Origin: Henricia sp. BOLD:AAB3569
Lineage: Eukaryota; Echinodermata; Asteroidea; Spinulosida; Echinasteridae
Direction of reading: 5' to 3'
Assembly (NCBI GenBank): GCA_037783545.1
Contig: JBBELK010000329.1
Location: 4,664,501 to 4,728,500, forward strand
DNA: 64,000 bases
Made by a program: the position numbers and the translations under genes. The notes beneath the pieces are model-generated. The model saw nothing but the letters and a program-made list of their open reading frames with translations, did no database searches and was not told where the DNA came from. Of the stretch, positions 1 through 64,000 are shown piece by piece; position 1 is the first letter of the stretch, and every line of letters begins with the position of its first letter.

Positions 1-200
1 ACTAAAGACATCTGAAAGGAATTATTGACTTATTTTTCAAATGTACCCCATTATATAATGCTGAACATTGTCTTAAAATTTCATGAAAATATCTCAAATT
101 TACTGAGATATGTTCTTTCCAGATTTTTTATGACTGACATTTCAAGACATTTGTATTTTGAAAAGAGTATTTACGGAGAAAATTGACACTCTAAACTATT

Positions 201-449
201 TACCTTTATCACGGTGCGTCCATCTTTGTCTTGTTCCCCACGGTACATGTCAGGCACGATCAGTGCGTCTGCGCAACTGCGCGTGTAATCTTCTGTTGTT
301 TTGAACTGGGTGAATCACTGTCCGCGCTGCACGTTTTCTTGACAATTTCAAAACGGGACCAAACTATTTTTTCTGCAAGCCTCGCTTTGGTTACGTTCAT
401 TTTAATAGGAAAAAAGGAAAGATGGCCGCACCGTGATAAAGGTCTATTA
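201..449. mobile_element. Fold-back element near the left edge
   Basis: TTTACCTTTATCACGGTGCG at 201 and CGCACCGTGATAAAGGTCT near 449 are inverted, followed by CCATCTTT/AAAGATGG. It probably lies in a NAGLU intron. Confidence 0.6.
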
Positions 450-471
450 GGTAGAGAAACTTGAAATGTAT

Positions 472-883
472 GGGTCATTCCACGAGGTTGGGTACAAAAA
501 GTGTGACGTACCAGATCTTAAATATGAGTAACATTCCAGCCCAGCTACTTTAGTAAGTATATTCATTTCATAAAGAAACACATGTTACACTACAATAGAA
601 GTATTTACATCACATTGTAACAAAACTACAGACCTCCAAAATGTACTCGTAGTGTTAAACATATGTGGTGTCCATGTTGCGTAGGTAAGACAAATATTTC
701 ATGATCTGTGAGAGATTGATCAGTGAAAACAACATGATTATATTGGGACACCTAGTCATATTCAGTACAACAAATATTTCACCAGATAAATAATTCTCGT
801 GTCTTTAAATAAAAGAACTTGTACCAACGCAACATCGACACCGCTTTGTTTATATACCCAACCTCATGGAATGACCCGTAAAC
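472..883. mobile_element. Fold-back element, GGGTCATTCC ends
   Basis: GGGTCATTCCACGAGGTTGG and CCAACCTCATGGAATGACCC are inverted. It is followed internally by AGTGTGAC. Elements at 56676-57110 and 57613-58585 have the same design. Confidence 0.62.
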
Positions 884-905
884 TCATATCCTGGCAATAA
901 CTTAC

Positions 906-1124
906 CATGCGAGGAATGCGGGACCTCCAAAGTGCGAATCCAAATCCTTCTGAGTAAACCCCATTTTAAGGTATACCTTCTGCCAGATAGCTTCCTGAGC
1001 GTTAAATGCCAACGGCAAGTTGATTCCGTTCATGGCCATCCAGTCAATCTCTCTCTCCCAACGAGTCCAGTTCCACCAAGCGAAGGAGTAGCTTACGGTG
1101 CACACATTCTGGTAATAGCGGAAT
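906..1124 (-). CDS. NAGLU: NAGLU coding exon 4 (start of GH89 barrel)
   Basis: Acceptor CCCCAG at 1125-1130, donor GTAAGT at 900-905, phase 2 to 2. It encodes [15 protein letters not shown], then [19 protein letters not shown], and ends GPAFLA plus a split Trp codon, nearly identical in pattern to human NAGLU. No further NAGLU exon is visible in 1-899. Confidence 0.96.
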
Positions 1125-4023
1125 CTGGGGAAAGATCGGACCAATCAACATGCAGCGGTATAATCAAAATGGACCAATCAAAATGCAAAATTGCAACAAT
1201 GGACCAATCAAAATCCAAAGCAGAAACTGAGAATTGTGGATGGTGGTTCAATGTTTAATAAGAATTGAGAAGTTGACCATAAAAATGTTACTTAAAATGA
1301 ATTATCAGGCATTAGTAAGTGCAGATTTAGTGGAAAACTCCCAATTTATGAGTAAACAATTTCTTAGAAAAAATCTCCTGTGTCATTGTTTTGTAAATAT
1401 TTTACGTATTCCTGGAAAAACGGCATTAAATATGGGTCTTTCCACAGTAAAGGGGGCATTTTGGCAACACAGACCATATTTTCGAGGAAATACCTTTGTC
1501 TGGTCTCAAAATAAAAGAAATAAGTTTCAGTTGTTCTGAAGAGATAACTTAAGCCCAAAAAGGGTTACAAATAGTGTGACAATATGCCTTTCTAATAACC
1601 CTGTGTACAAATTTCAATATACGCTCGTAACCGTGACGGACACTTGTGTTACAGCGTTTAGGTGGAAAACACTTAGCTTCATATTACCCATTATAAAGTG
1701 AAGCGCATGCGAACATATTCATATGGAATATGCGCTATATAAATGCAATAATAAAAATATTAAAACAGTATTTTGGCGAGAGCTCAAAATTCCAAAACGA
1801 CAGCCTAGCTGACCTGTTTGGGCTTGTAACCTTGAGGGGCGATAGAACCGTTGGCAGTTCTTCCGGAAGGTTTACTTGGTCGCCGGCCCATGAGATATGA
1901 CAGCCACAGTAGTGTTTGATGTAGTAATAGAAGCCCCATGCGGCGGCTACGCCGGTGGTTCCGGAAATATTGACTTGGTTATCACTGGACGCAATCTATG
2001 AAGATAATTGGGATATATCGATGTTAAAGGCAGTATACATCATTTGTAATCTCGAAAATCAGAAATGTTCACAGATGACCGCAGAAAACTCCCCCTGAAA
2101 TGGTTTTGTCTGAAGTGCTATAGTCTTTGAGAAATTAGTAAAACAATTAGTTTTCGTCTCATGAGACGAAAATTCAATTCGCCCCAAAACCACTTCGCCC
2201 GAGTGCCATTTCGCCCCAAATTATTTCTTCCAAACACTACATCGCTCAAAAAACCACTTCGTGCACAGGCCGTGGTTCAGGGCGAAATGGTTTTGGGGCG
2301 AAATGACTGCAAACCATTTTTTGACTGTTTTCTCAAAAGTTAGACGAAGTACCGGTACGGAGCTGGTTTTTGCTCAGGTTGGTTTTAATCATGCATATCT
2401 TCAATCACACAGGGGGATAAAACTAATTGTAACAGTTTACCAATCATGTATACTATCTTTAAAGGTTTTGTGAAATGAAAATTAAACACCCAACTGGTTT
2501 TACAGGGTGTCCTAGAAAAAGAAAAAAAAGAAACTGAGATTTAATTTAAAAAAAGTGTCCAGATTCCATTTTGTGGCACCCCATTTTTCCCATGGGTGTT
2601 GAGATTTTGATATTTTGTGTGTTATATTTTTCTCATAAATACCATTTTGAAATTTTGCGCTCTCAATCCGTACTAATATTTAAACTAATTTATCCAGTTA
2701 CATAAAGCAGTGCATGTGATTACACCAACCTTTTTGCTTTCACATCCAAATTGGAGATTGTAAATTTCAGGTTTTCTTCCCATGGATAGTATTTTGGGGA
2801 GGTATTTTATGTAATCGTTATGCATCTATCAATTGTTTCTCCCACCCCTCCCCCCCGGGCTACCCCACCTAAGAGGTGGGGATTGTCACTTTTTGCGTGA
2901 CAAAATCCCCACCCCTGGGGCAACATTTAGGTGACAAAAATCCCCACCCTCGGGTGCAAAACATGCGCAAAAATTCACAAAAATTCACAGAAAATAGGCC
3001 AAATGCCCCACCCTGGGGCATGAAAAATGTGACCAAACCCCCACCTAGGGGGTGGGGTAGAGCGTGGGGGGAGGGGGAGGGGAGGGAAACAATTGATAGG
3101 CGCATTATGTTAGAACGAAATCCATTTTCTGGAAAAATCTGGACAAGCTCCTTTAAGCAATCTAATACAAGCATGACAAGTTTGTATAAGAATTTACCTG
3201 GAAGGTGTCTAGCCTCGGTGGTCCAAGTGTTGGATCAACAACCACAGTGAATGCCTGGGAGCGGCTTGGTATAAGCCTCTTGATCAAGTCAGCGACAGCA
3301 GATTCTTGGGTCTTGCTGCTTGTCTTGGGTTTGATGCTATCGAGATGCTCAAATTCTCGAGAAAGACAAAAATACAAAATTTTTAGCAAATTATTACAAT
3401 ATTCAAAAATCCAAATTTTGTGAAAAACAATAAACCCTTTCACGGTTATCGACGCCATGTTGTTCATGGGGCAGTTTGAACACGCGTTGCTGTCTGCGTG
3501 CGCGGATTGTATACGAATGCATTGTTAGGTCACTGTGCATTAGTTACGATCCGCACACACACACGGCAACGCGTGTTCGAAGTGCCCTGTAAACAAGACG
3601 GCGTCGATAACCGTGAAAGGGTTTATTGCAATACCGTGATTCGAGACCACCAGTTGGCTTCATAGCTCAATTGGTAGGGCGTCTGCATGATAAGCAGAAG
3701 GTCCGCGGTTCGAATCCTGGTGGAGACAAGTTGTTTTTCACTGCATCCAGATTTCCCAAACTCATGGACTGTTTGTCCACATTTGTATTGAATTTGTATT
3801 GTCTCGGAGTCCATGCGCTACTTTTGAAAATAGGCACAGGACTTTTGTGAAATTGTCACGAGGTTGTAGAGGAACTAAAGCGATGAAATGATCCGGACTG
3901 ACAAAATTTCATGAAATCGGTTGTAATTAGGAAAAAGATAAATTTTATACACTTACCTAAGCCATGACAACATACGCCGAGTATTGCAATGGTGATGAAC
4001 ACTCCGATTGCAGAAAGATTCAT
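906..4023 (-). CDS. NAGLU: Alpha-N-acetylglucosaminidase (NAGLU), 5' part of gene, four coding exons
   Basis: Gene span; coding exons are 3957-4023, 3198-3355, 1814-1995 and 906-1124, giving 208 codons plus two bases. NAGLU (GH89) removes terminal N-acetylglucosamine from heparan sulfate in the lysosome. The start is an ATG opening a hydrophobic signal peptide. Next comes the N-terminal domain with the STGVAAA-like stretch [18 protein letters not shown], the CGCH motif, and SPNR. The fourth exon begins the barrel domain with [17 protein letters not shown] and GPAFLAW, all as I know them from human NAGLU. Exon phases (1, 0, 2, 2) join without a break. The catalytic glutamates are encoded beyond the left edge, so activity cannot be judged. 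Introns 1 and 2 are full of fold-back repeats. Confidence 0.95.
1432..1665 (+). repeat. Dispersed repeat, copy 1 (reverse copy at 62462-62705)
   Basis: GGTCTTTCCACAGTAAAGGGGG, AACAGACCATATTTTC-like text and GGACACTTGTGTTACA are shared with the reverse copy. 35590-36030 and 1-120 share the TGTCCACAGTAATTGGGTACA end. It lies in NAGLU intron 3. Confidence 0.6.
1814..1995 (-). CDS. NAGLU: NAGLU coding exon 3
   Basis: Acceptor ATAG at 1996-1999, donor GTCAGC at 1808-1813, phase 0 to 2. It contains [21 protein letters not shown] and NLPEELP, which parallel human GSTGVAAAAGL, FCGCHVAWSG and RLPRPLP. This is the most family-specific part of the N-terminal domain. Confidence 0.95.
2023..2467 (+). mobile_element. 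Fold-back family 'CGCCCCAAAAC', copy 1
   Basis: The ends TTAAAGGCAGTATACAT and ATGTATACTATCTTTAA are inverted. The inside holds the short palindrome TTTTCGTCTCATGAGACGAA and repeated CATTTCGCCCCAAA units. Copies at 24915-25443 (reverse) and 11765-12113 (reverse, one end lost). Confidence 0.7.
2821..3104. mobile_element. C/G-rich fold-back nested in a TTAA-type repeat
   Basis: The ends TGCATCTATCAATTGTTTC and GAAACAATTGATAGGCGCA are inverted, flanked by TTA (2818-2820 and 3105-3107). The inside is CCACCCC/GGGGTGG-rich. The host repeat (2545-3165) matches 46251-46610, which lacks this insert. Confidence 0.7.
3198..3355 (-). CDS. NAGLU: NAGLU coding exon 2
   Basis: Acceptor AG at 3356-3357, donor GTAAAT at 3192-3197, 53 codons once the carried G is added. 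It encodes helix [15 protein letters not shown] and then FTVVVDP, corresponding to the human AVRALVARLL and FSVSV segments of the N-terminal domain. Confidence 0.88.
3428..3628. mobile_element. Fold-back MITE in NAGLU intron 1
   Basis: CAATAAACCCTTTCACGG plus TTATCGACGCC is inverted at the right end (29 bp or more, nearly perfect). The inner arms ACACGCGTTG/CAACGCGTGT are also inverted. Confidence 0.72.
3656..3728 (+). tRNA. tRNA-Ile(GAT)-like sequence, probably the head of a SINE
   Basis: The A box TAGCTCAATTGG (3663-3674) and B box GGTTCGAATCC (3707-3717) are intact. A five-pair anticodon stem (3682-3686 with 3694-3698) encloses loop ATGATAA, giving anticodon GAT. Six of seven acceptor pairs form. 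Ile-GAT is rare in animal nuclear genomes, and the sequence sits in NAGLU intron 1 next to a fold-back repeat, so a SINE head is more likely than a working tRNA gene. Confidence 0.5.
3957..4023 (-). CDS. NAGLU: NAGLU coding exon 1 (signal peptide)
   Basis: ATG at 4023-4021, reading [19 protein letters not shown] then HGL: a short polar start, a hydrophobic core and small residues near a likely cleavage point. The exon ends in phase 1 before a GTAAGT donor. A possible acceptor (TGCAG) lies about ten bases upstream of the ATG, so the 5' UTR may be split. Confidence 0.85.
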
Positions 4024-4027
4024 CGTG

Positions 4028-4165
4028 TTCTCTGCAATTATTATTATTATTATTATTTATTCGGCCAAAATAGGAAATACAAACAGGCAAAATACATGTA
4101 GTGAACAATTAACAAAAGTTACGTAAGAAGGTTAGGCCAAGTAGACATGGGAGTAAAACAAGGAC
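4028..4165 (-). mobile_element. LINE 3' tail with (AAT)n, next to the NAGLU start
   Basis: The minus strand reads TATTTTGGCCGAATAAATAAT then AATAAT repeats. It ends at TTGCAG a few bases before the NAGLU ATG. Confidence 0.5.
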
Positions 4166-4242
4166 AAAACATTCCAAGCAGGCCAAGGTAAGCAAAAGTG
4201 AACCTCGGTAAGAGTTGAGAATTTGATCAGAATTTTTTGTAT

Positions 4243-4453
4243 GAATTCCGTTCACTGACACTGGTCACCACCACCAATGAGATCTATGGGGCAGGGGGCA
4301 GGAAATTGTTGAATTTTTTTTTCACTAGGCCTAGTTAATTCAATAATTGTTTAATGTTTTTCCCTTTAAAATTTGAACATGTTTTGATGGTTTATTATTA
4401 ATTTGGGCCTATTATAGTATAAGAATAATAAGTGGCGACTAGTGAACGGAATT
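4243..4453. mobile_element. Fold-back element nested in an older repeat
   Basis: GAATTCCGTTCACT and AGTGAACGGAATTC are inverted. The flanks (4190-4240 and 4454-4580) together match the continuous sequence at 49265-49400, which lacks the insert. Confidence 0.65.
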
Positions 4454-4580
4454 CTTTCCAAAGACTTGACTCATCAAGCATCGGTAATTGCAGATCTGAT
4501 GAAAAAACCCAAATTTTAGTGAGAAAAGTTTAAGATTGTGCGGAAACACATTTTTCAATGTTATTTTTCAGCTTAATTGC

Positions 4581-5730
4581 CTCATGTTTTGTGCACAAGG
4601 TCCGAAACCATTATCAACTACTCATCTCTTTCAAAATATGTTTACAAACTGCCACATACAATTACAATTTTTAATATCCAAATACAAAACCAAATTCCGC
4701 ATTTTTTGCAACTAAATCACTTTTTCCGTCCACCAAGTTTTGCTTGTGCATATCAGCTATACGGTAGCTGGCCCATGCATGTTCTCAGAGCGCCCTCTTT
4801 TGACTCAAAATGTGTACCGGTACATCTCAAACAACAGGAGTGGGCGGAGACCAGCTAATAGGAGAGGGGGCGCGTGCGTTTGAACAAAATTACCACGCAA
4901 AAAATTAAGTTTTTCAGTTATTTCAAACGATTGGTTTTAATATCATCCAACATGATTAGTGTTTTATATAATTCAACATGCACAAAATAAACAGATTAAA
5001 AAAATACAACATACTCAAAATCAAACCAAACGGTGATTTTTTTTTTTACAAATTGAAAACAATATATAATAACAAACAAATTAACAAAAATAATGACGAA
5101 CAAAACCTTTCATACTAGGATAATATGGAAACAAAACAGTGAAAACTGTTTAAACAAAACAAAAAATTTGGTGGCGTTCTCATGGAAGATTTTATAATTT
5201 TGTAACATTTACATAATTGTTATTTGTAAAGAAGAACAATGAAATTTCTAACTCATAAGCATTTCTGGTTCTCAGTTTATACACACCATGAAGTGTCTCA
5301 AAAAACGAAAGGCAACAAAAATGACAGAATTTAATACTACCTGCATCAATGTTTTATTATTACTGCTTATCATGAAGTGAAATTTTGATCAAAAATGATG
5401 ATTTTTAGCGAGGAAAAAATGTCGACAAATTTCTTAGGAAAAAACTTTGATTTCTTTTAGACCAGATCCATAAGGTTTGAGCACATGTTGAATGTGCACT
5501 GAATCAAAATCTTTCCGTTATTTATTTGCTACAAAATAAAGATGTTTTCTTTTTAAGAAAAAATAATGACAAAAAAGAGGTATTTACAGATCCATGCAGT
5601 ACAATAAATTAATGATGTTTGTTACGCAGTTTTTGTGATTGAAGGATGATTTCTAATAGAATATTAAATAAAAATATCATGGTTTTTGATGGTACTACTA
5701 ACAAAATGTGCCATTGTGTTCATAACTAAA
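4581..5730. other. AT-rich intergenic sequence
   Basis: It contains A/T runs and no gene or repeat boundary I can define. It should include the NAGLU promoter, but no TATA or CpG cluster stands out. Confidence 0.35.
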
Positions 5731-6292
5731 TATATACTCTCCAACAAAAGAAACTGTGCATGGTAAAAATTGCTGTATTTTTTCAAGAAGGTGGAAAATA
5801 AACACCAAATTCACAGACAATATTCTCTGACATTGTTAGAAAAAGGTTATGCACTAAAAACCTGCTCATGGCATAGTGCAGGACTTAGGCATGCCTGGGT
5901 GTTGATTTCACAATAGGGGTCCTACAGGTTGTTATGTAACAGAATTCCATAAAGTTCAGATCTGGTTAGCAAGCCTTATAAAAGGACTACCCAAAAGTCA
6001 ATATTCTCTTTCATGCGCGTGTCATTGGCTCCATGAGGCGAAGATGCACAGCAGTGAATTAATGCACAAGGGGGACACACTCGATACTGACTTTGTGACT
6101 TCAATATTGGCAAGTCAGTTTTCAGCAACCTCTGAGAACACGAAGAACACATTTTGTACATTTCAAGTTCGGTTAACCATTTGAAAGATTTCATGGACTT
6201 TCATTAACAGTTTATTCCAGCGAGTTATCTGCCATGGCTGAAAAAATACAGCAATTTTTATCATGCACAGTTTCTTTTGTTGGAGAGTATAT
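5731..6292. mobile_element. Fold-back element, CTCTCCAACAAAAG ends
   Basis: ACTCTCCAACAAAAGAAACT plus GTGCATGGTAAAAATTGCTG at the left is inverted at 6238-6292. The element is about 560 bp between TAT and ATA. It lies intergenic between NAGLU and the receptor. Confidence 0.7.
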
Positions 6293-6370
6293 GTAACACA
6301 TATTTGTACCAACTTTGTAAATTTAGTTTGAATGAGCAGCAGGAATTTCAACTAGACGGCCTTTAAAATC

Positions 6371-6603
6371 AGGTTTGTAGTGGAGTCCATCACAAGTCCT
6401 CACAAGCCTTCACAAGTCCCTGGGTCTTAATTCAAGTCACAAGCTATTCAAATGAACTCTAACAAAGGCATTATTTTGTGTGTTCATCCTTTGCTTCTTG
6501 TTAATAGACTTGTGACAGACTTGTGCGGGACTTGTCATTTTATCGGCTCTGGACTTGTGATAGACTCGTGACAGACTTGCGATGGACTCTACTACAACCT
6601 TGT
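6371..6603. mobile_element. Fold-back element, GTAGT-GGAGTCCATC ends, copy 1
   Basis: CAGGTTTGTAGTGGAGTCC at the left and GGACTCTACTACAACCTTG at the right are inverted. The inside repeats GACTTGTGA units. A second copy is at 19013-19199 with GGACTCTACTACAACCCTGG. Confidence 0.65.
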
Positions 6604-7639
6604 TTAAAATACATGTATCGTTTTTGTGTTTTATAGTGAACGCTTTTTTTCTAAAACCACCTTCAGAAAGGTGCAATTTTAGACAGTTTTTACCAATGCT
6701 GTCAACATTAAAAAATTTCTTATCGAGTGTGGACTCATGATGAAGTCAAATGTTGGTGTTAAATTTACGTAATTTGGCCATATATACATGACACAGGAAA
6801 ATACATCCATTTTTGGTTTATATCGACAAAAAAATTACATCATTTCAGAAAATATTTGGTCATTTCAAATGAAACAATTGGCCTTTTAAGTGAGCGTAAT
6901 TTTCATCCAAATATCACCAACTTTCATGGAACAAAGCTCCAAGGTCTTGTTATGCTCATAATTAAACAAGCAATTTTTAAACTTTTTTTTACACAAATTC
7001 TAAATCACAAAACACATCACCACACACATGTACGCAACAACATCAATTAAATGTACAATATGTTTAACTGGCAAACTATGGCCGTTTTACACAAATATCT
7101 TTACAACTACCCAAATTTTTCCACAAACTAAATCACTCTGTGGCAGTTTTCTCATTTACTGTACAATTTACAGTATTTTTATAGAAGCAGGAAATAACAC
7201 AAAAATACATCTGAGGTAAAAATAAAAGTCTCTACGTTTTGTACACAAGACGACTAAAGATTTATATAGTTTCGTTTATAACAGTTTATACAATATACAT
7301 AATATTTACATGCAAGTGACCGATCACTTATATTACCTAGATTATAGCCTACCTACATTTTTTTTTACAATGATTAAAAAATGTTACCACTGCCACACGA
7401 TTTATTTTAACATAACACGTACTGAAAGTATCCGTTATAAGTCTAATGGTGCATTAAACATTAGAGTATATGGTAAGACTTGGCACACCCACGCTGGAGA
7501 ACTTGGGAAAACAGGCGTTAAAAAAAGAATTTTGGAATCGGTGGGTTAGAAATACGTGCAGGAAGAAAACATGATAAACAAAATATTTTTATTAATTTTT
7601 AATTTAAATTTGTTTATATGAATTTTGTTTTTGCTGGCT
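6604..7639. other. AT-rich intergenic sequence
   Basis: Only short ORFs without family resemblance, and no inverted repeat of note. Confidence 0.35.
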
Positions 7640-7759
7640 TAGGCTGGATCCGAATTAGTGGCTTTGGCTGTGGCTGTTGCTATGCTGTTTCTAAGGACTG
7701 TCATTGTCATAGCAATAGCCGTAGCCACAGCCAAAGCAACTAATTCGAATCCAGCCTTA
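7640..7759. repeat. Near-perfect 120-bp palindrome
   Basis: AGGCTGGATCCGAATTAGTG, GGCTTTGGCTGTGGCTGT and GCTATG are inverted at 7708-7757 around a 24-base loop. It lies intergenic between NAGLU and the receptor. Confidence 0.72.
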
Positions 7760-8946
7760 CTTTGGTTGGTGTATCTTGCTTTTGAAAAAAAAATAAAAAA
7801 ATCTGCCAATTTATCCTGACTATTTACCCTTTTATAAACCAGAAAACAGCTTTTGGCATGGGGCGAATAAATTTGTGACTAGTTGAGGGCGCGGCACGGT
7901 TAACCAAACATATTATATTTATAAAAATACTTCAGCACTGTCCATAGTGGCTAATGTATTGAAATGATTATTACCCCTGCTCATTGGGAGCTACTTTCAT
8001 TTCGTATGGGACAGGCAAATTGGACGCACCTAATGTGCATATATGATTATTATACATGCAAATCTGATTACACAAGAGCTCATGATTATAATACTTTCTT
8101 TACAAGTAATGACTGATAAATTATTTACAAGAATACAGCATGCCTATTAGAATTTTTGTATTTACAAAATATTTAATATCTTTACACTTATTTCAATCAC
8201 AGCAGATCATAATTAGAGATGAATACATACAAATCGGTCAATGGAATACAATGGTTTCATGCTTAAAGTTAGCTTGGTTAATGAATTTAACCCCTTTCGC
8301 GACAGGAAACTGCATATACAGTTTTAAGTGCCAGTGTCTTGGGGCGGTTATACAGAATTAGCCCAGGGCAGAGCTGGTCTCTCAACTTGCTGGCTTGGGC
8401 TCAAGTCAGTTTTTAGTTTTTGACTTGTGACTTGACTCTTGAAAAAAATGAATTTAGACTGGATTTTACGACTTGAAATAAAAACTGGTTATCAAGTCTC
8501 TCATGTACATGTATCGTATAACCCAAAAATGCAAGTGCAGTCTCACCCTCTACCAGGGGAATAAATTGGAAAATGGTTAGCCGCTGCGGAGGGGTTAAAG
8601 AAAACCGAAAAAAAAATTCACTAATTTGTTTAGAAATTTGTGTTTAAAGTCGATCCACCCTGAATTAAACCCTGTTCACACGAGGAAAATTGACAAGATT
8701 TCCCAATGTGAACGCATGTCTCTTCATTCGATAAAGATTAGAATATCTCTGTTCGATGATGCAAAATAGCTTAATTTGACAAACGGATCGCTTAATTTGA
8801 TGTGAATGCTCCCTTCGTTCGACGATGCGATTTTGTACGTAACGAGATAGGGGCTAATGTGAACCGTTCCATTTTTATTTGATCTTCGTTAAGTAAGATA
8901 TGAACGCACACTTCATTTTTAAACCAACAATGATTTTAAAACTAAT

Positions 8947-9394
8947 CAGGGGTCGAAATTAGCACTGGTCCTGTGGTCCGAGACTAGTAAAAAAAAATCA
9001 GAAGGACCACTAGATCTGTCAAAAACGCTGGTCCGATGGACCAGTGAAAACATTTGCCGACTCATGGAAACATTCTCCGATGCCTAATCCACAGTAAACA
9101 TTTCTTACTCAATGCGAATAATTCCTGGTTACCACAAACAATTCCTGATCGCTTTTGACATTTTCAGATAACTACATTTCTTTCTCCGATCTCTCCAGAC
9201 ATGCCCCAGTGTTGGATCAAAAAGCAATCCCATCCATCCTGCACTCAATGACCTTAAACCAGAAAGTGTTTCAGTATCCCGGTGCCATTTTGAAAAGCAC
9301 CAGTGGACCACCAAATTTTCAGCAGGACCAGTAGAGTTCTCTAATCTACTGGTCCTTCTGACCAGCATGAAATTCAGCTTAATTTCGACCCCTG
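8947..9394. mobile_element. CAGGGG-ended (hAT-like) element, 448 bp
   Basis: The ends are CAGGGGTCGAAATTAGC and TTAATTTCGACCCCTG, with 5-bp CTAAT on both sides (8942-8946 and 9395-9399). Sub-terminal ACTGGTCC blocks are inverted. It lies between NAGLU and the receptor. There is no transposase. Confidence 0.72.
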
Positions 9395-9811
9395 CTAATC
9401 ATTGAACAAAGCAATTTTTCCCGTAATGTCGTGTGCAAGTACAGAAGGGCATATGAGCACTCTGGTGCCAAAAATCAGTTCAACCCTACTGCCAGGCACT
9501 AATTTGTTGAACCAGACTGCTTATATGGACATCTGACAGGCATACGACGACTTAAGGAAACAATGTGTGAATTTTACATACCATCTAAAAATGTACGCAT
9601 CCCTTCCCAATTTTTATACGTCACTGCATTCGACGTATCATAATGCAAAGAGAAATCGCAAGTTTTACATACGATTGCTGCAATATTTTTACGTACCATT
9701 ACGAGAAATACAGTAGAATACAATGAATATCAATCACGGCTCTCCAATTTTAAATTATGAAGTGTCCTTTAATGTCACAAACTGCTTCACGTACTACGAC
9801 AAATACATTTT

Positions 9812-10049
9812 ATCAATAGGCCCTATTCACACATTTGAACGGTTCAATCGCGTCCCCTAGCTGAATCAGTCTATAGAGTGCAAACTGTCGTTTGGAAAGG
9901 TGCAAGTTACGTATGCGCAACAAACCTTGATCTGAAGACGAGGCTTGGAATGCATAAGTAGGCTGGCACCTTTCCAATTAGCAGTTTGCATTCTATAGTG
10001 TGATTCAGGGAACACCACTGAACCGTTCAAATGTTTGAATATAGGGTCT
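9812..10049. mobile_element. Fold-back element 3' of the receptor gene
   Basis: GGCCCTATTCACACATTTGAACG is inverted at 10027-10049 and GTGCAAACTGTCGTTTGGAAAGGTG is inverted at 9964-9996. It ends 250 bp past the receptor stop codon. Confidence 0.6.
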
Positions 10050-10298
10050 ATTCCATAATCATTGTTGTGGCAACTTTCGACTGTACGTTCCTAAAATGAA
10101 TTCTATGTACCATAGCAAATTCTACATACAATTAAGACTTTAATGAAAACTCGCACGTTCTACGTAAACATTAACAAATTTACGTACCAGTGCAAGTTTA
10201 ATATACCATACTAATTTAGGTATAGTTTTTACAATTTACAATGAAGTCAATGACTAGTTCATAGCAATTCAAATCGTCTACTTTGAACTGCTTTTTAA

Positions 10299-11489
10299 CT
10301 AGTTCAGCACCGAATTTTCCTTCGGGCTCGCAGGGGGCAATTCCGATTGCAGCACATAATCGTTACACGGACTCGCCGGTTTCGGAGCAAACTCATCCTG
10401 GGGTGCGTCGTGCGTCGTGGGGACATTTGTTTGCGGTAAGCTGCTGCACCCGACCATGTCGATGTAATCGTCACTAGCGGCAGATGCCAGTCGTAAAAGG
10501 GCTGGATTTGGAGTTGGAACGGAGGGGGCGATGGTGGGGGTTTGTGGGGACAAAGCTGTGGCGACGATGATATCTTGCGATGGACTGAAGTTCAGATCCC
10601 CGGCATGGATGTTCGGTATTTCTTTGTTGTTGTTGAGGCCAAGGACAATGCAATTGAGGTTATCCAGGGATAAATGATCGAGGTCGATAACAATAGGGTC
10701 TATTGTGTCGGGGCTGGTGTCGGGGGTAATTTCGGGGCTTGACTGGGAGGGCCAAACAGATTGATAAGCCGGCGATAAAGCCGGTTCCTCGAGTGCTATT
10801 TGGCTATAGCTGGGCTCCGATGCTTCTCCCGAATTGTGCTGCTTCCTGTGCGAATCCAACCGATTCATTTGGTCGTGATGTGGTCCTGGAACAGATGGTG
10901 AGAAATCGACTCCCATTTGGTGATAACTATGGCTTCCGGAGTCGCTCCCGGACGAGGAGAATCGGTTCTCTCGCATTGGAGGCGACGCTGACGGGGACCG
11001 TTTGGAAGTGAAGAGGGGCGATTCTCGCTTCGAGGTGTACTGGACTCCGTCAACATCACCCATGAGGATACGAATTGATGCTGGACTTCGTAGAGGCTCT
11101 GTTTCGGAGGGGTTACGAGTCTTGTAGCTATTAACCGGTCTGGTCATGTCATCAACGTCCTCGGGACAATCAAAAACTTCTGGATGGTCTTCCTCGTCCC
11201 TGGGAGTCAACATCCGTTGTTTCTGGTCCAATTCCAAATCCGATTGCGATCCAATCGACTGGTAGCTACTAGAGCAGCGAGCAAGTCGTCGTGATTGTTC
11301 AGCATCGCCGGCCATCTCGTGAAACCCTTGATCACTGCTGCTCTCCGTGCTTGACGTAAGGCTACCCTTGTTGGTCGTGCCCTCTAAACCCAGCTTAATC
11401 ACCTCTTGGCCCGTTTCGCAGGTTTTTAGAGTGTCGTAGTCTTCTTTTTCGTGCGGACGAGTCGCATGTCGACTGTTGAACTTTTCAAA
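10299..11489 (-). CDS. IL6ST: Receptor exon 14 (cytoplasmic tail)
   Basis: Acceptor TTTTCAG, stop TAG at 10301-10299, 396 residues (692-1087). The tail is rich in Ser, Pro and acidic residues. Tyr motifs include YDTL (709), YQSI (767), YHQM, YSQI, YQSV, YIDM (1033; a YxxM type that binds PI3K p85 in known proteins) and YVLQ (1069; the YxxQ type that recruits STAT3 in gp130). A hydrophobic/acidic stretch IVIDLDHLSLDNL lies mid-tail. No clear box 2 follows box 1. ATTAAA-like signals lie about 100-160 bases past the stop. Confidence 0.92.
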   Translation of the reverse strand, partial: FEKFNSRHATRPHEKEDYDTLKTCETGQEVIKLGLEGTTNKGSLTSSTESSSDQGFHEMAGDAEQSRRLARCSSSYQSIGSQSDLELDQKQRMLTPRDEEDHPEVFDCPEDVDDMTRPVNSYKTRNPSETEPLRSPASIRILMGDVDGVQYTSKRESPLFTSKRSPSASPPMRENRFSSSGSDSGSHSYHQMGVDFSPSVPGPHHDQMNRLDSHRKQHNSGEASEPSYSQIALEEPALSPAYQSVWPSQSSPEITPDTSPDTIDPIVIDLDHLSLDNLNCIVLGLNNNKEIPNIHAGDLNFSPSQDIIVATALSPQTPTIAPSVPTPNPALLRLASAASDDYIDMVGCSSLPQTNVPTTHDAPQDEFAPKPASPCNDYVLQSELPPASPKENSVLN

Positions 11490-14400
11490 CTGAAAACAAA
11501 ACAAATATGAGAAGGAAAATAAAACATTACGATTTGCAAGGATTTCTTATGAAATGGCTAAGAATCCCAATAAATCTATACTGCTTGCTAAGATTGCGCA
11601 TGCAGTCAACAGCATCTTTCTTGTCATATAAATAGAGAGATCAGCTGGATTGAGCTTATGTTTGAAATCGTAGGAAAACAATTCTTGTAAATCTTTCTCA
11701 GCTCCCTGGGGAGTATACAGCCCCGGCTGCCTATTAGGCACTCAACGGCTAATCAAACACAAACTTTCGCTACCCTCTTCGCCCTGAACCATTTCGCCCT
11801 GAACCACGGCATGTGCACAAAGTGGTTTTCGGGCGAAGTGGCATTTGGGCGATGTAGTGTTTGGACGAAGTAATTTGGGGCAAAATGGCACTCAGGCGAG
11901 GTGGTTTGGGGCGAAATGGTTTTGGGGCGAATTGAATTTTCGTCTCATTAGACAAAAACTAATCGTTTTACTCATTTCTCAAAGACTATAGCACTTCAGA
12001 CAAAACCATTTCAGGGGAGATTTTCTACGGTCATCATGTTCATATTGCGTAAATCTGTGAACATTTCTGATTTTCGAGATTACCAATGATGTATACTGCC
12101 TTTAAAGTATAACTTATCTACATATATCTTATCTCTTTAAAAACGACTTACATTTGAACCAAGGATTCCTTCAATGAAATACGGATCAGGTGGCGACTTT
12201 GCAAGCTGTGAGTGAAGCACACAGCGCAGGCAAAAAGCCAGTACCGTAATGCAGAATGCAATGGTAGGAAGTGCAATGCCGATAACCACTGTTGGAGGAA
12301 AACCCAAGGGAGAACATTATGTTTTGTTTGGTTGGTAAAATCAAATCTGAAAGAAATGGATTTTTAAAAAAAAGGTATCCAGAGTTAGCTGTTTTTATGG
12401 AGCTAATAAAATCATTTCTGAAGTTCAGTTTTCACCATGCATGGATCGTTAAGGTTTTCTGAAGTATACTGAAACGCAAAAGAAACTTACCACCTTTTAA
12501 ACCTTTAAATAGCAACAATAACACTGCGTGTAGTAATGTGTGAACTTATTTGTGGACAATAGTGTCCTCACTGTCAGACCAAACGGTTTCTGAAGTTCAC
12601 TTGAACCTTCAATTGTCACTTCATGGCACAGCTGTTGAACAGCTGTTTTGACTGTCGGTGATTAGCCAAGGGGTATGGGATGATTGTAATGAGCTGCACG
12701 TGATGTCTTAATGTTTGCTTTAAAAAGGCCAGTGCAAAATGGGCATTTCAAGCAACATGGTAGGCAGTATGCGCCGACGATGCACTGCCTCTATTCAAAT
12801 CAATGGTGGCCACACACGCTATTGAAAGGGGAATGACATCGCACCCTCTTCTGTTCTTTACTGTAGAACAAACTGATGAGATGGTGTATCTTGGTCAAAA
12901 ACGTGACATGTCATCAATAAAATGCCAATGTTTCAATTAGCAATTGTTGGTTTGTTTTATTTTGAACTGTTACAATTTCATTACATTTTAAACAAGTGGT
13001 AAGTTTCTTTTGCGTTTCAGTATATTACTGTATCTATGTGGCTCAAATGTTTACAAGACAGTTTATCATCATTATTCTTTAGTAATGCCGTTGTTCCTGT
13101 TTTTAAAAGTTTTCCAATCTTGTAATCTGCCGTTAAGGTGAAACTTTTCCAGGACAGACAACGCACCTTTAGGATCTATGCCGCTAAGGCCGCACATCTC
13201 CTGTTCAAGAACGGCAGGTGGTCCACACAATTTATCAGATTCCCGTATTCCCGTGCACGCAAGCACGTGAAACGTAAAAGATACAGCTCCTACCAAACCA
13301 GAGCAGTTGACCATCAGCGGCGCGTATGGCACCGACACCGACTTGTTTAATGGTGAAATTGCAGAACCATCATTGGGGTGATAACGAATTTCATACTCCA
13401 AGAATGGGCCGTTGAGGGTATCTGGGAGTTGCCAGGAGAGCTCAAGTTTGGACGGAGATAATCTGTGATGTTTCAGATTAAGGGGTTGGGTTGGTTCTGT
13501 GAATGGAAAACAAAAATTATTTATCAAAACGTGCCAAAAGTTGAGGCATAAAGTGCGACATTTCTTCGTTTCCACAAAATGGTTAATAAGGTAACAACAA
13601 GTCATAATTGTTTAAAGACACAGGCTCATCAATGCGCGAGTAACGAATTTTTGCAACGAAATTCACCGCGCTCCACACTAGTTGGGCACTCAGCTGTTAT
13701 GATCCCGGACGGTGTAGGCTCATTGGTTTACATACGTACATACAAACACACGTACGCGTGCTTCAACTTAAAGGCACAGGCTCGTCAGTAATGCGTGCGC
13801 GCCAAATTCGTGCAACGAAATACGCAGCTCCATAGCAAAGGCAAGGAGCTGCGTATTTTGTGGCACGAATTTGGCGCGCACGCATTGCCGACGAGCCTGT
13901 GCCTTTAATACTATTCACTGTCAAGCGCGCCTGCACCCTCCGGGATCGTAAGAGTGTGGTGAAATTTGTGGCACAAATTTGTGGCACGAATTCAGTTGAA
14001 TTTTGGCAAAATACCGGTTCAGTTCAAAAAATTTACTTGTGCATTTGGATTTGATTCGGGATTATTTAGATCAGTTTTAACTACCAAAGATTTTCAAACC
14101 ATTTCATAAGACTTTTTTATGATGAAGCAATTTTTTTGCATTTTTGCACATAAATTTGCTCGAGTACAAGCGTATTTCACAATGCAAGATTATGCTTAGC
14201 ACATAATTTGGCCTGCTAAGTGCTTTTAATAGCGAAAAATAGATTTAACCCTCCGGGAAGAGACCCTACCAGTTGCCGACTGGCTAATTAAGCGTTTTGG
14301 TTAATTACTCTGCGTATGAATTTAGTTAAAATCTCATTTTCCATGACTTTATACATTGTACGCTTGAGAAACATATTGTAAAATTTGTGTGGCCTGGGTA

Positions 14401-17400
14401 AGTTCATTCACCCGCTGTATCAGTTACAAGCTACCAGGCCAGCAGTCCCACATGGGAATTCCCCATTGACTGTGCACAAATGGCTTTTGCATGGGGGAGG
14501 GGTAGGTAATTGATGCAGTTGATGAAATTGAGCAATTGAACACTGGAGTGATGTCGGTCATCTGTTGGGCATGTTCTTTTCAGTCAAGCTTTTTTTTTTA
14601 GCTTTTTGTTTTAGCGTATCTAGCTATAAACGGAGTAAAGTGAGGTTTTGACTGCCCATTTAGCCAACCCACCACACCACACCCCCCCCCCCCCCCCCAC
14701 CCCCCACCCCCCCCCCCCCCCCCCACCCCCCACCCCCCCCCCCACTCCCCCCTCCTCCTCGCCCTCCTCCTCGCCCCCCTCCTCCCCCCCCCTTCCCCCC
14801 TGCAAACATTCCTGGATCCGCACCTGGTTATATACAATCTCTAGACCGTCCGAAAGAATTTGGAAATGCTAAGAGTCCATTTATGCAGGGGTATATGCCC
14901 CGTTCGTTGAGTTACACGCTGCCAGCTGTCGACTGGTACACTCCTGTAACGAGGTACCTGGATCGCCCACGCGCATCCAGGGTTAAGAAATTACAACTGT
15001 TTTGCACAGAGCAGAAAATGCGCGCTGACAAGTTTCATGACCAGGCTATCTGATATCCAGATTAAGACTAATTCCAAGCTTTGCCATCTTACTTGCAAAT
15101 TGCGTTGTCGCAATCTCTTCAACTAGGGGACTAGTGCCAGCTTTATTACTGCGGACGACTGTGATTGTATACTCTGAGTAAGGCTCAAGGCCTGGTATTA
15201 GTGCTGACGTCGCATCGGGCTCCAATTCGAAACTGCGTCTGTGGACAGAAAAAAAAAAACTCATTTCACAAAATATTTCTTGCAGTGCTTTCTTTTTGGA
15301 CGTTCTGGTAGATCTTGCCGAAACTTAAAAACTGAAATTGCTGTATTGATTGCTTTCCGTGACGTAGAACATCCGGGAATGTTTGGTGGTAAACAATCAC
15401 GCGTGCGCCAATAGACGCACATGAACATGCGTAAAAAATACTCACCAGCGTATTTTAATTTGAAGATGCCGCACGCACGCGTTGCGATACGTTCAAATTA
15501 TTGAGCATGCAAAAACGTAAATGCTTCTACTTGATCGCGATTTTTAGCCTGAAAAAATACGTTTTTATCTTTATTGATACAACAGCCATGGCGCAACAAC
15601 ATAAAGCAAGGTTAAGCAACAGAGGTATAAAGTGCAACCAATGCGCTTTTCTTGCTCTTTTTGCCGGCTTTCACTCGAGCCACGTGCGTCAAGAAAAATG
15701 ACAACCAAAATGGTGGATAGAAGGCGTAACGTCACCGGAAAGCAATCAATAGACTCTTTGCACCGGCGGCCATGACAGGGGAGCAGGTTTTCAAATTTAA
15801 ATGACGTGACAATACATTCACAAAATGCCTACTCCTGCATAGTGACAATAGATTAACTACTTTCGTATTCGGGCCAATCGAATTCCTTGACTTTCCCCAA
15901 TTCGGTATTAAACTAAAAACGTCACCCTTTGTGTGTTGCCATGGTTACTGGGTCTACACTAAAACCAGTGAACTGTTTCCCTGCACTTTAGCAATGGACG
16001 TTTCAGGTTACCAGTGAATGTTTGGACCCAGATGCCCTGGTAACTAACGTCACACCTTTGTAGTGTATTTGAGGCATTTTTCTCAAAACCACCGACTGGG
16101 AACAGGGAAACTAATTTTTCAGATTATTCCTAATTTTCACGTTTTTTTTCTAATAATTCTGGGATATTTACCCCGATTCTCCATTATAGTATACAAATAT
16201 TGACTGCTTCGAGTGGTATAGTAAAACTAGCCTCCCGAGGTGACCCACGGAGCGCATTCTATTTTAGAATGCTCCGTGGGTCACCGAGGGAGGCTAGTTT
16301 TACTATACCACGAGATAAAGCAATCAAGATTCTGCTTAATTTTGGCTTAAATAAAAATGAAATCAGTTTCATCAATTTTTGGTTGCATTCACTTTCCTAC
16401 AGTGTCCACCGCGTTCATACAACTGCTATGTGCGTGAAGTTGTTTTTGTTCGATCGCGCGCGTTACGCGTAATGCAGGCGTGTAGCGCCCACACACACAC
16501 GACCGAGATCCGCGCGCGGGAGTTGCTAGGGGTATAGTACTTTTCGGAATGCATGGTATAGTCTTTTCGGAGCACTTGTACAAAGATAGCAAAAATAGCC
16601 AACGTCACGTGACACGCTCTCGACCAACCACGATACAGAATCTGTGGGCGAGGTGTTATAAACACTATTAATGGACAGTATTTCGTGGGGTGGTTTGTCC
16701 ACTCACATATTGGTTAGGTGGTCCACTTTGTTCCACGTCACTCTGTAGTCTAAGATGACCCCGCGAGGATTCGAAGGGGCGTCCCAGGTGATGTTTAGGC
16801 TGTCTGGTGCTGGGGAGACAACTTTGACGTTCTCTACTTGGGATGGTTCTGTGGGGTTTCGCAAACCAGGTCAAATCACTCAAATGTAATCCGTCTTTAA
16901 AAGCCATATAGGGTCATTTTAAGGTATCTGGAACATTACGGACGGGACATTTATACATTTTGCGAGCTACCTAATACTGGTACAAATAGAAACCTATTCT
17001 GTTGCTCATAGTCGTCCTATTAAACAGTCCGACTTGAGGTACAGTGATCACACATATGTCCATTCATTTAGTGGCAAGGTAAACAAAACAAAAAATAAAA
17101 GAACTATGTTTAGCGTAAGTTGAAGTCTTCTAAAATGATGCGGTGACACGTTTTTTTTTCTTTTTTTTTTTTTTGGGTGGACGGGGGGAGGGGGGGTGTT
17201 AATGCATAGTTCCGAGTTTGCCTAGTTAACCCTGTCCCCTTGGATGTTGTTGCTATGGCTCACACGCTATCGTCAAAATGGCGACGCACAAAGCAATGGG
17301 ACTTTCAACGGAAAGCACAGATTCATTGGAGAAAACTCAAAGGTATTCATGTTTCAGGGTCGACAGTTATCTTAAAACACACATCTTAATTCTTATATGG

Positions 17401-20400
17401 AAGCCAAGGAGTTATACTCCCCATGTCGCTAAATTTATTCTTCGTTAGGTTGCCTAAATGTGAACGGTACCGCTTTTTGTTTGATCTTCGTTCAATGCTG
17501 ATTAACTAATTTGTGTGTGAATGAGATCTACAAGGCACGTAACTTGAACAGGGCCTAATTTCATAGTGCTGCTTCGCTAAAAATTGCACGGGAGCAAAAT
17601 ACGAGACATACTGTGCAGTAACAGAAAATGTTTACCGAAATTACTTTGGCAGACTAAACTTGACTCAAAAATACAGAAAAAATTTCTTTTAAGAGACGTA
17701 AAACAATTCCATTTTGTTCTTACTCGTTGTCAAATCTGGGATTTCTATATCTGCAAAAGGTCCAACAGCGCCCTCGGTGGTGTAGGCTGCAACACCCACG
17801 CGGTATGTGCGAAATTTATCCAGATCTGCACGCAAGTAAAATGAGAAAAAGTTTCACAGTTAAAGGGGTAGCCGAGTGGTTTGGGTCATTGACTCGCAAT
17901 CATGGGTGAAAACTTGGGGTTGCGGGTTCGAATCCGGCTGCGGTACCTGTGCCCTTGGGCAAGGCACTCAACCACACTTGCTCCATCCTTCGGAAGGGAT
18001 GATAAGCCGTTGTTGGTCCAGTGTGTTAGGTAATGGAAACGCACTCTAAAGATCCCAGAGCATTCTTTCGTGAAGAGCAAGGGGATTCCCCGGTGTCTCT
18101 GGTCATTTCTAATTCTAATTCTTCATGGGTTTCCTCACGCTTGCAAGTGACAGTGCAATGAGCACTATTGAGGAATCCTTGGTATGAATACCAGAAAGAA
18201 ATAATAATAATACCCAGGAAACAAAAGTCTGCAGATTATAGAGTCCGAGTCCATTAAAACTTTTGTTAACCAGTTGGTGCCGGGATTATTTTTAGCCAAA
18301 AATATAATTTATTTTTAAAAAGGCAAATGTGACTAGCCAAAAGACCAGGTCAAGCACCACAAATACTGACTCTTGAGAGTCATTTCTACATTAATTGTAT
18401 GAATTTTCTCACCAAAAGACCATACTTTGCAACACTCTGAGGCGGCCACCACAGAGTGAGATTTGCTACACTGACAGGCCGTCCATAACTTTCAAGTTAA
18501 AGTTCAAAATACGGTGTGTACAAATAAATAGTAGACATTGGACGTGTTTACACGTCAACTGTTGAAGACAGTGGCAAAGCTGACGTTTTGATTCGTCATC
18601 CGCCCCTGTGACTATCCATTGCCAAAACGTGTTTTAATACGCTTCCTAGCTCCGTCGTCAAGCGGTTAAAAAACTCACCTTCAAGTTCGTGGGCTGGTTG
18701 ATTAATTTGTATTGGCTGAAAGACAGTTGACAGATTCAACACGTAACCTCGAATGATCCCATTGCGCTCTGCAGGTAGCGGTGGCTGAAATACAGAAACA
18801 ATGATAAGACTTGTCACCCAAAAAAATGTACGATAAAAATATGGACAAATGTCCATGAGTTTTCCCCAAACTCACGAACATTTGTCCACATTTATTCACA
18901 CGTGCGGTCTCTGGGTCATAATCCCCTCATTCATAACAAAAATGTACTAAAATTATGTAACAAAATCAAACAATTTTAATCCGAGTCAGACGCCTAATCC
19001 GGGTCAGACGCCCAATCTGTGTTGTAGTCGAGTCCATCACAAGTCCCTGGGTCTTAATTCAAGTCACAAGCTATTCAATTGAACTCCAACAATAACATTC
19101 TTTTGTGCGTGTTCATCCTTTGCTTCTTGTCACTGATCTTGTGATTGACTTGTGCGGGACTTGTTACGGACTTGTGATGGACTCTACTACAACCCTGGTG
19201 CAGACACAGAAATAATCAATATGGCAGAATAATCTAATGACTATTCTATTAAAATTCATAAAAATATCTCACATTAGGCCCGTTTACACTCGATTCGCCT
19301 TTGCCGAATCGAACTCCGCAATTTCCAAAAAGGGGAGTTGAAGCCGGGTAGGTGCTAAGTGTAAACACAAAAGGTGAATTGAAAAAGGCGGATCAGACCC
19401 GGGTCTGATTCGCCTTTTTAAGTCACCTTTGGGGTGGGGTTGAACCCCGCAATTGTCAAGGTCGCTTGTAGTGTAAACGTTACCCGAATACAGATTCAGC
19501 AATTCGAGTGTCCTTGGGGCAGTGCCCGCCATGTGGTAGATTTAATTGACCAATCTGGCACTAGTGCCGCAACACCTAACAACTCACGCATGCGCTGCAG
19601 TTACAATTAGTGGTGACTTTTGCGGTTTCTGAAGGCGAGTTGAAGCTGAATCGAGGTGTAGTGTAAACGCGGCAAATGTTCAGTTTTGTGGTCGCAATAA
19701 AAATGCTGGGTCTCAAACCTTCATTTTTAAGGAGCGTGATCGCGCAGGCGCTCCTACCGCGCTCCTCGTAATTTTCGGGGAGCGTAAAAAATAGCGCTCC
19801 TCAAAAAATAACGGGACCATCAATGACCAAGTGTCCGAATGCCAACGCTGTACGGTGCGACTAAAATGGTCGCATTGGCACCTAAAAATGCTCACATGCG
19901 ACCAGTGATTAAATTCTTATCGCCATTGGCGACCACAAAATTCGCACCTTAGTCGCCCAAGGTGGGCATCAGTGATGTTTACGGGCGGTACAATCCAGTG
20001 TTCTGCTCTTTTTAATATACTTGCGGCATGCAAACGACGATTGCGCATTGCATTTTTCCATTTCGCCACGTGCAACACACGGCCACAGCTTGGGTCTGCA
20101 TTGTGTCCAACACAGCTTGTGTGCAATATACGTGCATAGACATACATGCATCTGGTATCCGACTGCGGCCCCAAACTCGGCCCCAGACCAACTCGGCCCT
20201 CATTGCCTTGTGTACAAACTCGGCCCCAGACTGACTCGGCCCCAATTGCCTTGTGTACAAACTCGTACCCAGACTGACTCGGCCCCAAACAGGCTAAACA
20301 TTTGATTTTTCCCCAAAAGTCCATATACAGTGTGTTTTCAAAGATTTTAAGGAACTTTTTTTTTTTATTAGGAGAGCTATTAGCTCTCCTCGATTATCTC

Positions 20401-23400
20401 AGGAGAGCAATTTAGGGCTCTCCTGACTTTTTTAAAAATGAAGGACTGGGGTCTGTATCCACCTTTGCCAGTTCGAGTGTAAACACGGTGATTATTGTAA
20501 GTTGCAAGCATTACCTGCCACGTAAGTAGAACGTTCCTCTTGTACAGGTCTCTATTGGTGCCGAGCGACCGCTGGGTTAAGCTAACAACCACTCCGCTAG
20601 GGACTACAAACGATCATAGTGTTAGACTATTCTCATCAACACATAATATGGGGGTAATTGTCAGTGGGATGTGCTTTGGGTCCACGAGTGTGATAATAAT
20701 AATGTTGTGGAAATATCCACCAGGCAAGATATTTGTGTTTTTTAGTGAACTATTCAGAGTTTTCTTGGACATGGAGCAGGTGTCAAATTAAAGTTGCACT
20801 GTCCGATTTTAGGCCGATTTAAGCATCAATATTTTTTTGTTAAATTTAAATTGCATATTTTTCTAGAATAGAAAAAGTTATCAGCTTTCATTTGTTACCA
20901 AGAACGTAAAAATCCATCAAGGATTAATGCCAGTCGATTAAAAACAGGCCCTATCTTTTATTCGACAGGGTTATGACGTAAATGTACATGTGCGCGTACG
21001 TGTGTGTACATTGTACACATACTATGTACATATGAGCGTAGGCGCACATGTACAACATGTGAAGCCCGTTTCAAGAAAAAGGCTTGTATCTCCAGTTCCT
21101 GATGTCGGAAATTTCAGTTTTTTTATATTTTTCGTTACAGAGACACGTAGGCTTTCTAAATTCGTTCGCTTAATTGTGTGAATTAAATTTTTTTAAATCC
21201 TTTCACCTAAACACGGACAGTGCAACTTTAAAGCTTATGATCTCAGGTTTCAGGGGATGTACAGCAAAAATGAGAAAATTAAAACTACAATGTACATGCT
21301 TTGAACGGCAACTACTCCAAACAATGGCTTGCCATTTTATTCAGGTTTTTGTCGAAACGATCACAATTTTGAAAAGGCTCGGCAAATTATTACAGCTTTA
21401 GCACTGTTTTAAACAACCTTACAACTGATGTTTTACTGACGAAAAGATGATATTATTAGTGACCTAGACGTCCTTTGTTTGTTGGTTGCGGCTGAAAATC
21501 TTCAACGACCTTACCCGATTCAGGGGAAAGTCTGGTCACGAGAGGCGACCACTCGCTCCTTCCGCCGTGTCCACTCAACTTGCAAGCAACTCTTGCAGTG
21601 TAGTTGGTGTAAGGTGTCACGCTATCGATGGTGTATCGTCCAGAGTAATCAACCGTTTGCTGCAAAAACAAGCAGAAGAAAGACTGAAAGAGCACACACG
21701 TTTTGCCAAGATGCAAAATATATAAATTATGGATTTGCTGCCAAAAAATTTAAGTCAATAAAAACAAATTTAAAAAATATATTGTCACAAACAGGCTTGT
21801 CAGCAATGCACGCGCGCCAAATTCATGCCACGAAATACGCAGCTCCATATCAAAGGCATGGAGCTGCATATTTCGTGGCACGAAATTGGCACACGCGCAT
21901 TGCTGACGAGCCTCTGCCTTTAAAGGTAGTATACTTGTTTGGCATTTGATAAATTGTTAAAAACGGCATGATTTCCACTGGTAATTGAAAGCCTAGGTCG
22001 AGAAAACTACCTTGTAGAAATGTCAGCCACATAGATGCAGTAATACTTCAGAAAACTTAAAAAGAATCCAATCATGGTTTTGTACATGAATGAATGGCTC
22101 CAAAGATCGCCTGTAGGCGATCTTTGGAGATTTAAATAGTTTTGTCATTTTGGGGGCACTTCAGACGAAATAATTTCACAGGATGATTACTACCATTCCC
22201 ATCTTGATAACAAGTAAGCTTTTGGATAATAATTCAGACATTTTTTTGGAGGGTAATTACCAAACAAGTAGAATACCTTTAACTGCCATAAAAATGCTTG
22301 GATTCTGTTGTAAAAGATCAATATCGAGTAGTCTATACTGCTCACAATACAAATTTTTTCAAAATTGGAAGGAAACAAATTTGGCCTTTAATTTTTTCAT
22401 GTTGTCTGCAGTAAATGATATAACACATGTCTTATTACCGTATATTAATTACTGCAGAAAACACAAAAAATTTAAAAATATAAAAAAATAAAATTTTGGA
22501 CGAGTCATTTTTGTGAGCAGTGTATTAAAGTGACAGGAAGCACTTTAGAATTTGTAAAAATTCGCAATTGAGTAAATCTAATTTTTTCTCCGTTTTTGTC
22601 AGTAAAACTCTCGCCTCGAGAAAATGCAGTGTGAGAATTTAGTGTGAAGCGACGTACTGAAAAACATTTGCCAGATGCTTACTTCGAATGTCTTGAAGTC
22701 TTGCACTGTGCTATCCTTGTACTGAATCATATATTCCAGCAAAGCGGAATTGTTCGTCGGCCATTGCCTGGGCAAGTCCCAGCTTAGCTCTAGGCTTATC
22801 GAGTTGTCTTCTGTGTCTTGACGAAACTTCAGTAATAAGTTACTTGGAGGGTTTGGAATGGCTGTCAAGGAAAATTCAAGAAGAGAATAAAGATTTTTTT
22901 ATTTACAGCTACCGTAATTTTCCCAGACAATACAGGATGTCCAAAACAATAGGCCGATCCAGTAAGCTCCGCCCATTTAGCAATTGCCTAGCAACACGGC
23001 ACACGTGCGAGGCACGTGTGCAGTCGCATAAACACTTTTGAGCCTGGTAGGAGCGTCTGCCAACACGCACACGCACACAGAAACTGCACGCTTCCGAAAG
23101 TAAAATGTGCACTGTGACAAGTATCCGGTCGTGTGCATGCGCGTACAACACACTTGCTTTTAAGCTTTACGCACGCAATCGAACAAAAACAATTAGATGC
23201 ACGGCTAGCAGTTCACATACGAATGCGGTGTAGAAAAGTGAATACAAAACATGGCAGAACGACAAGCTAAATTCACTAATAACATTATTTTAACAAACAT
23301 CAATTTTTTTTACAAAAAGAAAATGAAATCCAAGAACCAGAATATGCATTACTAGAAAGCTGTATTACTCGAAAGTGGAATTTTGCTAATTCACCACTAT

Positions 23401-26400
23401 GCGAAAAATGCGACGAATTATTCTACAAGAGTGGCCTCATGTCAAATAAACTAGGACCCTGAATACTGTGGTATTATCCGTGCAGTATAGCCAGGGAGTC
23501 GGCCTAAATAGGACGGTGACTTTGCACAATTTCTTGAAAGTACGGACAAAGTTTTCCTTGTTTTCTCAGAAACGTAGATGAGGTACTGAGATGAGTTTTT
23601 ATTATACACATCCTCAATCAAACCCATTTTGGACTTTGACGTGCTTACTATGTAGGGCTGCCGAAAACGATGTCCTCGCGGTATTATTCCCGAGGGGGTT
23701 TTCCTGGGTCACGCGTATCTCCATCATGTCCAGTAATGCATTTTCGCTGAACCGATGTGGCTCGCGTGGTCCGAGCGCAACTGTATTCCAGTCGCCACCA
23801 TCTCTGCAAATTTAATGAAAAAAATACAATGTACGAGTTAGATGCTTGTTTGCCCGCTACTTAACAAATTGGGTATTGGAAGTATATTGTATAAATAAAC
23901 AGGTAAATATATACTGAGCAATAAAGTAAACGTTTTTAATGAAAAATGCAGACAGTCAGTCAGAGTGGGAATTTTCAGCACAGACAAGCTTTATGCAGTC
24001 ATGCATAAAGCCTATCGTAGATGGACATTGCAACTGGAAGCAACTCAACTGATCAGTTGCTGTCGATGTGGGCGTAGCGCGCTCATCGACAGCAACTGAT
24101 CATCTGCGCAACTAGCGGCAACTGAGAGCATCCAGCCGTGTCCACATTTTCAGAGCACGCACATCGACGCAGCAACTTGGTAAAGCGTACAGTACATTGA
24201 CCTTGCAACTGGAAGCAACTGTTGCTTGCAGTTGCTGTCGATGTGCGCGCACATGATCAGATGCACACGAACAACTGACAGCAACCAGTACGTGGCAAGT
24301 ACGTGTACATCGACGCAACTGACCGCAACTGGGTACAACTAGTTGCAACTTGCGGCAACTGGGATTTTTCCAGTTGCCAGTAGTTGCAAGTGCACGTACA
24401 TCGACCTTTTTAAGCAACTGATCAGTTGCTCCCAGTTGCCGCGAGTTGCTTCCAATTGCCAGAAACACCAATTGCCACTAGTTGCTTCCAGTTGCAACGT
24501 CGATGTACGCTAGGCTTAATGAAGGCGTTATTTAAATATTTAAAATTCAAATTTAAATTTTGATTAACTCTTTTACTACGGAGGTTTTCAAGTTCTGTGA
24601 CAATTAATTGAAGGCCACCGTTTGTTTATTTTCCGGCCGGAAGGCCGCTGTGAGCGACACATCGTAGTGAGAGAGTTAAACTGAAAATTTGCATTTCTTT
24701 TGTAGCTCAGTATATATTATAAGTACAAACACTCACTGTACTGGCCGGTACTGAAATAACGTTTTCTGAATGCTGAGTCCCGTGTAACTGCCTTCCTCCC
24801 ACGTACAAGTGAAACGGACTGTGTTTTTGCTGTAGCAGTGGAGGTTTTCAGGGCGATATGGCGGAACTGCGGAAACGTAAGATGTGAGCGTTTTACTCAT
24901 GAGTGGCAACAATGTTTAAAGATAGTATACATGATTGGTAAACTGTTACAAATAGCTTTATCCCCCTGTGTGATTGAAGATATGCATGATTAAAACCAAC
25001 CTGAGCAAAAACCAGCTTCGTACTTCGTCTAACTTTTGAGAAAACAGTAAAAAAAGGGTTTGCAGTCATTTCGCCCCAAAACCACTTTGCCCTGAACCAT
25101 TTCGCCCTGAACCACGGCCTGTGCACAAAGTGGTTTTGGGGCGGAGTGGCATTTGGGCGATGTAATGTTTGGACGAAGTAATTTGGGGCGAAATGGCACT
25201 CGGGCGAAGTAGTTTGGGGGCGAAATGGCACTTGGGCGAAATGGTTTTGGGGCGAATTGAATTTTCGTCTCATGAGACGAAAAATATTTGTTTTACTTAT
25301 TTCTCAAAGACTATAGCACTTCAGACAAAACCATTTCAGGGGAAGTTTTCTACGGTCATCATGTTTATATTGTGTAAGTTAGACGTAAATATGTGAACAT
25401 TTCTGATTTTCGAGATTACCAATGATGTATACTGCCTTTAAAAAATCCAAACATTTAGATCATTAACTAGGCATTACAGGAAACATTTAGCAGTTGAAAT
25501 AAGAAATTAGGTGCTTGGGCAATTATGTTGGTAAGAGTTCAGCGCTCCAATTCACAATAGGCATTGGGTATAAAGACCGAGTGAACACATTTCTGAACCG
25601 TGGCCCACTTAGGAACCTGTTTATGTGTAATGACCATCCCAAAACCTCCATGAACTGATGCAAACAGTTGAAGAGGAGTTCAATGATTTGCGCCAGTGAT
25701 GACGTTGGAATCCTGAGAGGAGCCGCCCACGCCTTATGCGACACTGTATTGCAATAGGTGGCTGCCAAGTGGAGATATATCGGTTCAAGAATTGGAAATC
25801 TGAAAATCAACAGTCTTTTCCGTGTTACGTAATAAACAGTTACTTGAACAGGGCTCACGTTTTCTTGGATAAAATTGCCCAAGCTCCTAATTTATATTTT
25901 CTACCACAGAATTTTGACCGCGATGCGTAATCTGAATTAAATTTTCAGAATGTTTTAAAACATTGTGAAAACTACAAAAAGATAAAATACCACAACCAAA
26001 ACGAATAAGGTTCAACACTATTAACCCCTTGGTTCTGTGGAAAATCGTGTACTACAAAGTGGATAATGGTACCATTATACAGGGTGTTTAAAAAAAAAAG
26101 GAAACCGAGATTAATTTGTTAATTTCGTGGAGATGGCTAAATATTTTGGAAATTGGCAACCGCCATCTATTAGCTAATGACTGAGCACGGAGCAGTGTAA
26201 TCAACCATGTCAGAACTGGTCTTGCACCAAAAATATGTTTTCATAATGAACCATGTCTGCCCAGTGCAGGGCTTTTGTTGGGCCTCCAAATTATGCAATC
26301 CTCAGCCTGTTATTTCATTGCACACTCCTTAAAAGTCGAAGGACACTGGGGTTAGGTCGAAACAGGGAAAGGCACCCAAAATGTGTAATCATTGAGAATA

Positions 26401-29400
26401 CAATTTTTGTTGAGGACACACTGGTCTTTCTTTTTGTTTAGGTATGAAAATTGTTGGAGTTAGGCTGCGGTGAATCTGGTACAAGACCAGTTCTGACATG
26501 GTTGATTACACTGCTCCGTGCTCAGTCATGTGTGACCGTAAATTGGATTTCGTGGTGTCATAAGAAAGAGGACATCATTAGCTAATAGATGGTGGTTGCC
26601 AATTTCCAAAATATTTAGCCATCTCCACGAAATTAACAAATTAATCTCGGTTTCCTTTTTTTAAAACACCCTGTAGGGTTAAACAAATCAAAAAAGATTT
26701 AGATTTTTAGATTTGGGCTAGAACTTTAACTTACGTCCAACGTAGACCTGAACTGAAGTTTGGGCAAATGTGTGATGGTCCATTTGAGTTGCAGTGTCCA
26801 GGGAACACCAGTACAATTTCCCTTCGTTGCCTGGCTGTTGCGGCATCGCCAGTCCGTGAAGATGCAGCAGGGACGTCCGATCGTCAACGACCTGCACGGT
26901 GTGACTGGTCGCGATGTCATCGCATCGTCTCATATGACTGCATATGTGCCACCTCAAGTTGGCGGCGCTGTGACCAAAGCTGGACTTGTCGATGAGTGTG
27001 CAGTTGAGTGTCAAGTCAGTGCCGTTCTTGACGAAGCTCTCGCCTCGGGGATGGATAGTTGCTGAAAGAGAAAATAAAAACTTTGCTTTTACTTTTGTTT
27101 TAGTTTGTTTTTACAATAGCAATCATTGAAGGAAAAAGAATGAATTTACCTATAATTCCCCTAACGTGGCGCGGCCCCTAACGTGGCGCGGTCCCTTAAC
27201 GTGGCGCATTTTACTTTCCGTTCTCTCTTGGCGCAATAAACAATCTGATGCACTTGGCATTAAAAATAAATAAAGTTCTAAAGTACCTTCATAAATTCCA
27301 AAACTAAAATACGGAGAAGAATCATTCATTTACGAGAAATTCACCAGAATCTGAGGGTAGCGCCGTTCGCGTCAGGTTAACATGACGTCATACACGAGAG
27401 CCTGTAATAGACATTTCACGTGAATAAAATGATGTCTATCGGCGTTGTGTATGGTGCGTGCATGCAAATTGGTGATCACAGGCAACAGTAGCAAGGATCT
27501 CAACATTTCAGCCATTCAGCATCGACTGCGCCATGTTAGGGCACACTCGGACGATTTTCCGTGAGTAAACTTTTGCGGCAGTTTGTATCATTTGTACTTG
27601 GCCAAAATAAGTGAATGGCTGTTTTTCTGGAAGGGATATAATTCTGGATTAAACTGTAAAAGCCTGAACCGCATATGCTGATGGATTTTGCTGCAATGTG
27701 AATGGATTTGCAGTGAGTTGTCGAAGTGCGCCAAGTTACGGGACATCATTATAACATGGCTGAATAATATATTTCACGGTGATCGCAATCTGAACCATGA
27801 CATTTTCTTGTGTAAAAGTATAGAGAGGGCGTATTTTTGCATTTCAGAACTCCTTTATTTTTGCAATTTCTTAACTCTGGTTTTCTCCCGAGAGCTTTTT
27901 CTCTGGGCGACTCGAGGTAGTTAAACAAATGCACCCACAGCGCGACGTTTGTGGACTGCATGTACATATAGACCCATCAAATATTTGTCCATTTTGTATT
28001 ATCCAGGACCTGCTTCTCTCAAATTGTTCCGATACGTGCTGCGATGTTTTCCCAACATTCTCAGGAGAAAAGGCGTTGTTTTGGTTGGCTTAAGCTGTCT
28101 GAAGCACTTATTGAACTGATGATTATAAACAAAGAATTGTGCATGTTTTGACAAGAGAACTGACAAGGGAATCTTTGCTCTAAAGCAAAATTGGCAAGTG
28201 GCTAAAAGGAGTGCAACATTTGCCGAAGAATTTATTGCCCGTTAAATGACTGGAGGCACTGACGCTGTTTTGACGTCTTTCTAGCTCCACGCGCACGTCA
28301 TTTAAGTCTTATCTTCAGGATCCCGAAGGAAATCGATAGACACCAGGCTTTATCCAACAATTTGCTAGACGAGTATAAGATATTTAAAATGTCTGTAGGG
28401 TCCATTTGAGCGATGGAAAACGTAATCGGAGACGTGGAAACAAAAACTGCTGACATGCTGTCTTTTCGAGGGATGTGTGCCCTTTTCTAAATTGATCTGA
28501 AGCAGCGATTTCCAACTATCTGTGATATCCGCTTGCAGATTTATTGCACTTTAGAGGAAGAAAATTGCGTATTGGCCTACAAGTTGGATAAGGAATTTAT
28601 TGCGCTTTTCTGACATTCGTTTTAGTGTGCGGTAAAATTCTTGATTACGGTTTTTCCCAAGAGGTGTTTATCACACTTTGATATTGAGCTGCATCATTCT
28701 TACAGGGATGTGATTTGTTCCGGTTTTTCACGGAATAATCTTTGTCACAAACCAATGAAACAAAAGAAAGTTCCGGGAAAAACCGAAACAATCACATTCC
28801 TGTTCTTAAGAAAATCCTTACTTTGTTGAGGCATATGTCATGAGAGTGAGCGAATTTAAGTATCGTGCGAATTCAGTGTCGCGGGGCGGACTCGGGGCAG
28901 ACTCGGAATGGACAGTTATCATTTTAACAATTCATCCACAAATGTTCATGTTAAGGCCAAACAAAATAAATGATGTGTGGTACTGTAACCCGACCTACCT
29001 GGAATTTTTGAGGCCAAATTACCAACCTCAAACTTTTCATTGCCAATTTTCTAATTGATAATTTTAAACGAGCACTATTTGCAATAATTTCTAACGAACA
29101 TAACATTTTCTGCACTTGTACATGAACATGGTTAATAGTGCTAATACTAGTGAGTTTCAAAATTGCAAAATAACACGCAAATGCATGAACTGAAATGTAG
29201 AAATAAATGACAAAATAAAATTATTTAACTATCTACCTACCTGGTTTTTTTTTAGGCCGTTACTGTAAAACGCACCATTTATTTTGTTTGGCCTAATTCA
29301 AAAAAGACAAATCTGCACTAATTCTCAAGCTGCTTGTGGAATTTTATCCTTTATAGAAATTGTAAAGTTGCATGTCTAAAAAAACCTCTGTTACACCGGC

Positions 29401-32400
29401 TAGTATACATACATTGTACATACTTGTCCCCAACGCTGTACGGTGCGACTAAAATGGTCGCATTGGTGCCTAAAAATGCTCACATACGACCAGTGATTAA
29501 ATTCTTATCGCCATTGGCGACCACAAAATTCGCACCTTAGTCGCCCAAGGTCGGCATCAGTGATGTTTACGGGCAGTACAATCTAGTGTTCTGCTCTTTT
29601 TAATATACTTGCGGCATGCAAACGACGATTGCGCATCGCGATCACCTCATTAATTTTTCCATTTCGCCACGTGCAACATACGGCCACAGCTTGGGTCTGC
29701 GTTGTGTCCAACGCAGCTTGTGTGCAATATACGTGCATATAGCCATACACGCATCTGGTATCCGACTGCGGCCCCAGACTGGCTCGGCCCCAGACCAACT
29801 CGGCCCCCATTGCCTTGTGTACAAACTCGGCCCCAGACTGACTCGGCCCCCATTGCCTTGTGTACAAACTCGGCCCCAGACCAACTCGGCCCCTATTGCC
29901 TTGTGTACAAACTCAGACCCAGACTGACTCGGCCCTAATTGCCTTGTGTACAAACAAGTTGAAAAAATAAAAATGCTGGCGCCCATCTTTTTTTCCTTAG
30001 GAGCTAGTGGCTCCTTATTTTATTTTTCTCTGTACAGCGTTGCTTGTCCCGTAGTGGCACAGTCTCGGATGTGTGGGGATGTTTGTCATACAATCGAGTC
30101 TGTTGAGGATTTGATATGATCGGCAGACTGTCACCACCGTTTCCTGGAACGGAGACTAGCAGTGCCCACTAGCGGCACTCAGCCATGCAAATCTAATTGA
30201 GCCTCATATACAGTGCATGTGCACTACGGCAAAGATTGCAAAGACTGCTGTACGTGTTGAATATTTTAAGACTTCGTGGAGACCGTATATTGATTTTTTT
30301 TTCTTTGCCCGAGGGATGAACTGTATTATTATCTTCTGTCGAGAAAATAAGTTCTTGTTTTCCCATTAAGTGCATGGGCCGGTCTCTAGCGACCGCCCAA
30401 AATAAGAGTAACGAAATAATCTTGGCACCAAAGGAATGCTTTTGTTAGAGAATAAAAGTGGGTTTGGACAGTCTTAAAAATATGTTTAAAAGCGGCTAGG
30501 CCGGGGCCTGGGCAAGTGATAATGGCCCGAGCCGCAGGTGAGGGACATTATCACTCGTCCAGGCCAGGCCCCTAGACGGTTTTGAACGTATTGTTTAAGA
30601 CTGGCGAAACCCACTTTTAGTCCAATTCATAAATACCTTTTTTTGCGTAAATCAGTAAAACTCACCAAAATTTGCTTGCCGTTTTGCCATATTTTGCATT
30701 GTATACATATCGCGATCGTTCAAACTGCTAGCTGTGCGTCGAGTTGTTTTTGTTACGCGTAAAGCAGGTGTGTTGTACGCGCACACAAACGACGAGGTAC
30801 TTTGCACATTTTGCTTTCGGGCACGTGCAGTTTCTGTGTGCTTGTGCGTGTTCCATATGCGCTGACTAGGGCGTGGGCACAAACGCGGGCCAGGCAAAAA
30901 AAGTGTTAACACTCGCCGGTGCGCCCCGGCGATCTTTAATGTCCGTTTAAGACTGGCCACATGACGTGCTCTCAGCCAATAGGGATGCGTAAACTGTACA
31001 TATTTTTGAATTTTTATAAAAATACTTTGAAACAAAAATATAATTTGCATTATGTGAAAAGAATCCACAAGTAAAAACTCCCCTAATAAATCACAAAATG
31101 TACATTTTAATTTTTTATTTTTTACAAAAACAAACTTTGCTTATGCTGGTGATATTTGGGGGAATTGAGCAACATTTCGTAAGAGTTTCCTCTTCCTTTC
31201 ACAATACGGGAAGTCTTTTGAGAAAAAAACACTGTCACACTATTTTTGTACTGTCATTAATACCCAGCTTTCAAAACTACTCTCCCATGACTTCACAGCG
31301 GTAATCTTCCTGATCAGTCAGGGGTCTCAAGTTGGGTCACTCATGTTTCATTCCCATCCCTGCGATTGCCCTTAAGATGTTATTAAAGCACACTATGTAC
31401 GGGGTATGTAACGTGAAACGGGCAGAAAGAAGCATAAGAGACCTCTGCATATAACAACAAACTATGTTCATTTTTCGGCATTTTTTGCCTCGTAATCAAT
31501 GTCAAATTTACTGTAAATCCGAGGTTTTCTCATTGAAAGGAAGGCAGGGGTTTCCCTTAACTTATTTTTTCACTCGCCCGCCGGACTAGTAAACCAACAT
31601 TTTAGGTAGTCCGCAAGCTGTTTCACTAGCCCGCATGTTTTTACCCATTTTTTTCTAAATTTCTTCATTTTGTACCAACATCTATCGAGTGTGGAATTTT
31701 GCAAAGAAAAGGCTTTGGTTTTATTTTCAGCGGTACAGAACGACTTATCAAAGCATCAGTAGGTGCACATTTAATGAGGAAAAAAATAATAGTGAAAAAA
31801 AAAAATTCAAGATTTTACTATAGAAACAAACAGAAACAACATGTAGCAGGAATAACTTTACTAGGAAAAACTCTGTTCTCATGTGTTTTGTAAAGGTCTG
31901 GTAATTGCCAAGTATTAAATTCTTTCCAAATGTAAAAATAAACAGGTAGTTAATTCCATTTCTTTTTCATCTATTACTTTTAAAAGCTTCTAATCGTTCC
32001 GAAAATTCCGTTTACGAACACCCCGTGCTGGCCGTGCGCACGTGGTTAGCATCGTGGTTAATGTGCATGTGTAAACAAAACGGATGAATGTCCGGACATG
32101 CATGTACCCACTGCATGTACATGTATCGATACATGTGCCATTGTTTCTACACATGCGTTGCATTCCGAACACACAAACGTTGGCCCAACGTCCGCCACTG
32201 GTTTCAGTGCTTTTGTGCACGCGTCTATGGAAAGCCTGGTACCTGTTGTTGGCAACGTTGAGGTTCTGCCCACGTACAAACGTGCGTATCGGCCCGACCA
32301 AAAACAGCTCTCGATACGGTATAGACGGCCCGGTCCCCGGCCCCCGGTGCTGGTCCACCGGGCGCCGGAACGTGCCTAGTCTGGTTTCCGGACAAAAAAT

Positions 32401-35400
32401 TCCCGGCTTTAGTTGGGCGGTAACCAGTCCAACTCATGCCGATCACCATTTTGTTAACTTGAACGTCATTGGCCAGAGTTTACTAGCAACAGGTCATATT
32501 ATTTTTATCAGCCAATCAGCATGCGTTTTACAACACGAGTTGGCCTCTTACTCTGATCGGGAAATCCCCTGCACGTGAAATCCCCTGCACGTGCACGGGG
32601 TGTGGTTGAAAATCGGAGGTCGGTCCGGAGGTAACCGAGTAACCCAGAGGTGTCCCTACAACCCAGTGCTACAACCTACCTCCGGCTTGTTATTTTAATA
32701 CCACGTAGCTCCGGAGCCACCGTCAACGCACCAACTACACGTTAGCAAAAACATCTACCTCCGGGTACCTCCGACTTTATACATTTCCTACATGACATAC
32801 ATGTAGCTGGGTTGTCGATCGTAATTTTTGTGATCGTTTTTTCGTGCATCGCAGCGACCGTGTTTTGCTCGGTTCGTTTTGCTTGCTCGTCATTTTTATG
32901 GAAATATTCGACGATCCTCGGCGCCGGAGAAATGGTGCCACTTGAGACTGTTTTATACGGACGTACGTACGGGGTGTCCGTACGATCGCGTTGGCGATGG
33001 CATGAACACATTTTTAATGCGCCGGACTAGAGGCCCCAAAATTATTAAATACACATGGGGACTGAAGTTTTGTGTTGAATCCACCGTACATGCCTTTCTG
33101 AAATATGGACCTTTCAACCTTTTTAACTCGCCCGCCGGACTACAAAGAGAAGGGTTTTGACTCGCCCGCCGCTGTTTTCACTCGCATTTGGCGAGCGGGC
33201 GACCGCTAAGGTCGAACCCTGGAAGGGATGTTTAATAATTACGTAAACCAAATTTGATGAAACAATCAAGAAATTTAAAGCCGACAATAACCTTAAAAAT
33301 AAGTATTTTTTTCCTCCCATAAGTTGAGTTTTTTTTAGCTCACATAGCTTGTGCCTGTTGCATGAACATGATGGGAACAAAATACAAGATGCGCGTAGGC
33401 AGATAGTTTCAGTATCTGTTGCGATATTTGTTCACAAATTAATATGACTAACATTTTATTTACCTAATTATGCAGTTCAGTGCCATGCAGAGTATTACCA
33501 TTTTAAAGAATACGTTACATGAAAAAAGAAATTGTACAAATTGTTCAATTCCAGCACAAAGTCTGCTTCATAGTTCACACGAAAGAAAACGTTAAAGTGA
33601 ATTTGAAATCACAGCAAAGATTTTGTGCCACGAATTTGCAAAAATAAAATGAACTAGTTTCAGATTGCGTGAATTATCGTTGGGAAATGTTAGATTACAC
33701 AAATGTATGTCAAATTTGGGTTTGGTTTCACGTAAGGCATGAACAGACCCCCTTAATCCCTTGGTCCTATGGAAAATCATGTACAAATTTGGTACCATTC
33801 GGGTTAAAATTAGGAATATTTAAAATTTGTTGTAAATTTTTGCCCTATTTTTGGAACTTCATATCCTGGGGCCAATTTCATAAAACGTGTTACGCTTAAT
33901 CAAAAATTGTGGATTAAGCATAGCACAAATTTACACTTAAGCAAGAGCCTATTTCATAAAGCTTGTTCTAAGCACGCGAAGAGAGTGCGCGCGCAACGCT
34001 GTCGTCTGTTTTGTTTGAACGCGTTCGTCGTCTGCTTTACTTTTCATGTACAGTCATCGGTAATGTTTCCATTTTTGAATGATTATCACTACCACAGAAA
34101 ACCCTTGCCTGTCGCTGACTGAAATATTTCAACAACAGCTGAAATTTGTGTATCTGTTGAAAAATGTCTTGAATTTTGCCGAAAAAAAAGCGTCGCGTTA
34201 GCAAAAAATCGGTAGGTTAGCATGCGGTTTGGTTTGCTAGTGCTTAAACAGTTTTATGAAATAGAGAGAGCGCTGCTTAATCAAAAATCGGGTGCTAACA
34301 ATATAGTGTAAGGAGTCCTGCTTAGGTTGTGTAAATTCCAACTGTTCCATGTCGCATGTCTCAACGTAACCGGTCATTACACATCTCCATTGATGTGCCG
34401 CGAGCACCAAGATTCAATTTCCTTTCTGGGAAAACCTTCAATAAAGGTCCTGCCCTTGGCTGGAGGCAGGGGGAGGGAGAGAATTTCTCCCTTGGGGGAC
34501 AGCATTATGGTAGATCTTTTCACAAACCATAAAGGTTTCTGTTTGCTCAAGTATGTCAACTACCCAACTCCTATGGGATTTTTTCACAGTATACGGAGCA
34601 ACAGACGAAACATGAATTTCTTCAGAAAATTCATGTGGAGTGAACTCGGACATGCTCGTGCATTATGCTGGGACGTGATTTCCGAGTTCACGTCACACGT
34701 GCATGATACATAAAAGTGATGTGAACGTACAATGCACATATTATTTGCCAAGTATTCCATCAACGCACATTTTAAATACAATATTAAAAAGTATTACTGT
34801 TGGATCACGACTTAGTACTAGTAGGCCCATATAACCGGAAAACTCAGTAAACAAATTTAAACTCCAGGAACAAACTTTGATGGAAGTAGGGAACTAAGCA
34901 ACATAATTTGAAGTAATGAGAAACGGAAGTTTGTGTCAGGGCCAAGATGAGAGGAGGCAAGATGCTGTCAAGACGTCAAGGACTTCTTAGAAAATCAAGA
35001 CTTTACACAAAGTTCTAGCTTCCTGTACATTAGCAAGCAAATTTTTCATAAAAAGTACTGTGTATCTGAACTTGAACTTGACGGCTGTGGACAGCCTGTC
35101 GGTGTAGCAAATCTTGCTCCTTGGCGGCTGCCTCACAGTGTTGCAAAGTATGATCTTTTGGTGAGAAGATTCATACAATGAATGTAGAATAGACTCTCAA
35201 GGGTCAGTATTTGTGGTGCTTGACCTGGTCTTAACTTTTGGCCAATCACTTTTGCATTATTAAAGAATTGGTTATTTTTTCCAAAAATAATTCCACCGTC
35301 AACTGGTTAACTCTAAAGCCCGGTATACATGTACATGTACACTGGCACTTTGTCGGCCGACACGACTCAACTCAACTTGTCAGCTAGAGTTGGTATTAGT

Positions 35401-36362
35401 CGGTGATAGTCGGGCCTAGTTTTTCAAGACTAGTTTAGACAACTTTAGACTAGAAATGACCGACTCCAATTTAAGTTGTGAAGTGGTATACACTTACCTA
35501 TTTTCATCAACTAGTTTACTCCAGTTTAGTTGAGTTGAGTCGCGTCGGCCAAAAAGTGCCAGTGTATACCGGTGCTTATTCTTTTGCAAACTTATACATG
35601 GGTCTGTCCACAGTAATTGGGTACATTTGAAAAATAAGTCAATAATTCCTTTCAGATGTCTTTAGTTTATCTCAGAATTAAAGAAATGTCCTTGTTTTGT
35701 TCTCAGGAGATAACTTTTGCCCAAAAAGGTAAGAAATTGCTGCCACAACATACATTTTTGAAAAGCTTGTGTACAAATTTTCCTATTACGTATGTAACAT
35801 TTGTGATATTTTTTTCCGTCTTTGTTACATGCGTAATAGGAAAATTTGTGCAAGGGGTTTGCACAAATGTATGTTGTAGGACTATTTTTCTTACTCCTTG
35901 GTGAAAAAGTTATTTCCTCAGTTTAGCTTGATAATTTAAAGATAAAATTAAGACATTTGAATTGAACTGGGATCTAAGATCTTGAATGTTACAGAAATGT
36001 ACCCCATTACTGTGGAAAGACCCACATGTATGTTCAATAAAGATGTTTAACAGCAGAAATTTAAACGCAAGGCATAAAAAAAACCAGTTTTCTCAATAAA
36101 TTCTTCCTAATTAGCCACCACAGCACACTCGATTGCCTTTAATAATTTTTTTATGAAGTAGGATATAGGAATAAATTTGGTATTAATAGAAAGCTCATTA
36201 ATTACTATATCCACCCGTAAGTGTGGGGCATTCCTCATTTTTCCGAGGCAAAAAGTCAAAAATAAAAATGAACTTACCATAAGTAGCAAATGTTCCATGA
36301 GCAAGTGTCAAAAACACTATTGCGCTAATCAGCCACATCCTCGTCAAAGCTGTAAAATCCAT
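10299..36362 (-). CDS. IL6ST: gp130/IL6ST-like class I cytokine receptor, complete gene, 14 coding exons
   Basis: The fourteen exons listed below join in phase into 3264 coding bases (1087 residues). Domain order: signal peptide (1-27); Ig-like D1 (about 29-137); cytokine-binding FNIII D2 (138-232) with the C-x9-C-x-W signature; D3 (233-340) with RSEWS at the WSxWS position; FNIII D4 (341-440), D5 (440-535) and D6 (536-645); one membrane span (about 646-670); box 1-like PPDP (678-681); and a long tail ending near YVLQ (Tyr 1069). This is the vertebrate gp130 order at slightly greater length (human about 918). Such receptors sit at the plasma membrane, bind four-helix cytokines and activate JAK/STAT. 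The ligand is unknown. A LIFR/OSMR-like or other gp130-family assignment is possible, so the symbol marks the family rather than strict orthology. Confidence 0.9.
11765..12113 (-). mobile_element. Fold-back family 'CGCCCCAAAAC', copy 3 (truncated)
   Basis: It has the GGGGCGAAATGG array, CGTCTCATTAGAC and the terminal ATGTATACTGCCTTTAAAG. The opposite terminus is missing. It lies in receptor intron 13, 39 bp from the membrane exon. Confidence 0.65.
12152..12288 (-). CDS. IL6ST: Receptor exon 13 (membrane span and box 1)
   Basis: Acceptor CCAACAG, donor GTAAGT, phase 1 to 0. It encodes VVIGIALPTIAFCITVLAFC, a basic/Cys stop-transfer (LRCVLHS), and then KSPPDPYF, a Pro-rich box 1-like JAK docking element at the expected distance inside the membrane. 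Confidence 0.88.
12465..13023. mobile_element. TA-flanked fold-back in receptor intron 12
   Basis: ATACTGAAACGCAAAAGAAACTTACCAC and its inverse at about 12990-13023 form arms of about 35 bp. The ends sit at TA. The sub-end AAAAGAAACT is shared with the 5731-6292 element. Confidence 0.7.
13167..13496 (-). CDS. IL6ST: Receptor exon 12 (FNIII D6)
   Basis: Acceptor TTCACAG, phase 1 to 1. The whole membrane-proximal domain is in one exon: KPTQPLNLK, LELSWQLPD, LEYEIRYHP and VSFTFHVLACTG. The frame stays open past the exon to a stop at 13072, but a GTGCGT donor at 13161-13166 is the only one giving the right phase into the membrane exon. Confidence 0.83.
13614..13995. repeat. Palindromic element carrying a younger copy of its own family
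   Basis: The inner near-perfect palindrome 13768-13908 (AAAGGCACAGGCTCGTC to GACGAGCCTGTGCCTTT) lies between two decayed arms of a similar palindrome (ACAGGCTCATCAATGCGCG at 13618; GATCCCGGACGGTG at 13701 inverted at 13935). It lies in receptor intron 11. Confidence 0.65.
14681..14800 (+). repeat. Poly-C/pyrimidine tract
   Basis: C runs broken by single A or T, then CCTCCTCG repeats. It lies in receptor intron 11. The glycine/proline-rich ORFs over it are compositional artefacts. Confidence 0.85.
15093..15238 (-). CDS. IL6ST: Receptor exon 11 (FNIII D5, part 2)
   Basis: The acceptor is CCACAG after a polypyrimidine run; donor GTAAGA, phase 2 to 1. It reads LIPGLEPYSEYTITVVRSNK then AGTSPLV, the classic end of an FNIII domain. 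A second AG six bases further in would not keep the frame. Confidence 0.85.
15346..15749. mobile_element. TA-flanked MITE, TTGATTGCTTTCCG ends, copy 1 (404 bp)
   Basis: TTGATTGCTTTCCGTGACGT and CGTCACCGGAAAGCAATCAA are inverted, with TA on both sides. A TA target suggests a Tc1/mariner-type helper. It lies in receptor intron 10. Copy 2 is at 59702-60124. Confidence 0.75.
15915..16078 (+). mobile_element. Fold-back MITE, ACGTCACCCTTTGTG ends, copy 1
   Basis: Arms CTAAAAACGTCACCCTTTG and CTAACGTCACACCTTTGTAG, with GGGTCTACACTAAAACCAGTG inside. The reverse copy is 56083-56240. Confidence 0.65.
16200..16326. repeat. Near-perfect 127-bp palindrome
   Basis: TTGACTGCTTCGAGTGGTAT and onward for about 55 bp is inverted at 16266-16326 around ATTCTATTTTAGAAT. 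RNA from either strand would form a long hairpin. It lies in receptor intron 10. Confidence 0.75.
16707..16848 (-). CDS. IL6ST: Receptor exon 10 (FNIII D5, part 1)
   Basis: Acceptor CCACAG, donor GTGAGT, phase 1 to 2. It reads KPSQVENVKVV, LNITWDAP and GVILDYRVTW, a canonical FNIII N-terminal half. The +1 frame relative to an overlapping longer ORF is fixed by phase and homology. Confidence 0.85.
17724..17825 (-). CDS. IL6ST: Receptor exon 9 (FNIII D4, part 3)
   Basis: Acceptor GTGCAG, donor GTAAGA, phase 1 to 1. It reads FRTYRVGVAAYTTEG, the Y-x-V-x-V-x-A-x-T F-strand of an FNIII domain, and closes D4. A SINE lies about 35 bases upstream of the acceptor. Confidence 0.82.
17862..18215 (+). 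mobile_element. tRNA-derived SINE with long variable arm, copy 1
   Basis: The head has A box TAGCCGAGTGG and B box GGTTCGAATCC separated as in a Leu/Ser tRNA. The body has CCCTTGGGCAAGGCACT, CTCCATCCTTCGGAAGG and GATCCCAGAGCATTCTTT. It ends in an (AAT)n tail. It lies in receptor intron 8. Copies of the body recur at 58022-58408 and 61729-61885. Confidence 0.8.
18679..18784 (-). CDS. IL6ST: Receptor exon 8 (FNIII D4, part 2)
   Basis: Acceptor TATTTCAG, donor GTGAGT, phase 0 to 1. It begins PPLPAERNGIIRGYVLNLS, the typical FNIII C-strand following a Pro and Asn-Gly turn. Confidence 0.82.
19013..19199. mobile_element. Fold-back element, GTAGT-GGAGTCCATC ends, copy 2
   Basis: It has the same ends as 6371-6603 and shares GGGTCTTAATTCAAGTCACAAG and GTTCATCCTTTGCTTCTTGT. 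It is about 45 bp shorter through loss of internal GACTTGTGA units. It lies in receptor intron 7. Confidence 0.65.
19277..19681. mobile_element. Fold-back element, GTTTACACT ends, copy 1
   Basis: CCGTTTACACTCGATTCG and CGAGGTGTAGTGTAAACGCGG are inverted. It contains a GGATCAGACCCGGGTCTGATTC palindrome. Reverse partial copy at 53093-53395. It lies in receptor intron 7. Confidence 0.6.
19841..20305. repeat. Composite repeat with 44-bp minisatellite, copy 1
   Basis: A unique-looking leader (GCTGTACGGTGCGACTAAAATGG to ATACTTGCGGCATGCAAACG) is followed by about three units of GGCCCCAGACTGACTCGGCC-CCATTGCCTTGTGTACAAACTC. Copy 2, with more units, is 29433-29955. It lies in receptor intron 7. Confidence 0.75.
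20515..20603 (-). CDS. IL6ST: Receptor exon 7 (FNIII D4, part 1)
   Basis: Acceptor TTTGTAG, donor GTAATG, exactly 30 codons with the carried base. It encodes VPSGVVVSLTQRSLG and NVLLTWQ, like gp130 APSFWYKI and VQLVWK. It is a short exon and is supported mainly by phase fit and domain position. Confidence 0.75.
21515..21659 (-). CDS. IL6ST: Receptor exon 6 (D3, second half, WSxWS position)
   Basis: Acceptor TTTTTGCAG, donor GTAAGG, phase 0 to 1. It reads VTPYTNYTARVACKLSGHG then GRSEWSPLV. The WSxWS box is present as RSEWS: the first Trp is Arg while Ser-x-Trp-Ser is kept. Confidence 0.9.
21790..21923. repeat. Palindromic element (GGCTCGTCAGCAATGCG family), copy 2
   Basis: Arms of about 60 bp, CAGGCTTGTCAGCAATGC to GCATTGCTGACGAGCCTC, sharing CCACGAAATACGCAGCTCCA with 13768-13908 and 46052-46190. 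It lies in receptor intron 6. Confidence 0.7.
21919..22281. mobile_element. Fold-back element, TTAAAGGTAGTATACTTG ends
   Basis: TTAAAGGTAGTATACTTGTTTGG is inverted at 22258-22281. It overlaps the end of the palindrome at 21790-21923 and contains the short hairpin at 22098-22129. Confidence 0.55.
22098..22129. repeat. Short perfect hairpin
   Basis: CTCCAAAGATCGCC, a 4-base loop, and the exact inverse. Similar hairpins occur at 20370-20390, 51107-51135 and 53401-53430. Confidence 0.7.
22683..22861 (-). CDS. IL6ST: Receptor exon 5 (D3, first half)
   Basis: Acceptor TTGACAG, donor GTAAGC, phase 1 to 0. It reads TIPNPPSNL, SLELSWDLP and LLEYMIQYKD, matching gp130 KPNPPHNL, LKLTWTNP and LKYNIQYRT. 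The Pro-rich D2/D3 linker is conserved. Confidence 0.9.
23649..23803 (-). CDS. IL6ST: Receptor exon 4 (D2, second half)
   Basis: Acceptor TTTGCAG, donor GTAAGC, phase 2 to 1. It ends with MEIRVTQENPLGNNT, matching gp130 IEVWVEAENALGKVT. The exon has no cysteine, so the second D2 disulfide of vertebrate class I receptors is missing. Confidence 0.87.
24007..24518. mobile_element. CAACTGG-rich fold-back element
   Basis: AAGCCTATCGTAGATGGAC and CGTCGATGTACGCTAGGCTT are inverted ends. The inside is a dense array of GTTGC/GCAAC words with CATCGACGCAACT units in both directions. It lies in receptor intron 3. Confidence 0.62.
24737..24866 (-). CDS. IL6ST: Receptor exon 3 (D2, first half)
   Basis: Acceptor CCGCAG, donor GTGAGT, phase 1 to 2. 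It reads PPYRPENLHCYSKN then TVRFTCTWEEG, the hallmark disulfide and C-x-W of the cytokine-binding module (gp130: PKNLSC then MRCEWDGG). This is the strongest single piece of evidence for class I receptor identity. Confidence 0.92.
24915..25443 (-). mobile_element. Fold-back family 'CGCCCCAAAAC', copy 2
   Basis: Reverse orientation of 2023-2467, with the same ends and the same GAGACGAAAA palindrome at about 25260-25285. It has extra GGCGAAATGG units. It lies in receptor intron 2, only 48 bp from exon 3. Confidence 0.7.
26080..26673. mobile_element. TA-flanked fold-back, CAGGGTGTTT ends (594 bp)
   Basis: Inverted arms of about 130-150 bp (26080-26225 and 26478-26673) begin CAGGGTGTTTAAAAAAAAA and lie between TA dinucleotides. 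A Tc1/mariner-type MITE is likely. A lone end is seen at 2503-2550 (ACAGGGTGTCC). It lies in receptor intron 2. Confidence 0.75.
26735..27061 (-). CDS. IL6ST: Receptor exon 2 (Ig-like D1)
   Basis: One 327-bp exon, phase 1 to 1, acceptor CAG at 27062-27064, donor GTAAGT. It starts ATIHPRGE, like the gp130 D1 start. An Ig pair is visible: Cys in TLNCTL and Cys in LYWCSLD, with a core Trp in LRWHI. A further C-x5-C (CSHMRRC) is unusual. Several N-glycosylation sites are present. In gp130, D1 makes the site III contact with cytokine. Confidence 0.85.
27157..27741. repeat. Element with tandem CCCTAACGTGGCGC ends
   Basis: Three tandem TAACGTGGCGC units (27162, 27179, 27197) face inverted GCGCCATGTTAGGGC (27528) and GCGCCAAGTTACGGG (27727). 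It lies in receptor intron 1 just upstream of exon 2. No protein is recognised. Confidence 0.5.
27742..28951. other. Receptor intron 1, unassigned 1.2 kb
   Basis: No exon, RNA gene or clear repeat boundary is visible. A GTTCCGG/CCGGAAC-type inverted pair near 28715-28780 (ATGTGATTTGTTCCGG, CCGAAACAATCACAT) suggests a small fold-back. Confidence 0.4.
28955..29293. mobile_element. Harbinger-like MITE, 339 bp
   Basis: The ends GGCCAAACAAAATAAATG and CATTTATTTTGTTTGGCC are perfect inverts, flanked by TAA at 28952-28954 and 29294-29296. A sub-terminal GACCTACCTGG / CTACCTACCTGG pair is also present. It lies in receptor intron 1. Confidence 0.78.
29433..29955. repeat. Composite repeat with 44-bp minisatellite, copy 2
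   Basis: Nearly identical leader to 19841-20160 and about four to five 44-bp units. The reverse strand reads as an open repeat (about 15 residues per unit) that looks like protein but is only in-frame repetition. It lies in receptor intron 1. Confidence 0.75.
30440..30625. mobile_element. Fold-back element with GC-rich core
   Basis: AAAGTGGGTTTGGACAGTCTTA is inverted at 30596-30618. The core GGCCGGGGCCTGGGCAAGTGATAAT is inverted at 30550-30575. It lies in receptor intron 1. Confidence 0.6.
31545..33221. mobile_element. CAGGGG-ended (hAT-like) element, 1.68 kb
   Basis: The left end is CAGGGGTTTCCCTTAAC, the right end GCTAAGGTCGAACCCTG, with GAAGG on both sides (31540-31544 and 33222-33226). 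CTCGCCCGCCGGACTA occurs inside both ends. The middle contains a degraded copy of the 42537 fold-back (32155-32290). It has many short ORFs but no recognisable protein. Confidence 0.68.
33222..33948. other. Receptor intron 1, unassigned
   Basis: CCTTGGTCCTATGGAAAATCATGTAC at 33758 resembles 26033-26055 (CCTTGGTTCTGTGGAAAATCGTG), a dispersed fragment. Nothing else is seen. Confidence 0.35.
33949..34268. mobile_element. Fold-back element, TATTTCATAAA ends
   Basis: CCTATTTCATAAAGCTTG and ACAGTTTTATGAAATAG are inverted. A second arm-like sequence lies at 33872-33930 and CTTAATCAAAAAT recurs at 33896 and 34277. It lies in receptor intron 1. Confidence 0.55.
35312..35579. mobile_element. Fold-back element, CCGGTATACA ends
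   Basis: AGCCCGGTATACATG and CAGTGTATACCGGTGCT are inverted, with ACTGGCACTTTGTCGGCCGA inverted at 35543-35563. It lies in receptor intron 1. Confidence 0.62.
35590..36030. mobile_element. Fold-back element in receptor intron 1, near exon 1
   Basis: GGGTCTGTCCACAGTAATTGGG and TACCCCATTACTGTGGAAAGACCC are inverted. The core GTACAAATTTTCCTATTACG is inverted at about 35832-35853. Confidence 0.62.
36278..36362 (-). CDS. IL6ST: Receptor exon 1 (signal peptide)
   Basis: Encodes MDFTALTRMWLISAIVFLTL then AHGTFATY, a signal peptide, with a GTAAGT donor at 36272-36277 and phase 1. The frame is open upstream, so the start is chosen by the signal peptide. The second Met (residue 9) has A at -3 and could also be used. 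Confidence 0.8.
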
Positions 36363-36528
36363 ACGAATTCCGAAGTACGTTCCGCAACGGATTCCGCACT
36401 TGAAGGATGTACGGTTCAGCAAGCTATCAGCATGAGTCGAAGCTTGTGTGTGGCTTTCACTGGCGAGTTGTAACACTTGTGTGTGACGGTGCCAGCTGGC
36501 GCACGGCTCACGAGAATCTGCGTGCAGG

Positions 36529-36538
36529 ATATATATAA
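36529..36538 (-). promoter_or_regulatory. Candidate TATA box of the receptor gene
   Basis: On the minus strand the site reads TTATATATAT, about 170 bases upstream of the signal-peptide ATG. It would place transcription start near 36500 with a 5' UTR of about 140 bases. There is no transcript evidence, and chance AT richness is possible. Confidence 0.35.
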
Positions 36539-36727
36539 GAGGAGAATATGGGTGATTTAAAAATTCAGGAGGGGGGAGGGGAGGAAATTGGTGAGGGGCA
36601 GGAAAACAGGAAAATTGAGTCATCCGTTGATCGAAATACATTTTTGTATTAGATTTAGTAGGAAAAGGTACCATTACACTAAAGACCAGACTTGTTGTAT
36701 AAGTATTGTATGACACGTGCAAATTAG

Positions 36728-36960
36728 GCCCAAAAAAAACAAACTATGTTTACATGTAGCATAAGTTGAAGTCTCCCAAAATTATGCGGTGACGCAGCTT
36801 TATTTGTTACTTTAAAAAAAAAAATTTTTTTAAAGTGGATTCCAAGCAATAAAGAAGTTAATATGAAGCGAACCGTATTTACTGCCAAAAATCCAGGGGC
36901 ATTGTGGCCAAAAGTACCCCGAAAAGACGGCAACATTTATGTCGACGTGAAGTTCGAGCC
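36728..36960. repeat. Repeat with Harbinger-like left end; relative at 17085-17220
   Basis: It begins TTA then GGCCCAAAAAAAACAAAC. GTTGAAGTCTCCCAAAATTATGCGGTGACG matches 17119-17150 (GTTGAAGTCTTCTAAAATGATGCGGTGACA) by eye. The right end is not found. Confidence 0.4.
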
Positions 36961-37362
36961 CGGACTGCTGTCAACAGCAGTTTGACGGTGTGTGTCTAAG
37001 TGCATTGTGTTTTTAAAGAAATAAAACGTTTAATGCCTTTATAAAGACCGAGTCGGAATTGACGTATATTATCACAGTGGAAATACCCTTGCACGACATG
37101 TACCAAAAATAGCAAAATTATATCACAGAGGAAAACATTGACACAACTGAAAGTATTTAATTGCAATCGCACCGATTGTTTTACCGGGCAACATCCTGTG
37201 CAAACAGACATAATATGCGACACTGTCAGGAAAGGCACAAGTACTTTAATACTGGGGTTCAAATAGTTTATACATCGAATTACACCGAGTTTTCACTCGG
37301 GGAAACCCTCAGAAAATGCAAAAAAACACCACTGGGTTTCGTTTTAAATTCTGGAACACAGC

Positions 37363-37526
37363 TGCAGTCGATTTCACGAAACATTGCGCAGCTTGCGCAA
37401 CTTTTGACAAATGGCGCAAGCCCCATAGCTTGCGCGTTATCTTCGGAAGCATGTTGCGCAACTTACGCAATAAAATGTTGCGCAAGTGGGCTTACGCAAC
37501 TGCGTAAGTTTTGTGAAATCGGCTGC
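37363..37526. repeat. Palindromic GATTTCACGAAAC element, copy 1
   Basis: GCAGTCGATTTCACGAAAC and TTTTGTGAAATCGGCTGC are inverted. The interior is TTGCGCAA-rich. The second copy is 52630-52752. Confidence 0.65.
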
Positions 37527-38839
37527 AGGGGCTTATCCAGAATTTTCCAAAGGGGGGAGGGGGGTGGGGGCCGGAAATGTTCGAGCATGAAATGGTGAAG
37601 ACAATCAAAAGGGAGGTGCATGCACCTCCAGAAGTCTCGAAACAATACAGCGAACAGCAGTTTACTGTACTGGCCAGAGCACGTAGTACCATGCATCTGC
37701 ACATGCTCGAGGCTACATACATTCACTTCACAAAACCTGTGTTGTGTCGTCAGAAAGAATTTGTACACACGCTCCATGTAATATAACTGCGCATGCGCAG
37801 TAGCGTGCTCCCTGCTGTTGTCGAGCTGACCAATCAGCGCTCAGCATTCTGAACACGTCATTCCCCACCTTTAGCCTTATACTATTATCGATAGCGTCAC
37901 TACGCCATTCTTGCGTTTTGCTCTGATGAGTGCAAGTCGAAAGTGCTTTAGCATGAATTTTCCGATTTTGCAGTACCAAACACTTCTTCATAAAAATGAA
38001 TTGCTTACATGTATCTAACCACAAACTGATCCCGAGCTCCGGATCGAATCCTCCGTCAACGCGAGACCAAAATCTCGGGGTCTGATCCGGTAGGCCTGTG
38101 CATTTTTCAATAATTGACTATTCAATTTTTTATTTTTTTTTCAAATATTCGATATGTAAACCTTTTCAAAAAAGATTTTTGCCCTTTTTTTGCAGTGCTA
38201 TCCGAATTTAAAGTTGTTCGAAGTGTACTTCCCGCATGGGTGCTATGCATGATTTTTTTTCAGCTTTTTTCGATGCCAAATCAGCCGCCTCATTGCACTC
38301 AATAAAAACATCCTGTAAGTCGCCCACAGGATATTCATTCTAAAACACTTCCGAACTGGATGATATGTTTGGTTTGATCTAGGCCTGTTTGCACATGAAA
38401 AAAAAAAAGGTCATAGGCCTACCGAATATTCGATTCGGAAAAATGCTATTTGAACATTCGATGGAAGATCGAACATTCGAAATATGTGTCCCAGAGAGCA
38501 GGACGTGAATTTTCACGTGAATATTTACATGTACATGTACATGTACGTCAATTTTAGTCCCTACAGGGCCACCATACAATACACAATTTGCTCCATGAAA
38601 CACGTGAAATAACTGATGTAGCAAACAGCATGTTGAATTTGAATTTTTTTTAATTTTCCAACACCCCTTTTTGCAGTTGAAGCTTCTGAATTATCTTGAC
38701 CTCGTCCCACTTTCTGCAATTTATGTGATGCTGATTAGTCAGTGTTATCCGATCTATCCCCAACAAATTAAAGCATCAATTCCCTGATTGCTCTCCGATG
38801 TTTTGATCATAGCTCGTTTATCTTTAAAGAGCCCGGCCC
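37527..38839. other. Upstream of the receptor gene, no gene seen
   Basis: It contains ATTCGAA-type words at 38135-38480 (perhaps hAT-like ends AGGCCTGTGCA at 38091 and AGGCCTGTTTGCAC at 38380). There is no coding exon. Confidence 0.35.
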
Positions 38840-39180
38840 TGATAGATTGATATAAGCATTGGGGAAAACTGTTGGAAATTGTGCCATCTTCCTGTGGGAT
38901 TGAAGATATGTACACGATGTATGATAAAAACCAACCTGTGTATAAGTCAGCTCAGATTCCGGGAAAACAAATAAAACATGAAAAACTGTGTCCATCCTTT
39001 TGAGAAATTATGCAAAGCCATCATCCTATTTATAGGCTGGTTCCCTGGCTATACTGCATGGAAAATGAAGCCATGTTACCAATGAAGTCAGGGACCTAGT
39101 TTCGATCACATGAGCTAGGGCACACTTGTAAAAAAAATGTGTGAGCACAGGCATTTATATAAATGTATCTTTAATCATTG
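38840..39180 (+). repeat. Dispersed repeat shared by four loci
   Basis: ATTGAAGATATGTACAC, AAAACCAACCTGTGTATAAG, GGCTGGTTCCCTGGCTATAC and CACATGAG recur at 43615-43905, 59631-60330 (split by a MITE) and 23415-23640 (reverse). Confidence 0.55.
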
Positions 39181-39762
39181 TTTTCTGATAAAACGATGTC
39201 ATCTCAGGTGGAATCTTACGGGTACATTGGACAGTTGGAACTAGATTTTTTTGTTTTCATCGCATGGTTCATTAATTTTGTTTAAGGCCCAAAATTCAAC
39301 TTATGCCACAGATCCCTTGTTTAAAAAGAATAGGCATTCTTTATGAAATGCACAGTGTTGAAGTAACTTTTTGATGGGACATACTTGTATATTCCCATGA
39401 GCCACATGGAAAAGAAGGATTTTGTGGGAAACCACACATTACAAAATCACTGTAGGGGTTTGGGTTGGTATGCGGTTTAGTTTCGTAAAATAATTTCAGG
39501 GGTCGTTGTCAAATCTGTCGGATGAAGTCGAAGGCACAGTGGGGCTTTATTATCACATTTCCTGGCATGAAAACTCTGAGAATACGTGACATATCGCTCA
39601 GATAATATCGTTTGACAATCTAGTTGGTGTTGTGCTACACATTACTTTATTTTATGTACCTTCTACATGTTTATGAGATGTTTCAAATTCCTTGTGCGAC
39701 AGAATATTGATTGCGTTTTCATCCAAAAATGTATGTTGCTTTAAATAGGAGCAGAGCCACAA

Positions 39763-39788
39763 CGGGGGGTGGGGGGTTGGGGGTTGGG

Positions 39789-39835
<47 letters not shown>

Positions 39836-39836
39836 G
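39763..39836 (+). repeat. Poly-G tract, potential G-quadruplex
   Basis: About 70 bases almost entirely G with a few T/A interruptions. It lies just left of the 39850 element. Its true length is uncertain because such tracts are hard to sequence. Confidence 0.8.
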
Positions 39837-39849
39837 GGTAGTCTTTATT

Positions 39850-40375
39850 TCCGCTGGGAGAATAGCTCGATTAATTGATTAATCGCTACTAGTAAATGGT
39901 ACTCGTGACTATCATTTTTAAACTACTCGATTAATCTCGATTATAATATTGGAACACCATAACAAGCCTGTTTCCTAGCACACTTAAAAGGCGCCCTTTG
40001 TGCAGGTGACTTATTTGTTGTGTATGTGACATGTGACAGTAGCTACATACACCGGGTTGAAGGAGAATTATGGTGAACTTATGCCGTCTAATCGCGGAGC
40101 AAGAGCGTTTGATTTTCATTACTCAAAGGTAATGAAGGTGGTTTGTTTTTAGGAAAGAAATACGAAATAATCCTTGCTGAAGTTCACCATCTATGCTTTG
40201 TTTGAAACGGAATCGGGGCAGCACAGATTAGGCAAATTTCCAACTACAGTTTGTTACTTACGCACATAAGTTTTCCTCCATTTTTATACTTTGCCAACTA
40301 CTCGCGATTAATCGATTACTCGCGAGTAATTACTGCAACTACTCGCGAGTAGCAAAATCCACTAGTCGCCCAGCG
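39850..40375. mobile_element. TIR element with 12-bp flanking direct repeat
   Basis: CGCTGGGAGAATAG and CTAGTCGCCCAGCG are inverted. GTAGTCTTTATT lies at 39838-39849 and at 40376-40387. ATTAATCGATTA words crowd both ends. Confidence 0.6.
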
Positions 40376-40387
40376 GTAGTCTTTATT

Positions 40388-41627
40388 ATGCGTGTACATG
40401 TACCTTTTTTTTTTCTTTTTTTTTCTGTGATGCGGTTCAATTCCATATGGGACAGAATATTGATTGCGTTTTTATCTCAAAATTTGTGGTTTATGACCAG
40501 CTCTAGTCATAACAGCGAGGGCAGAGTCGTCTGCAATTGGAGGCCTTGTAAAAAAAAATAATAAAACCATTCGACAAACACGGCATACATGGATAAATTT
40601 GCATTATGGGTAAATGTAAATTACCAGAAATTTGTAAACTGCCCGTGTCAAATGAGGGTGCTGTATACCATGTTACGTGCACGCGTAGTAATTATTTACA
40701 TAGTAACTAAGGGCCAAGCGCGCTTCCACGCGCTACATGATGCATGATCCATGCTGCGCTATAGTATGCGTATAGTTAGAGTAGATATTTGTACGTTTGT
40801 CATGCCAATGTACACTAGAAGTTCACGTAAAAAGTCTTTTTTTCGCTTAGCGTAGGCTATTTGCATTTTCGTTCTGATCGTTGGTATGCATATCTACCAG
40901 CGCGCGGTCAATGTTATAAGTTCGCGCATACGCAGAATGGGTGTTAATGTATTTCTAGTAATGACAAGTGCATGTAACTTAGAGCAGAGTGGTACAATGT
41001 ATGAGGCTCTCGCATTCCTGATGTCCTTTTCCCCAATTTGAATTCCAAGTAAAAATTGAGATGCACTTTCCACTCTGAAATTGAGCCTGCATGCACATTT
41101 TAACAGATTCGCGATCGGTAATTGGGGTTCAAGCCTAGCTCAGCCTACCTGATCTTGGTGTCAATTACTTGACCCGATTGGGCCCATATTACATCTCATT
41201 TCATAACCTCCAGCAATGCGCATATTTTGTGTCTGACAAATTCGCCGTAACTTGAAAGATGCTGTTCCCTAGAATCGGCCCAAATTGAAATTGTCACACG
41301 AAAGGCAGACATGTATTACAACTTGCATTGCACCCACACAACTCCTTTCAGAACCAATTTACAACGGCTAGGGGCAATTTCAGGGAAACGGTCTGAAGTT
41401 CAAGAAAATATTCGGCATGTTGTATAATGAAAGCAGGCAGCACTGCATTACGATAATGATGATCTTTAGAAATTCAAGAACCATATCTAAGACTAGAATA
41501 AGCTTACTCTGCCTACAAAAAAACAAAATGTACATTTCACCTCAACACATACTGTACAAGGGTTTGACAATAAAGTTGAGTCATGTTTTGTGACATTCTT
41601 AACCATTTTTCCGGAAAAAATGACCCT
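40388..41627. other. Intergenic, no gene seen
   Basis: GACAGAATATTGATTGCGTTTT at 40450 repeats 39700-39722, so a duplicated segment may flank the 39850 element. Otherwise I see only unique AT-rich sequence and short ORFs. Confidence 0.45.
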
Positions 41628-42122
41628 GTTCTTACTAGAGAAATCGCATCATTCGACGAAGCTTAGTTAATCATTGTTGGTTAATTAAGCGTCATAACAA
41701 AGATCTAATGAAGAGCGGTACTGTTCACATAAGGCGACCGCTAACAAAGATCGAATGAAGCTGTGTGAGGACACTATGCCTGGTCGTACATGCGCATTGA
41801 GCACCGAGCTATAAGCATCTAGACGCACTGTGTGGTTTTCCAGTGGCGCGTCAAAAACAACGCCTGCTAGGCACTTGACGCACAACGCGCTTGTGCAACC
41901 AGGCCTGCCAAATCGCTTCATCGAACGAAGGGAGCGCTCACATTACAAATTTGCTTCGCCGAATAAAGCGATCTCTTCGTCGAATCTAATTTTGCTTCTT
42001 CGAACGAAGAGATTCTAATCTAAGTCGAATGAAGAGGTGTGCGTTCACATCAGGAAATCTCTTCGTCGAATCATCGTTGAATCATCATCAAACGAAGCGA
42101 TTTCTCTAGTGAGAACGGGGTC
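41628..42122. mobile_element. Fold-back element, GTTCTTACTAGAGAAATCGC ends
   Basis: GACCCTGTTCTTACTAGAG and CTCTAGTGAGAACGGGGTC are inverted, enclosing many TCGAACGAAG words. A related, decayed element is at 8668-8935, with a fragment at 17450-17560. Confidence 0.65.
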
Positions 42123-42181
42123 TATGTCTCCTAGTCCAGCTACATGTATTTCAGTCAATAGTCATTTCAAAAAGAAAAATA

Positions 42182-43033
42182 CAGTAAACTCCGGCTAAGT
42201 CGGCACTCTTGGGACCCGAAACGTTGTGCCGACTTACGCGAATGCCGACATATGCCGCAAGTCGTCATTTTGCCGACTTACACAACGTTACATGAACGGC
42301 CTAAGCATATGGTTAATTGCAGCATGGAGGCTTTGATTTACCTTGGTTTAATCTCCTTGTTTTTGGGGTCGATTCCAGCAACGAAATCCTTAATTGATTT
42401 ATGTCAACATCGTGTTTTTATGGACACGCAAAATACGCGCGCGTGTGAAGTTCTACATGTGACGACCCCCAAAATGGAAAGTGCGCATGCGTAATTAAAA
42501 GGGGAAACCCCTTTTTGAGTGCACGCAATCTCACATGGCCAGGGCTGCGTTCCACATACGTGAACGTTGCCAACGTTTGCCACTGGTACAGTGCTTTTGT
42601 GCACTGGTCTATGGAAAGCCGGGTACCAGTTGTTGGCAAACGATGGATGCAAACGTTTGCAATGTTCGCGTGTTTCGAACGCAGCCCTGGCTGTAACATG
42701 ACGACACCGATACACTGGTGACCAGGGTCCGTGCGTGCCAATAAACAGACGTCAGTTAAGCAGTGTTTGTCGATCTTTTCACTCGACAGGGAAGGAAATC
42801 GATGCCATATTGTGTGGTTTTTTTAAGTGCCGACTTACACAAAGGATTTTGTATTGCATTTTGTTGAAATGGACCAAGAATAACATGCCGACTTGGGCGA
42901 AATGGCGACTTACAAATGCCGACTTAGAAACATATATTTCAATGGAAATGCATTATAGACTTTCGGGACTTTCGTCGGACAACCGACTTAGGCGATTTGC
43001 CGACTTGTACGATGTCGACTTGGCCGGTGTATG
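42182..43033. mobile_element. Pogo/Tigger-like element with nested fold-back
   Basis: It starts CAGTAAACTCCGGCTAAGTC after TA. The other end near 43033 carries GACTTGGCCGGTGT. The interior repeats GCCGACTTA. A separate palindrome (GGCCAGGGCTGCGTTC to GAACGCAGCCCTGGC) is nested at 42537-42692. Confidence 0.45.
42537..42692. mobile_element. Fold-back element nested at 42 kb
   Basis: The arms GGCCAGGGCTGCGTTC / GAACGCAGCCCTGGCT and AACGTTTGCCACTGGTAC / GTACCAGTTGTTGGCAAACG are inverted. The core TGCTTTTGTGCAC also occurs at 32208. Confidence 0.62.
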
Positions 43034-45920
43034 TCCCACTATGTAAATTGTTTTGTGGCCTAACTTGATGGTATGACCCATGTACACATGACATTCTATC
43101 CTGATAATACAAGGTTCCCTTTATAACAAGGTAATTCGCAAAGTCCCAAGGATTTTTTATTAACAAGGTTCGACTACATGTATCTCCTAAATTAAAAGTC
43201 TGATCACTAAAATGATTAAATTACATTGGTTCCTAGTCACTGTCAGTCATGCAGAAATGTCAAGTTTATTCACACGTCTGTGAAATGAAACATCTAAATT
43301 AAAAATTCATTGCATGTATGAAATACAGGCAGTGAAATGAAATGTGTAACGCACACTGCAATGGAATGTACACATGGCGTGATGCGTACACCCTTCAAAA
43401 GACATGACTCACGGCTAGGACTGGGGCAAACGGCCAAGTCTGTTCGAAGTGGTTTGGGTCAATTCCATTACGCTACACTACATGCCTCAAAGACATAAAA
43501 ATCATCTCATTATAATTCCTCCTGCAATCATTAGCTCTTGTGGGCACTGTGTCTGCATGGTCCAGCACAGTTGTCAATGCACAGAATGACAGATTTATGG
43601 ATTACAGAATCATCAGGGAAACTGTTTCAAATTGTGTAATAAATATCTGCGGTAGTGAGGATGTGTATAAAAACAAACATGTTTAGCTCAGTACATTATG
43701 TGTTCTTAAAAAAACAATGAAAAACGGTATCCATGCTTTCAAGAAATTGTGCGAAACCACTGTCCTATTTAGGCTGGCTCCCGGTTATACTATACACGGA
43801 AAATGGAATCATACCACAGAAGTCAGGGGCCTAGTTTCATTCACACGAGGGTGCACTTGTAAAAACAAAAAGCAATCTACATTATCTTCAATCGTCATTT
43901 TCTAAAAAGATGTCACCTTAGACGAAATCACTTCATTGGACAGTTGGAACCACTTCTATCTTCCATGATTTGATTAAGGCTTTTTTGGTCAAATGGTTGA
44001 TTAATATTTTGGGAAATAAACCCTGCATACGGGCTTTAACATTATGTTGTGTTAGTGCAAGCAATTTTTTTTATAAGTGCTAGCTAATTCCGATGACAGC
44101 TTGCGCAAGGGATCATTTTTGTAAAATTTTGGGGGAAAAAAAGAAGGAATTTTTGGAAGGGATTTCTAGCCCTTAACGCTAACAGAATGTTGTATCACGC
44201 ATCCCCCACATTCTGAATTATTCATACAGTTCCTTACAGGCAATCCAGGTGTGCTTCTGCGACCAAAATAATCCTCCCTTGCGATTTAAAACTCAATTTA
44301 AAATGCGTAAATCCAACGTGGATCTGTTTTTCAATCAAAAAAAGACGCTGAACGCAAGTATTATACGTCTCCTATGCACTCTAGGCACAATAATCCCGAT
44401 GCGAATATTTTTAGGCTGTGCGAGGCGTGAAAAACAGAACATCAAAAGAATGGGCAAGCGGCCTCCTTAACAAAAATCCATTAACGCCAGTTGCCACCCC
44501 ACATCAAATCCTCGTTGTTTTTATCCCGAGAGCTTTTAAGCGTAGGCGTTTCTAGATTGCCATTTCCCTCTCTTTGTCGGGGGTCGTAATCTTCAAGTTT
44601 TTTTTAATTTTCTTGAAAGGCTTTTATGATGTTTACTTTTGGAGATGGAAAAAATAACCAAAATGATTAACTAGTGTTAATGCACGACTCTGAATCAATT
44701 TTAAAGAGTTCAACAAATTTGAGCCTGAAATCTTTAATTTTTCCGCTCTTGTCAGCACAATGTACAACTCAGTTCTCCTTTTGTGGTATGAAAGAAGTAA
44801 TTTACAAGGGTTTCAGAATGCAATGAACACATACATTTAAGGAACGCACATTCTGAAAGACTTTCTCACACGATCTCACAGAGACGATTAAAATCTGACA
44901 AAATGGCTGTATCTTGTGAAACAAAAGCAATCTTGAAAGTGGCTATCACTGATTAATCACAAATTTGTCTCAATCTATGAGAGATTTTGGATGAAGTCCA
45001 GACCCACATGTAACGGTACAATAAATGTTTCAGTTTGTTTGTGTCGTGTGTAATTTCTGCAAAGATGTTTACATCGCCATTTTGGATTCTGCGCTGAAGG
45101 ATCCCAGAGATTTTTTAACCAGGATCTGAGCAAATTGATTTCGATGATCTGAAAAATAAAACAGAAGCAATTTCTATACCTAACAATGTCAATGAATCAT
45201 CAGCCGGATGCCAGACACCGGACATCAGAGGAGGGAATGCTAGTGAAAATAAGGGGGCAAAGGTCAAATCTAGAGGACTTCATGCTAGTGACTTTCTCTG
45301 TCTTCCTCCATGGTTGGCCTGAGCACCGGACACTTGGGAGGGGGAAAAGGGGTTCAAATGAAGGGCAAAATTTCAGGACTGATGGGGGAGGCAGGAAGCC
45401 AGAACTAATTACAATCTTCCACTGAAATGAGGGGAATGCTTAAGGCAGTCTTCCTCTAGTCTAGATGTCCTTTTACCAATCAAGATAATATTTTCCTGCA
45501 AATCCTCTTATCTTCTCTCAAAATAGAGGAAACAACTTTAACTTGTTTAAGAAGTACAAAATGGTAGATCAGCCATGTTAGCTTCGAAATAACGCAAACA
45601 AGTAATATAGTAGCACTTAAAAGCTAACAAAATAATAAATGGTCCATGAGCTTCCGTAGCACCAACTACTGTTCTCTGATAAAATTACAACTCCATGTTA
45701 AGTTTTGCCAATTTACTCGATTTGAAAATGCTGTGTGTTTGCGTCACTCTTCCCCCCCACAAACATGACAAATCTGAATAAAAGGTACGTTTTTTATTGT
45801 GTAAATTCGGCAATAATAAACTCTTACAATACACACTATTTTTACTACAAGTTAGTTGTAGGCTATATTTACACTATGCCGTTCTGGAGATTAATTCAGT
45901 ATTCGTTAAAGCAGCTCTTT
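43034..45920. other. Intergenic, mostly unassigned
   Basis: Apart from the dispersed repeat at 43615-43905 and a TTCCCTTTATAACAAGG pogo-like scrap near 43110, I see no gene, RNA or clear transposon end in nearly 3 kb. Confidence 0.4.
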
Positions 45921-46250
45921 AAGTCTGGAAAAGGGTAACAAATGGTCCGGCAACCATTCTAAAACATCCCTGTACAAATTTCCTACGTAACTTGCGTTTA
46001 CAACAAGGACAGACGAAGATGCGACATGGGTGTCTGTCCTTGTTACGCAAGTTAAAGGCAGAGGCTCGTCAGCAATGCGCATGCGCCAAATTCGTGCCAC
46101 GAAATACGCAGCTCCATAGCAAAGACATGGAACTGCGTATTCGTGGCACAAAATTGGCGCGCTCGCATTGCTGACAAGCCTCTGCCTTCAACAGGAAATT
46201 TGTACAATTGTCAGACCATCTGTTACCCTTTTGTGGCTTAAGTTATCTTC
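45921..46250. repeat. Triple-nested palindromes
   Basis: Outer arms GGGTAACAAATGGTC / GACCATCTGTTACCC (45931, 46225). Middle arms CTTGCG-ACAAGGACAGAC / GTCTGTCCTTG-CGCAAG (45990, 46030). The GGCTCGTCAGCAATGCG palindrome is at 46052-46190. Confidence 0.68.
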
Positions 46251-46610
46251 TGTTAAAGGAGCGTATCAAGATCACATTTTGGCGCCCCTAATTTTTTTCC
46301 CGCGAGTGTTGAGATTTTGATACCACATAATGTGTCGTATTTTTCTCATTACTATTTCGAAATGTTGCGCTCTCGATCTGAATATTTTCAGGGATATTGT
46401 CAAAAATCAACCGAAGTTTAGTAAACTAAATTATCCGATTACATGTAGGCTATATAAAGTAGTGCAGTGATTACACCAACCTTTTTGCTTCCACTTCCAA
46501 ATGGGGATTGCAAATTTCCTGTTTTCTTCCCATGGATAGTATTTTGGGGAGGTATTTTATATGATTGTTAGGTTAGAACAAAATCCATTTTTTTAAAAAA
46601 TCTTGATTGC
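46251..46610. mobile_element. TTAA-type repeat, uninterrupted relative of 2545-3165
   Basis: It starts TTAAAGGAGCGTATCAAGATC and shares ACACCAACCTTTTTGCTTC and CCCATGGATAGTATTTTGGGG with 2730-2800. The right terminus is decayed. Confidence 0.55.
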
Positions 46611-47432
46611 CAAAAAAGAAGAAAACAAATCTAGACTGGAGGCACGTACCAACCCACTTTCTCTTCACTTAAATTCTAGTACTGTACTTCTGGAGCAATG
46701 ACCTACGAAAAAAAGCGAGTGGGTGAAAATCTCTTCTTACTACGTGCCTTTTTCAGCATCACATGCAAAAAACTAATTTCAAAGCACTCCCTCGATGTCC
46801 AAATCAATAAGATAACGACACCTTACCTCCCATGAACTGCATTGAAAACGCACGCAGAATGATCAACGGCTGGACGACTTCAATGAAAAGCTCGACAGAA
46901 TCAATTACACTGGGGCGTTTGGTGATTAATTCACTAATAAAGTTGAAGTGTCTGTGCAGCACAGTCGTTTGGAAATGTGGGCGTAGATGAATTGAACTTG
47001 TCTGTTTTGGTTTTTGCCGACTTCAATTTTTTCATCCCTGAATTGTGCAATCTGGGGGAGCTAGGAAACTCATGTTACAGCAAAACAAACTCCCCCACAT
47101 ACAAAAATAATGAGTACATGTATTTTTAACTGCCAATTTGGGATTGCATCAACATTATTATTCTTATTGGTTTATTTGCTTTTAAAACAGTTATTAAAAT
47201 GGACAGCAGTATGGCATCCGGTAGGTTGAATTGCACTATACATCCTAACATAAAAATAGTAGTTACAATTAAGAGGAACAAATATTTTAAATATAAAATC
47301 ACAAAATACAATGTAAGATATACGATATTACAAAAAACAAAGTAAAAAAGGGCTCTAATAATCACACGACAAGGTAACACATTTTACAAAGGGCGCCCAC
47401 AGTCAACGCTGCTTATTCAGTAACTGAGTTAA

Positions 47433-47784
47433 AGGAGTGTGACCAGATCACTTTTTTTTACCCATAACTCCCCGGGACTTACCTTATGGGTCATGAGATT
47501 TTTATATTATAACATCCGTTATATTTTTTTCTGATTACGAAACTGAAACTCCCGCGCTTCTAGGCCGCATATTTCCGAGGATATCGTCGAAAATCCACCG
47601 ATTATTTGTAAACTAATTTTCCAGTATCAACGTTTATCCGCTGAAAGCCGACTCGATAGTTTTGTTCATTTTTTTACTGGAAATTGCGAATGTTTTCGGG
47701 TTTTTTGGACATGGGAGGTGTGTATGGGAGTTACTTGATAATATTGGTAAGCTACATCGAAAACTATTTTCTGGTCACGCTCCT
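47433..47784. mobile_element. TTAA-flanked fold-back element inside the LINE
   Basis: Terminal inverted repeats (AGGAGTGTGACCAG and CTGGTCACGCTCCT) are flanked by TTAA at 47429-47432 and 47785-47788. Removing the element and one TTAA restores the LINE reading frame through to its stop, which proves the boundaries. Relatives lie at 46251-46610 and 2545-3165. TTAA duplications fit Kolobok- or piggyBac-type elements. Confidence 0.82.
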
Positions 47785-48085
47785 TTAAGCTTGGGATGCA
47801 ACTATTCTTGTACCTATTTGTTCTGCATCTCACAGTAGTTAACTGATTTGTGTTTCTCAAACTATTGTTCCTAGTTGGTGGAAGCCAGTCTCGGAACCTA
47901 TTTGTACTAAGAAGTGACCTTCCGAAATTGAGGGTCAATTTCTTAAGTCTCTGAGATACAGGGGAAATATTCAGTGCGCTACAAACTGTCTGATATGACT
48001 GTTTATTGCAATAATCATAAGTAAGAATGGTGCGGAAAGCCTTCTTTTGAAGTTTTTCGAGACACTCAAGTTGCTTTTTAGATAA

Positions 48086-49061
48086 GGCCAAAAAAAAAAA
48101 TAGTTCTGCTTCCGATTACATGGCATTTCAAAATAGGGTAGGTAGGTAGGGAATTTATTTTTTTTGCCAATTTTTTTTGTGCACAATCATATGGAGGCAT
48201 CTGCGTGTAGTCGAAGTCGGGTAACAAGAGTTTAAAGAAAAAAATTGAGTTTAAGGAAAAGTACAAGTCAATCCCTGCCATCCAGTCCAAAACAAACTTT
48301 TAATCAATTTATTTGGTCCCTGAAAAGCAGTCGCGCCACCGCTAGGCAGTGCGTGATCGAAATCGATCCGAATAAATGTAGAATCCATACACTGGAAGGA
48401 TTATAGACACTGTACTCCAATGCAGTACTTTTAGTTGATGGATTCTACGCGCCGTACATAGTACGGCGAAATTTCGCGGGAATAGTACGGCGAAATTTTG
48501 CAATAGTGCGGCGAAAATACGCAATAGTGCGGCGAAAATACGCTGTAGTCATGATAGTACAGCGAAGTTTTACTGTAAAAAAAAAACCAAGGTGCGCGCT
48601 AAAAAAATGGCGAGAATCAGCCACCGTACTCACCAGTCCAGGGCACTACATTCAGCTCTAGCTCTGCATGCACAGTTTCTGTATTCAGGCGCGCGTATGT
48701 ACTTCGTTGGCTGGTGCGCTGACATGACGTACGATGTACATGATATGATGACCGCCTCAACCGCCGTATGTGGCGAAAAGATCGTCCAGGCGCGGCGCGC
48801 AGCTTACATAACCCTTGATGAGACAGGGAACTACCCGGGGATCGTCGCGGTTGTAAAATTTATTGAAAGCGTGCGCCTTTGAAGCACGTCGTTAAAAATT
48901 TATTCATTTATTCATTTTTTCATTTTTTTATTTTTTATTTTTATTTTTTTTTTTATTTTTTTTTAATTTTTTTTTTTTTTCCTCGATAAAATTTTTAGGG
49001 TCGCAGCCTAAAAATAGGGTCGGTCGGGAAACCGGAAGCAGAACTATTATTTTTTTTGGCC
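48086..49061. mobile_element. Non-autonomous PIF/Harbinger-like element, 976 bp
   Basis: The inverted ends read GGCCAAAAAAAAAAATAG and CTATTATTTTTTTTGGCC, extending to CTGCTTCCG. TAA lies on both sides (48083-48085 and 49062-49064), as for Harbinger. Inside are GTAG tandem repeats near 48135, a tandem array of CGGCGAAAATACGC-type units (48462-48545), and an A/T-rich run at 48895-48985. No transposase is visible. Confidence 0.75.
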
Positions 49062-49137
49062 TAATCCCATATTCAATGACAGGTCTAATATACTGGATAT
49101 ACACAATTCTTAGGTCACTAACGTGAACAGCCAGATA

Positions 49138-49634
49138 CAGGGGTCAGAATTAATTTTTTAGTAGCCCACAGGACTAGTCAGATCAGTATTTCACTAGTCC
49201 CCCTCAATTTTTACTAGTCTGCGACACCACACTTGACTATGTTTTTACATCTTCATTCAAGTACGTATCAAGGTAAGAGTTGAGAGGTTGATCATAATTT
49301 TTTCTTTTAAAATGACTCATTAAGCATTGGTAAATGTGCAGATTTTACGGAAATCCCGAAATTTAGAGTGAGAAAATTTGAAGATTTTATGAGGAAACAC
49401 TTAGAAATTGTTCAGCCTGTCTCATATGGTTTGTACATAAGTTCTGAAGCTATGATCAACTTCTCAATTCTTTCTGAACATTTTTATTCTTTGAATGAAA
49501 GACTGTATTATGATTTACCACAGAGTATTGACCCACTAGCCCGTCGGACTACCAGCACAATGCAGCTAGTTAGTAGTAGTCCTCCGGCTAAAACCACTAG
49601 TCTCTGACTAGCGGACTAATGCTAATTTCGACCC
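49138..49634. mobile_element. CAGGGG-ended (hAT-like) element, about 500 bp
   Basis: It starts CAGGGGTCAGAATTAA and ends near CTAATTTCGACCC, with inverted sub-terminal ACTAGTC blocks. The internal part 49265-49400 resembles 1258-1390 and the split copy at 4190-4580, so it is one family with several members. Confidence 0.6.
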
Positions 49635-50109
49635 ATACAGACACATTTTGTTTTTACCAAAAAAGATTAAGGAGAGGAAACACTTGCAGAAAATTGCTTA
49701 ATTTTCTAGAATATTGTTTATCATAAAAGTAGCACATGGACGTTTATTTTGCAAACCGTAGGCTAATCCCTTTTGACCATTTAAAAAATCACTTTTAATT
49801 TGCAGCTAAATGCGCTTCATGCAAGTCGTCATGTTGCAGTTCAGCGCTTGGACTCAAGAGGGCATTCATAGTCACGTCGCGTATTTTCATACTTCACGGC
49901 GTGTATGAGTCGGGAAACAAGCATTCAATCCTGATGTCATCTATGCAACTGTGGAATGGTTGACATTAGGCCTATTCGCCCTTTTAAAATTTTAAATATG
50001 GCACATTTTGATGATCAAAGTTGATCATCAAAATTAATTGTTGCCCACGCTTAAAACAGGTGCACCGGATACTTATGAAGGTTTATGGAAATAATTTCAA
50101 ACAAGTGTT

Positions 50110-50205
50110 TATTTTATTTATTTATTCACCACATCCAACAGCGGAAGAACCGCCAATTACAGGAATGGGATCAATTAACATAGATATTCGAATAACTATC
50201 TACTT
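50110..50205 (-). mobile_element. Isolated SINE/LINE 3' tail
   Basis: TTTA repeats followed by CACCACATCCAACAGCGG and AATGGGATCAATTAACATAG, about 97% identical by eye to the tail of the SINE at 58022-58140. The head is absent, so this is a 5'-truncated copy. Confidence 0.6.
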
Positions 50206-50251
50206 CTGTTCCGTTTTACTGGGTTTATTTTACATTGGTAATATGGGATGG

Positions 50252-50689
50252 GATGTGGGTGGGTTTGTGCGAGTAAAGGAACGTTTTTCAGTTCCTTTAA
50301 TGTTCTTTCAGTGCAGCGCCATTGACCATGAGCATCCGCGTGCAGACAGCATTTTAAAATAAAAGCAATTTCCTCTGGTTTTCAAACCTTTACGGACTTG
50401 TTTTTTGGGAGGTTTTACCGAGACCGAGACGATGGTAAAATGAAAAATGGCTAAATTTTACTGATGTTCTGATGTGGGTGGGTTTGTGCGAGTAAAAGAA
50501 CGTTTTTCAGTTCCTTTAATGTTCTTTCAGTGCAGCGCCATTGACCATGAGCATCCGCGTGCAGACAGCATTTTAAAATAAAAGCAATTTCCTCTGGTTT
50601 TCAAACCTTTACGGACTTGTTTTTTGGGAGGTTTTACCGAGACCGAGACGATGGTAAAATGAAAAATGGCTAAATTTTACTGATGTTCG
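50252..50689 (+). repeat. Exact 219-bp tandem duplication
   Basis: 50252-50470 and 50471-50689 differ at one base by eye (AAAGGA versus AAAAGA). They are recent by identity. Each unit includes GAGCATCCGCGTGCAGACAG and a FACCGAGACC-like GACCGAGACGATGG block. Confidence 0.9.
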
Positions 50690-51106
50690 CATTTGGACAT
50701 TTTGACACAGTAAAATTTTACCAAGACTGTAGGAGAGTATGCGCAGTGTCCTTTCAAAGTTGGACCTTTACGGCCCGGACGTACGCTTCCAGAGCGCTTT
50801 TAACGACTCGCTGTGTTCGCTGTGTCCGCATTGGACTTTCCCTTCCCGGAAAAAGTTAACTGGGAACTTTTCCTGGGCAGCAGTTGGCCAGGAAAAGTAA
50901 CCGCTGGACTCGGGAAAAGTTCCTTAGAAGGAAAACGGCTTGGGCTGTCCGCATTGGACTTAATATGAGAAAAGTACCCATTGTCTCGGTAAGTTTCCCA
51001 AAAAAAGTCCAATGCGGACAGGCCTTAAGAGTGAGTGAACTTCATTTTTGTTTGCTAACAAATGTTCCCAGTTCTCAGGCTTTGACTGAATCAAACTCAG
51101 ATAATT

Positions 51107-52830
51107 AGGTGATCGGGCCAACAGCCCGATCACCTATTACTCTCGTACGATTTCTTTGTCTTTTTTTTTTTTTTTTTTCTTTTTCTTTTTCCACTCAAAC
51201 GTTTCCAGAGCTTTTCTTCAAAACGGTTCAAGCTATCAATTTGAAACTTGGGAGGAACATCAACCCCAATGTGAAGGTGTGCATACAAGTGTGACGTCAC
51301 TGTGACGTCATCGGGTATCAAATTACAACCCAAAAATGACCAAAATATGCATGTTTTAAAATGCTTCCGTCTGGAAAACCACGTGACCCATGATCTTCGT
51401 ATTTGACAGGCTTATATATCAGATCATGGCCTACAATTTTCTTCGTGTGGGCATTTTCATCTGACCCTTCCTTCTGGGGTCAATCTGAGGTCAAAGTTCA
51501 ACGAAAACGAAAATCTCAATTTTTGCACTTATTGAGCAACAATGCCCATCAAACCAAGCTGAATCTTTACGAAACTAAGTACAGGCATAGGTCCTATAGC
51601 AGACTTTCACCAGCGTGTTTAATATTATGATGGCATCAAGCGTGACGTCATCGTGACGTCATCAAGTATAAATTACACAACCCAAAAAACCAAAATATGC
51701 ATATTTTAAAATGCTTCCATCTCGAAAACCACGTGACCAAGGATCTTCGTATTTGGCAGGTTTATAGATGACATTCTGTTCTACAATTTTCTTTGTGTGG
51801 GCATTGTCATCTGACCCTTCCTTCTGGGGTCAATTGGAGGTCAAAGTTCAACGAAAACGGAAATCTCAGTTTTTACACTTACCAGTAACAATGCCCATCA
51901 AACCAAGCTGAATCGTTAGTAAATTAGATACAGACATAGAACCTACGGCAGACTTTCACCAGCATGTATAGTATCATGATGGCATCAAGTGTGACGTAAT
52001 CATGACGTCATCAGGTGTCAAATTACAAAAATTCAAAGGTTATTATTTTCAAAATTCATATCTCAAGAACCGTAATAGATACTTGAACAATTCTTTCACA
52101 ACATGATAAGTCTAAATGAACTGAACAAATCATACGATGTCATGACCCCTGTGTAACGCCTACTTCCGGTCCAAACCGGAAGTTGTTCGAAAATGTGCAA
52201 TTTTTTAGCATTTTGAATGGAAATAGATTCAAAGTGGTAGTGAATTTGACCATATTTCTACGGAACGAAATGTTTACACACATGTGGACCTTTTGACTAT
52301 TGGTGACGTCATTACATGGACGGTGGTTACGTAATGTGGTGTCAAATTACGCAAATTTGGAGCTGAGATGTTTTAAAATGCTGTATCTTGAACATTACAA
52401 CAGATATTGGTATGATTCCTTCGCCACATTTAAGAACTTGATCAACATATTGTTCAACAATTTGTGCACAAAATTCAATTGTGACGTCATGATGTCATTA
52501 CAGGTGTCACATTATAAGATTTCAAAGGTTATTATTTCAACAATTCATATCTCAAACGGTGCAAGCTATCAACCCCCCAGCTATGGCGGATATGCAGGGA
52601 GGAGATATTAGTTACCGGATTAGTGTATACAGCAGCTGATTTCACGAAACTTTACGCAATTGCGCAAGTCCACTTACGCCATAAGTTATTGCGCAAGTAA
52701 TGGCGTAAGTGAACTTGCGCAATTGCGTAAAGTTTCGTGAAATCGGCTGCTGAACTTCCATTTTTGCCATTCCACAGGTGATAACAACGTCTGAAATTCA
52801 TCACAAAATGTTCATTTAGCCCGATCACCT
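51107..52830. mobile_element. Large repeat element with 350-bp period and paired TGACGTCA sites
   Basis: The left hairpin AGGTGATCGGGC/GCCCGATCACCT (51107-51135) is inverted again at 52819-52830. Units start at 51291, 51641 and 51991, a period of exactly 350. The first two carry two TGACGTCA sites 11 bases apart. More sites lie at 52304 and 52482. No protein is recognised. Confidence 0.65.
52630..52752. repeat. Palindromic GATTTCACGAAAC element, copy 2
   Basis: Almost perfect: CAGCTGATTTCACGAAACTT, TACGCAATTGCGCAAGT and the inverse, 123 bp in all. It is nested in the TGACGTCA element (51107-52830). Confidence 0.7.
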
Positions 52831-53092
52831 GGCGTTTGTAACAACAAACGTCATACCTCTAGTTTGGACTTGAACCAGTCCTTGGACCCGGATAAAAGGA
52901 TTGGGCTAAAAAATTAAGATCCTGGGAGGTACATGTACATGTAGTTGGGGGTGTACCAGTACATGTAGTTATGTACTTGCTATGCACAGTACAATGCACT
53001 GGGAGACGAACACATGCAGAGAAAAAGGTCATCATTTTCTTAACCCAAGGATGTAAAAACATTAGTGGCATTCCAGAACAATATTTCTCTTA

Positions 53093-53395
53093 CACCGTGT
53101 TTACACTTGAATTGACAGAGGTGGATACAGACCCAGCATTTTTATTGGACCACAAAACTGAACATTTGATGCAATTACACTACACCTCGATTCGGCTTCA
53201 ACTCGCCCCAAAAAATGCAAAAGTCACCACTGATTGTAACTGCAGCGCATGCGTGAGCTGTTATTTGTGGCACTAGTGCCCGATTGGTCAATTAAATCTA
53301 CTACACGGCGGGCACCGCCCCGAGGACACTCAAATTGCCAAACCTGTATTCGGGTAGCGTTTACACTACAATTGCGGGGTTCAACCTAGACAGAA
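53093..53395 (-). mobile_element. Fold-back element, GTTTACACT ends, copy 2
   Basis: It shares GACCAATC...GTGCCCGCC-type text and CTGCAGCGCATGCGTGAG with 19277-19681 in reverse. A short hairpin follows at 53401-53430. Confidence 0.58.
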
Positions 53396-53747
53396 TTATT
53401 CTGTCCCTACGGGATTTCCCGTAGGGACAGAAGAACCCCCTTTCATAAAGTGGTTTGTTGTCATTTTGCCTCGAAATTAGAATCACACCCAACAATTTCC
53501 TCCTAGTTGTGTCCTGCAGTGGTTTGAGATGTCCATGATTGGAAAAAATATGTACAACACCGTTTTTGAAGCCAAAATGTTCTCCCACGTGCAAACTCAA
53601 CGATAGTTTTTCTCGTCGCTGTTTAAATAATTATGGACGTAGGAGGGCGCTCTCCATAGTGTAAATAAGGTACAGTTCCGAGTGCACAATAGTCTTAGCC
53701 CAAAGACCATGGGCGATATTGTTGGATTGTGCACGCCTTGGCCATGG

Positions 53748-54020
53748 TCTAATTTCAGTGAAATTTAGACCCTCCGTGAGATAAAATACAGACTGATCGA
53801 CTGTTTGCCCCAAAATCAAATATGCGCATGCGCGAGAGCGGAAAGGTCAACACAAGCTAGACCGGTTGCCTGTCCTCATATTTACTTCCCCTTTGTCGTA
53901 AACGACGAAGAGAAGTGTAGTGTTGACTACTCCGCTCTCGCGCATGCCATATTTGATTTTGGGCCAAACAGTCGATCAGTCTGTATTTTATCTCACGGAG
54001 GGTCTAAATTTTGGCCCACG
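53748..54020. mobile_element. Fold-back element with 80-bp arms
   Basis: GACCCTCCGTGAGATAAAAT and ATGCGCATGCGCGAGAGCGG are both inverted at 53935-54005. A 179-codon ORF crosses it by chance. Confidence 0.68.
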
Positions 54021-56082
54021 ATTTCACAGAAATTAGACATCGGATCGATGCGTACCTTTCGAAATATTTTAACGTTGGCGCGAGTGCACCTTTTGAGCAA
54101 ATATCAGAGCCAAGGGACACATTTCAATTGCGTGAGTTTGCCACAGATTTGGGGTTGGAAACGGCACCAGGGCGGAGGATACGACGCCCTGTTCACGGGT
54201 CTACTATCCTATAATCCTGGGTGTCCGTGCATGGTAATCTTGTCAAAGAGGAATTTTAACAAATTCCGCAGACATGGCAGATTTTGCTTGAATTTTTTCT
54301 TTTCTTTTCAGCCAGCAGTGCCATTTTTTTTCACACAAGTCTAAAGTAATGGTGGGGTATTCAATTCTTTCTAATTGTTTGTCTATAAACGAAAACAAAC
54401 CTTTCTTCGTGGGCCGGCCGTGAAACCGAGAGCTGATGACTGAGCAAAGAAAAATCAGAAAATGGTACCCGGCTTGTCTTACGTCTTGCGTTGGCAGGAG
54501 TTCGGCAGGGCGACGGTCCAACGCAGCAGGCAGCCGGCCGGCAGTGCATGCAACGCACAAACAAAACTTAAATTTTGCTGCTGATCTCTGCCAAGAACCG
54601 AGCCAAAGAAACCCAGACCACGTACGTAGGCGTCACTTTGACCCCGAGAGATCCTCCGATCGTTACGAAATTCCTTGAGAAATTTTCTTGATTCGGTGAC
54701 ATATAAAATCTTACACCAAACTCAAGTCTCCGTGCACTAGACTGCAAGATAAGAGGGCATGAACTGTGTTATGATTGTTCTCGTGTGCCAAATTTCTCAG
54801 AACTACACGTGATGTCATCTGGACCGATTCATTTTATAGGTAAGTCAAGTTTGGGATGTCTAAAATCCTCAAACTTAGAAATAATATTTTGACAAATTGT
54901 ACAAAACTACGTCTCCCAAATCAAATGAACGTGAATTGTATCTGTTCCATATTATTTATTTCCGATCGATATGAACATAAAAGGACTAAAAATCAATAAT
55001 TGTTGACAGTGGGTATTACTTAACCCCTGCAAAGTACTAATGGAATAGCTTATTTGTCAAGGGGTACATTGCTAACACCAAGAGCGGCGTTCACTGACCC
55101 ATTTTTCACCTGGCAGGTGTAGATGAAAAGAAAAACGTGCCCCAGTTCCGACGACAAACACGAACTTACTTTGAGCATGGTTTGAGGGTCCATACTGAAT
55201 TTGGCCAGGTTTTTTTGGCCAGTTCCAAAACACTGCTTTGGTTGTTATGGACAAGTTTTCCTTCGCCCATGGTTTAGTCATGGTTTAGCCTATTTGTTCA
55301 ATAAACAAAAATTTAAAAAATTAATGGAAATCATATCAAAGAGTATTTTTAACTGTGTCAGGAAATGTATTCAATTATCACTTGAGTCACTGGACATGCA
55401 CCGTTCCATATAACGGTCCATTTAGTGGTTTTAATTCGCGTGCCCTGTGGGACCGCACTTACTAAAGTCAATCCCCCGTGGATCACCGCATTTAACGGGA
55501 CAACTGACTTCACAATTCGTCCAGAATTAATCGATATAAATTATAGTGCACGTGTCCGGATTTGGGGGTCGCCGGTTTCGTGATTACGGATTCCAAAAAT
55601 TATCTATAGTTACGATAATTACACTATGAACATCTAACAATGGAAATTGGGCACACACCATTGTTACTAACAATGGGGTTACAATGAACATGTACATGTT
55701 TTTGCTCATAGTGTTATATGCTTTAAAAGTGCGTTCAAATTATACTCGGACCGAAAAATCAAGGCTAAGACATGATAGCATACTACCTCTTGTGTCAAGG
55801 CCGACTGCACTAGCCTCCGTAAGAGCCGCTGAGGCAGGGTGCACCACTTTGCCTGAAGTGCCTCCCCGAGGTCTGGCTGTTTTGGGAGACGCGCGGATGC
55901 AGTGGTCAGCTCAGCCCACACAGGTTCACCCAGGTTGATACCCCAACAAAATTGGTTTTCGGAGACAGGATTATCCCAGAAAATGTCACATTTCATTACT
56001 GTGGGAATCACTTTGTTCAAACCAGGTCCTCTTGGACCTGGAGGAAATCACTGAAGCAGAACAGCCTTGAAAGCAATAGACT
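54021..56082. other. Intergenic, no gene seen
   Basis: I see no exon with splice signals or family match. Around 55785-55990 a segment reads open on the minus strand (WGINLGEPVWAEL), but it matches nothing I know and is probably repeat-derived. Confidence 0.4.
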
Positions 56083-56240
56083 ACTAAAGTGTGACGTCAG
56101 TTGCCATGGTAATTGGGTCTAAACATTCGCTGGTAATCTGAAACGTCCATTGCTAAAGCGCAGGGAAACAGTTCACTGGTTTTAGTGTAGACCCAAAAAC
56201 CATGGCAACACACAAAGGGTGACGTTTTGACTTTAGTGAT
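56083..56240 (-). mobile_element. Fold-back MITE, ACGTCACCCTTTGTG ends, copy 2
   Basis: It matches 15915-16078 in reverse, including CATTGCTAAAGCGCAGGGAAAC and ACACACAAAGGGTGACG. It lies intergenic between the receptor and the FYB-like gene. Confidence 0.65.
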
Positions 56241-56675
56241 CTATCCCAAAGTGATTGGTAGACGAGTGCCTTGTTATCCACAAGTTCACTGTAATCAACA
56301 AACACCTGTTCTGATAAGACTTGATTTTTAAAGAAAACTGTGTTTCCTTTTTGGTCAATTATAATTTGGAAAATTCCAGATCAGACCAAAAGCAAAGCAT
56401 ATAGCAAAAGCAAACCAAAAAATACAATTGTTTTTTTGTTTTTTGTTCGTATAAAAAATTTCTTTATTACAAGATACCTCAATATTTCAATGCGATTCTT
56501 TATCAAAAAACAAAATACAATAACACAATTTTCCCAAGTATAAAAAGGTTACCAAATATTTAAGGCACAGTATGGAGTTGTATAGCACTTGTGTGACGGC
56601 CAAAACATTTAATAGGAAATATTAATAATTCACACCAAACTTAACATTTTACGCATAAATAAAAGGAATTTGGTC

Positions 56676-57110
56676 TATTCCCAAAATTAGGGGTCCAAAA
56701 GTGTGACATAAGATTTTCAAGTGTTTTTAGTGATTGAAAGTAGTTTCCCAGCAGAAAATACTTATTTTTATTTCCACAAGCACCGCTTAAATTTAATATT
56801 TGTGTGTAGATAAGGCACCAAGGTTAATGCAAACTCATTCTACAGCCATTTTTCATTATATGTAACCGGGACACCAAATTCCTATTCAATGTCATGGAAC
56901 AAATTATGAGCGTTTATGGTCTTTTGTTTTGAATATTTGTCAGTAATCAGAGTACAAAATATTCAAGACAATGTTGCTGTCCCCTATAATCACAGGTCAC
57001 AGTCTATTACTGAGAATTTGTGATCATGAGTGGCGATTTTTGAAGTTCGGGGTGTGGTACATAACTAGGACACCAAACGTTTTGGACCCCTAATTTTGGG
57101 AATTACCCTT
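56676..57110. mobile_element. Fold-back element, GGGTAATTCCCA-type ends
   Basis: TTCCCAAAATTAGGGGTCC at the left is inverted at 57084-57105, next to AAAAGTGTGACA. The spacing and the AGTGTGAC motif match 472-883. Confidence 0.62.
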
Positions 57111-57612
57111 TTGCTGATTGTTACAAATAAAACAGAACAACTCAAATATATATTTTTTTAATTCCCCACATATGACATTTTAGCACTTTAAAAGTCATGT
57201 GAGGGCGCTGTTCAAAGCTAATTGTGGATGGAATTTTGAAATTAGGCTATTGAAAGTAGGTTGCCAAACATAGATCTGAAGAAACAAAATACCGCAATTT
57301 AAAAAGCCACTTTTTTTGGGCAAGATTCCCTTTCTTTCCATAAGCAGCAAGAATGCATTTTTCCTTTTTTTAAAAACACAAATTTAGTTCGCCTGGTTTT
57401 ACTTAAAGCACAAACTTTTAGCACTTGCTTTAAAAAAAACTACTGGAAAAGGTACATCTATTTTCCTGAAGTACATTTCAAAAACCATAAATAGATGAAG
57501 AAATACACGATACACATTTACACTCGAAAGCAAACTAAATACATATTAACTTTTGCTTTTTTTGAAAATGTACCACACACAGTAGGTGTACAAGTATATA
57601 AATGAAATGGTT

Positions 57613-58585
57613 GCATATGGGTATTTCCATAAAAACTGGAGCCAAAGTGTGACATTTTGATGCATTTGTTAAAATGGCTTTTTCAAGTTAACAAAATTAT
57701 TTAAAGAAATTTTTGTGGAATTTCTAAATTTACAAACGGTTAGACATGTCTTGGTATCACAGTCTTAAAAATAATTCAAGAAAATTGTTTCACGACGTAA
57801 GGGGGGTGACGCCAAGGCATTTTTCAACTCTTGCGATTACATTTGAAGTCTTTTTGACCAGTTTCGTTCTGGAAAAGGTAGTTGCTGATTTTACCCAGCT
57901 GTAGAACCTGGACTTTATCAATTCAAATCACATTATGAGCGAAATTTGTCACATTTTGAGCAAAAGTTTTAAAATGTCACACTTGCATTAACAAGATCGC
58001 ACTAGTTTATTGAATCGTTTTCGTTATTTATTTATTTATTTATTTTATTTATTTATTTATTTATTCACCACATCCAACAGCGGAAGAACCGCCAATTACA
58101 GGAATGGGATCAATTAACATAGATCTTCGAATAACTATCAACTTCTAAGTTGAATTAGAAACGGCCAGAGACACCGGGGAATCCCTCCCCTTGCTCTTCA
58201 CGAAAGAATGCTCTGGGATCTTTAAAGTGCGTTACATGTAACACACTGGACCAACGGCTTTACATCCCTTCCGAAGGACGGAACAAGTGTGATTAAGTGC
58301 CTTGCTCAAGAGCACAAGTGTCACAGACCGGAATCGAACCCACATTCTAGTACTGGCACAGGAACTTGAGTTCGACGCGCTAGACCGCTTGGCCATAACA
58401 CCCCATAATGTTATGTTTTGGGTAGTATCAACAGATGAAGGTGGTGTTCGATTCATGACGTCATATATTCTTTATATGCTAAGGGTAATCGTTCTCTGAA
58501 GTCCGATAATTATACCAAATCAACTCCAGAAGTGTCACGACGTAAGGGGGGACACTGTGTCCCGTTTTTATGGAATTACTCATAT
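57613..58585. mobile_element. Fold-back element with nested SINE
   Basis: GGGTATTTCCATAAAAACTGG and CCCGTTTTTATGGAATTACTC are inverted. CACGACGTAAGGGGGG occurs at 57791 and 58536. The SINE at 58022-58408 sits inside. Confidence 0.62.
58022..58408 (-). mobile_element. tRNA-Leu(CAA)-derived SINE, copy 2
   Basis: On the minus strand the head contains TGGCCAAGCGG and the stem-loop GAACTCAAGTTC (anticodon CAA), then GGTTCGATTCC. The body shares CTTGAGCAAGGCACTT and GATCCCAGAGCATTC with copy 1. Its 3' tail, a CACCACATCCAACAGCGG-type sequence followed by TTTA repeats on the plus strand, also appears alone at 50110-50210. It is nested in the 57613-58585 element. Confidence 0.8.
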
Positions 58586-59551
58586 ATCACTATACACGTA
58601 GAGTTGTCCTAATGTTAAATATAAGTCATATTACATGTAGGGGCCCCTACATAAAGTACGTACGCACGGAGGGGGAGAGGGGGGTTGGAGCCAATACGTA
58701 CATCCAACGTTAAAGTATATGGGTGAAGTAATACATTTTGCGTACAGAGGGGGAGGGGGGAGCGGTCTAAAAAGTCGGCATTATATATATAAAATCAAAC
58801 TTCTCTAATAAACAATAGCACTATTAATTATAATCTCTTTTAATATTGTGGTCCTTGAAATGTGTTTAAAAACAGATTGTGACCAAAATATTTTAAATCC
58901 TTATACTTCTCATTTGTTCCTTTGTACAAAATAATTTTGAGTATTATAAAAAAAAAAATTATTTGAAGTAATGGAGTAAATATTTTGTATACATGACTTT
59001 TGGTTTGGCAAATTTTTGTCGAATTCACTGACAAAAAAGTGGGTCTTTTCAAAACAGTCGGCTTCTCAGAAAATGAATTGGGGTGCTTAAAAAAGTTTAC
59101 AACTTTGTAGAAAATTACAAACTCACTGCTTTCCACGAAAAACAACCTTAGCCAACAGAGATATTTCAAATCGTCATCGAAAAAGACGGTCTCTGTGCTT
59201 TCGTTTGTGATAAATTTACTGAAAAGTTCTGTTAGTCTACACACATTAATAAACATCATCTTTATACTGTGTAAGAACCAAACCCCCTCACCTCACCCCA
59301 CCCTTCAGCTGTTTTTAAGTTATGAAAATACAGCACTGATTGGTTGATTAACCCAAAATTTGAATTATTAAAGGAAGGCTACTTATGATCGGTGGAGCAA
59401 TCCACTAATTCAGTGATAATTTGTAAGAACGATTCCGATTGGCCTTCACTTAAGAGAGAATGCCTCCTATTGGTAGTTTAAGCAAGTACCTGCTATCAAC
59501 TTATGAAAGATGGATTGTGATTGGCCGATTAAGTAGAAACCTTGCCTGTGA
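58586..59551. other. Downstream of the FYB-like stop; 3' UTR probably within
   Basis: AT-rich, with GGGGGAGAGGGG near 58670 and 58750. No further exon. A poly(A) site cannot be fixed from sequence alone. Confidence 0.4.
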
Positions 59552-59607
59552 TTAGTCCAAGGCTTCATAGATCTCTTGCTGTTCCTCCTCTTCTGATCCA
59601 CTTTCAT
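59552..59607 (-). CDS. FYB1: FYB-like last exon
   Basis: Acceptor TTATAG, phase 1. It encodes DESGSEEEEQQEIYEALD and the TAA stop at 59554-59552. The acidic end with a final Tyr resembles the EIYDDI-type C-terminal motifs of FYB. The intron before it (59608-61386) holds two MITE-type elements. Confidence 0.82.
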
Positions 59608-62600
59608 CTATAAAAAAATAAATAAATAAATTACAAGATTGGTAAACGGCGTTATCTCCATGTGTGATTGAGGATGTGTATGATAAAAACCAACCTGTGT
59701 ATTGATTGCTTTCCGTGATGTAGAACATCCGGGAATGTTTGGTGGTCAACGGTCATAAGCGTACACGCGCGCGCCACTAGACGCACATGGGCACGCGTAA
59801 AATATACTCACCAGCGTACTTTTATTCGAGAATGCCGCACGCGCGCATTGCGATACGTTCAATTTATTGAGCATGCCATGCAGCTTGTAAAAATGAAAGT
59901 GCTTTTGCTTGATCGCAATTTTTAGCCTGAAGAAATACATTTTTATCTTTATCAATACAACAGCCATTGCGCATTAACATACAGCAAGGTTAAGTAACAG
60001 AGGTAAGTGCAACCAATGCCCTTTTATTGCTTTTTTTGCCGGTTATCACTCAAGCCACGTGGGTCATGAAAAATGACAACCAAAATGGTGGATGGAAGGG
60101 GTGACGTCACCGGGAAGCAATAAATAAGTCAGCTCAGTACCTCACCTACTATCCGAGAAAACAATTAAAAATAATGTGTCCATGCTTTCAAGAAATTGTG
60201 CAAAGCCACAATCCTATTTAGGCTGGTTCCCTGGCTGTACTGTATGGCAAACAGAGCCATAATACCACGGTAGTCAGGGGCCTTGTTTTGTTTACATGAG
60301 TGTGCCCTTGTAAACAAAATGTGAGATTGTTTTCAAATACCATTTAAGCGACCATTTGTTTCCTTTTTTGGGCTTAAGTTATCTTCGTAGAATAGAACAA
60401 GTTAAAGTTATTTCTTATATTTCGGGAGAATATAAAATCATTTGTAGAAAAAATATTATCGATTGCCAAAATGGACTTTAACACGTTAGTCCTCAAAGCG
60501 CCCTGTATTTCTTCCATGTTCAACTCGGTAAATTCAAGTTTCTGCAAACACAACCTTAATAGACCAATCCAGTAAGCTCCGCCCATTTTGGAATTGACCA
60601 ATCACAGCCTCAAGGTAGGTAGCCAAAAAGTAGATCGCCATTTTGGCTACCCGAGTCCTCAAAATTGTGTGCACAGAGCTACAGCGAAATGCAGCACGAG
60701 TGACGCAAAAACACCATAAACATCATTTCTATCAGCGCAGAGGACCCTAGCAGGTTTAAAACAGATTGTATAAGACTATCCTAACCTACTTTTAATCCCT
60801 TCATAAATATGTTTTTGTGTAAATTGGTAAAACTCAACAAAATTAGCTTGTCGTTTTGCTATGTTGTGCATTCACTGCGTTCTAGATGTGTGTCGAGATG
60901 TTTTTGTTCGATCACGCGCATTACGCGTAATGCAGGCGTGTTGTACGTGCACGCACATGACTGGATACTTAAGTGCACATTTTGCTTTCGAGCGTGCAGT
61001 TTCTGTGTGCGTGTGCGTGTTTCAATACGCACTGACCAGGGCGCGGACACTGACGCACAGCGCGGCCACGCGACTCTACTGCACACGTGCCTCACATGTG
61101 TGGCATGTTGCTAGGCAATTTCTAAATGGGCGGAGCTTACTGGATCGGTCCATTGATAGGCATGTACTCATAGCTGGACTCATCCTCTTTCAAATCTTGT
61201 GTTCAGTAAGGGTGGCTACTATTGGATAACTCTTGTTATTGACCTTGACACGGAACATTACCAACAAGTTCCGAGGAGTAATAAGACTCACTACTTGTTG
61301 CCACTGAGTGCTGTTGCGTTAAACAAAAGGAAACAAGTTTGACAATACAAGCAACATTAATTAAGAAATTAAATAATTTCTCTTACCGCAAGGTATAACA
61401 TCATCGTATGTTTCTTGGACATCATTTTCAACGGCAAGGAAATCAGAATCGACAAAACCATCTACAAAAGAAAATATTTTATACATTCCTTATTAATACC
61501 GAGGTTTTCTGCGTTCTCTTTTTTTTTGACAAACCATGCTTAATAAGAATGGCATTACAATCAGTTTTTCAGGAATTACACTTCCATCAAGGATGTTTGT
61601 AGAACATGTGTTTTAAATCAAATAACTTGAATACATCAAGCATCACTCTGAAGTATATGTCTGAATTTGCACAGCTCTGGCAAAAAGCACCGCATTTGGA
61701 CGCAGCCGGAGCAAGGGAAACATTAGGGTACCGTGGCAGAGTGGTTTGGGCCCTTAAGCAAGGCACTTGCTCCATCCTTCGGAAGGGTTGTAAAGCCGTT
61801 GGTCCAGTGTGTTGTGTAATGCACTTAAAAGATCCCAGAGCATTCTTTCATGAAGAGTAGGGGAATTCCCATGTGTCTCTGGCCGTCGGCTGCCAATGGC
61901 ACCACCCACCTATGTATCTGAATGTTTAGGTGGAAGACACTTGTAAGCTTTATGCAATTCAGCCTACGGGCTGCAAATTGAAGTTGCTATTTTACTTACA
62001 TCTTCCTTCCGAGTCTCTGACCAGCCATTTTCCGGGTGGGTTCCCCTCCCGCCTGAGGACTTCTAACCGATCCCCTCGCTTACATACAAGATCCGCCTTT
62101 TCGTAGTCGGACCCGCAGTCCTGAATCACCGTCGTGACGTCCAAAATACGGATGTCTCCTTTGATCTGTGTAAAATAAGCAACAAATTACGACAACATGC
62201 TTCAAAGAAATTTACTAAATCAACAATTAAAATCCAACATTGTAAAGTGGTATTATGGGCGAACGATCTGGTGTAGCAAACTCAAGATATATGTTAATTC
62301 TGTTGGTTGTGGGTTCGAATCCAGGTAGTGTCCAGGAAGTGTGTGCCCTTGGGCAAGGCACTTTGGCATAATTTCTTCTCTCCACCCAAGAGTAAATGGG
62401 TACCTGTGAGAGTAGTGAAGGTAATGTTTCTGTTTGATTTGCTCATGAGTGCCTAACAGGCACTTGTGTTACGGACACTTGTGTTACATTTTAGGCCGTC
62501 CCGTTTATGAGCGTATATTGGAAATTTTTACACATGGTTTTTAGAAAGGCATGTTGTCACACTATTTGTAATCCTTTTTGGGCCTAAGATATCTCTTCAG

Positions 62601-63632
62601 AACAACTCAAACTTATTTCTTTTATTTTGAGACCAGACAAAGGTATTTTCTGGAAAATATGGTCTGTGTTGCCAAAATGCCCCCTTTACTGTGGAAAGAC
62701 TCATATAAAAACAAACATTGACTGCTTTTTATTCAGGTCATGGTTAAGACTTTAGGCCCTTGGTGATCTCAAAGCCATGACTATGCATAGTCATGGCTTC
62801 GAGATCACCTTGCACGTATAATCTTAACCATGACCAGCAGCGGCGCTACGGGGGCACAAGGGGGGGGGGGGGGAAATGCGCCCCCAGTTATTTTTTTTGC
62901 GCCCCCAGTTTGCACCCCCCAGTTTTTTCCCTGATGGCGGTAATTGAGTTTAATCCCAAACCATTGCACCCAATTTGTTACAATGTTGTTTGCGCTGTAA
63001 ATAATAAACTCAGTTTCATCCATCATAATTAGCTGGCACCATCAAAAAAGCCCAATACACATTCCATCTCCGGCAATGTTAATAAAATGTGGATTTTCCC
63101 CCTCTAAATTTAAGTTTGCCCCACTCTTGCCCCCCAGATTAAAAGGTCTGGTGCCGCCGCTGACCATGACCCTCATTGCAGTCAATATTTATATAGGCGA
63201 ATTTAGCATTACCTCGTTCTGTGCACTTTCGCACTGAAATTGAGGCTCCTCGTGTCAAGTCGGCAGTACGCGTGCGCTACAAGTACAGTATTGTACAGTC
63301 ACCGAGTGTGTACATGCACTGTTCTGCATGGCATTTGTGCATTCACGTGCGTACATTAGTTCACTCGTGTGCAGACTGATTCGTCTATAGTTTTATCCAA
63401 ACTCACATTAAACTTCTTTTTCATCTCTTTCTCTTCTTTCTCCTTTCTCTTCTTTTCTTCCTTTTCCCGTTTTTTCCTTGCTTCTTCCTCTTTCTTCCGT
63501 CTCTGCTGGTCCAGTTTTTCCTGTTCTTTTCTCTGTTTCTCCTCTTGCTTGCTTTTGATCGACGCCGTTTTCCTGGGAGATGCTGGAGGAGGCGGCATGA
63601 CGTCTGTCGTGTCGATGGATTCTGATGGGGGC
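59552..63632 (-). CDS. FYB1: FYB/PRAM1-like adaptor, 3' part of gene, four coding exons
   Basis: Gene span; exons are 63407-63632, 62000-62165, 61387-61461 and 59552-59607, giving 175 codons including the stop. FYB1 (ADAP) is a cytoplasmic scaffold that links immune receptor signalling to integrins and actin through SLP-76, SKAP and Fyn. Visible order: a Pro-rich start (PPPPASPRK), a highly charged Lys/Glu coiled coil ending EMKKKFN, the helical SH3 domain (IKGDIRILDVTTVIQD, KRGDRLEVLRREGNPPGKW, RYGFVDSDFLAVE), a YDDV motif and an acidic end with IYEALD. Human FYB has the same series (RKKFGLTG, RITDNPEGKWLGR, YGYIKT, YDDV). There is only one hSH3 and nothing follows the YDDV segment, so PRAM1 is an alternative name. 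The N-terminal part lies past the right edge. Confidence 0.88.
59702..60124. mobile_element. TA-flanked MITE, TTGATTGCTTTCCG ends, copy 2 (423 bp)
   Basis: It has the same ends and interior as 15346-15749. It is inserted into a dispersed repeat (59631-60330): at 38930 the undisturbed paralogue reads CCTGTGTATAAGTCAGCTCAG across the empty site. Confidence 0.75.
60557..61162. mobile_element. Fold-back element, CCAGTAAGCTCCGCCC ends
   Basis: AATAGACCAATCCAGTAAGCTCC is inverted at 61128-61160. The interior contains GTTTTTGTTCGATCACGCG and TGCAGTTTCTGTGTGCGTG. Partial copies: 22943-23200 (reverse), 30665-30930, 16400-16560. It lies in the last FYB-like intron. Confidence 0.62.
61387..61461 (-). 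CDS. FYB1: FYB-like exon: end of hSH3 and YDDV motif
   Basis: Acceptor TTGTAG, donor GTAAGA, phase 1 to 1. The carried T completes Tyr, giving RYGFVDSDFLAVE and then ETYDDVIPC. YDDV tyrosines of ADAP bind the SLP-76 SH2 domain when phosphorylated. Confidence 0.87.
61729..61885 (+). mobile_element. SINE fragment, copy 3, head truncated
   Basis: The A box part (GTGGCAGAGTGGTTTGGG) is fused to the body (CTTAAGCAAGGCACTTG) with the B box missing, consistent with an internal deletion. It lies in the FYB-like intron before the YDDV exon. Confidence 0.65.
62000..62165 (-). CDS. FYB1: FYB-like exon: helical SH3 domain
   Basis: Acceptor CACAG, donor GTAAGT, phase 0 to 1. It encodes most of the helically extended SH3 fold, with KRGDRLEVLRR and NPPGKWLVRD matching the human KQGEQIEIIR and NPEGKWLGR. 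In ADAP this domain lacks ordinary Pro-peptide binding and contacts lipids. Confidence 0.9.
62255..62465 (+). mobile_element. SINE fragment with B box, second subfamily
   Basis: GGGTTCGAATCCAGG is followed by GCCCTTGGGCAAGGCACTTT and GTAAATGGGTACC. It has the same middle motif as the other SINEs but a different downstream body. It abuts the repeat at 62465-62705. Confidence 0.55.
62462..62705 (-). repeat. Dispersed repeat, copy 2
   Basis: Reverse-complement match to 1432-1665 over about 235 bp by eye, including TTGTCACACTATTTGTAA. It lies in the FYB-like intron upstream of the hSH3 exon. Confidence 0.6.
63407..63632 (-). CDS. FYB1: FYB-like exon: Pro-rich segment and Lys/Glu coiled coil
   Basis: Acceptor TTCCAG at 63633-63638, donor GTGAGT at 63401-63406, phase 2 to 0. 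It encodes a PPPPASPRK segment and then about 55 residues of E/K/R/Q repeats ending KKKFN. The same element directly precedes the hSH3 domain in FYB1 and PRAM1. Confidence 0.85.
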
Positions 63633-63837
63633 CTGGAATTAAATATGAGATTAATAAATAAAAATCAATTCAGGCATTTTACAGTACAAAGCGCCACCAA
63701 GAGTTTGCGTCAAAGAGGGCGTTTTCTGACTGTGCATTTTTTACGTGCGTACTTTATGGACGGCCCCTTTTTGTTGGAATTCCAAAAATGGCCAATCATC
63801 AAATGATTTGCAATGAAGCAAACACAATGCAACATTA

Positions 63838-64000
63838 GGCCAAAAAAAGAAATAGTCCATCTCTGGTCAGACCGAAGTTCCAGAATTGATACGGCAACGC
63901 GTGTTTTTTTTTTTACCTCCCTCTTCCCCAAGCTCGGATTGTACAGACCAGGTGTTTTTTTACTATTTTGCTTTTTGTGCGGCAATAGAGGGCGGCAATC
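63838..64000. mobile_element. Harbinger-like element, left end only (cut by window edge)
   Basis: It starts GGCCAAAAAAAGAAATAG after TTA (63835-63837), matching the ends of the 48086 element. The other end would lie beyond the window. Confidence 0.5.

Follow-up and report, generated by a model that had tools for sequence, protein, structure and literature searches.

On the minus strand of the analyzed window, a stretch of 64,000 nucleotides from the sea star Henricia sp., lie a gp130-type cytokine receptor gene (36362..10299) and, upstream of it, the 3′ part of a FYB-like adaptor gene (63632..59552). The earlier exons of the FYB-like gene are located outside the window, at about 77.6–67.7 kb in window coordinates. 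The exons within the window are listed in Table 1. The distance between the FYB stop codon (59552) and the receptor ATG (36362) is 23.2 kb, which agrees with the first-pass annotation, where the two genes had been placed 23 kb apart on one strand. Its further statement that the gap holds no other recognisable gene agrees, if weakly, with a reading of both strands; short exons may still be present there. A codon score was discarded as a gene finder, since short real exons and gap ORFs overlap in score: seven of nine ORFs of known exons scored between 2.9 and 8.5, whereas gap ORFs reached up to 7.7, leaving aside the proline-repeat ORFs at 39.7 kb. Exons of NAGLU were found at the left end of the window. 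The genetic code of the mitochondrial sequence in the assembly is indicative of an echinoderm.

Table 1. Exons of the predicted receptor and of the 3′ part of the FYB-like gene (window coordinates).
Feature	Position	Strand	Content
Receptor exon 1	36278..36362	-	Start codon and signal-like peptide
Receptor exon 2	26735..27061	-	N-terminal Ig-like domain, by reading; also present on contig C369
Receptor exon 3	24737..24866	-	Cytokine-receptor module D1, first half; C-x9-C-x-W
Receptor exon 4	23649..23803	-	D1, second half, without cysteine
Receptor exon 5	22683..22861	-	D2 (FN3), first half; fn3 E 0.065 (ORF alone)
Receptor exon 6	21515..21659	-	D2, second half; RSEWS at the WSXWS site
Receptor exon 7	20515..20603	-	Start of first membrane-proximal FN3
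Receptor exon 8	18679..18784	-	FN3
Receptor exon 9	17724..17825	-	FN3 end
Receptor exon 10	16707..16848	-	Second membrane-proximal FN3; Pfam fn3 E 4.6e-07
Receptor exon 11	15093..15238	-	FN3 end
Receptor exon 12	13167..13496	-	Third membrane-proximal FN3; Pfam fn3 E 9.8e-09
Receptor exon 13	12152..12288	-	Transmembrane segment and box1-like SPPDPYF
Receptor exon 14	10299..11489	-	Cytoplasmic tail and stop; YQSV, YIDM, YVLQ
FYB-like exon	63407..63632	-	Proline stretch, lysine/glutamate-rich run ending KKKFN, hSH3 start
FYB-like exon	62000..62165	-	Helically extended SH3 core
FYB-like exon	61387..61461	-	hSH3 end and TYDDV motif
FYB-like last exon	59552..59607	-	EIYEALD and stop

The predicted receptor model consists of 14 exons in a single open frame of 1087 amino acids, with GT-AG borders at all 13 introns. 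The frame runs from a start codon to a stop codon and includes an N-terminus resembling a signal peptide and one membrane-spanning segment. The features given in PMC1963337 were taken as criteria for a gp130-type class I receptor. The expected topology of an Ig domain, a cytokine-receptor homology domain (CHD), three FN3 domains and a transmembrane segment was found, with the Ig domain and the transmembrane segment assigned by eye; the Pfam scan of the exon ORFs and of the joined protein gave no Ig match. The protein matches the Pfam fn3 model with an E value of 9.8e-41 in four stretches. All Pfam CHD models stayed below their cut-offs (nearest 26.6 vs. 27.3 bits), as did EpoR_lig-bind (E 7.2e-06) and LIFR_D4 (E 2.4e-04) on the ORF of exon 3 alone.

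In the first CHD fold the cysteine pair CX9-10CXW is present as HCYSKNTVRFTCTW, with nine residues between the cysteines. The second cysteine pair is absent from this fold, and D1 holds two cysteines in all. The second CHD fold carries RSEWS in place of WSXWS, the first tryptophan being substituted; the motif is described as slightly variable in the consulted part of PMC1963337. The cytoplasmic tail contains SPPDPYF after the membrane segment, and one YXXQ and one YXXV among its ten tyrosines. Each of the latter two is expected by chance in more than a third of such tails, and neither was considered significant. A Pfam search with the tail alone gave no match with E < 0.1. With the STAT_alpha profile, one match was found on each of two contigs of the genome.

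Among PDB sequences the best match of the receptor is gp130 (E 1.9e-20), followed by IL12RB2 (9.2e-19), LIFR (2.1e-15) and OSMR (3.9e-12). Together with the 14-exon frame and the fn3 match, this confirms the complete gp130-like receptor that had been proposed. The order of the best hits places the receptor nearer to gp130 and IL12RB2 than to LIFR and OSMR and does not indicate an orthology specific to the latter two. Judged by its sequence, the receptor is probably a co-ortholog of the whole gp130/LIFR/OSMR/IL12RB2 group that predates its duplications. Signal peptide, Ig-like domain, two-domain cytokine module, three FN3 domains, a single transmembrane segment and a long tail are shared with gp130 (IL6ST) and the other group-2 class I receptors, which differ by the second D1 cysteine pair and WSXWS. 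The gp130-like receptor of Ciona likewise has the topology of gp130 and a cytokine module encoded by several exons; in the part of the survey consulted, no conserved synteny was reported for it (PMC1963337), whereas synteny was found for the echinoderm receptor.

The joined C-terminal exons of the FYB-like gene match the Pfam model hSH3 (PF14603) with an E value of 1.4e-10 (42 bits vs. a cut-off of 25.7). Their best PDB match is a FYN-binding protein (E 3.2e-11), with another FYN-binding protein entry at 2.4e-07. The presence of a FYB/PRAM1-like gene, as annotated in the first pass, is thereby established at the family level. The genome-wide search with the PF14603 profile gave no match, which we attribute to the splitting of the hSH3 domain by an intron; the joined protein query did match. 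Three exons carry the motif YDDV and one carries YDDT. In FYB adaptors, the YDDV tyrosines are docking sites for SLP-76. The hSH3 domain, the lysine/glutamate-rich run before it, the proline-rich N-terminal part and the repeated YDDV motifs are common to FYB1 (ADAP), FYB2 and PRAM1. The partial echinoderm model shows one hSH3 domain, while its PDB matches comprise two distinct hSH3 sequences of FYN-binding protein. A search for extra exons between the FYB-like pieces found none; the joins from 76.1 to 72.7 kb and from 67.7 to 63.6 kb and the first exon are missing from the model.

The 5.72-Mb contig C329 carries the genes in the order CPLANE1, NAGLU, receptor, FYB, KLHL and NIPBL. The NIPBL flank was identified by its match to a Nipped-B-like protein in the PDB (E 1.8e-29). 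RICTOR (PDB match, E 2.9e-15) is located on the same contig, about 640 kb from the window and thus not adjacent. At the CPLANE1 flank the Joubert domain was found with an E value of 2.5e-05 (24.5 bits, below the cut-off of 27), and three colinear exons match a presumed fragment of the human protein (E 4e-10, 7e-12 and 3e-9). A genome-wide search for the Joubert domain gave nothing at E up to 0.001. On this sequence evidence CPLANE1 is identified less firmly than the receptor, FYB, NIPBL and RICTOR.

In human, the corresponding neighbourhood FYB-RICTOR-OSMR-LIFR...CPLANE1-NIPBL is presumably that on 5p13. For the spotted gar, the consulted passage of PMC8042750 lists fyb, rictor, osmr, lifr ... 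cplane1 and nipbl in one stretch, with RICTOR and OSMR between FYB and LIFR. Compared with this passage (PMC8042750), the echinoderm locus likewise combines FYB, a group-2 receptor, CPLANE1 and NIPBL, with RICTOR linked. It differs in having a single receptor instead of LIFR plus OSMR, in the position of receptor and FYB between CPLANE1 and NIPBL, and in the distant RICTOR and the location of the Nucleoporin_C, LMBR1-family, PTB and MACPF matches off the contig. The NAGLU, KLHL, HMG-box and GABA-B-like neighbours on C329 are absent from the gar passage (PMC8042750).

Five expected vertebrate neighbours were sought by genome search, their positions not being known beforehand. One of the five, RICTOR, was found on C329. 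The best genome matches for Nucleoporin_C (NUP155-type), the LMBR1 family (LMBRD2), PTB (DAB-type) and MACPF (C9-type) lie off C329 and C369, which are contigs and not chromosomes. Of the neighbours named for checking in the first-pass annotation, RICTOR was thus recovered, whereas the C9-type and DAB-type matches lie elsewhere. At about 0.8–1.5% of the assembly per gene, the chance of one hit in five is near 4–7.5%, so that the weight of the synteny rests on NIPBL and CPLANE1, which were read from the flanks. The chance of at least three shared genes among 20 neighbours, multiplied by 20 receptor loci, was estimated at 1.4e-05, assuming random gene order and computed after the block had been seen.

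NIPBL, the CPLANE1 flank, RICTOR on the contig and the consulted gar list (PMC8042750) therefore support the proposed pre-vertebrate linkage of the LIFR/OSMR-RICTOR-FYB kind. The receptor-FYB pair very probably belongs to an inherited block that existed before echinoderms and vertebrates diverged and matches FYB-RICTOR-OSMR-LIFR...CPLANE1-NIPBL. The receptor would then be the pre-duplication co-ortholog of the vertebrate group, signalling as a dimer via a JAK and the STAT found, and the FYB protein would serve as a scaffold that recruits SH2 proteins through its YDDV tyrosines. Both genes would adjoin through descent and not through joint action; the age of the linkage carries no information on a joint function.

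Cytokine receptors evolve fast, and sequence alone rarely decides orthology between invertebrates and vertebrates. The 2007 survey, in the part consulted, reports no synteny conservation around the receptors of sea squirt and fly (PMC1963337). Here, a shared block of unrelated neighbours provides an independent anchor, connecting the gp130-like gene of an echinoderm with the LIFR/OSMR site of vertebrates. It dates the receptor-FYB linkage to times before vertebrates and T cells and makes the origin of the group-2 receptors testable by position. No linkage of FYB and a cytokine receptor in an invertebrate was found among the literature matches listed, from searches that were aimed at neighbouring questions and covered few subscription journals.

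A more far-reaching and rather doubtful proposal places the origin of all gp130-type (group-2) receptors at the vertebrate LIFR/OSMR site beside FYB. One ancestral receptor and its single FYB neighbour would have been copied in the vertebrate genome duplications, and shared regulation in immune cells would have preserved their pairing from a time before echinoderms and chordates separated. FYB2 presumably lies near LEPR/IL12RB2/IL23R on 1p, and PRAM1 and IL27RA on 19p.

It is improbable that selection holds the neighbourhood together, be it through shared immune-cell enhancers or because receptor and adaptor work in the same pathway. The families of both genes act in vertebrate blood and immune cells, as such selection would predict, but the block also contains NIPBL, CPLANE1 and RICTOR, which we take to be broadly used genes, and FYB is not known to bind gp130-type tails. 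That the pair is still found in one neighbourhood, although FYB and LIFR are separated by RICTOR and OSMR in the consulted gar list (PMC8042750), would also fit selection.

Even less credible is a chance association of receptor and FYB in the echinoderm lineage with a coincidental resemblance to vertebrates. Four of the five prospectively sought neighbours are unmatched on the contig and several local neighbours are foreign to the vertebrate block, which would fit a chance association. However, genes of the consulted gar list (NIPBL and CPLANE1; PMC8042750) flank the pair, RICTOR lies on the same contig, and the random-order estimate is low even with 20 receptor loci allowed for.

With queries of the FYB C-terminus (107 aa), the receptor Ig domain and cytokine module (311 aa) and NIPBL (79 aa), only C329 and C369 matched at E up to 0.001. 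At the search sensitivity used, each contig carries one FYB and one gp130-like locus and there are no others. NIPBL, FYB and the receptor follow in identical order on both, and the FYB hSH3 lies 34.9 kb from the receptor Ig exon on C329, compared with 35.6 kb on C369. In the receptor introns 2–5, 5.1% of the aligned sites differ, which shows that the contigs are distinct sequences; C369 is probably the other haplotype. Although several genes in two sequence versions and an apparent mitochondrial concatemer point to an incompletely polished assembly, an assembly join of unrelated sequences is in effect refuted by the repeated order, the similar spacing and the intron divergence.

Between the two contigs, the receptor exons 2–6 (936 bases) differ by 21 nonsynonymous and 7 synonymous changes. 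The resulting dN/dS of 0.84 is indistinguishable from neutrality (Fisher p 0.65), and purifying selection was not derived from this ratio alone. These exons contain no indel, where the intron rate would predict about 6.8 (P about 0.001).

In the 740.7-Mb genome assembly, the window corresponds to positions 4664501-4728500 of contig C329. The receptor model on its minus strand is complete and comprises 14 exons from 36362 to 10299, which were joined by GT-AG borders and consistent phases into a single open frame of 1087 residues. From its N-terminus, the protein consists of a signal-like peptide, an Ig-like domain and a two-domain cytokine-receptor module, followed by three FN3 domains, one transmembrane segment and a tail ~420 residues long. 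Pfam fn3 was found in four stretches (E 9.8e-41); all cytokine-module models stayed below their cut-offs (nearest 26.6 vs. 27.3 bits). The best PDB sequence match was gp130 (1.9e-20), followed by IL12RB2 (9.2e-19), LIFR (2.1e-15) and OSMR (3.9e-12). The first-pass annotation had described a complete gp130-like receptor, and both the open frame and the top match agree with this. The best-hit order, with gp130 and IL12RB2 ahead, does not support orthology specifically to LIFR or OSMR; co-orthology to the whole gp130/IL12RB2/LIFR/OSMR group would be the better statement. The intron phases surrounding the cytokine module are 1-2-1-0-1, as is typical for class I receptors of vertebrates. The receptor is named gp130-like, since the second cysteine pair, a class I feature, is absent and the class I motif WSXWS is degenerate.

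For the neighboring adaptor, annotated as FYB/PRAM1-like, the assignment held: the joined C-terminal exons matched Pfam hSH3 over the cut-off (1.4e-10), and of the 106 PDB sequences that matched with E up to 10, two FYN-binding protein chains ranked first (3.2e-11 and 2.4e-07). YDDV occurs in three exons and YDDT in one. The gene model is partial and lacks its first exon as well as two of the joins further upstream.

Exons of the FYB-like gene and neighboring genes on C329 (window coordinates; negative values and values above 64 kb lie left and right of the window)
Feature	Position	Strand	Evidence or remark
RICTOR	~640 kb left of window		two exons, N-terminal Pfam domain
HMG-box gene	left of window		Pfam 0.0015, under cut-off
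GABA-B-like exon	left of window		ANF_receptor 0.0041, under cut-off; name by eye
CPLANE1	about -18 to -64 kb		Joubert domain; three exons vs. human fragment
NAGLU	left side; 905-1980 and about -4.5 kb	minus	Pfam 3e-35; 905-1144 by Pfam, other exons by eye
FYB-like exon	59607-59552	minus	in window
FYB-like exon	61461-61387	minus	in window
FYB-like exon	62165-62000	minus	in window
FYB-like exon	63632-63407	minus	in window
FYB-like exons	~76.26, 72.73, 67.87 kb	minus	past right edge
FYB-like exon	~77609-76893	minus	past right edge
BTB-kelch gene	right of FYB-like gene		9.3e-24
NIPBL	right side		1.8e-29 to Nipped-B-like protein

The distance from the FYB stop to the receptor start codon is 23.2 kb with both genes on the minus strand, as first annotated. 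The accompanying statement that no other recognisable gene lies between them stands less firmly. By inspection and coding score of ORFs, only repeats and a LINE-like piece were recognised on either strand, which is weak evidence of absence because the scores of gap ORFs (up to 7.7, proline-repeat ORFs excepted) overlap those of known exons (seven of nine ORFs at or below 8.5). The LINE-like piece, identified by eye only, resembles a reverse-transcriptase C-terminal fragment (47669-48115). Two near-duplicate tandem units are located at 50252-50688 and 51281-52027, with unit lengths of 219 bases (99% matching) and about 350 bases (85%).

The pair is flanked by CPLANE1 and NIPBL, and RICTOR is found on the same contig. 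The Joubert-domain match of CPLANE1 reached 2.5e-05 (24.5 bits vs. a cut-off of 27), and three exons in the right order matched a presumed human CPLANE1 fragment at 4e-10, 7e-12 and 3e-9 in single comparisons. One RICTOR exon matched Rapamycin-insensitive companion of mTOR (2.9e-15), and genome-wide the RICTOR N-terminal Pfam domain was matched on C329 only. The NAGLU (alpha-N-acetylglucosaminidase) exons adjoin the receptor; human NAGLU lies near STAT3/STAT5 at 17q21. An Ig-domain gene (I-set 8e-13; plus strand, -31358 to -28941) apparently lies inside an intron of CPLANE1 and runs in the opposite direction. Right of NIPBL, CUB-like and C-type-lectin-like exons were seen by eye only at ~165-183 kb.

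For the comparison with vertebrates (spotted gar fyb, rictor, osmr, lifr ... cplane1, nipbl), the gene listing in a methods passage of the paddlefish genome paper (PMC8042750) was used and taken as gene order. One of five expected neighbors sought genome-wide before their place was known, RICTOR, is on C329. The best candidates for Nucleoporin_C (12 matches, of NUP155 type or possibly NUP133, all on C571 and C22), the LMBR1 family (17), the PTB domain (11) and MACPF (3) included none on C329. The suggested check of neighbors was positive for RICTOR, with the PTB-domain and MACPF matches elsewhere; contigs are not chromosomes, and a gene missed on C329 may share its chromosome. By our own arithmetic, a single hit among five would arise by chance with a probability of ~4-7.5% (C329 is 0.8% of the assembly, and many genes are present in two versions). 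Stronger evidence than the genome search comes from the two flanking genes, which were identified in the sequence itself. Under random gene order, the probability of at least three shared genes among 20 neighbors is 6.9e-07, or 1.4e-05 when 20 receptor loci are allowed for, a figure obtained once the block was already known. The linkage is most simply explained by an old neighborhood passed on by descent. This reading concerns descent only and carries no claim that the two products interact.

The FYB C-terminal part, the receptor Ig and cytokine module and a NIPBL piece were each matched on C329 and a second contig, C369, only (E up to 0.001). On the plus strand of C369, NIPBL (962,942), FYB hSH3 (1,021,587) and the receptor Ig exon (1,057,311) follow each other, with a FYB-to-receptor spacing of 35.6 kb vs. 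34.9 kb on C329. We take C369 as the second haplotype, its order resting on these three queries; RICTOR had no match there. Receptor exons 2-6 align gap-free with splice sites kept, and the aligned bases differ by 5.1% in introns and 3.0% in these five exons. The nonsynonymous/synonymous ratio of 0.84 is indistinguishable from neutral. The ectodomain (C369:1057301-1063500 vs. window 21515-27061) shows 21 nonsynonymous and 7 synonymous differences in 312 codons without indel, a high amino-acid polymorphism between the presumed haplotypes. The genome search, at a sensitivity that distant class I receptors may escape, found one gp130-like locus on each of the two contigs. STAT_alpha likewise gave a single match on each of two contigs, which we read as one gene.

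Outside vertebrates, a gp130-like receptor is described for Ciona (PMC1963337), and a 2026 survey (PMC13203501) gives IL6R-type receptors for Strongylocentrotus and Saccoglossus and gp130 itself for vertebrates only. Conserved synteny with vertebrates was not found for the Ciona and fly receptors according to PMC1963337, whereas the receptor described here shares its neighborhood with vertebrates, a step beyond that negative result. No earlier report of the shared neighborhood was found among the open-licence papers listed for queries not phrased exactly in these terms.

From family knowledge, a helical cytokine is the probable ligand of the receptor, which would bind it as a dimer or together with a partner and signal via a JAK and the STAT found in this genome. 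The FYB protein is probably a scaffold, whose phosphorylated YDDV sites would recruit SH2 proteins and whose proline-rich parts would recruit SH3 or EVH1 proteins.

Cytochrome oxidase I (COI) gave one match on C2104 and three on C955, where the copies are 16,221 bases apart; C955 is probably a concatemer of the mitochondrial genome produced in assembly. About 10 of the 13 AAA codons in COI are at positions of conserved stretches taken to be asparagine, and none at presumed lysine positions. The lysine of PTGIKVF is AAG, 26 ATA codons fit isoleucine and TGA fits tryptophan. This corresponds to mitochondrial code table 9 (echinoderms, shared with flatworms). ND4L and COII come after COI, as in the echinoderm mitochondrial gene order.
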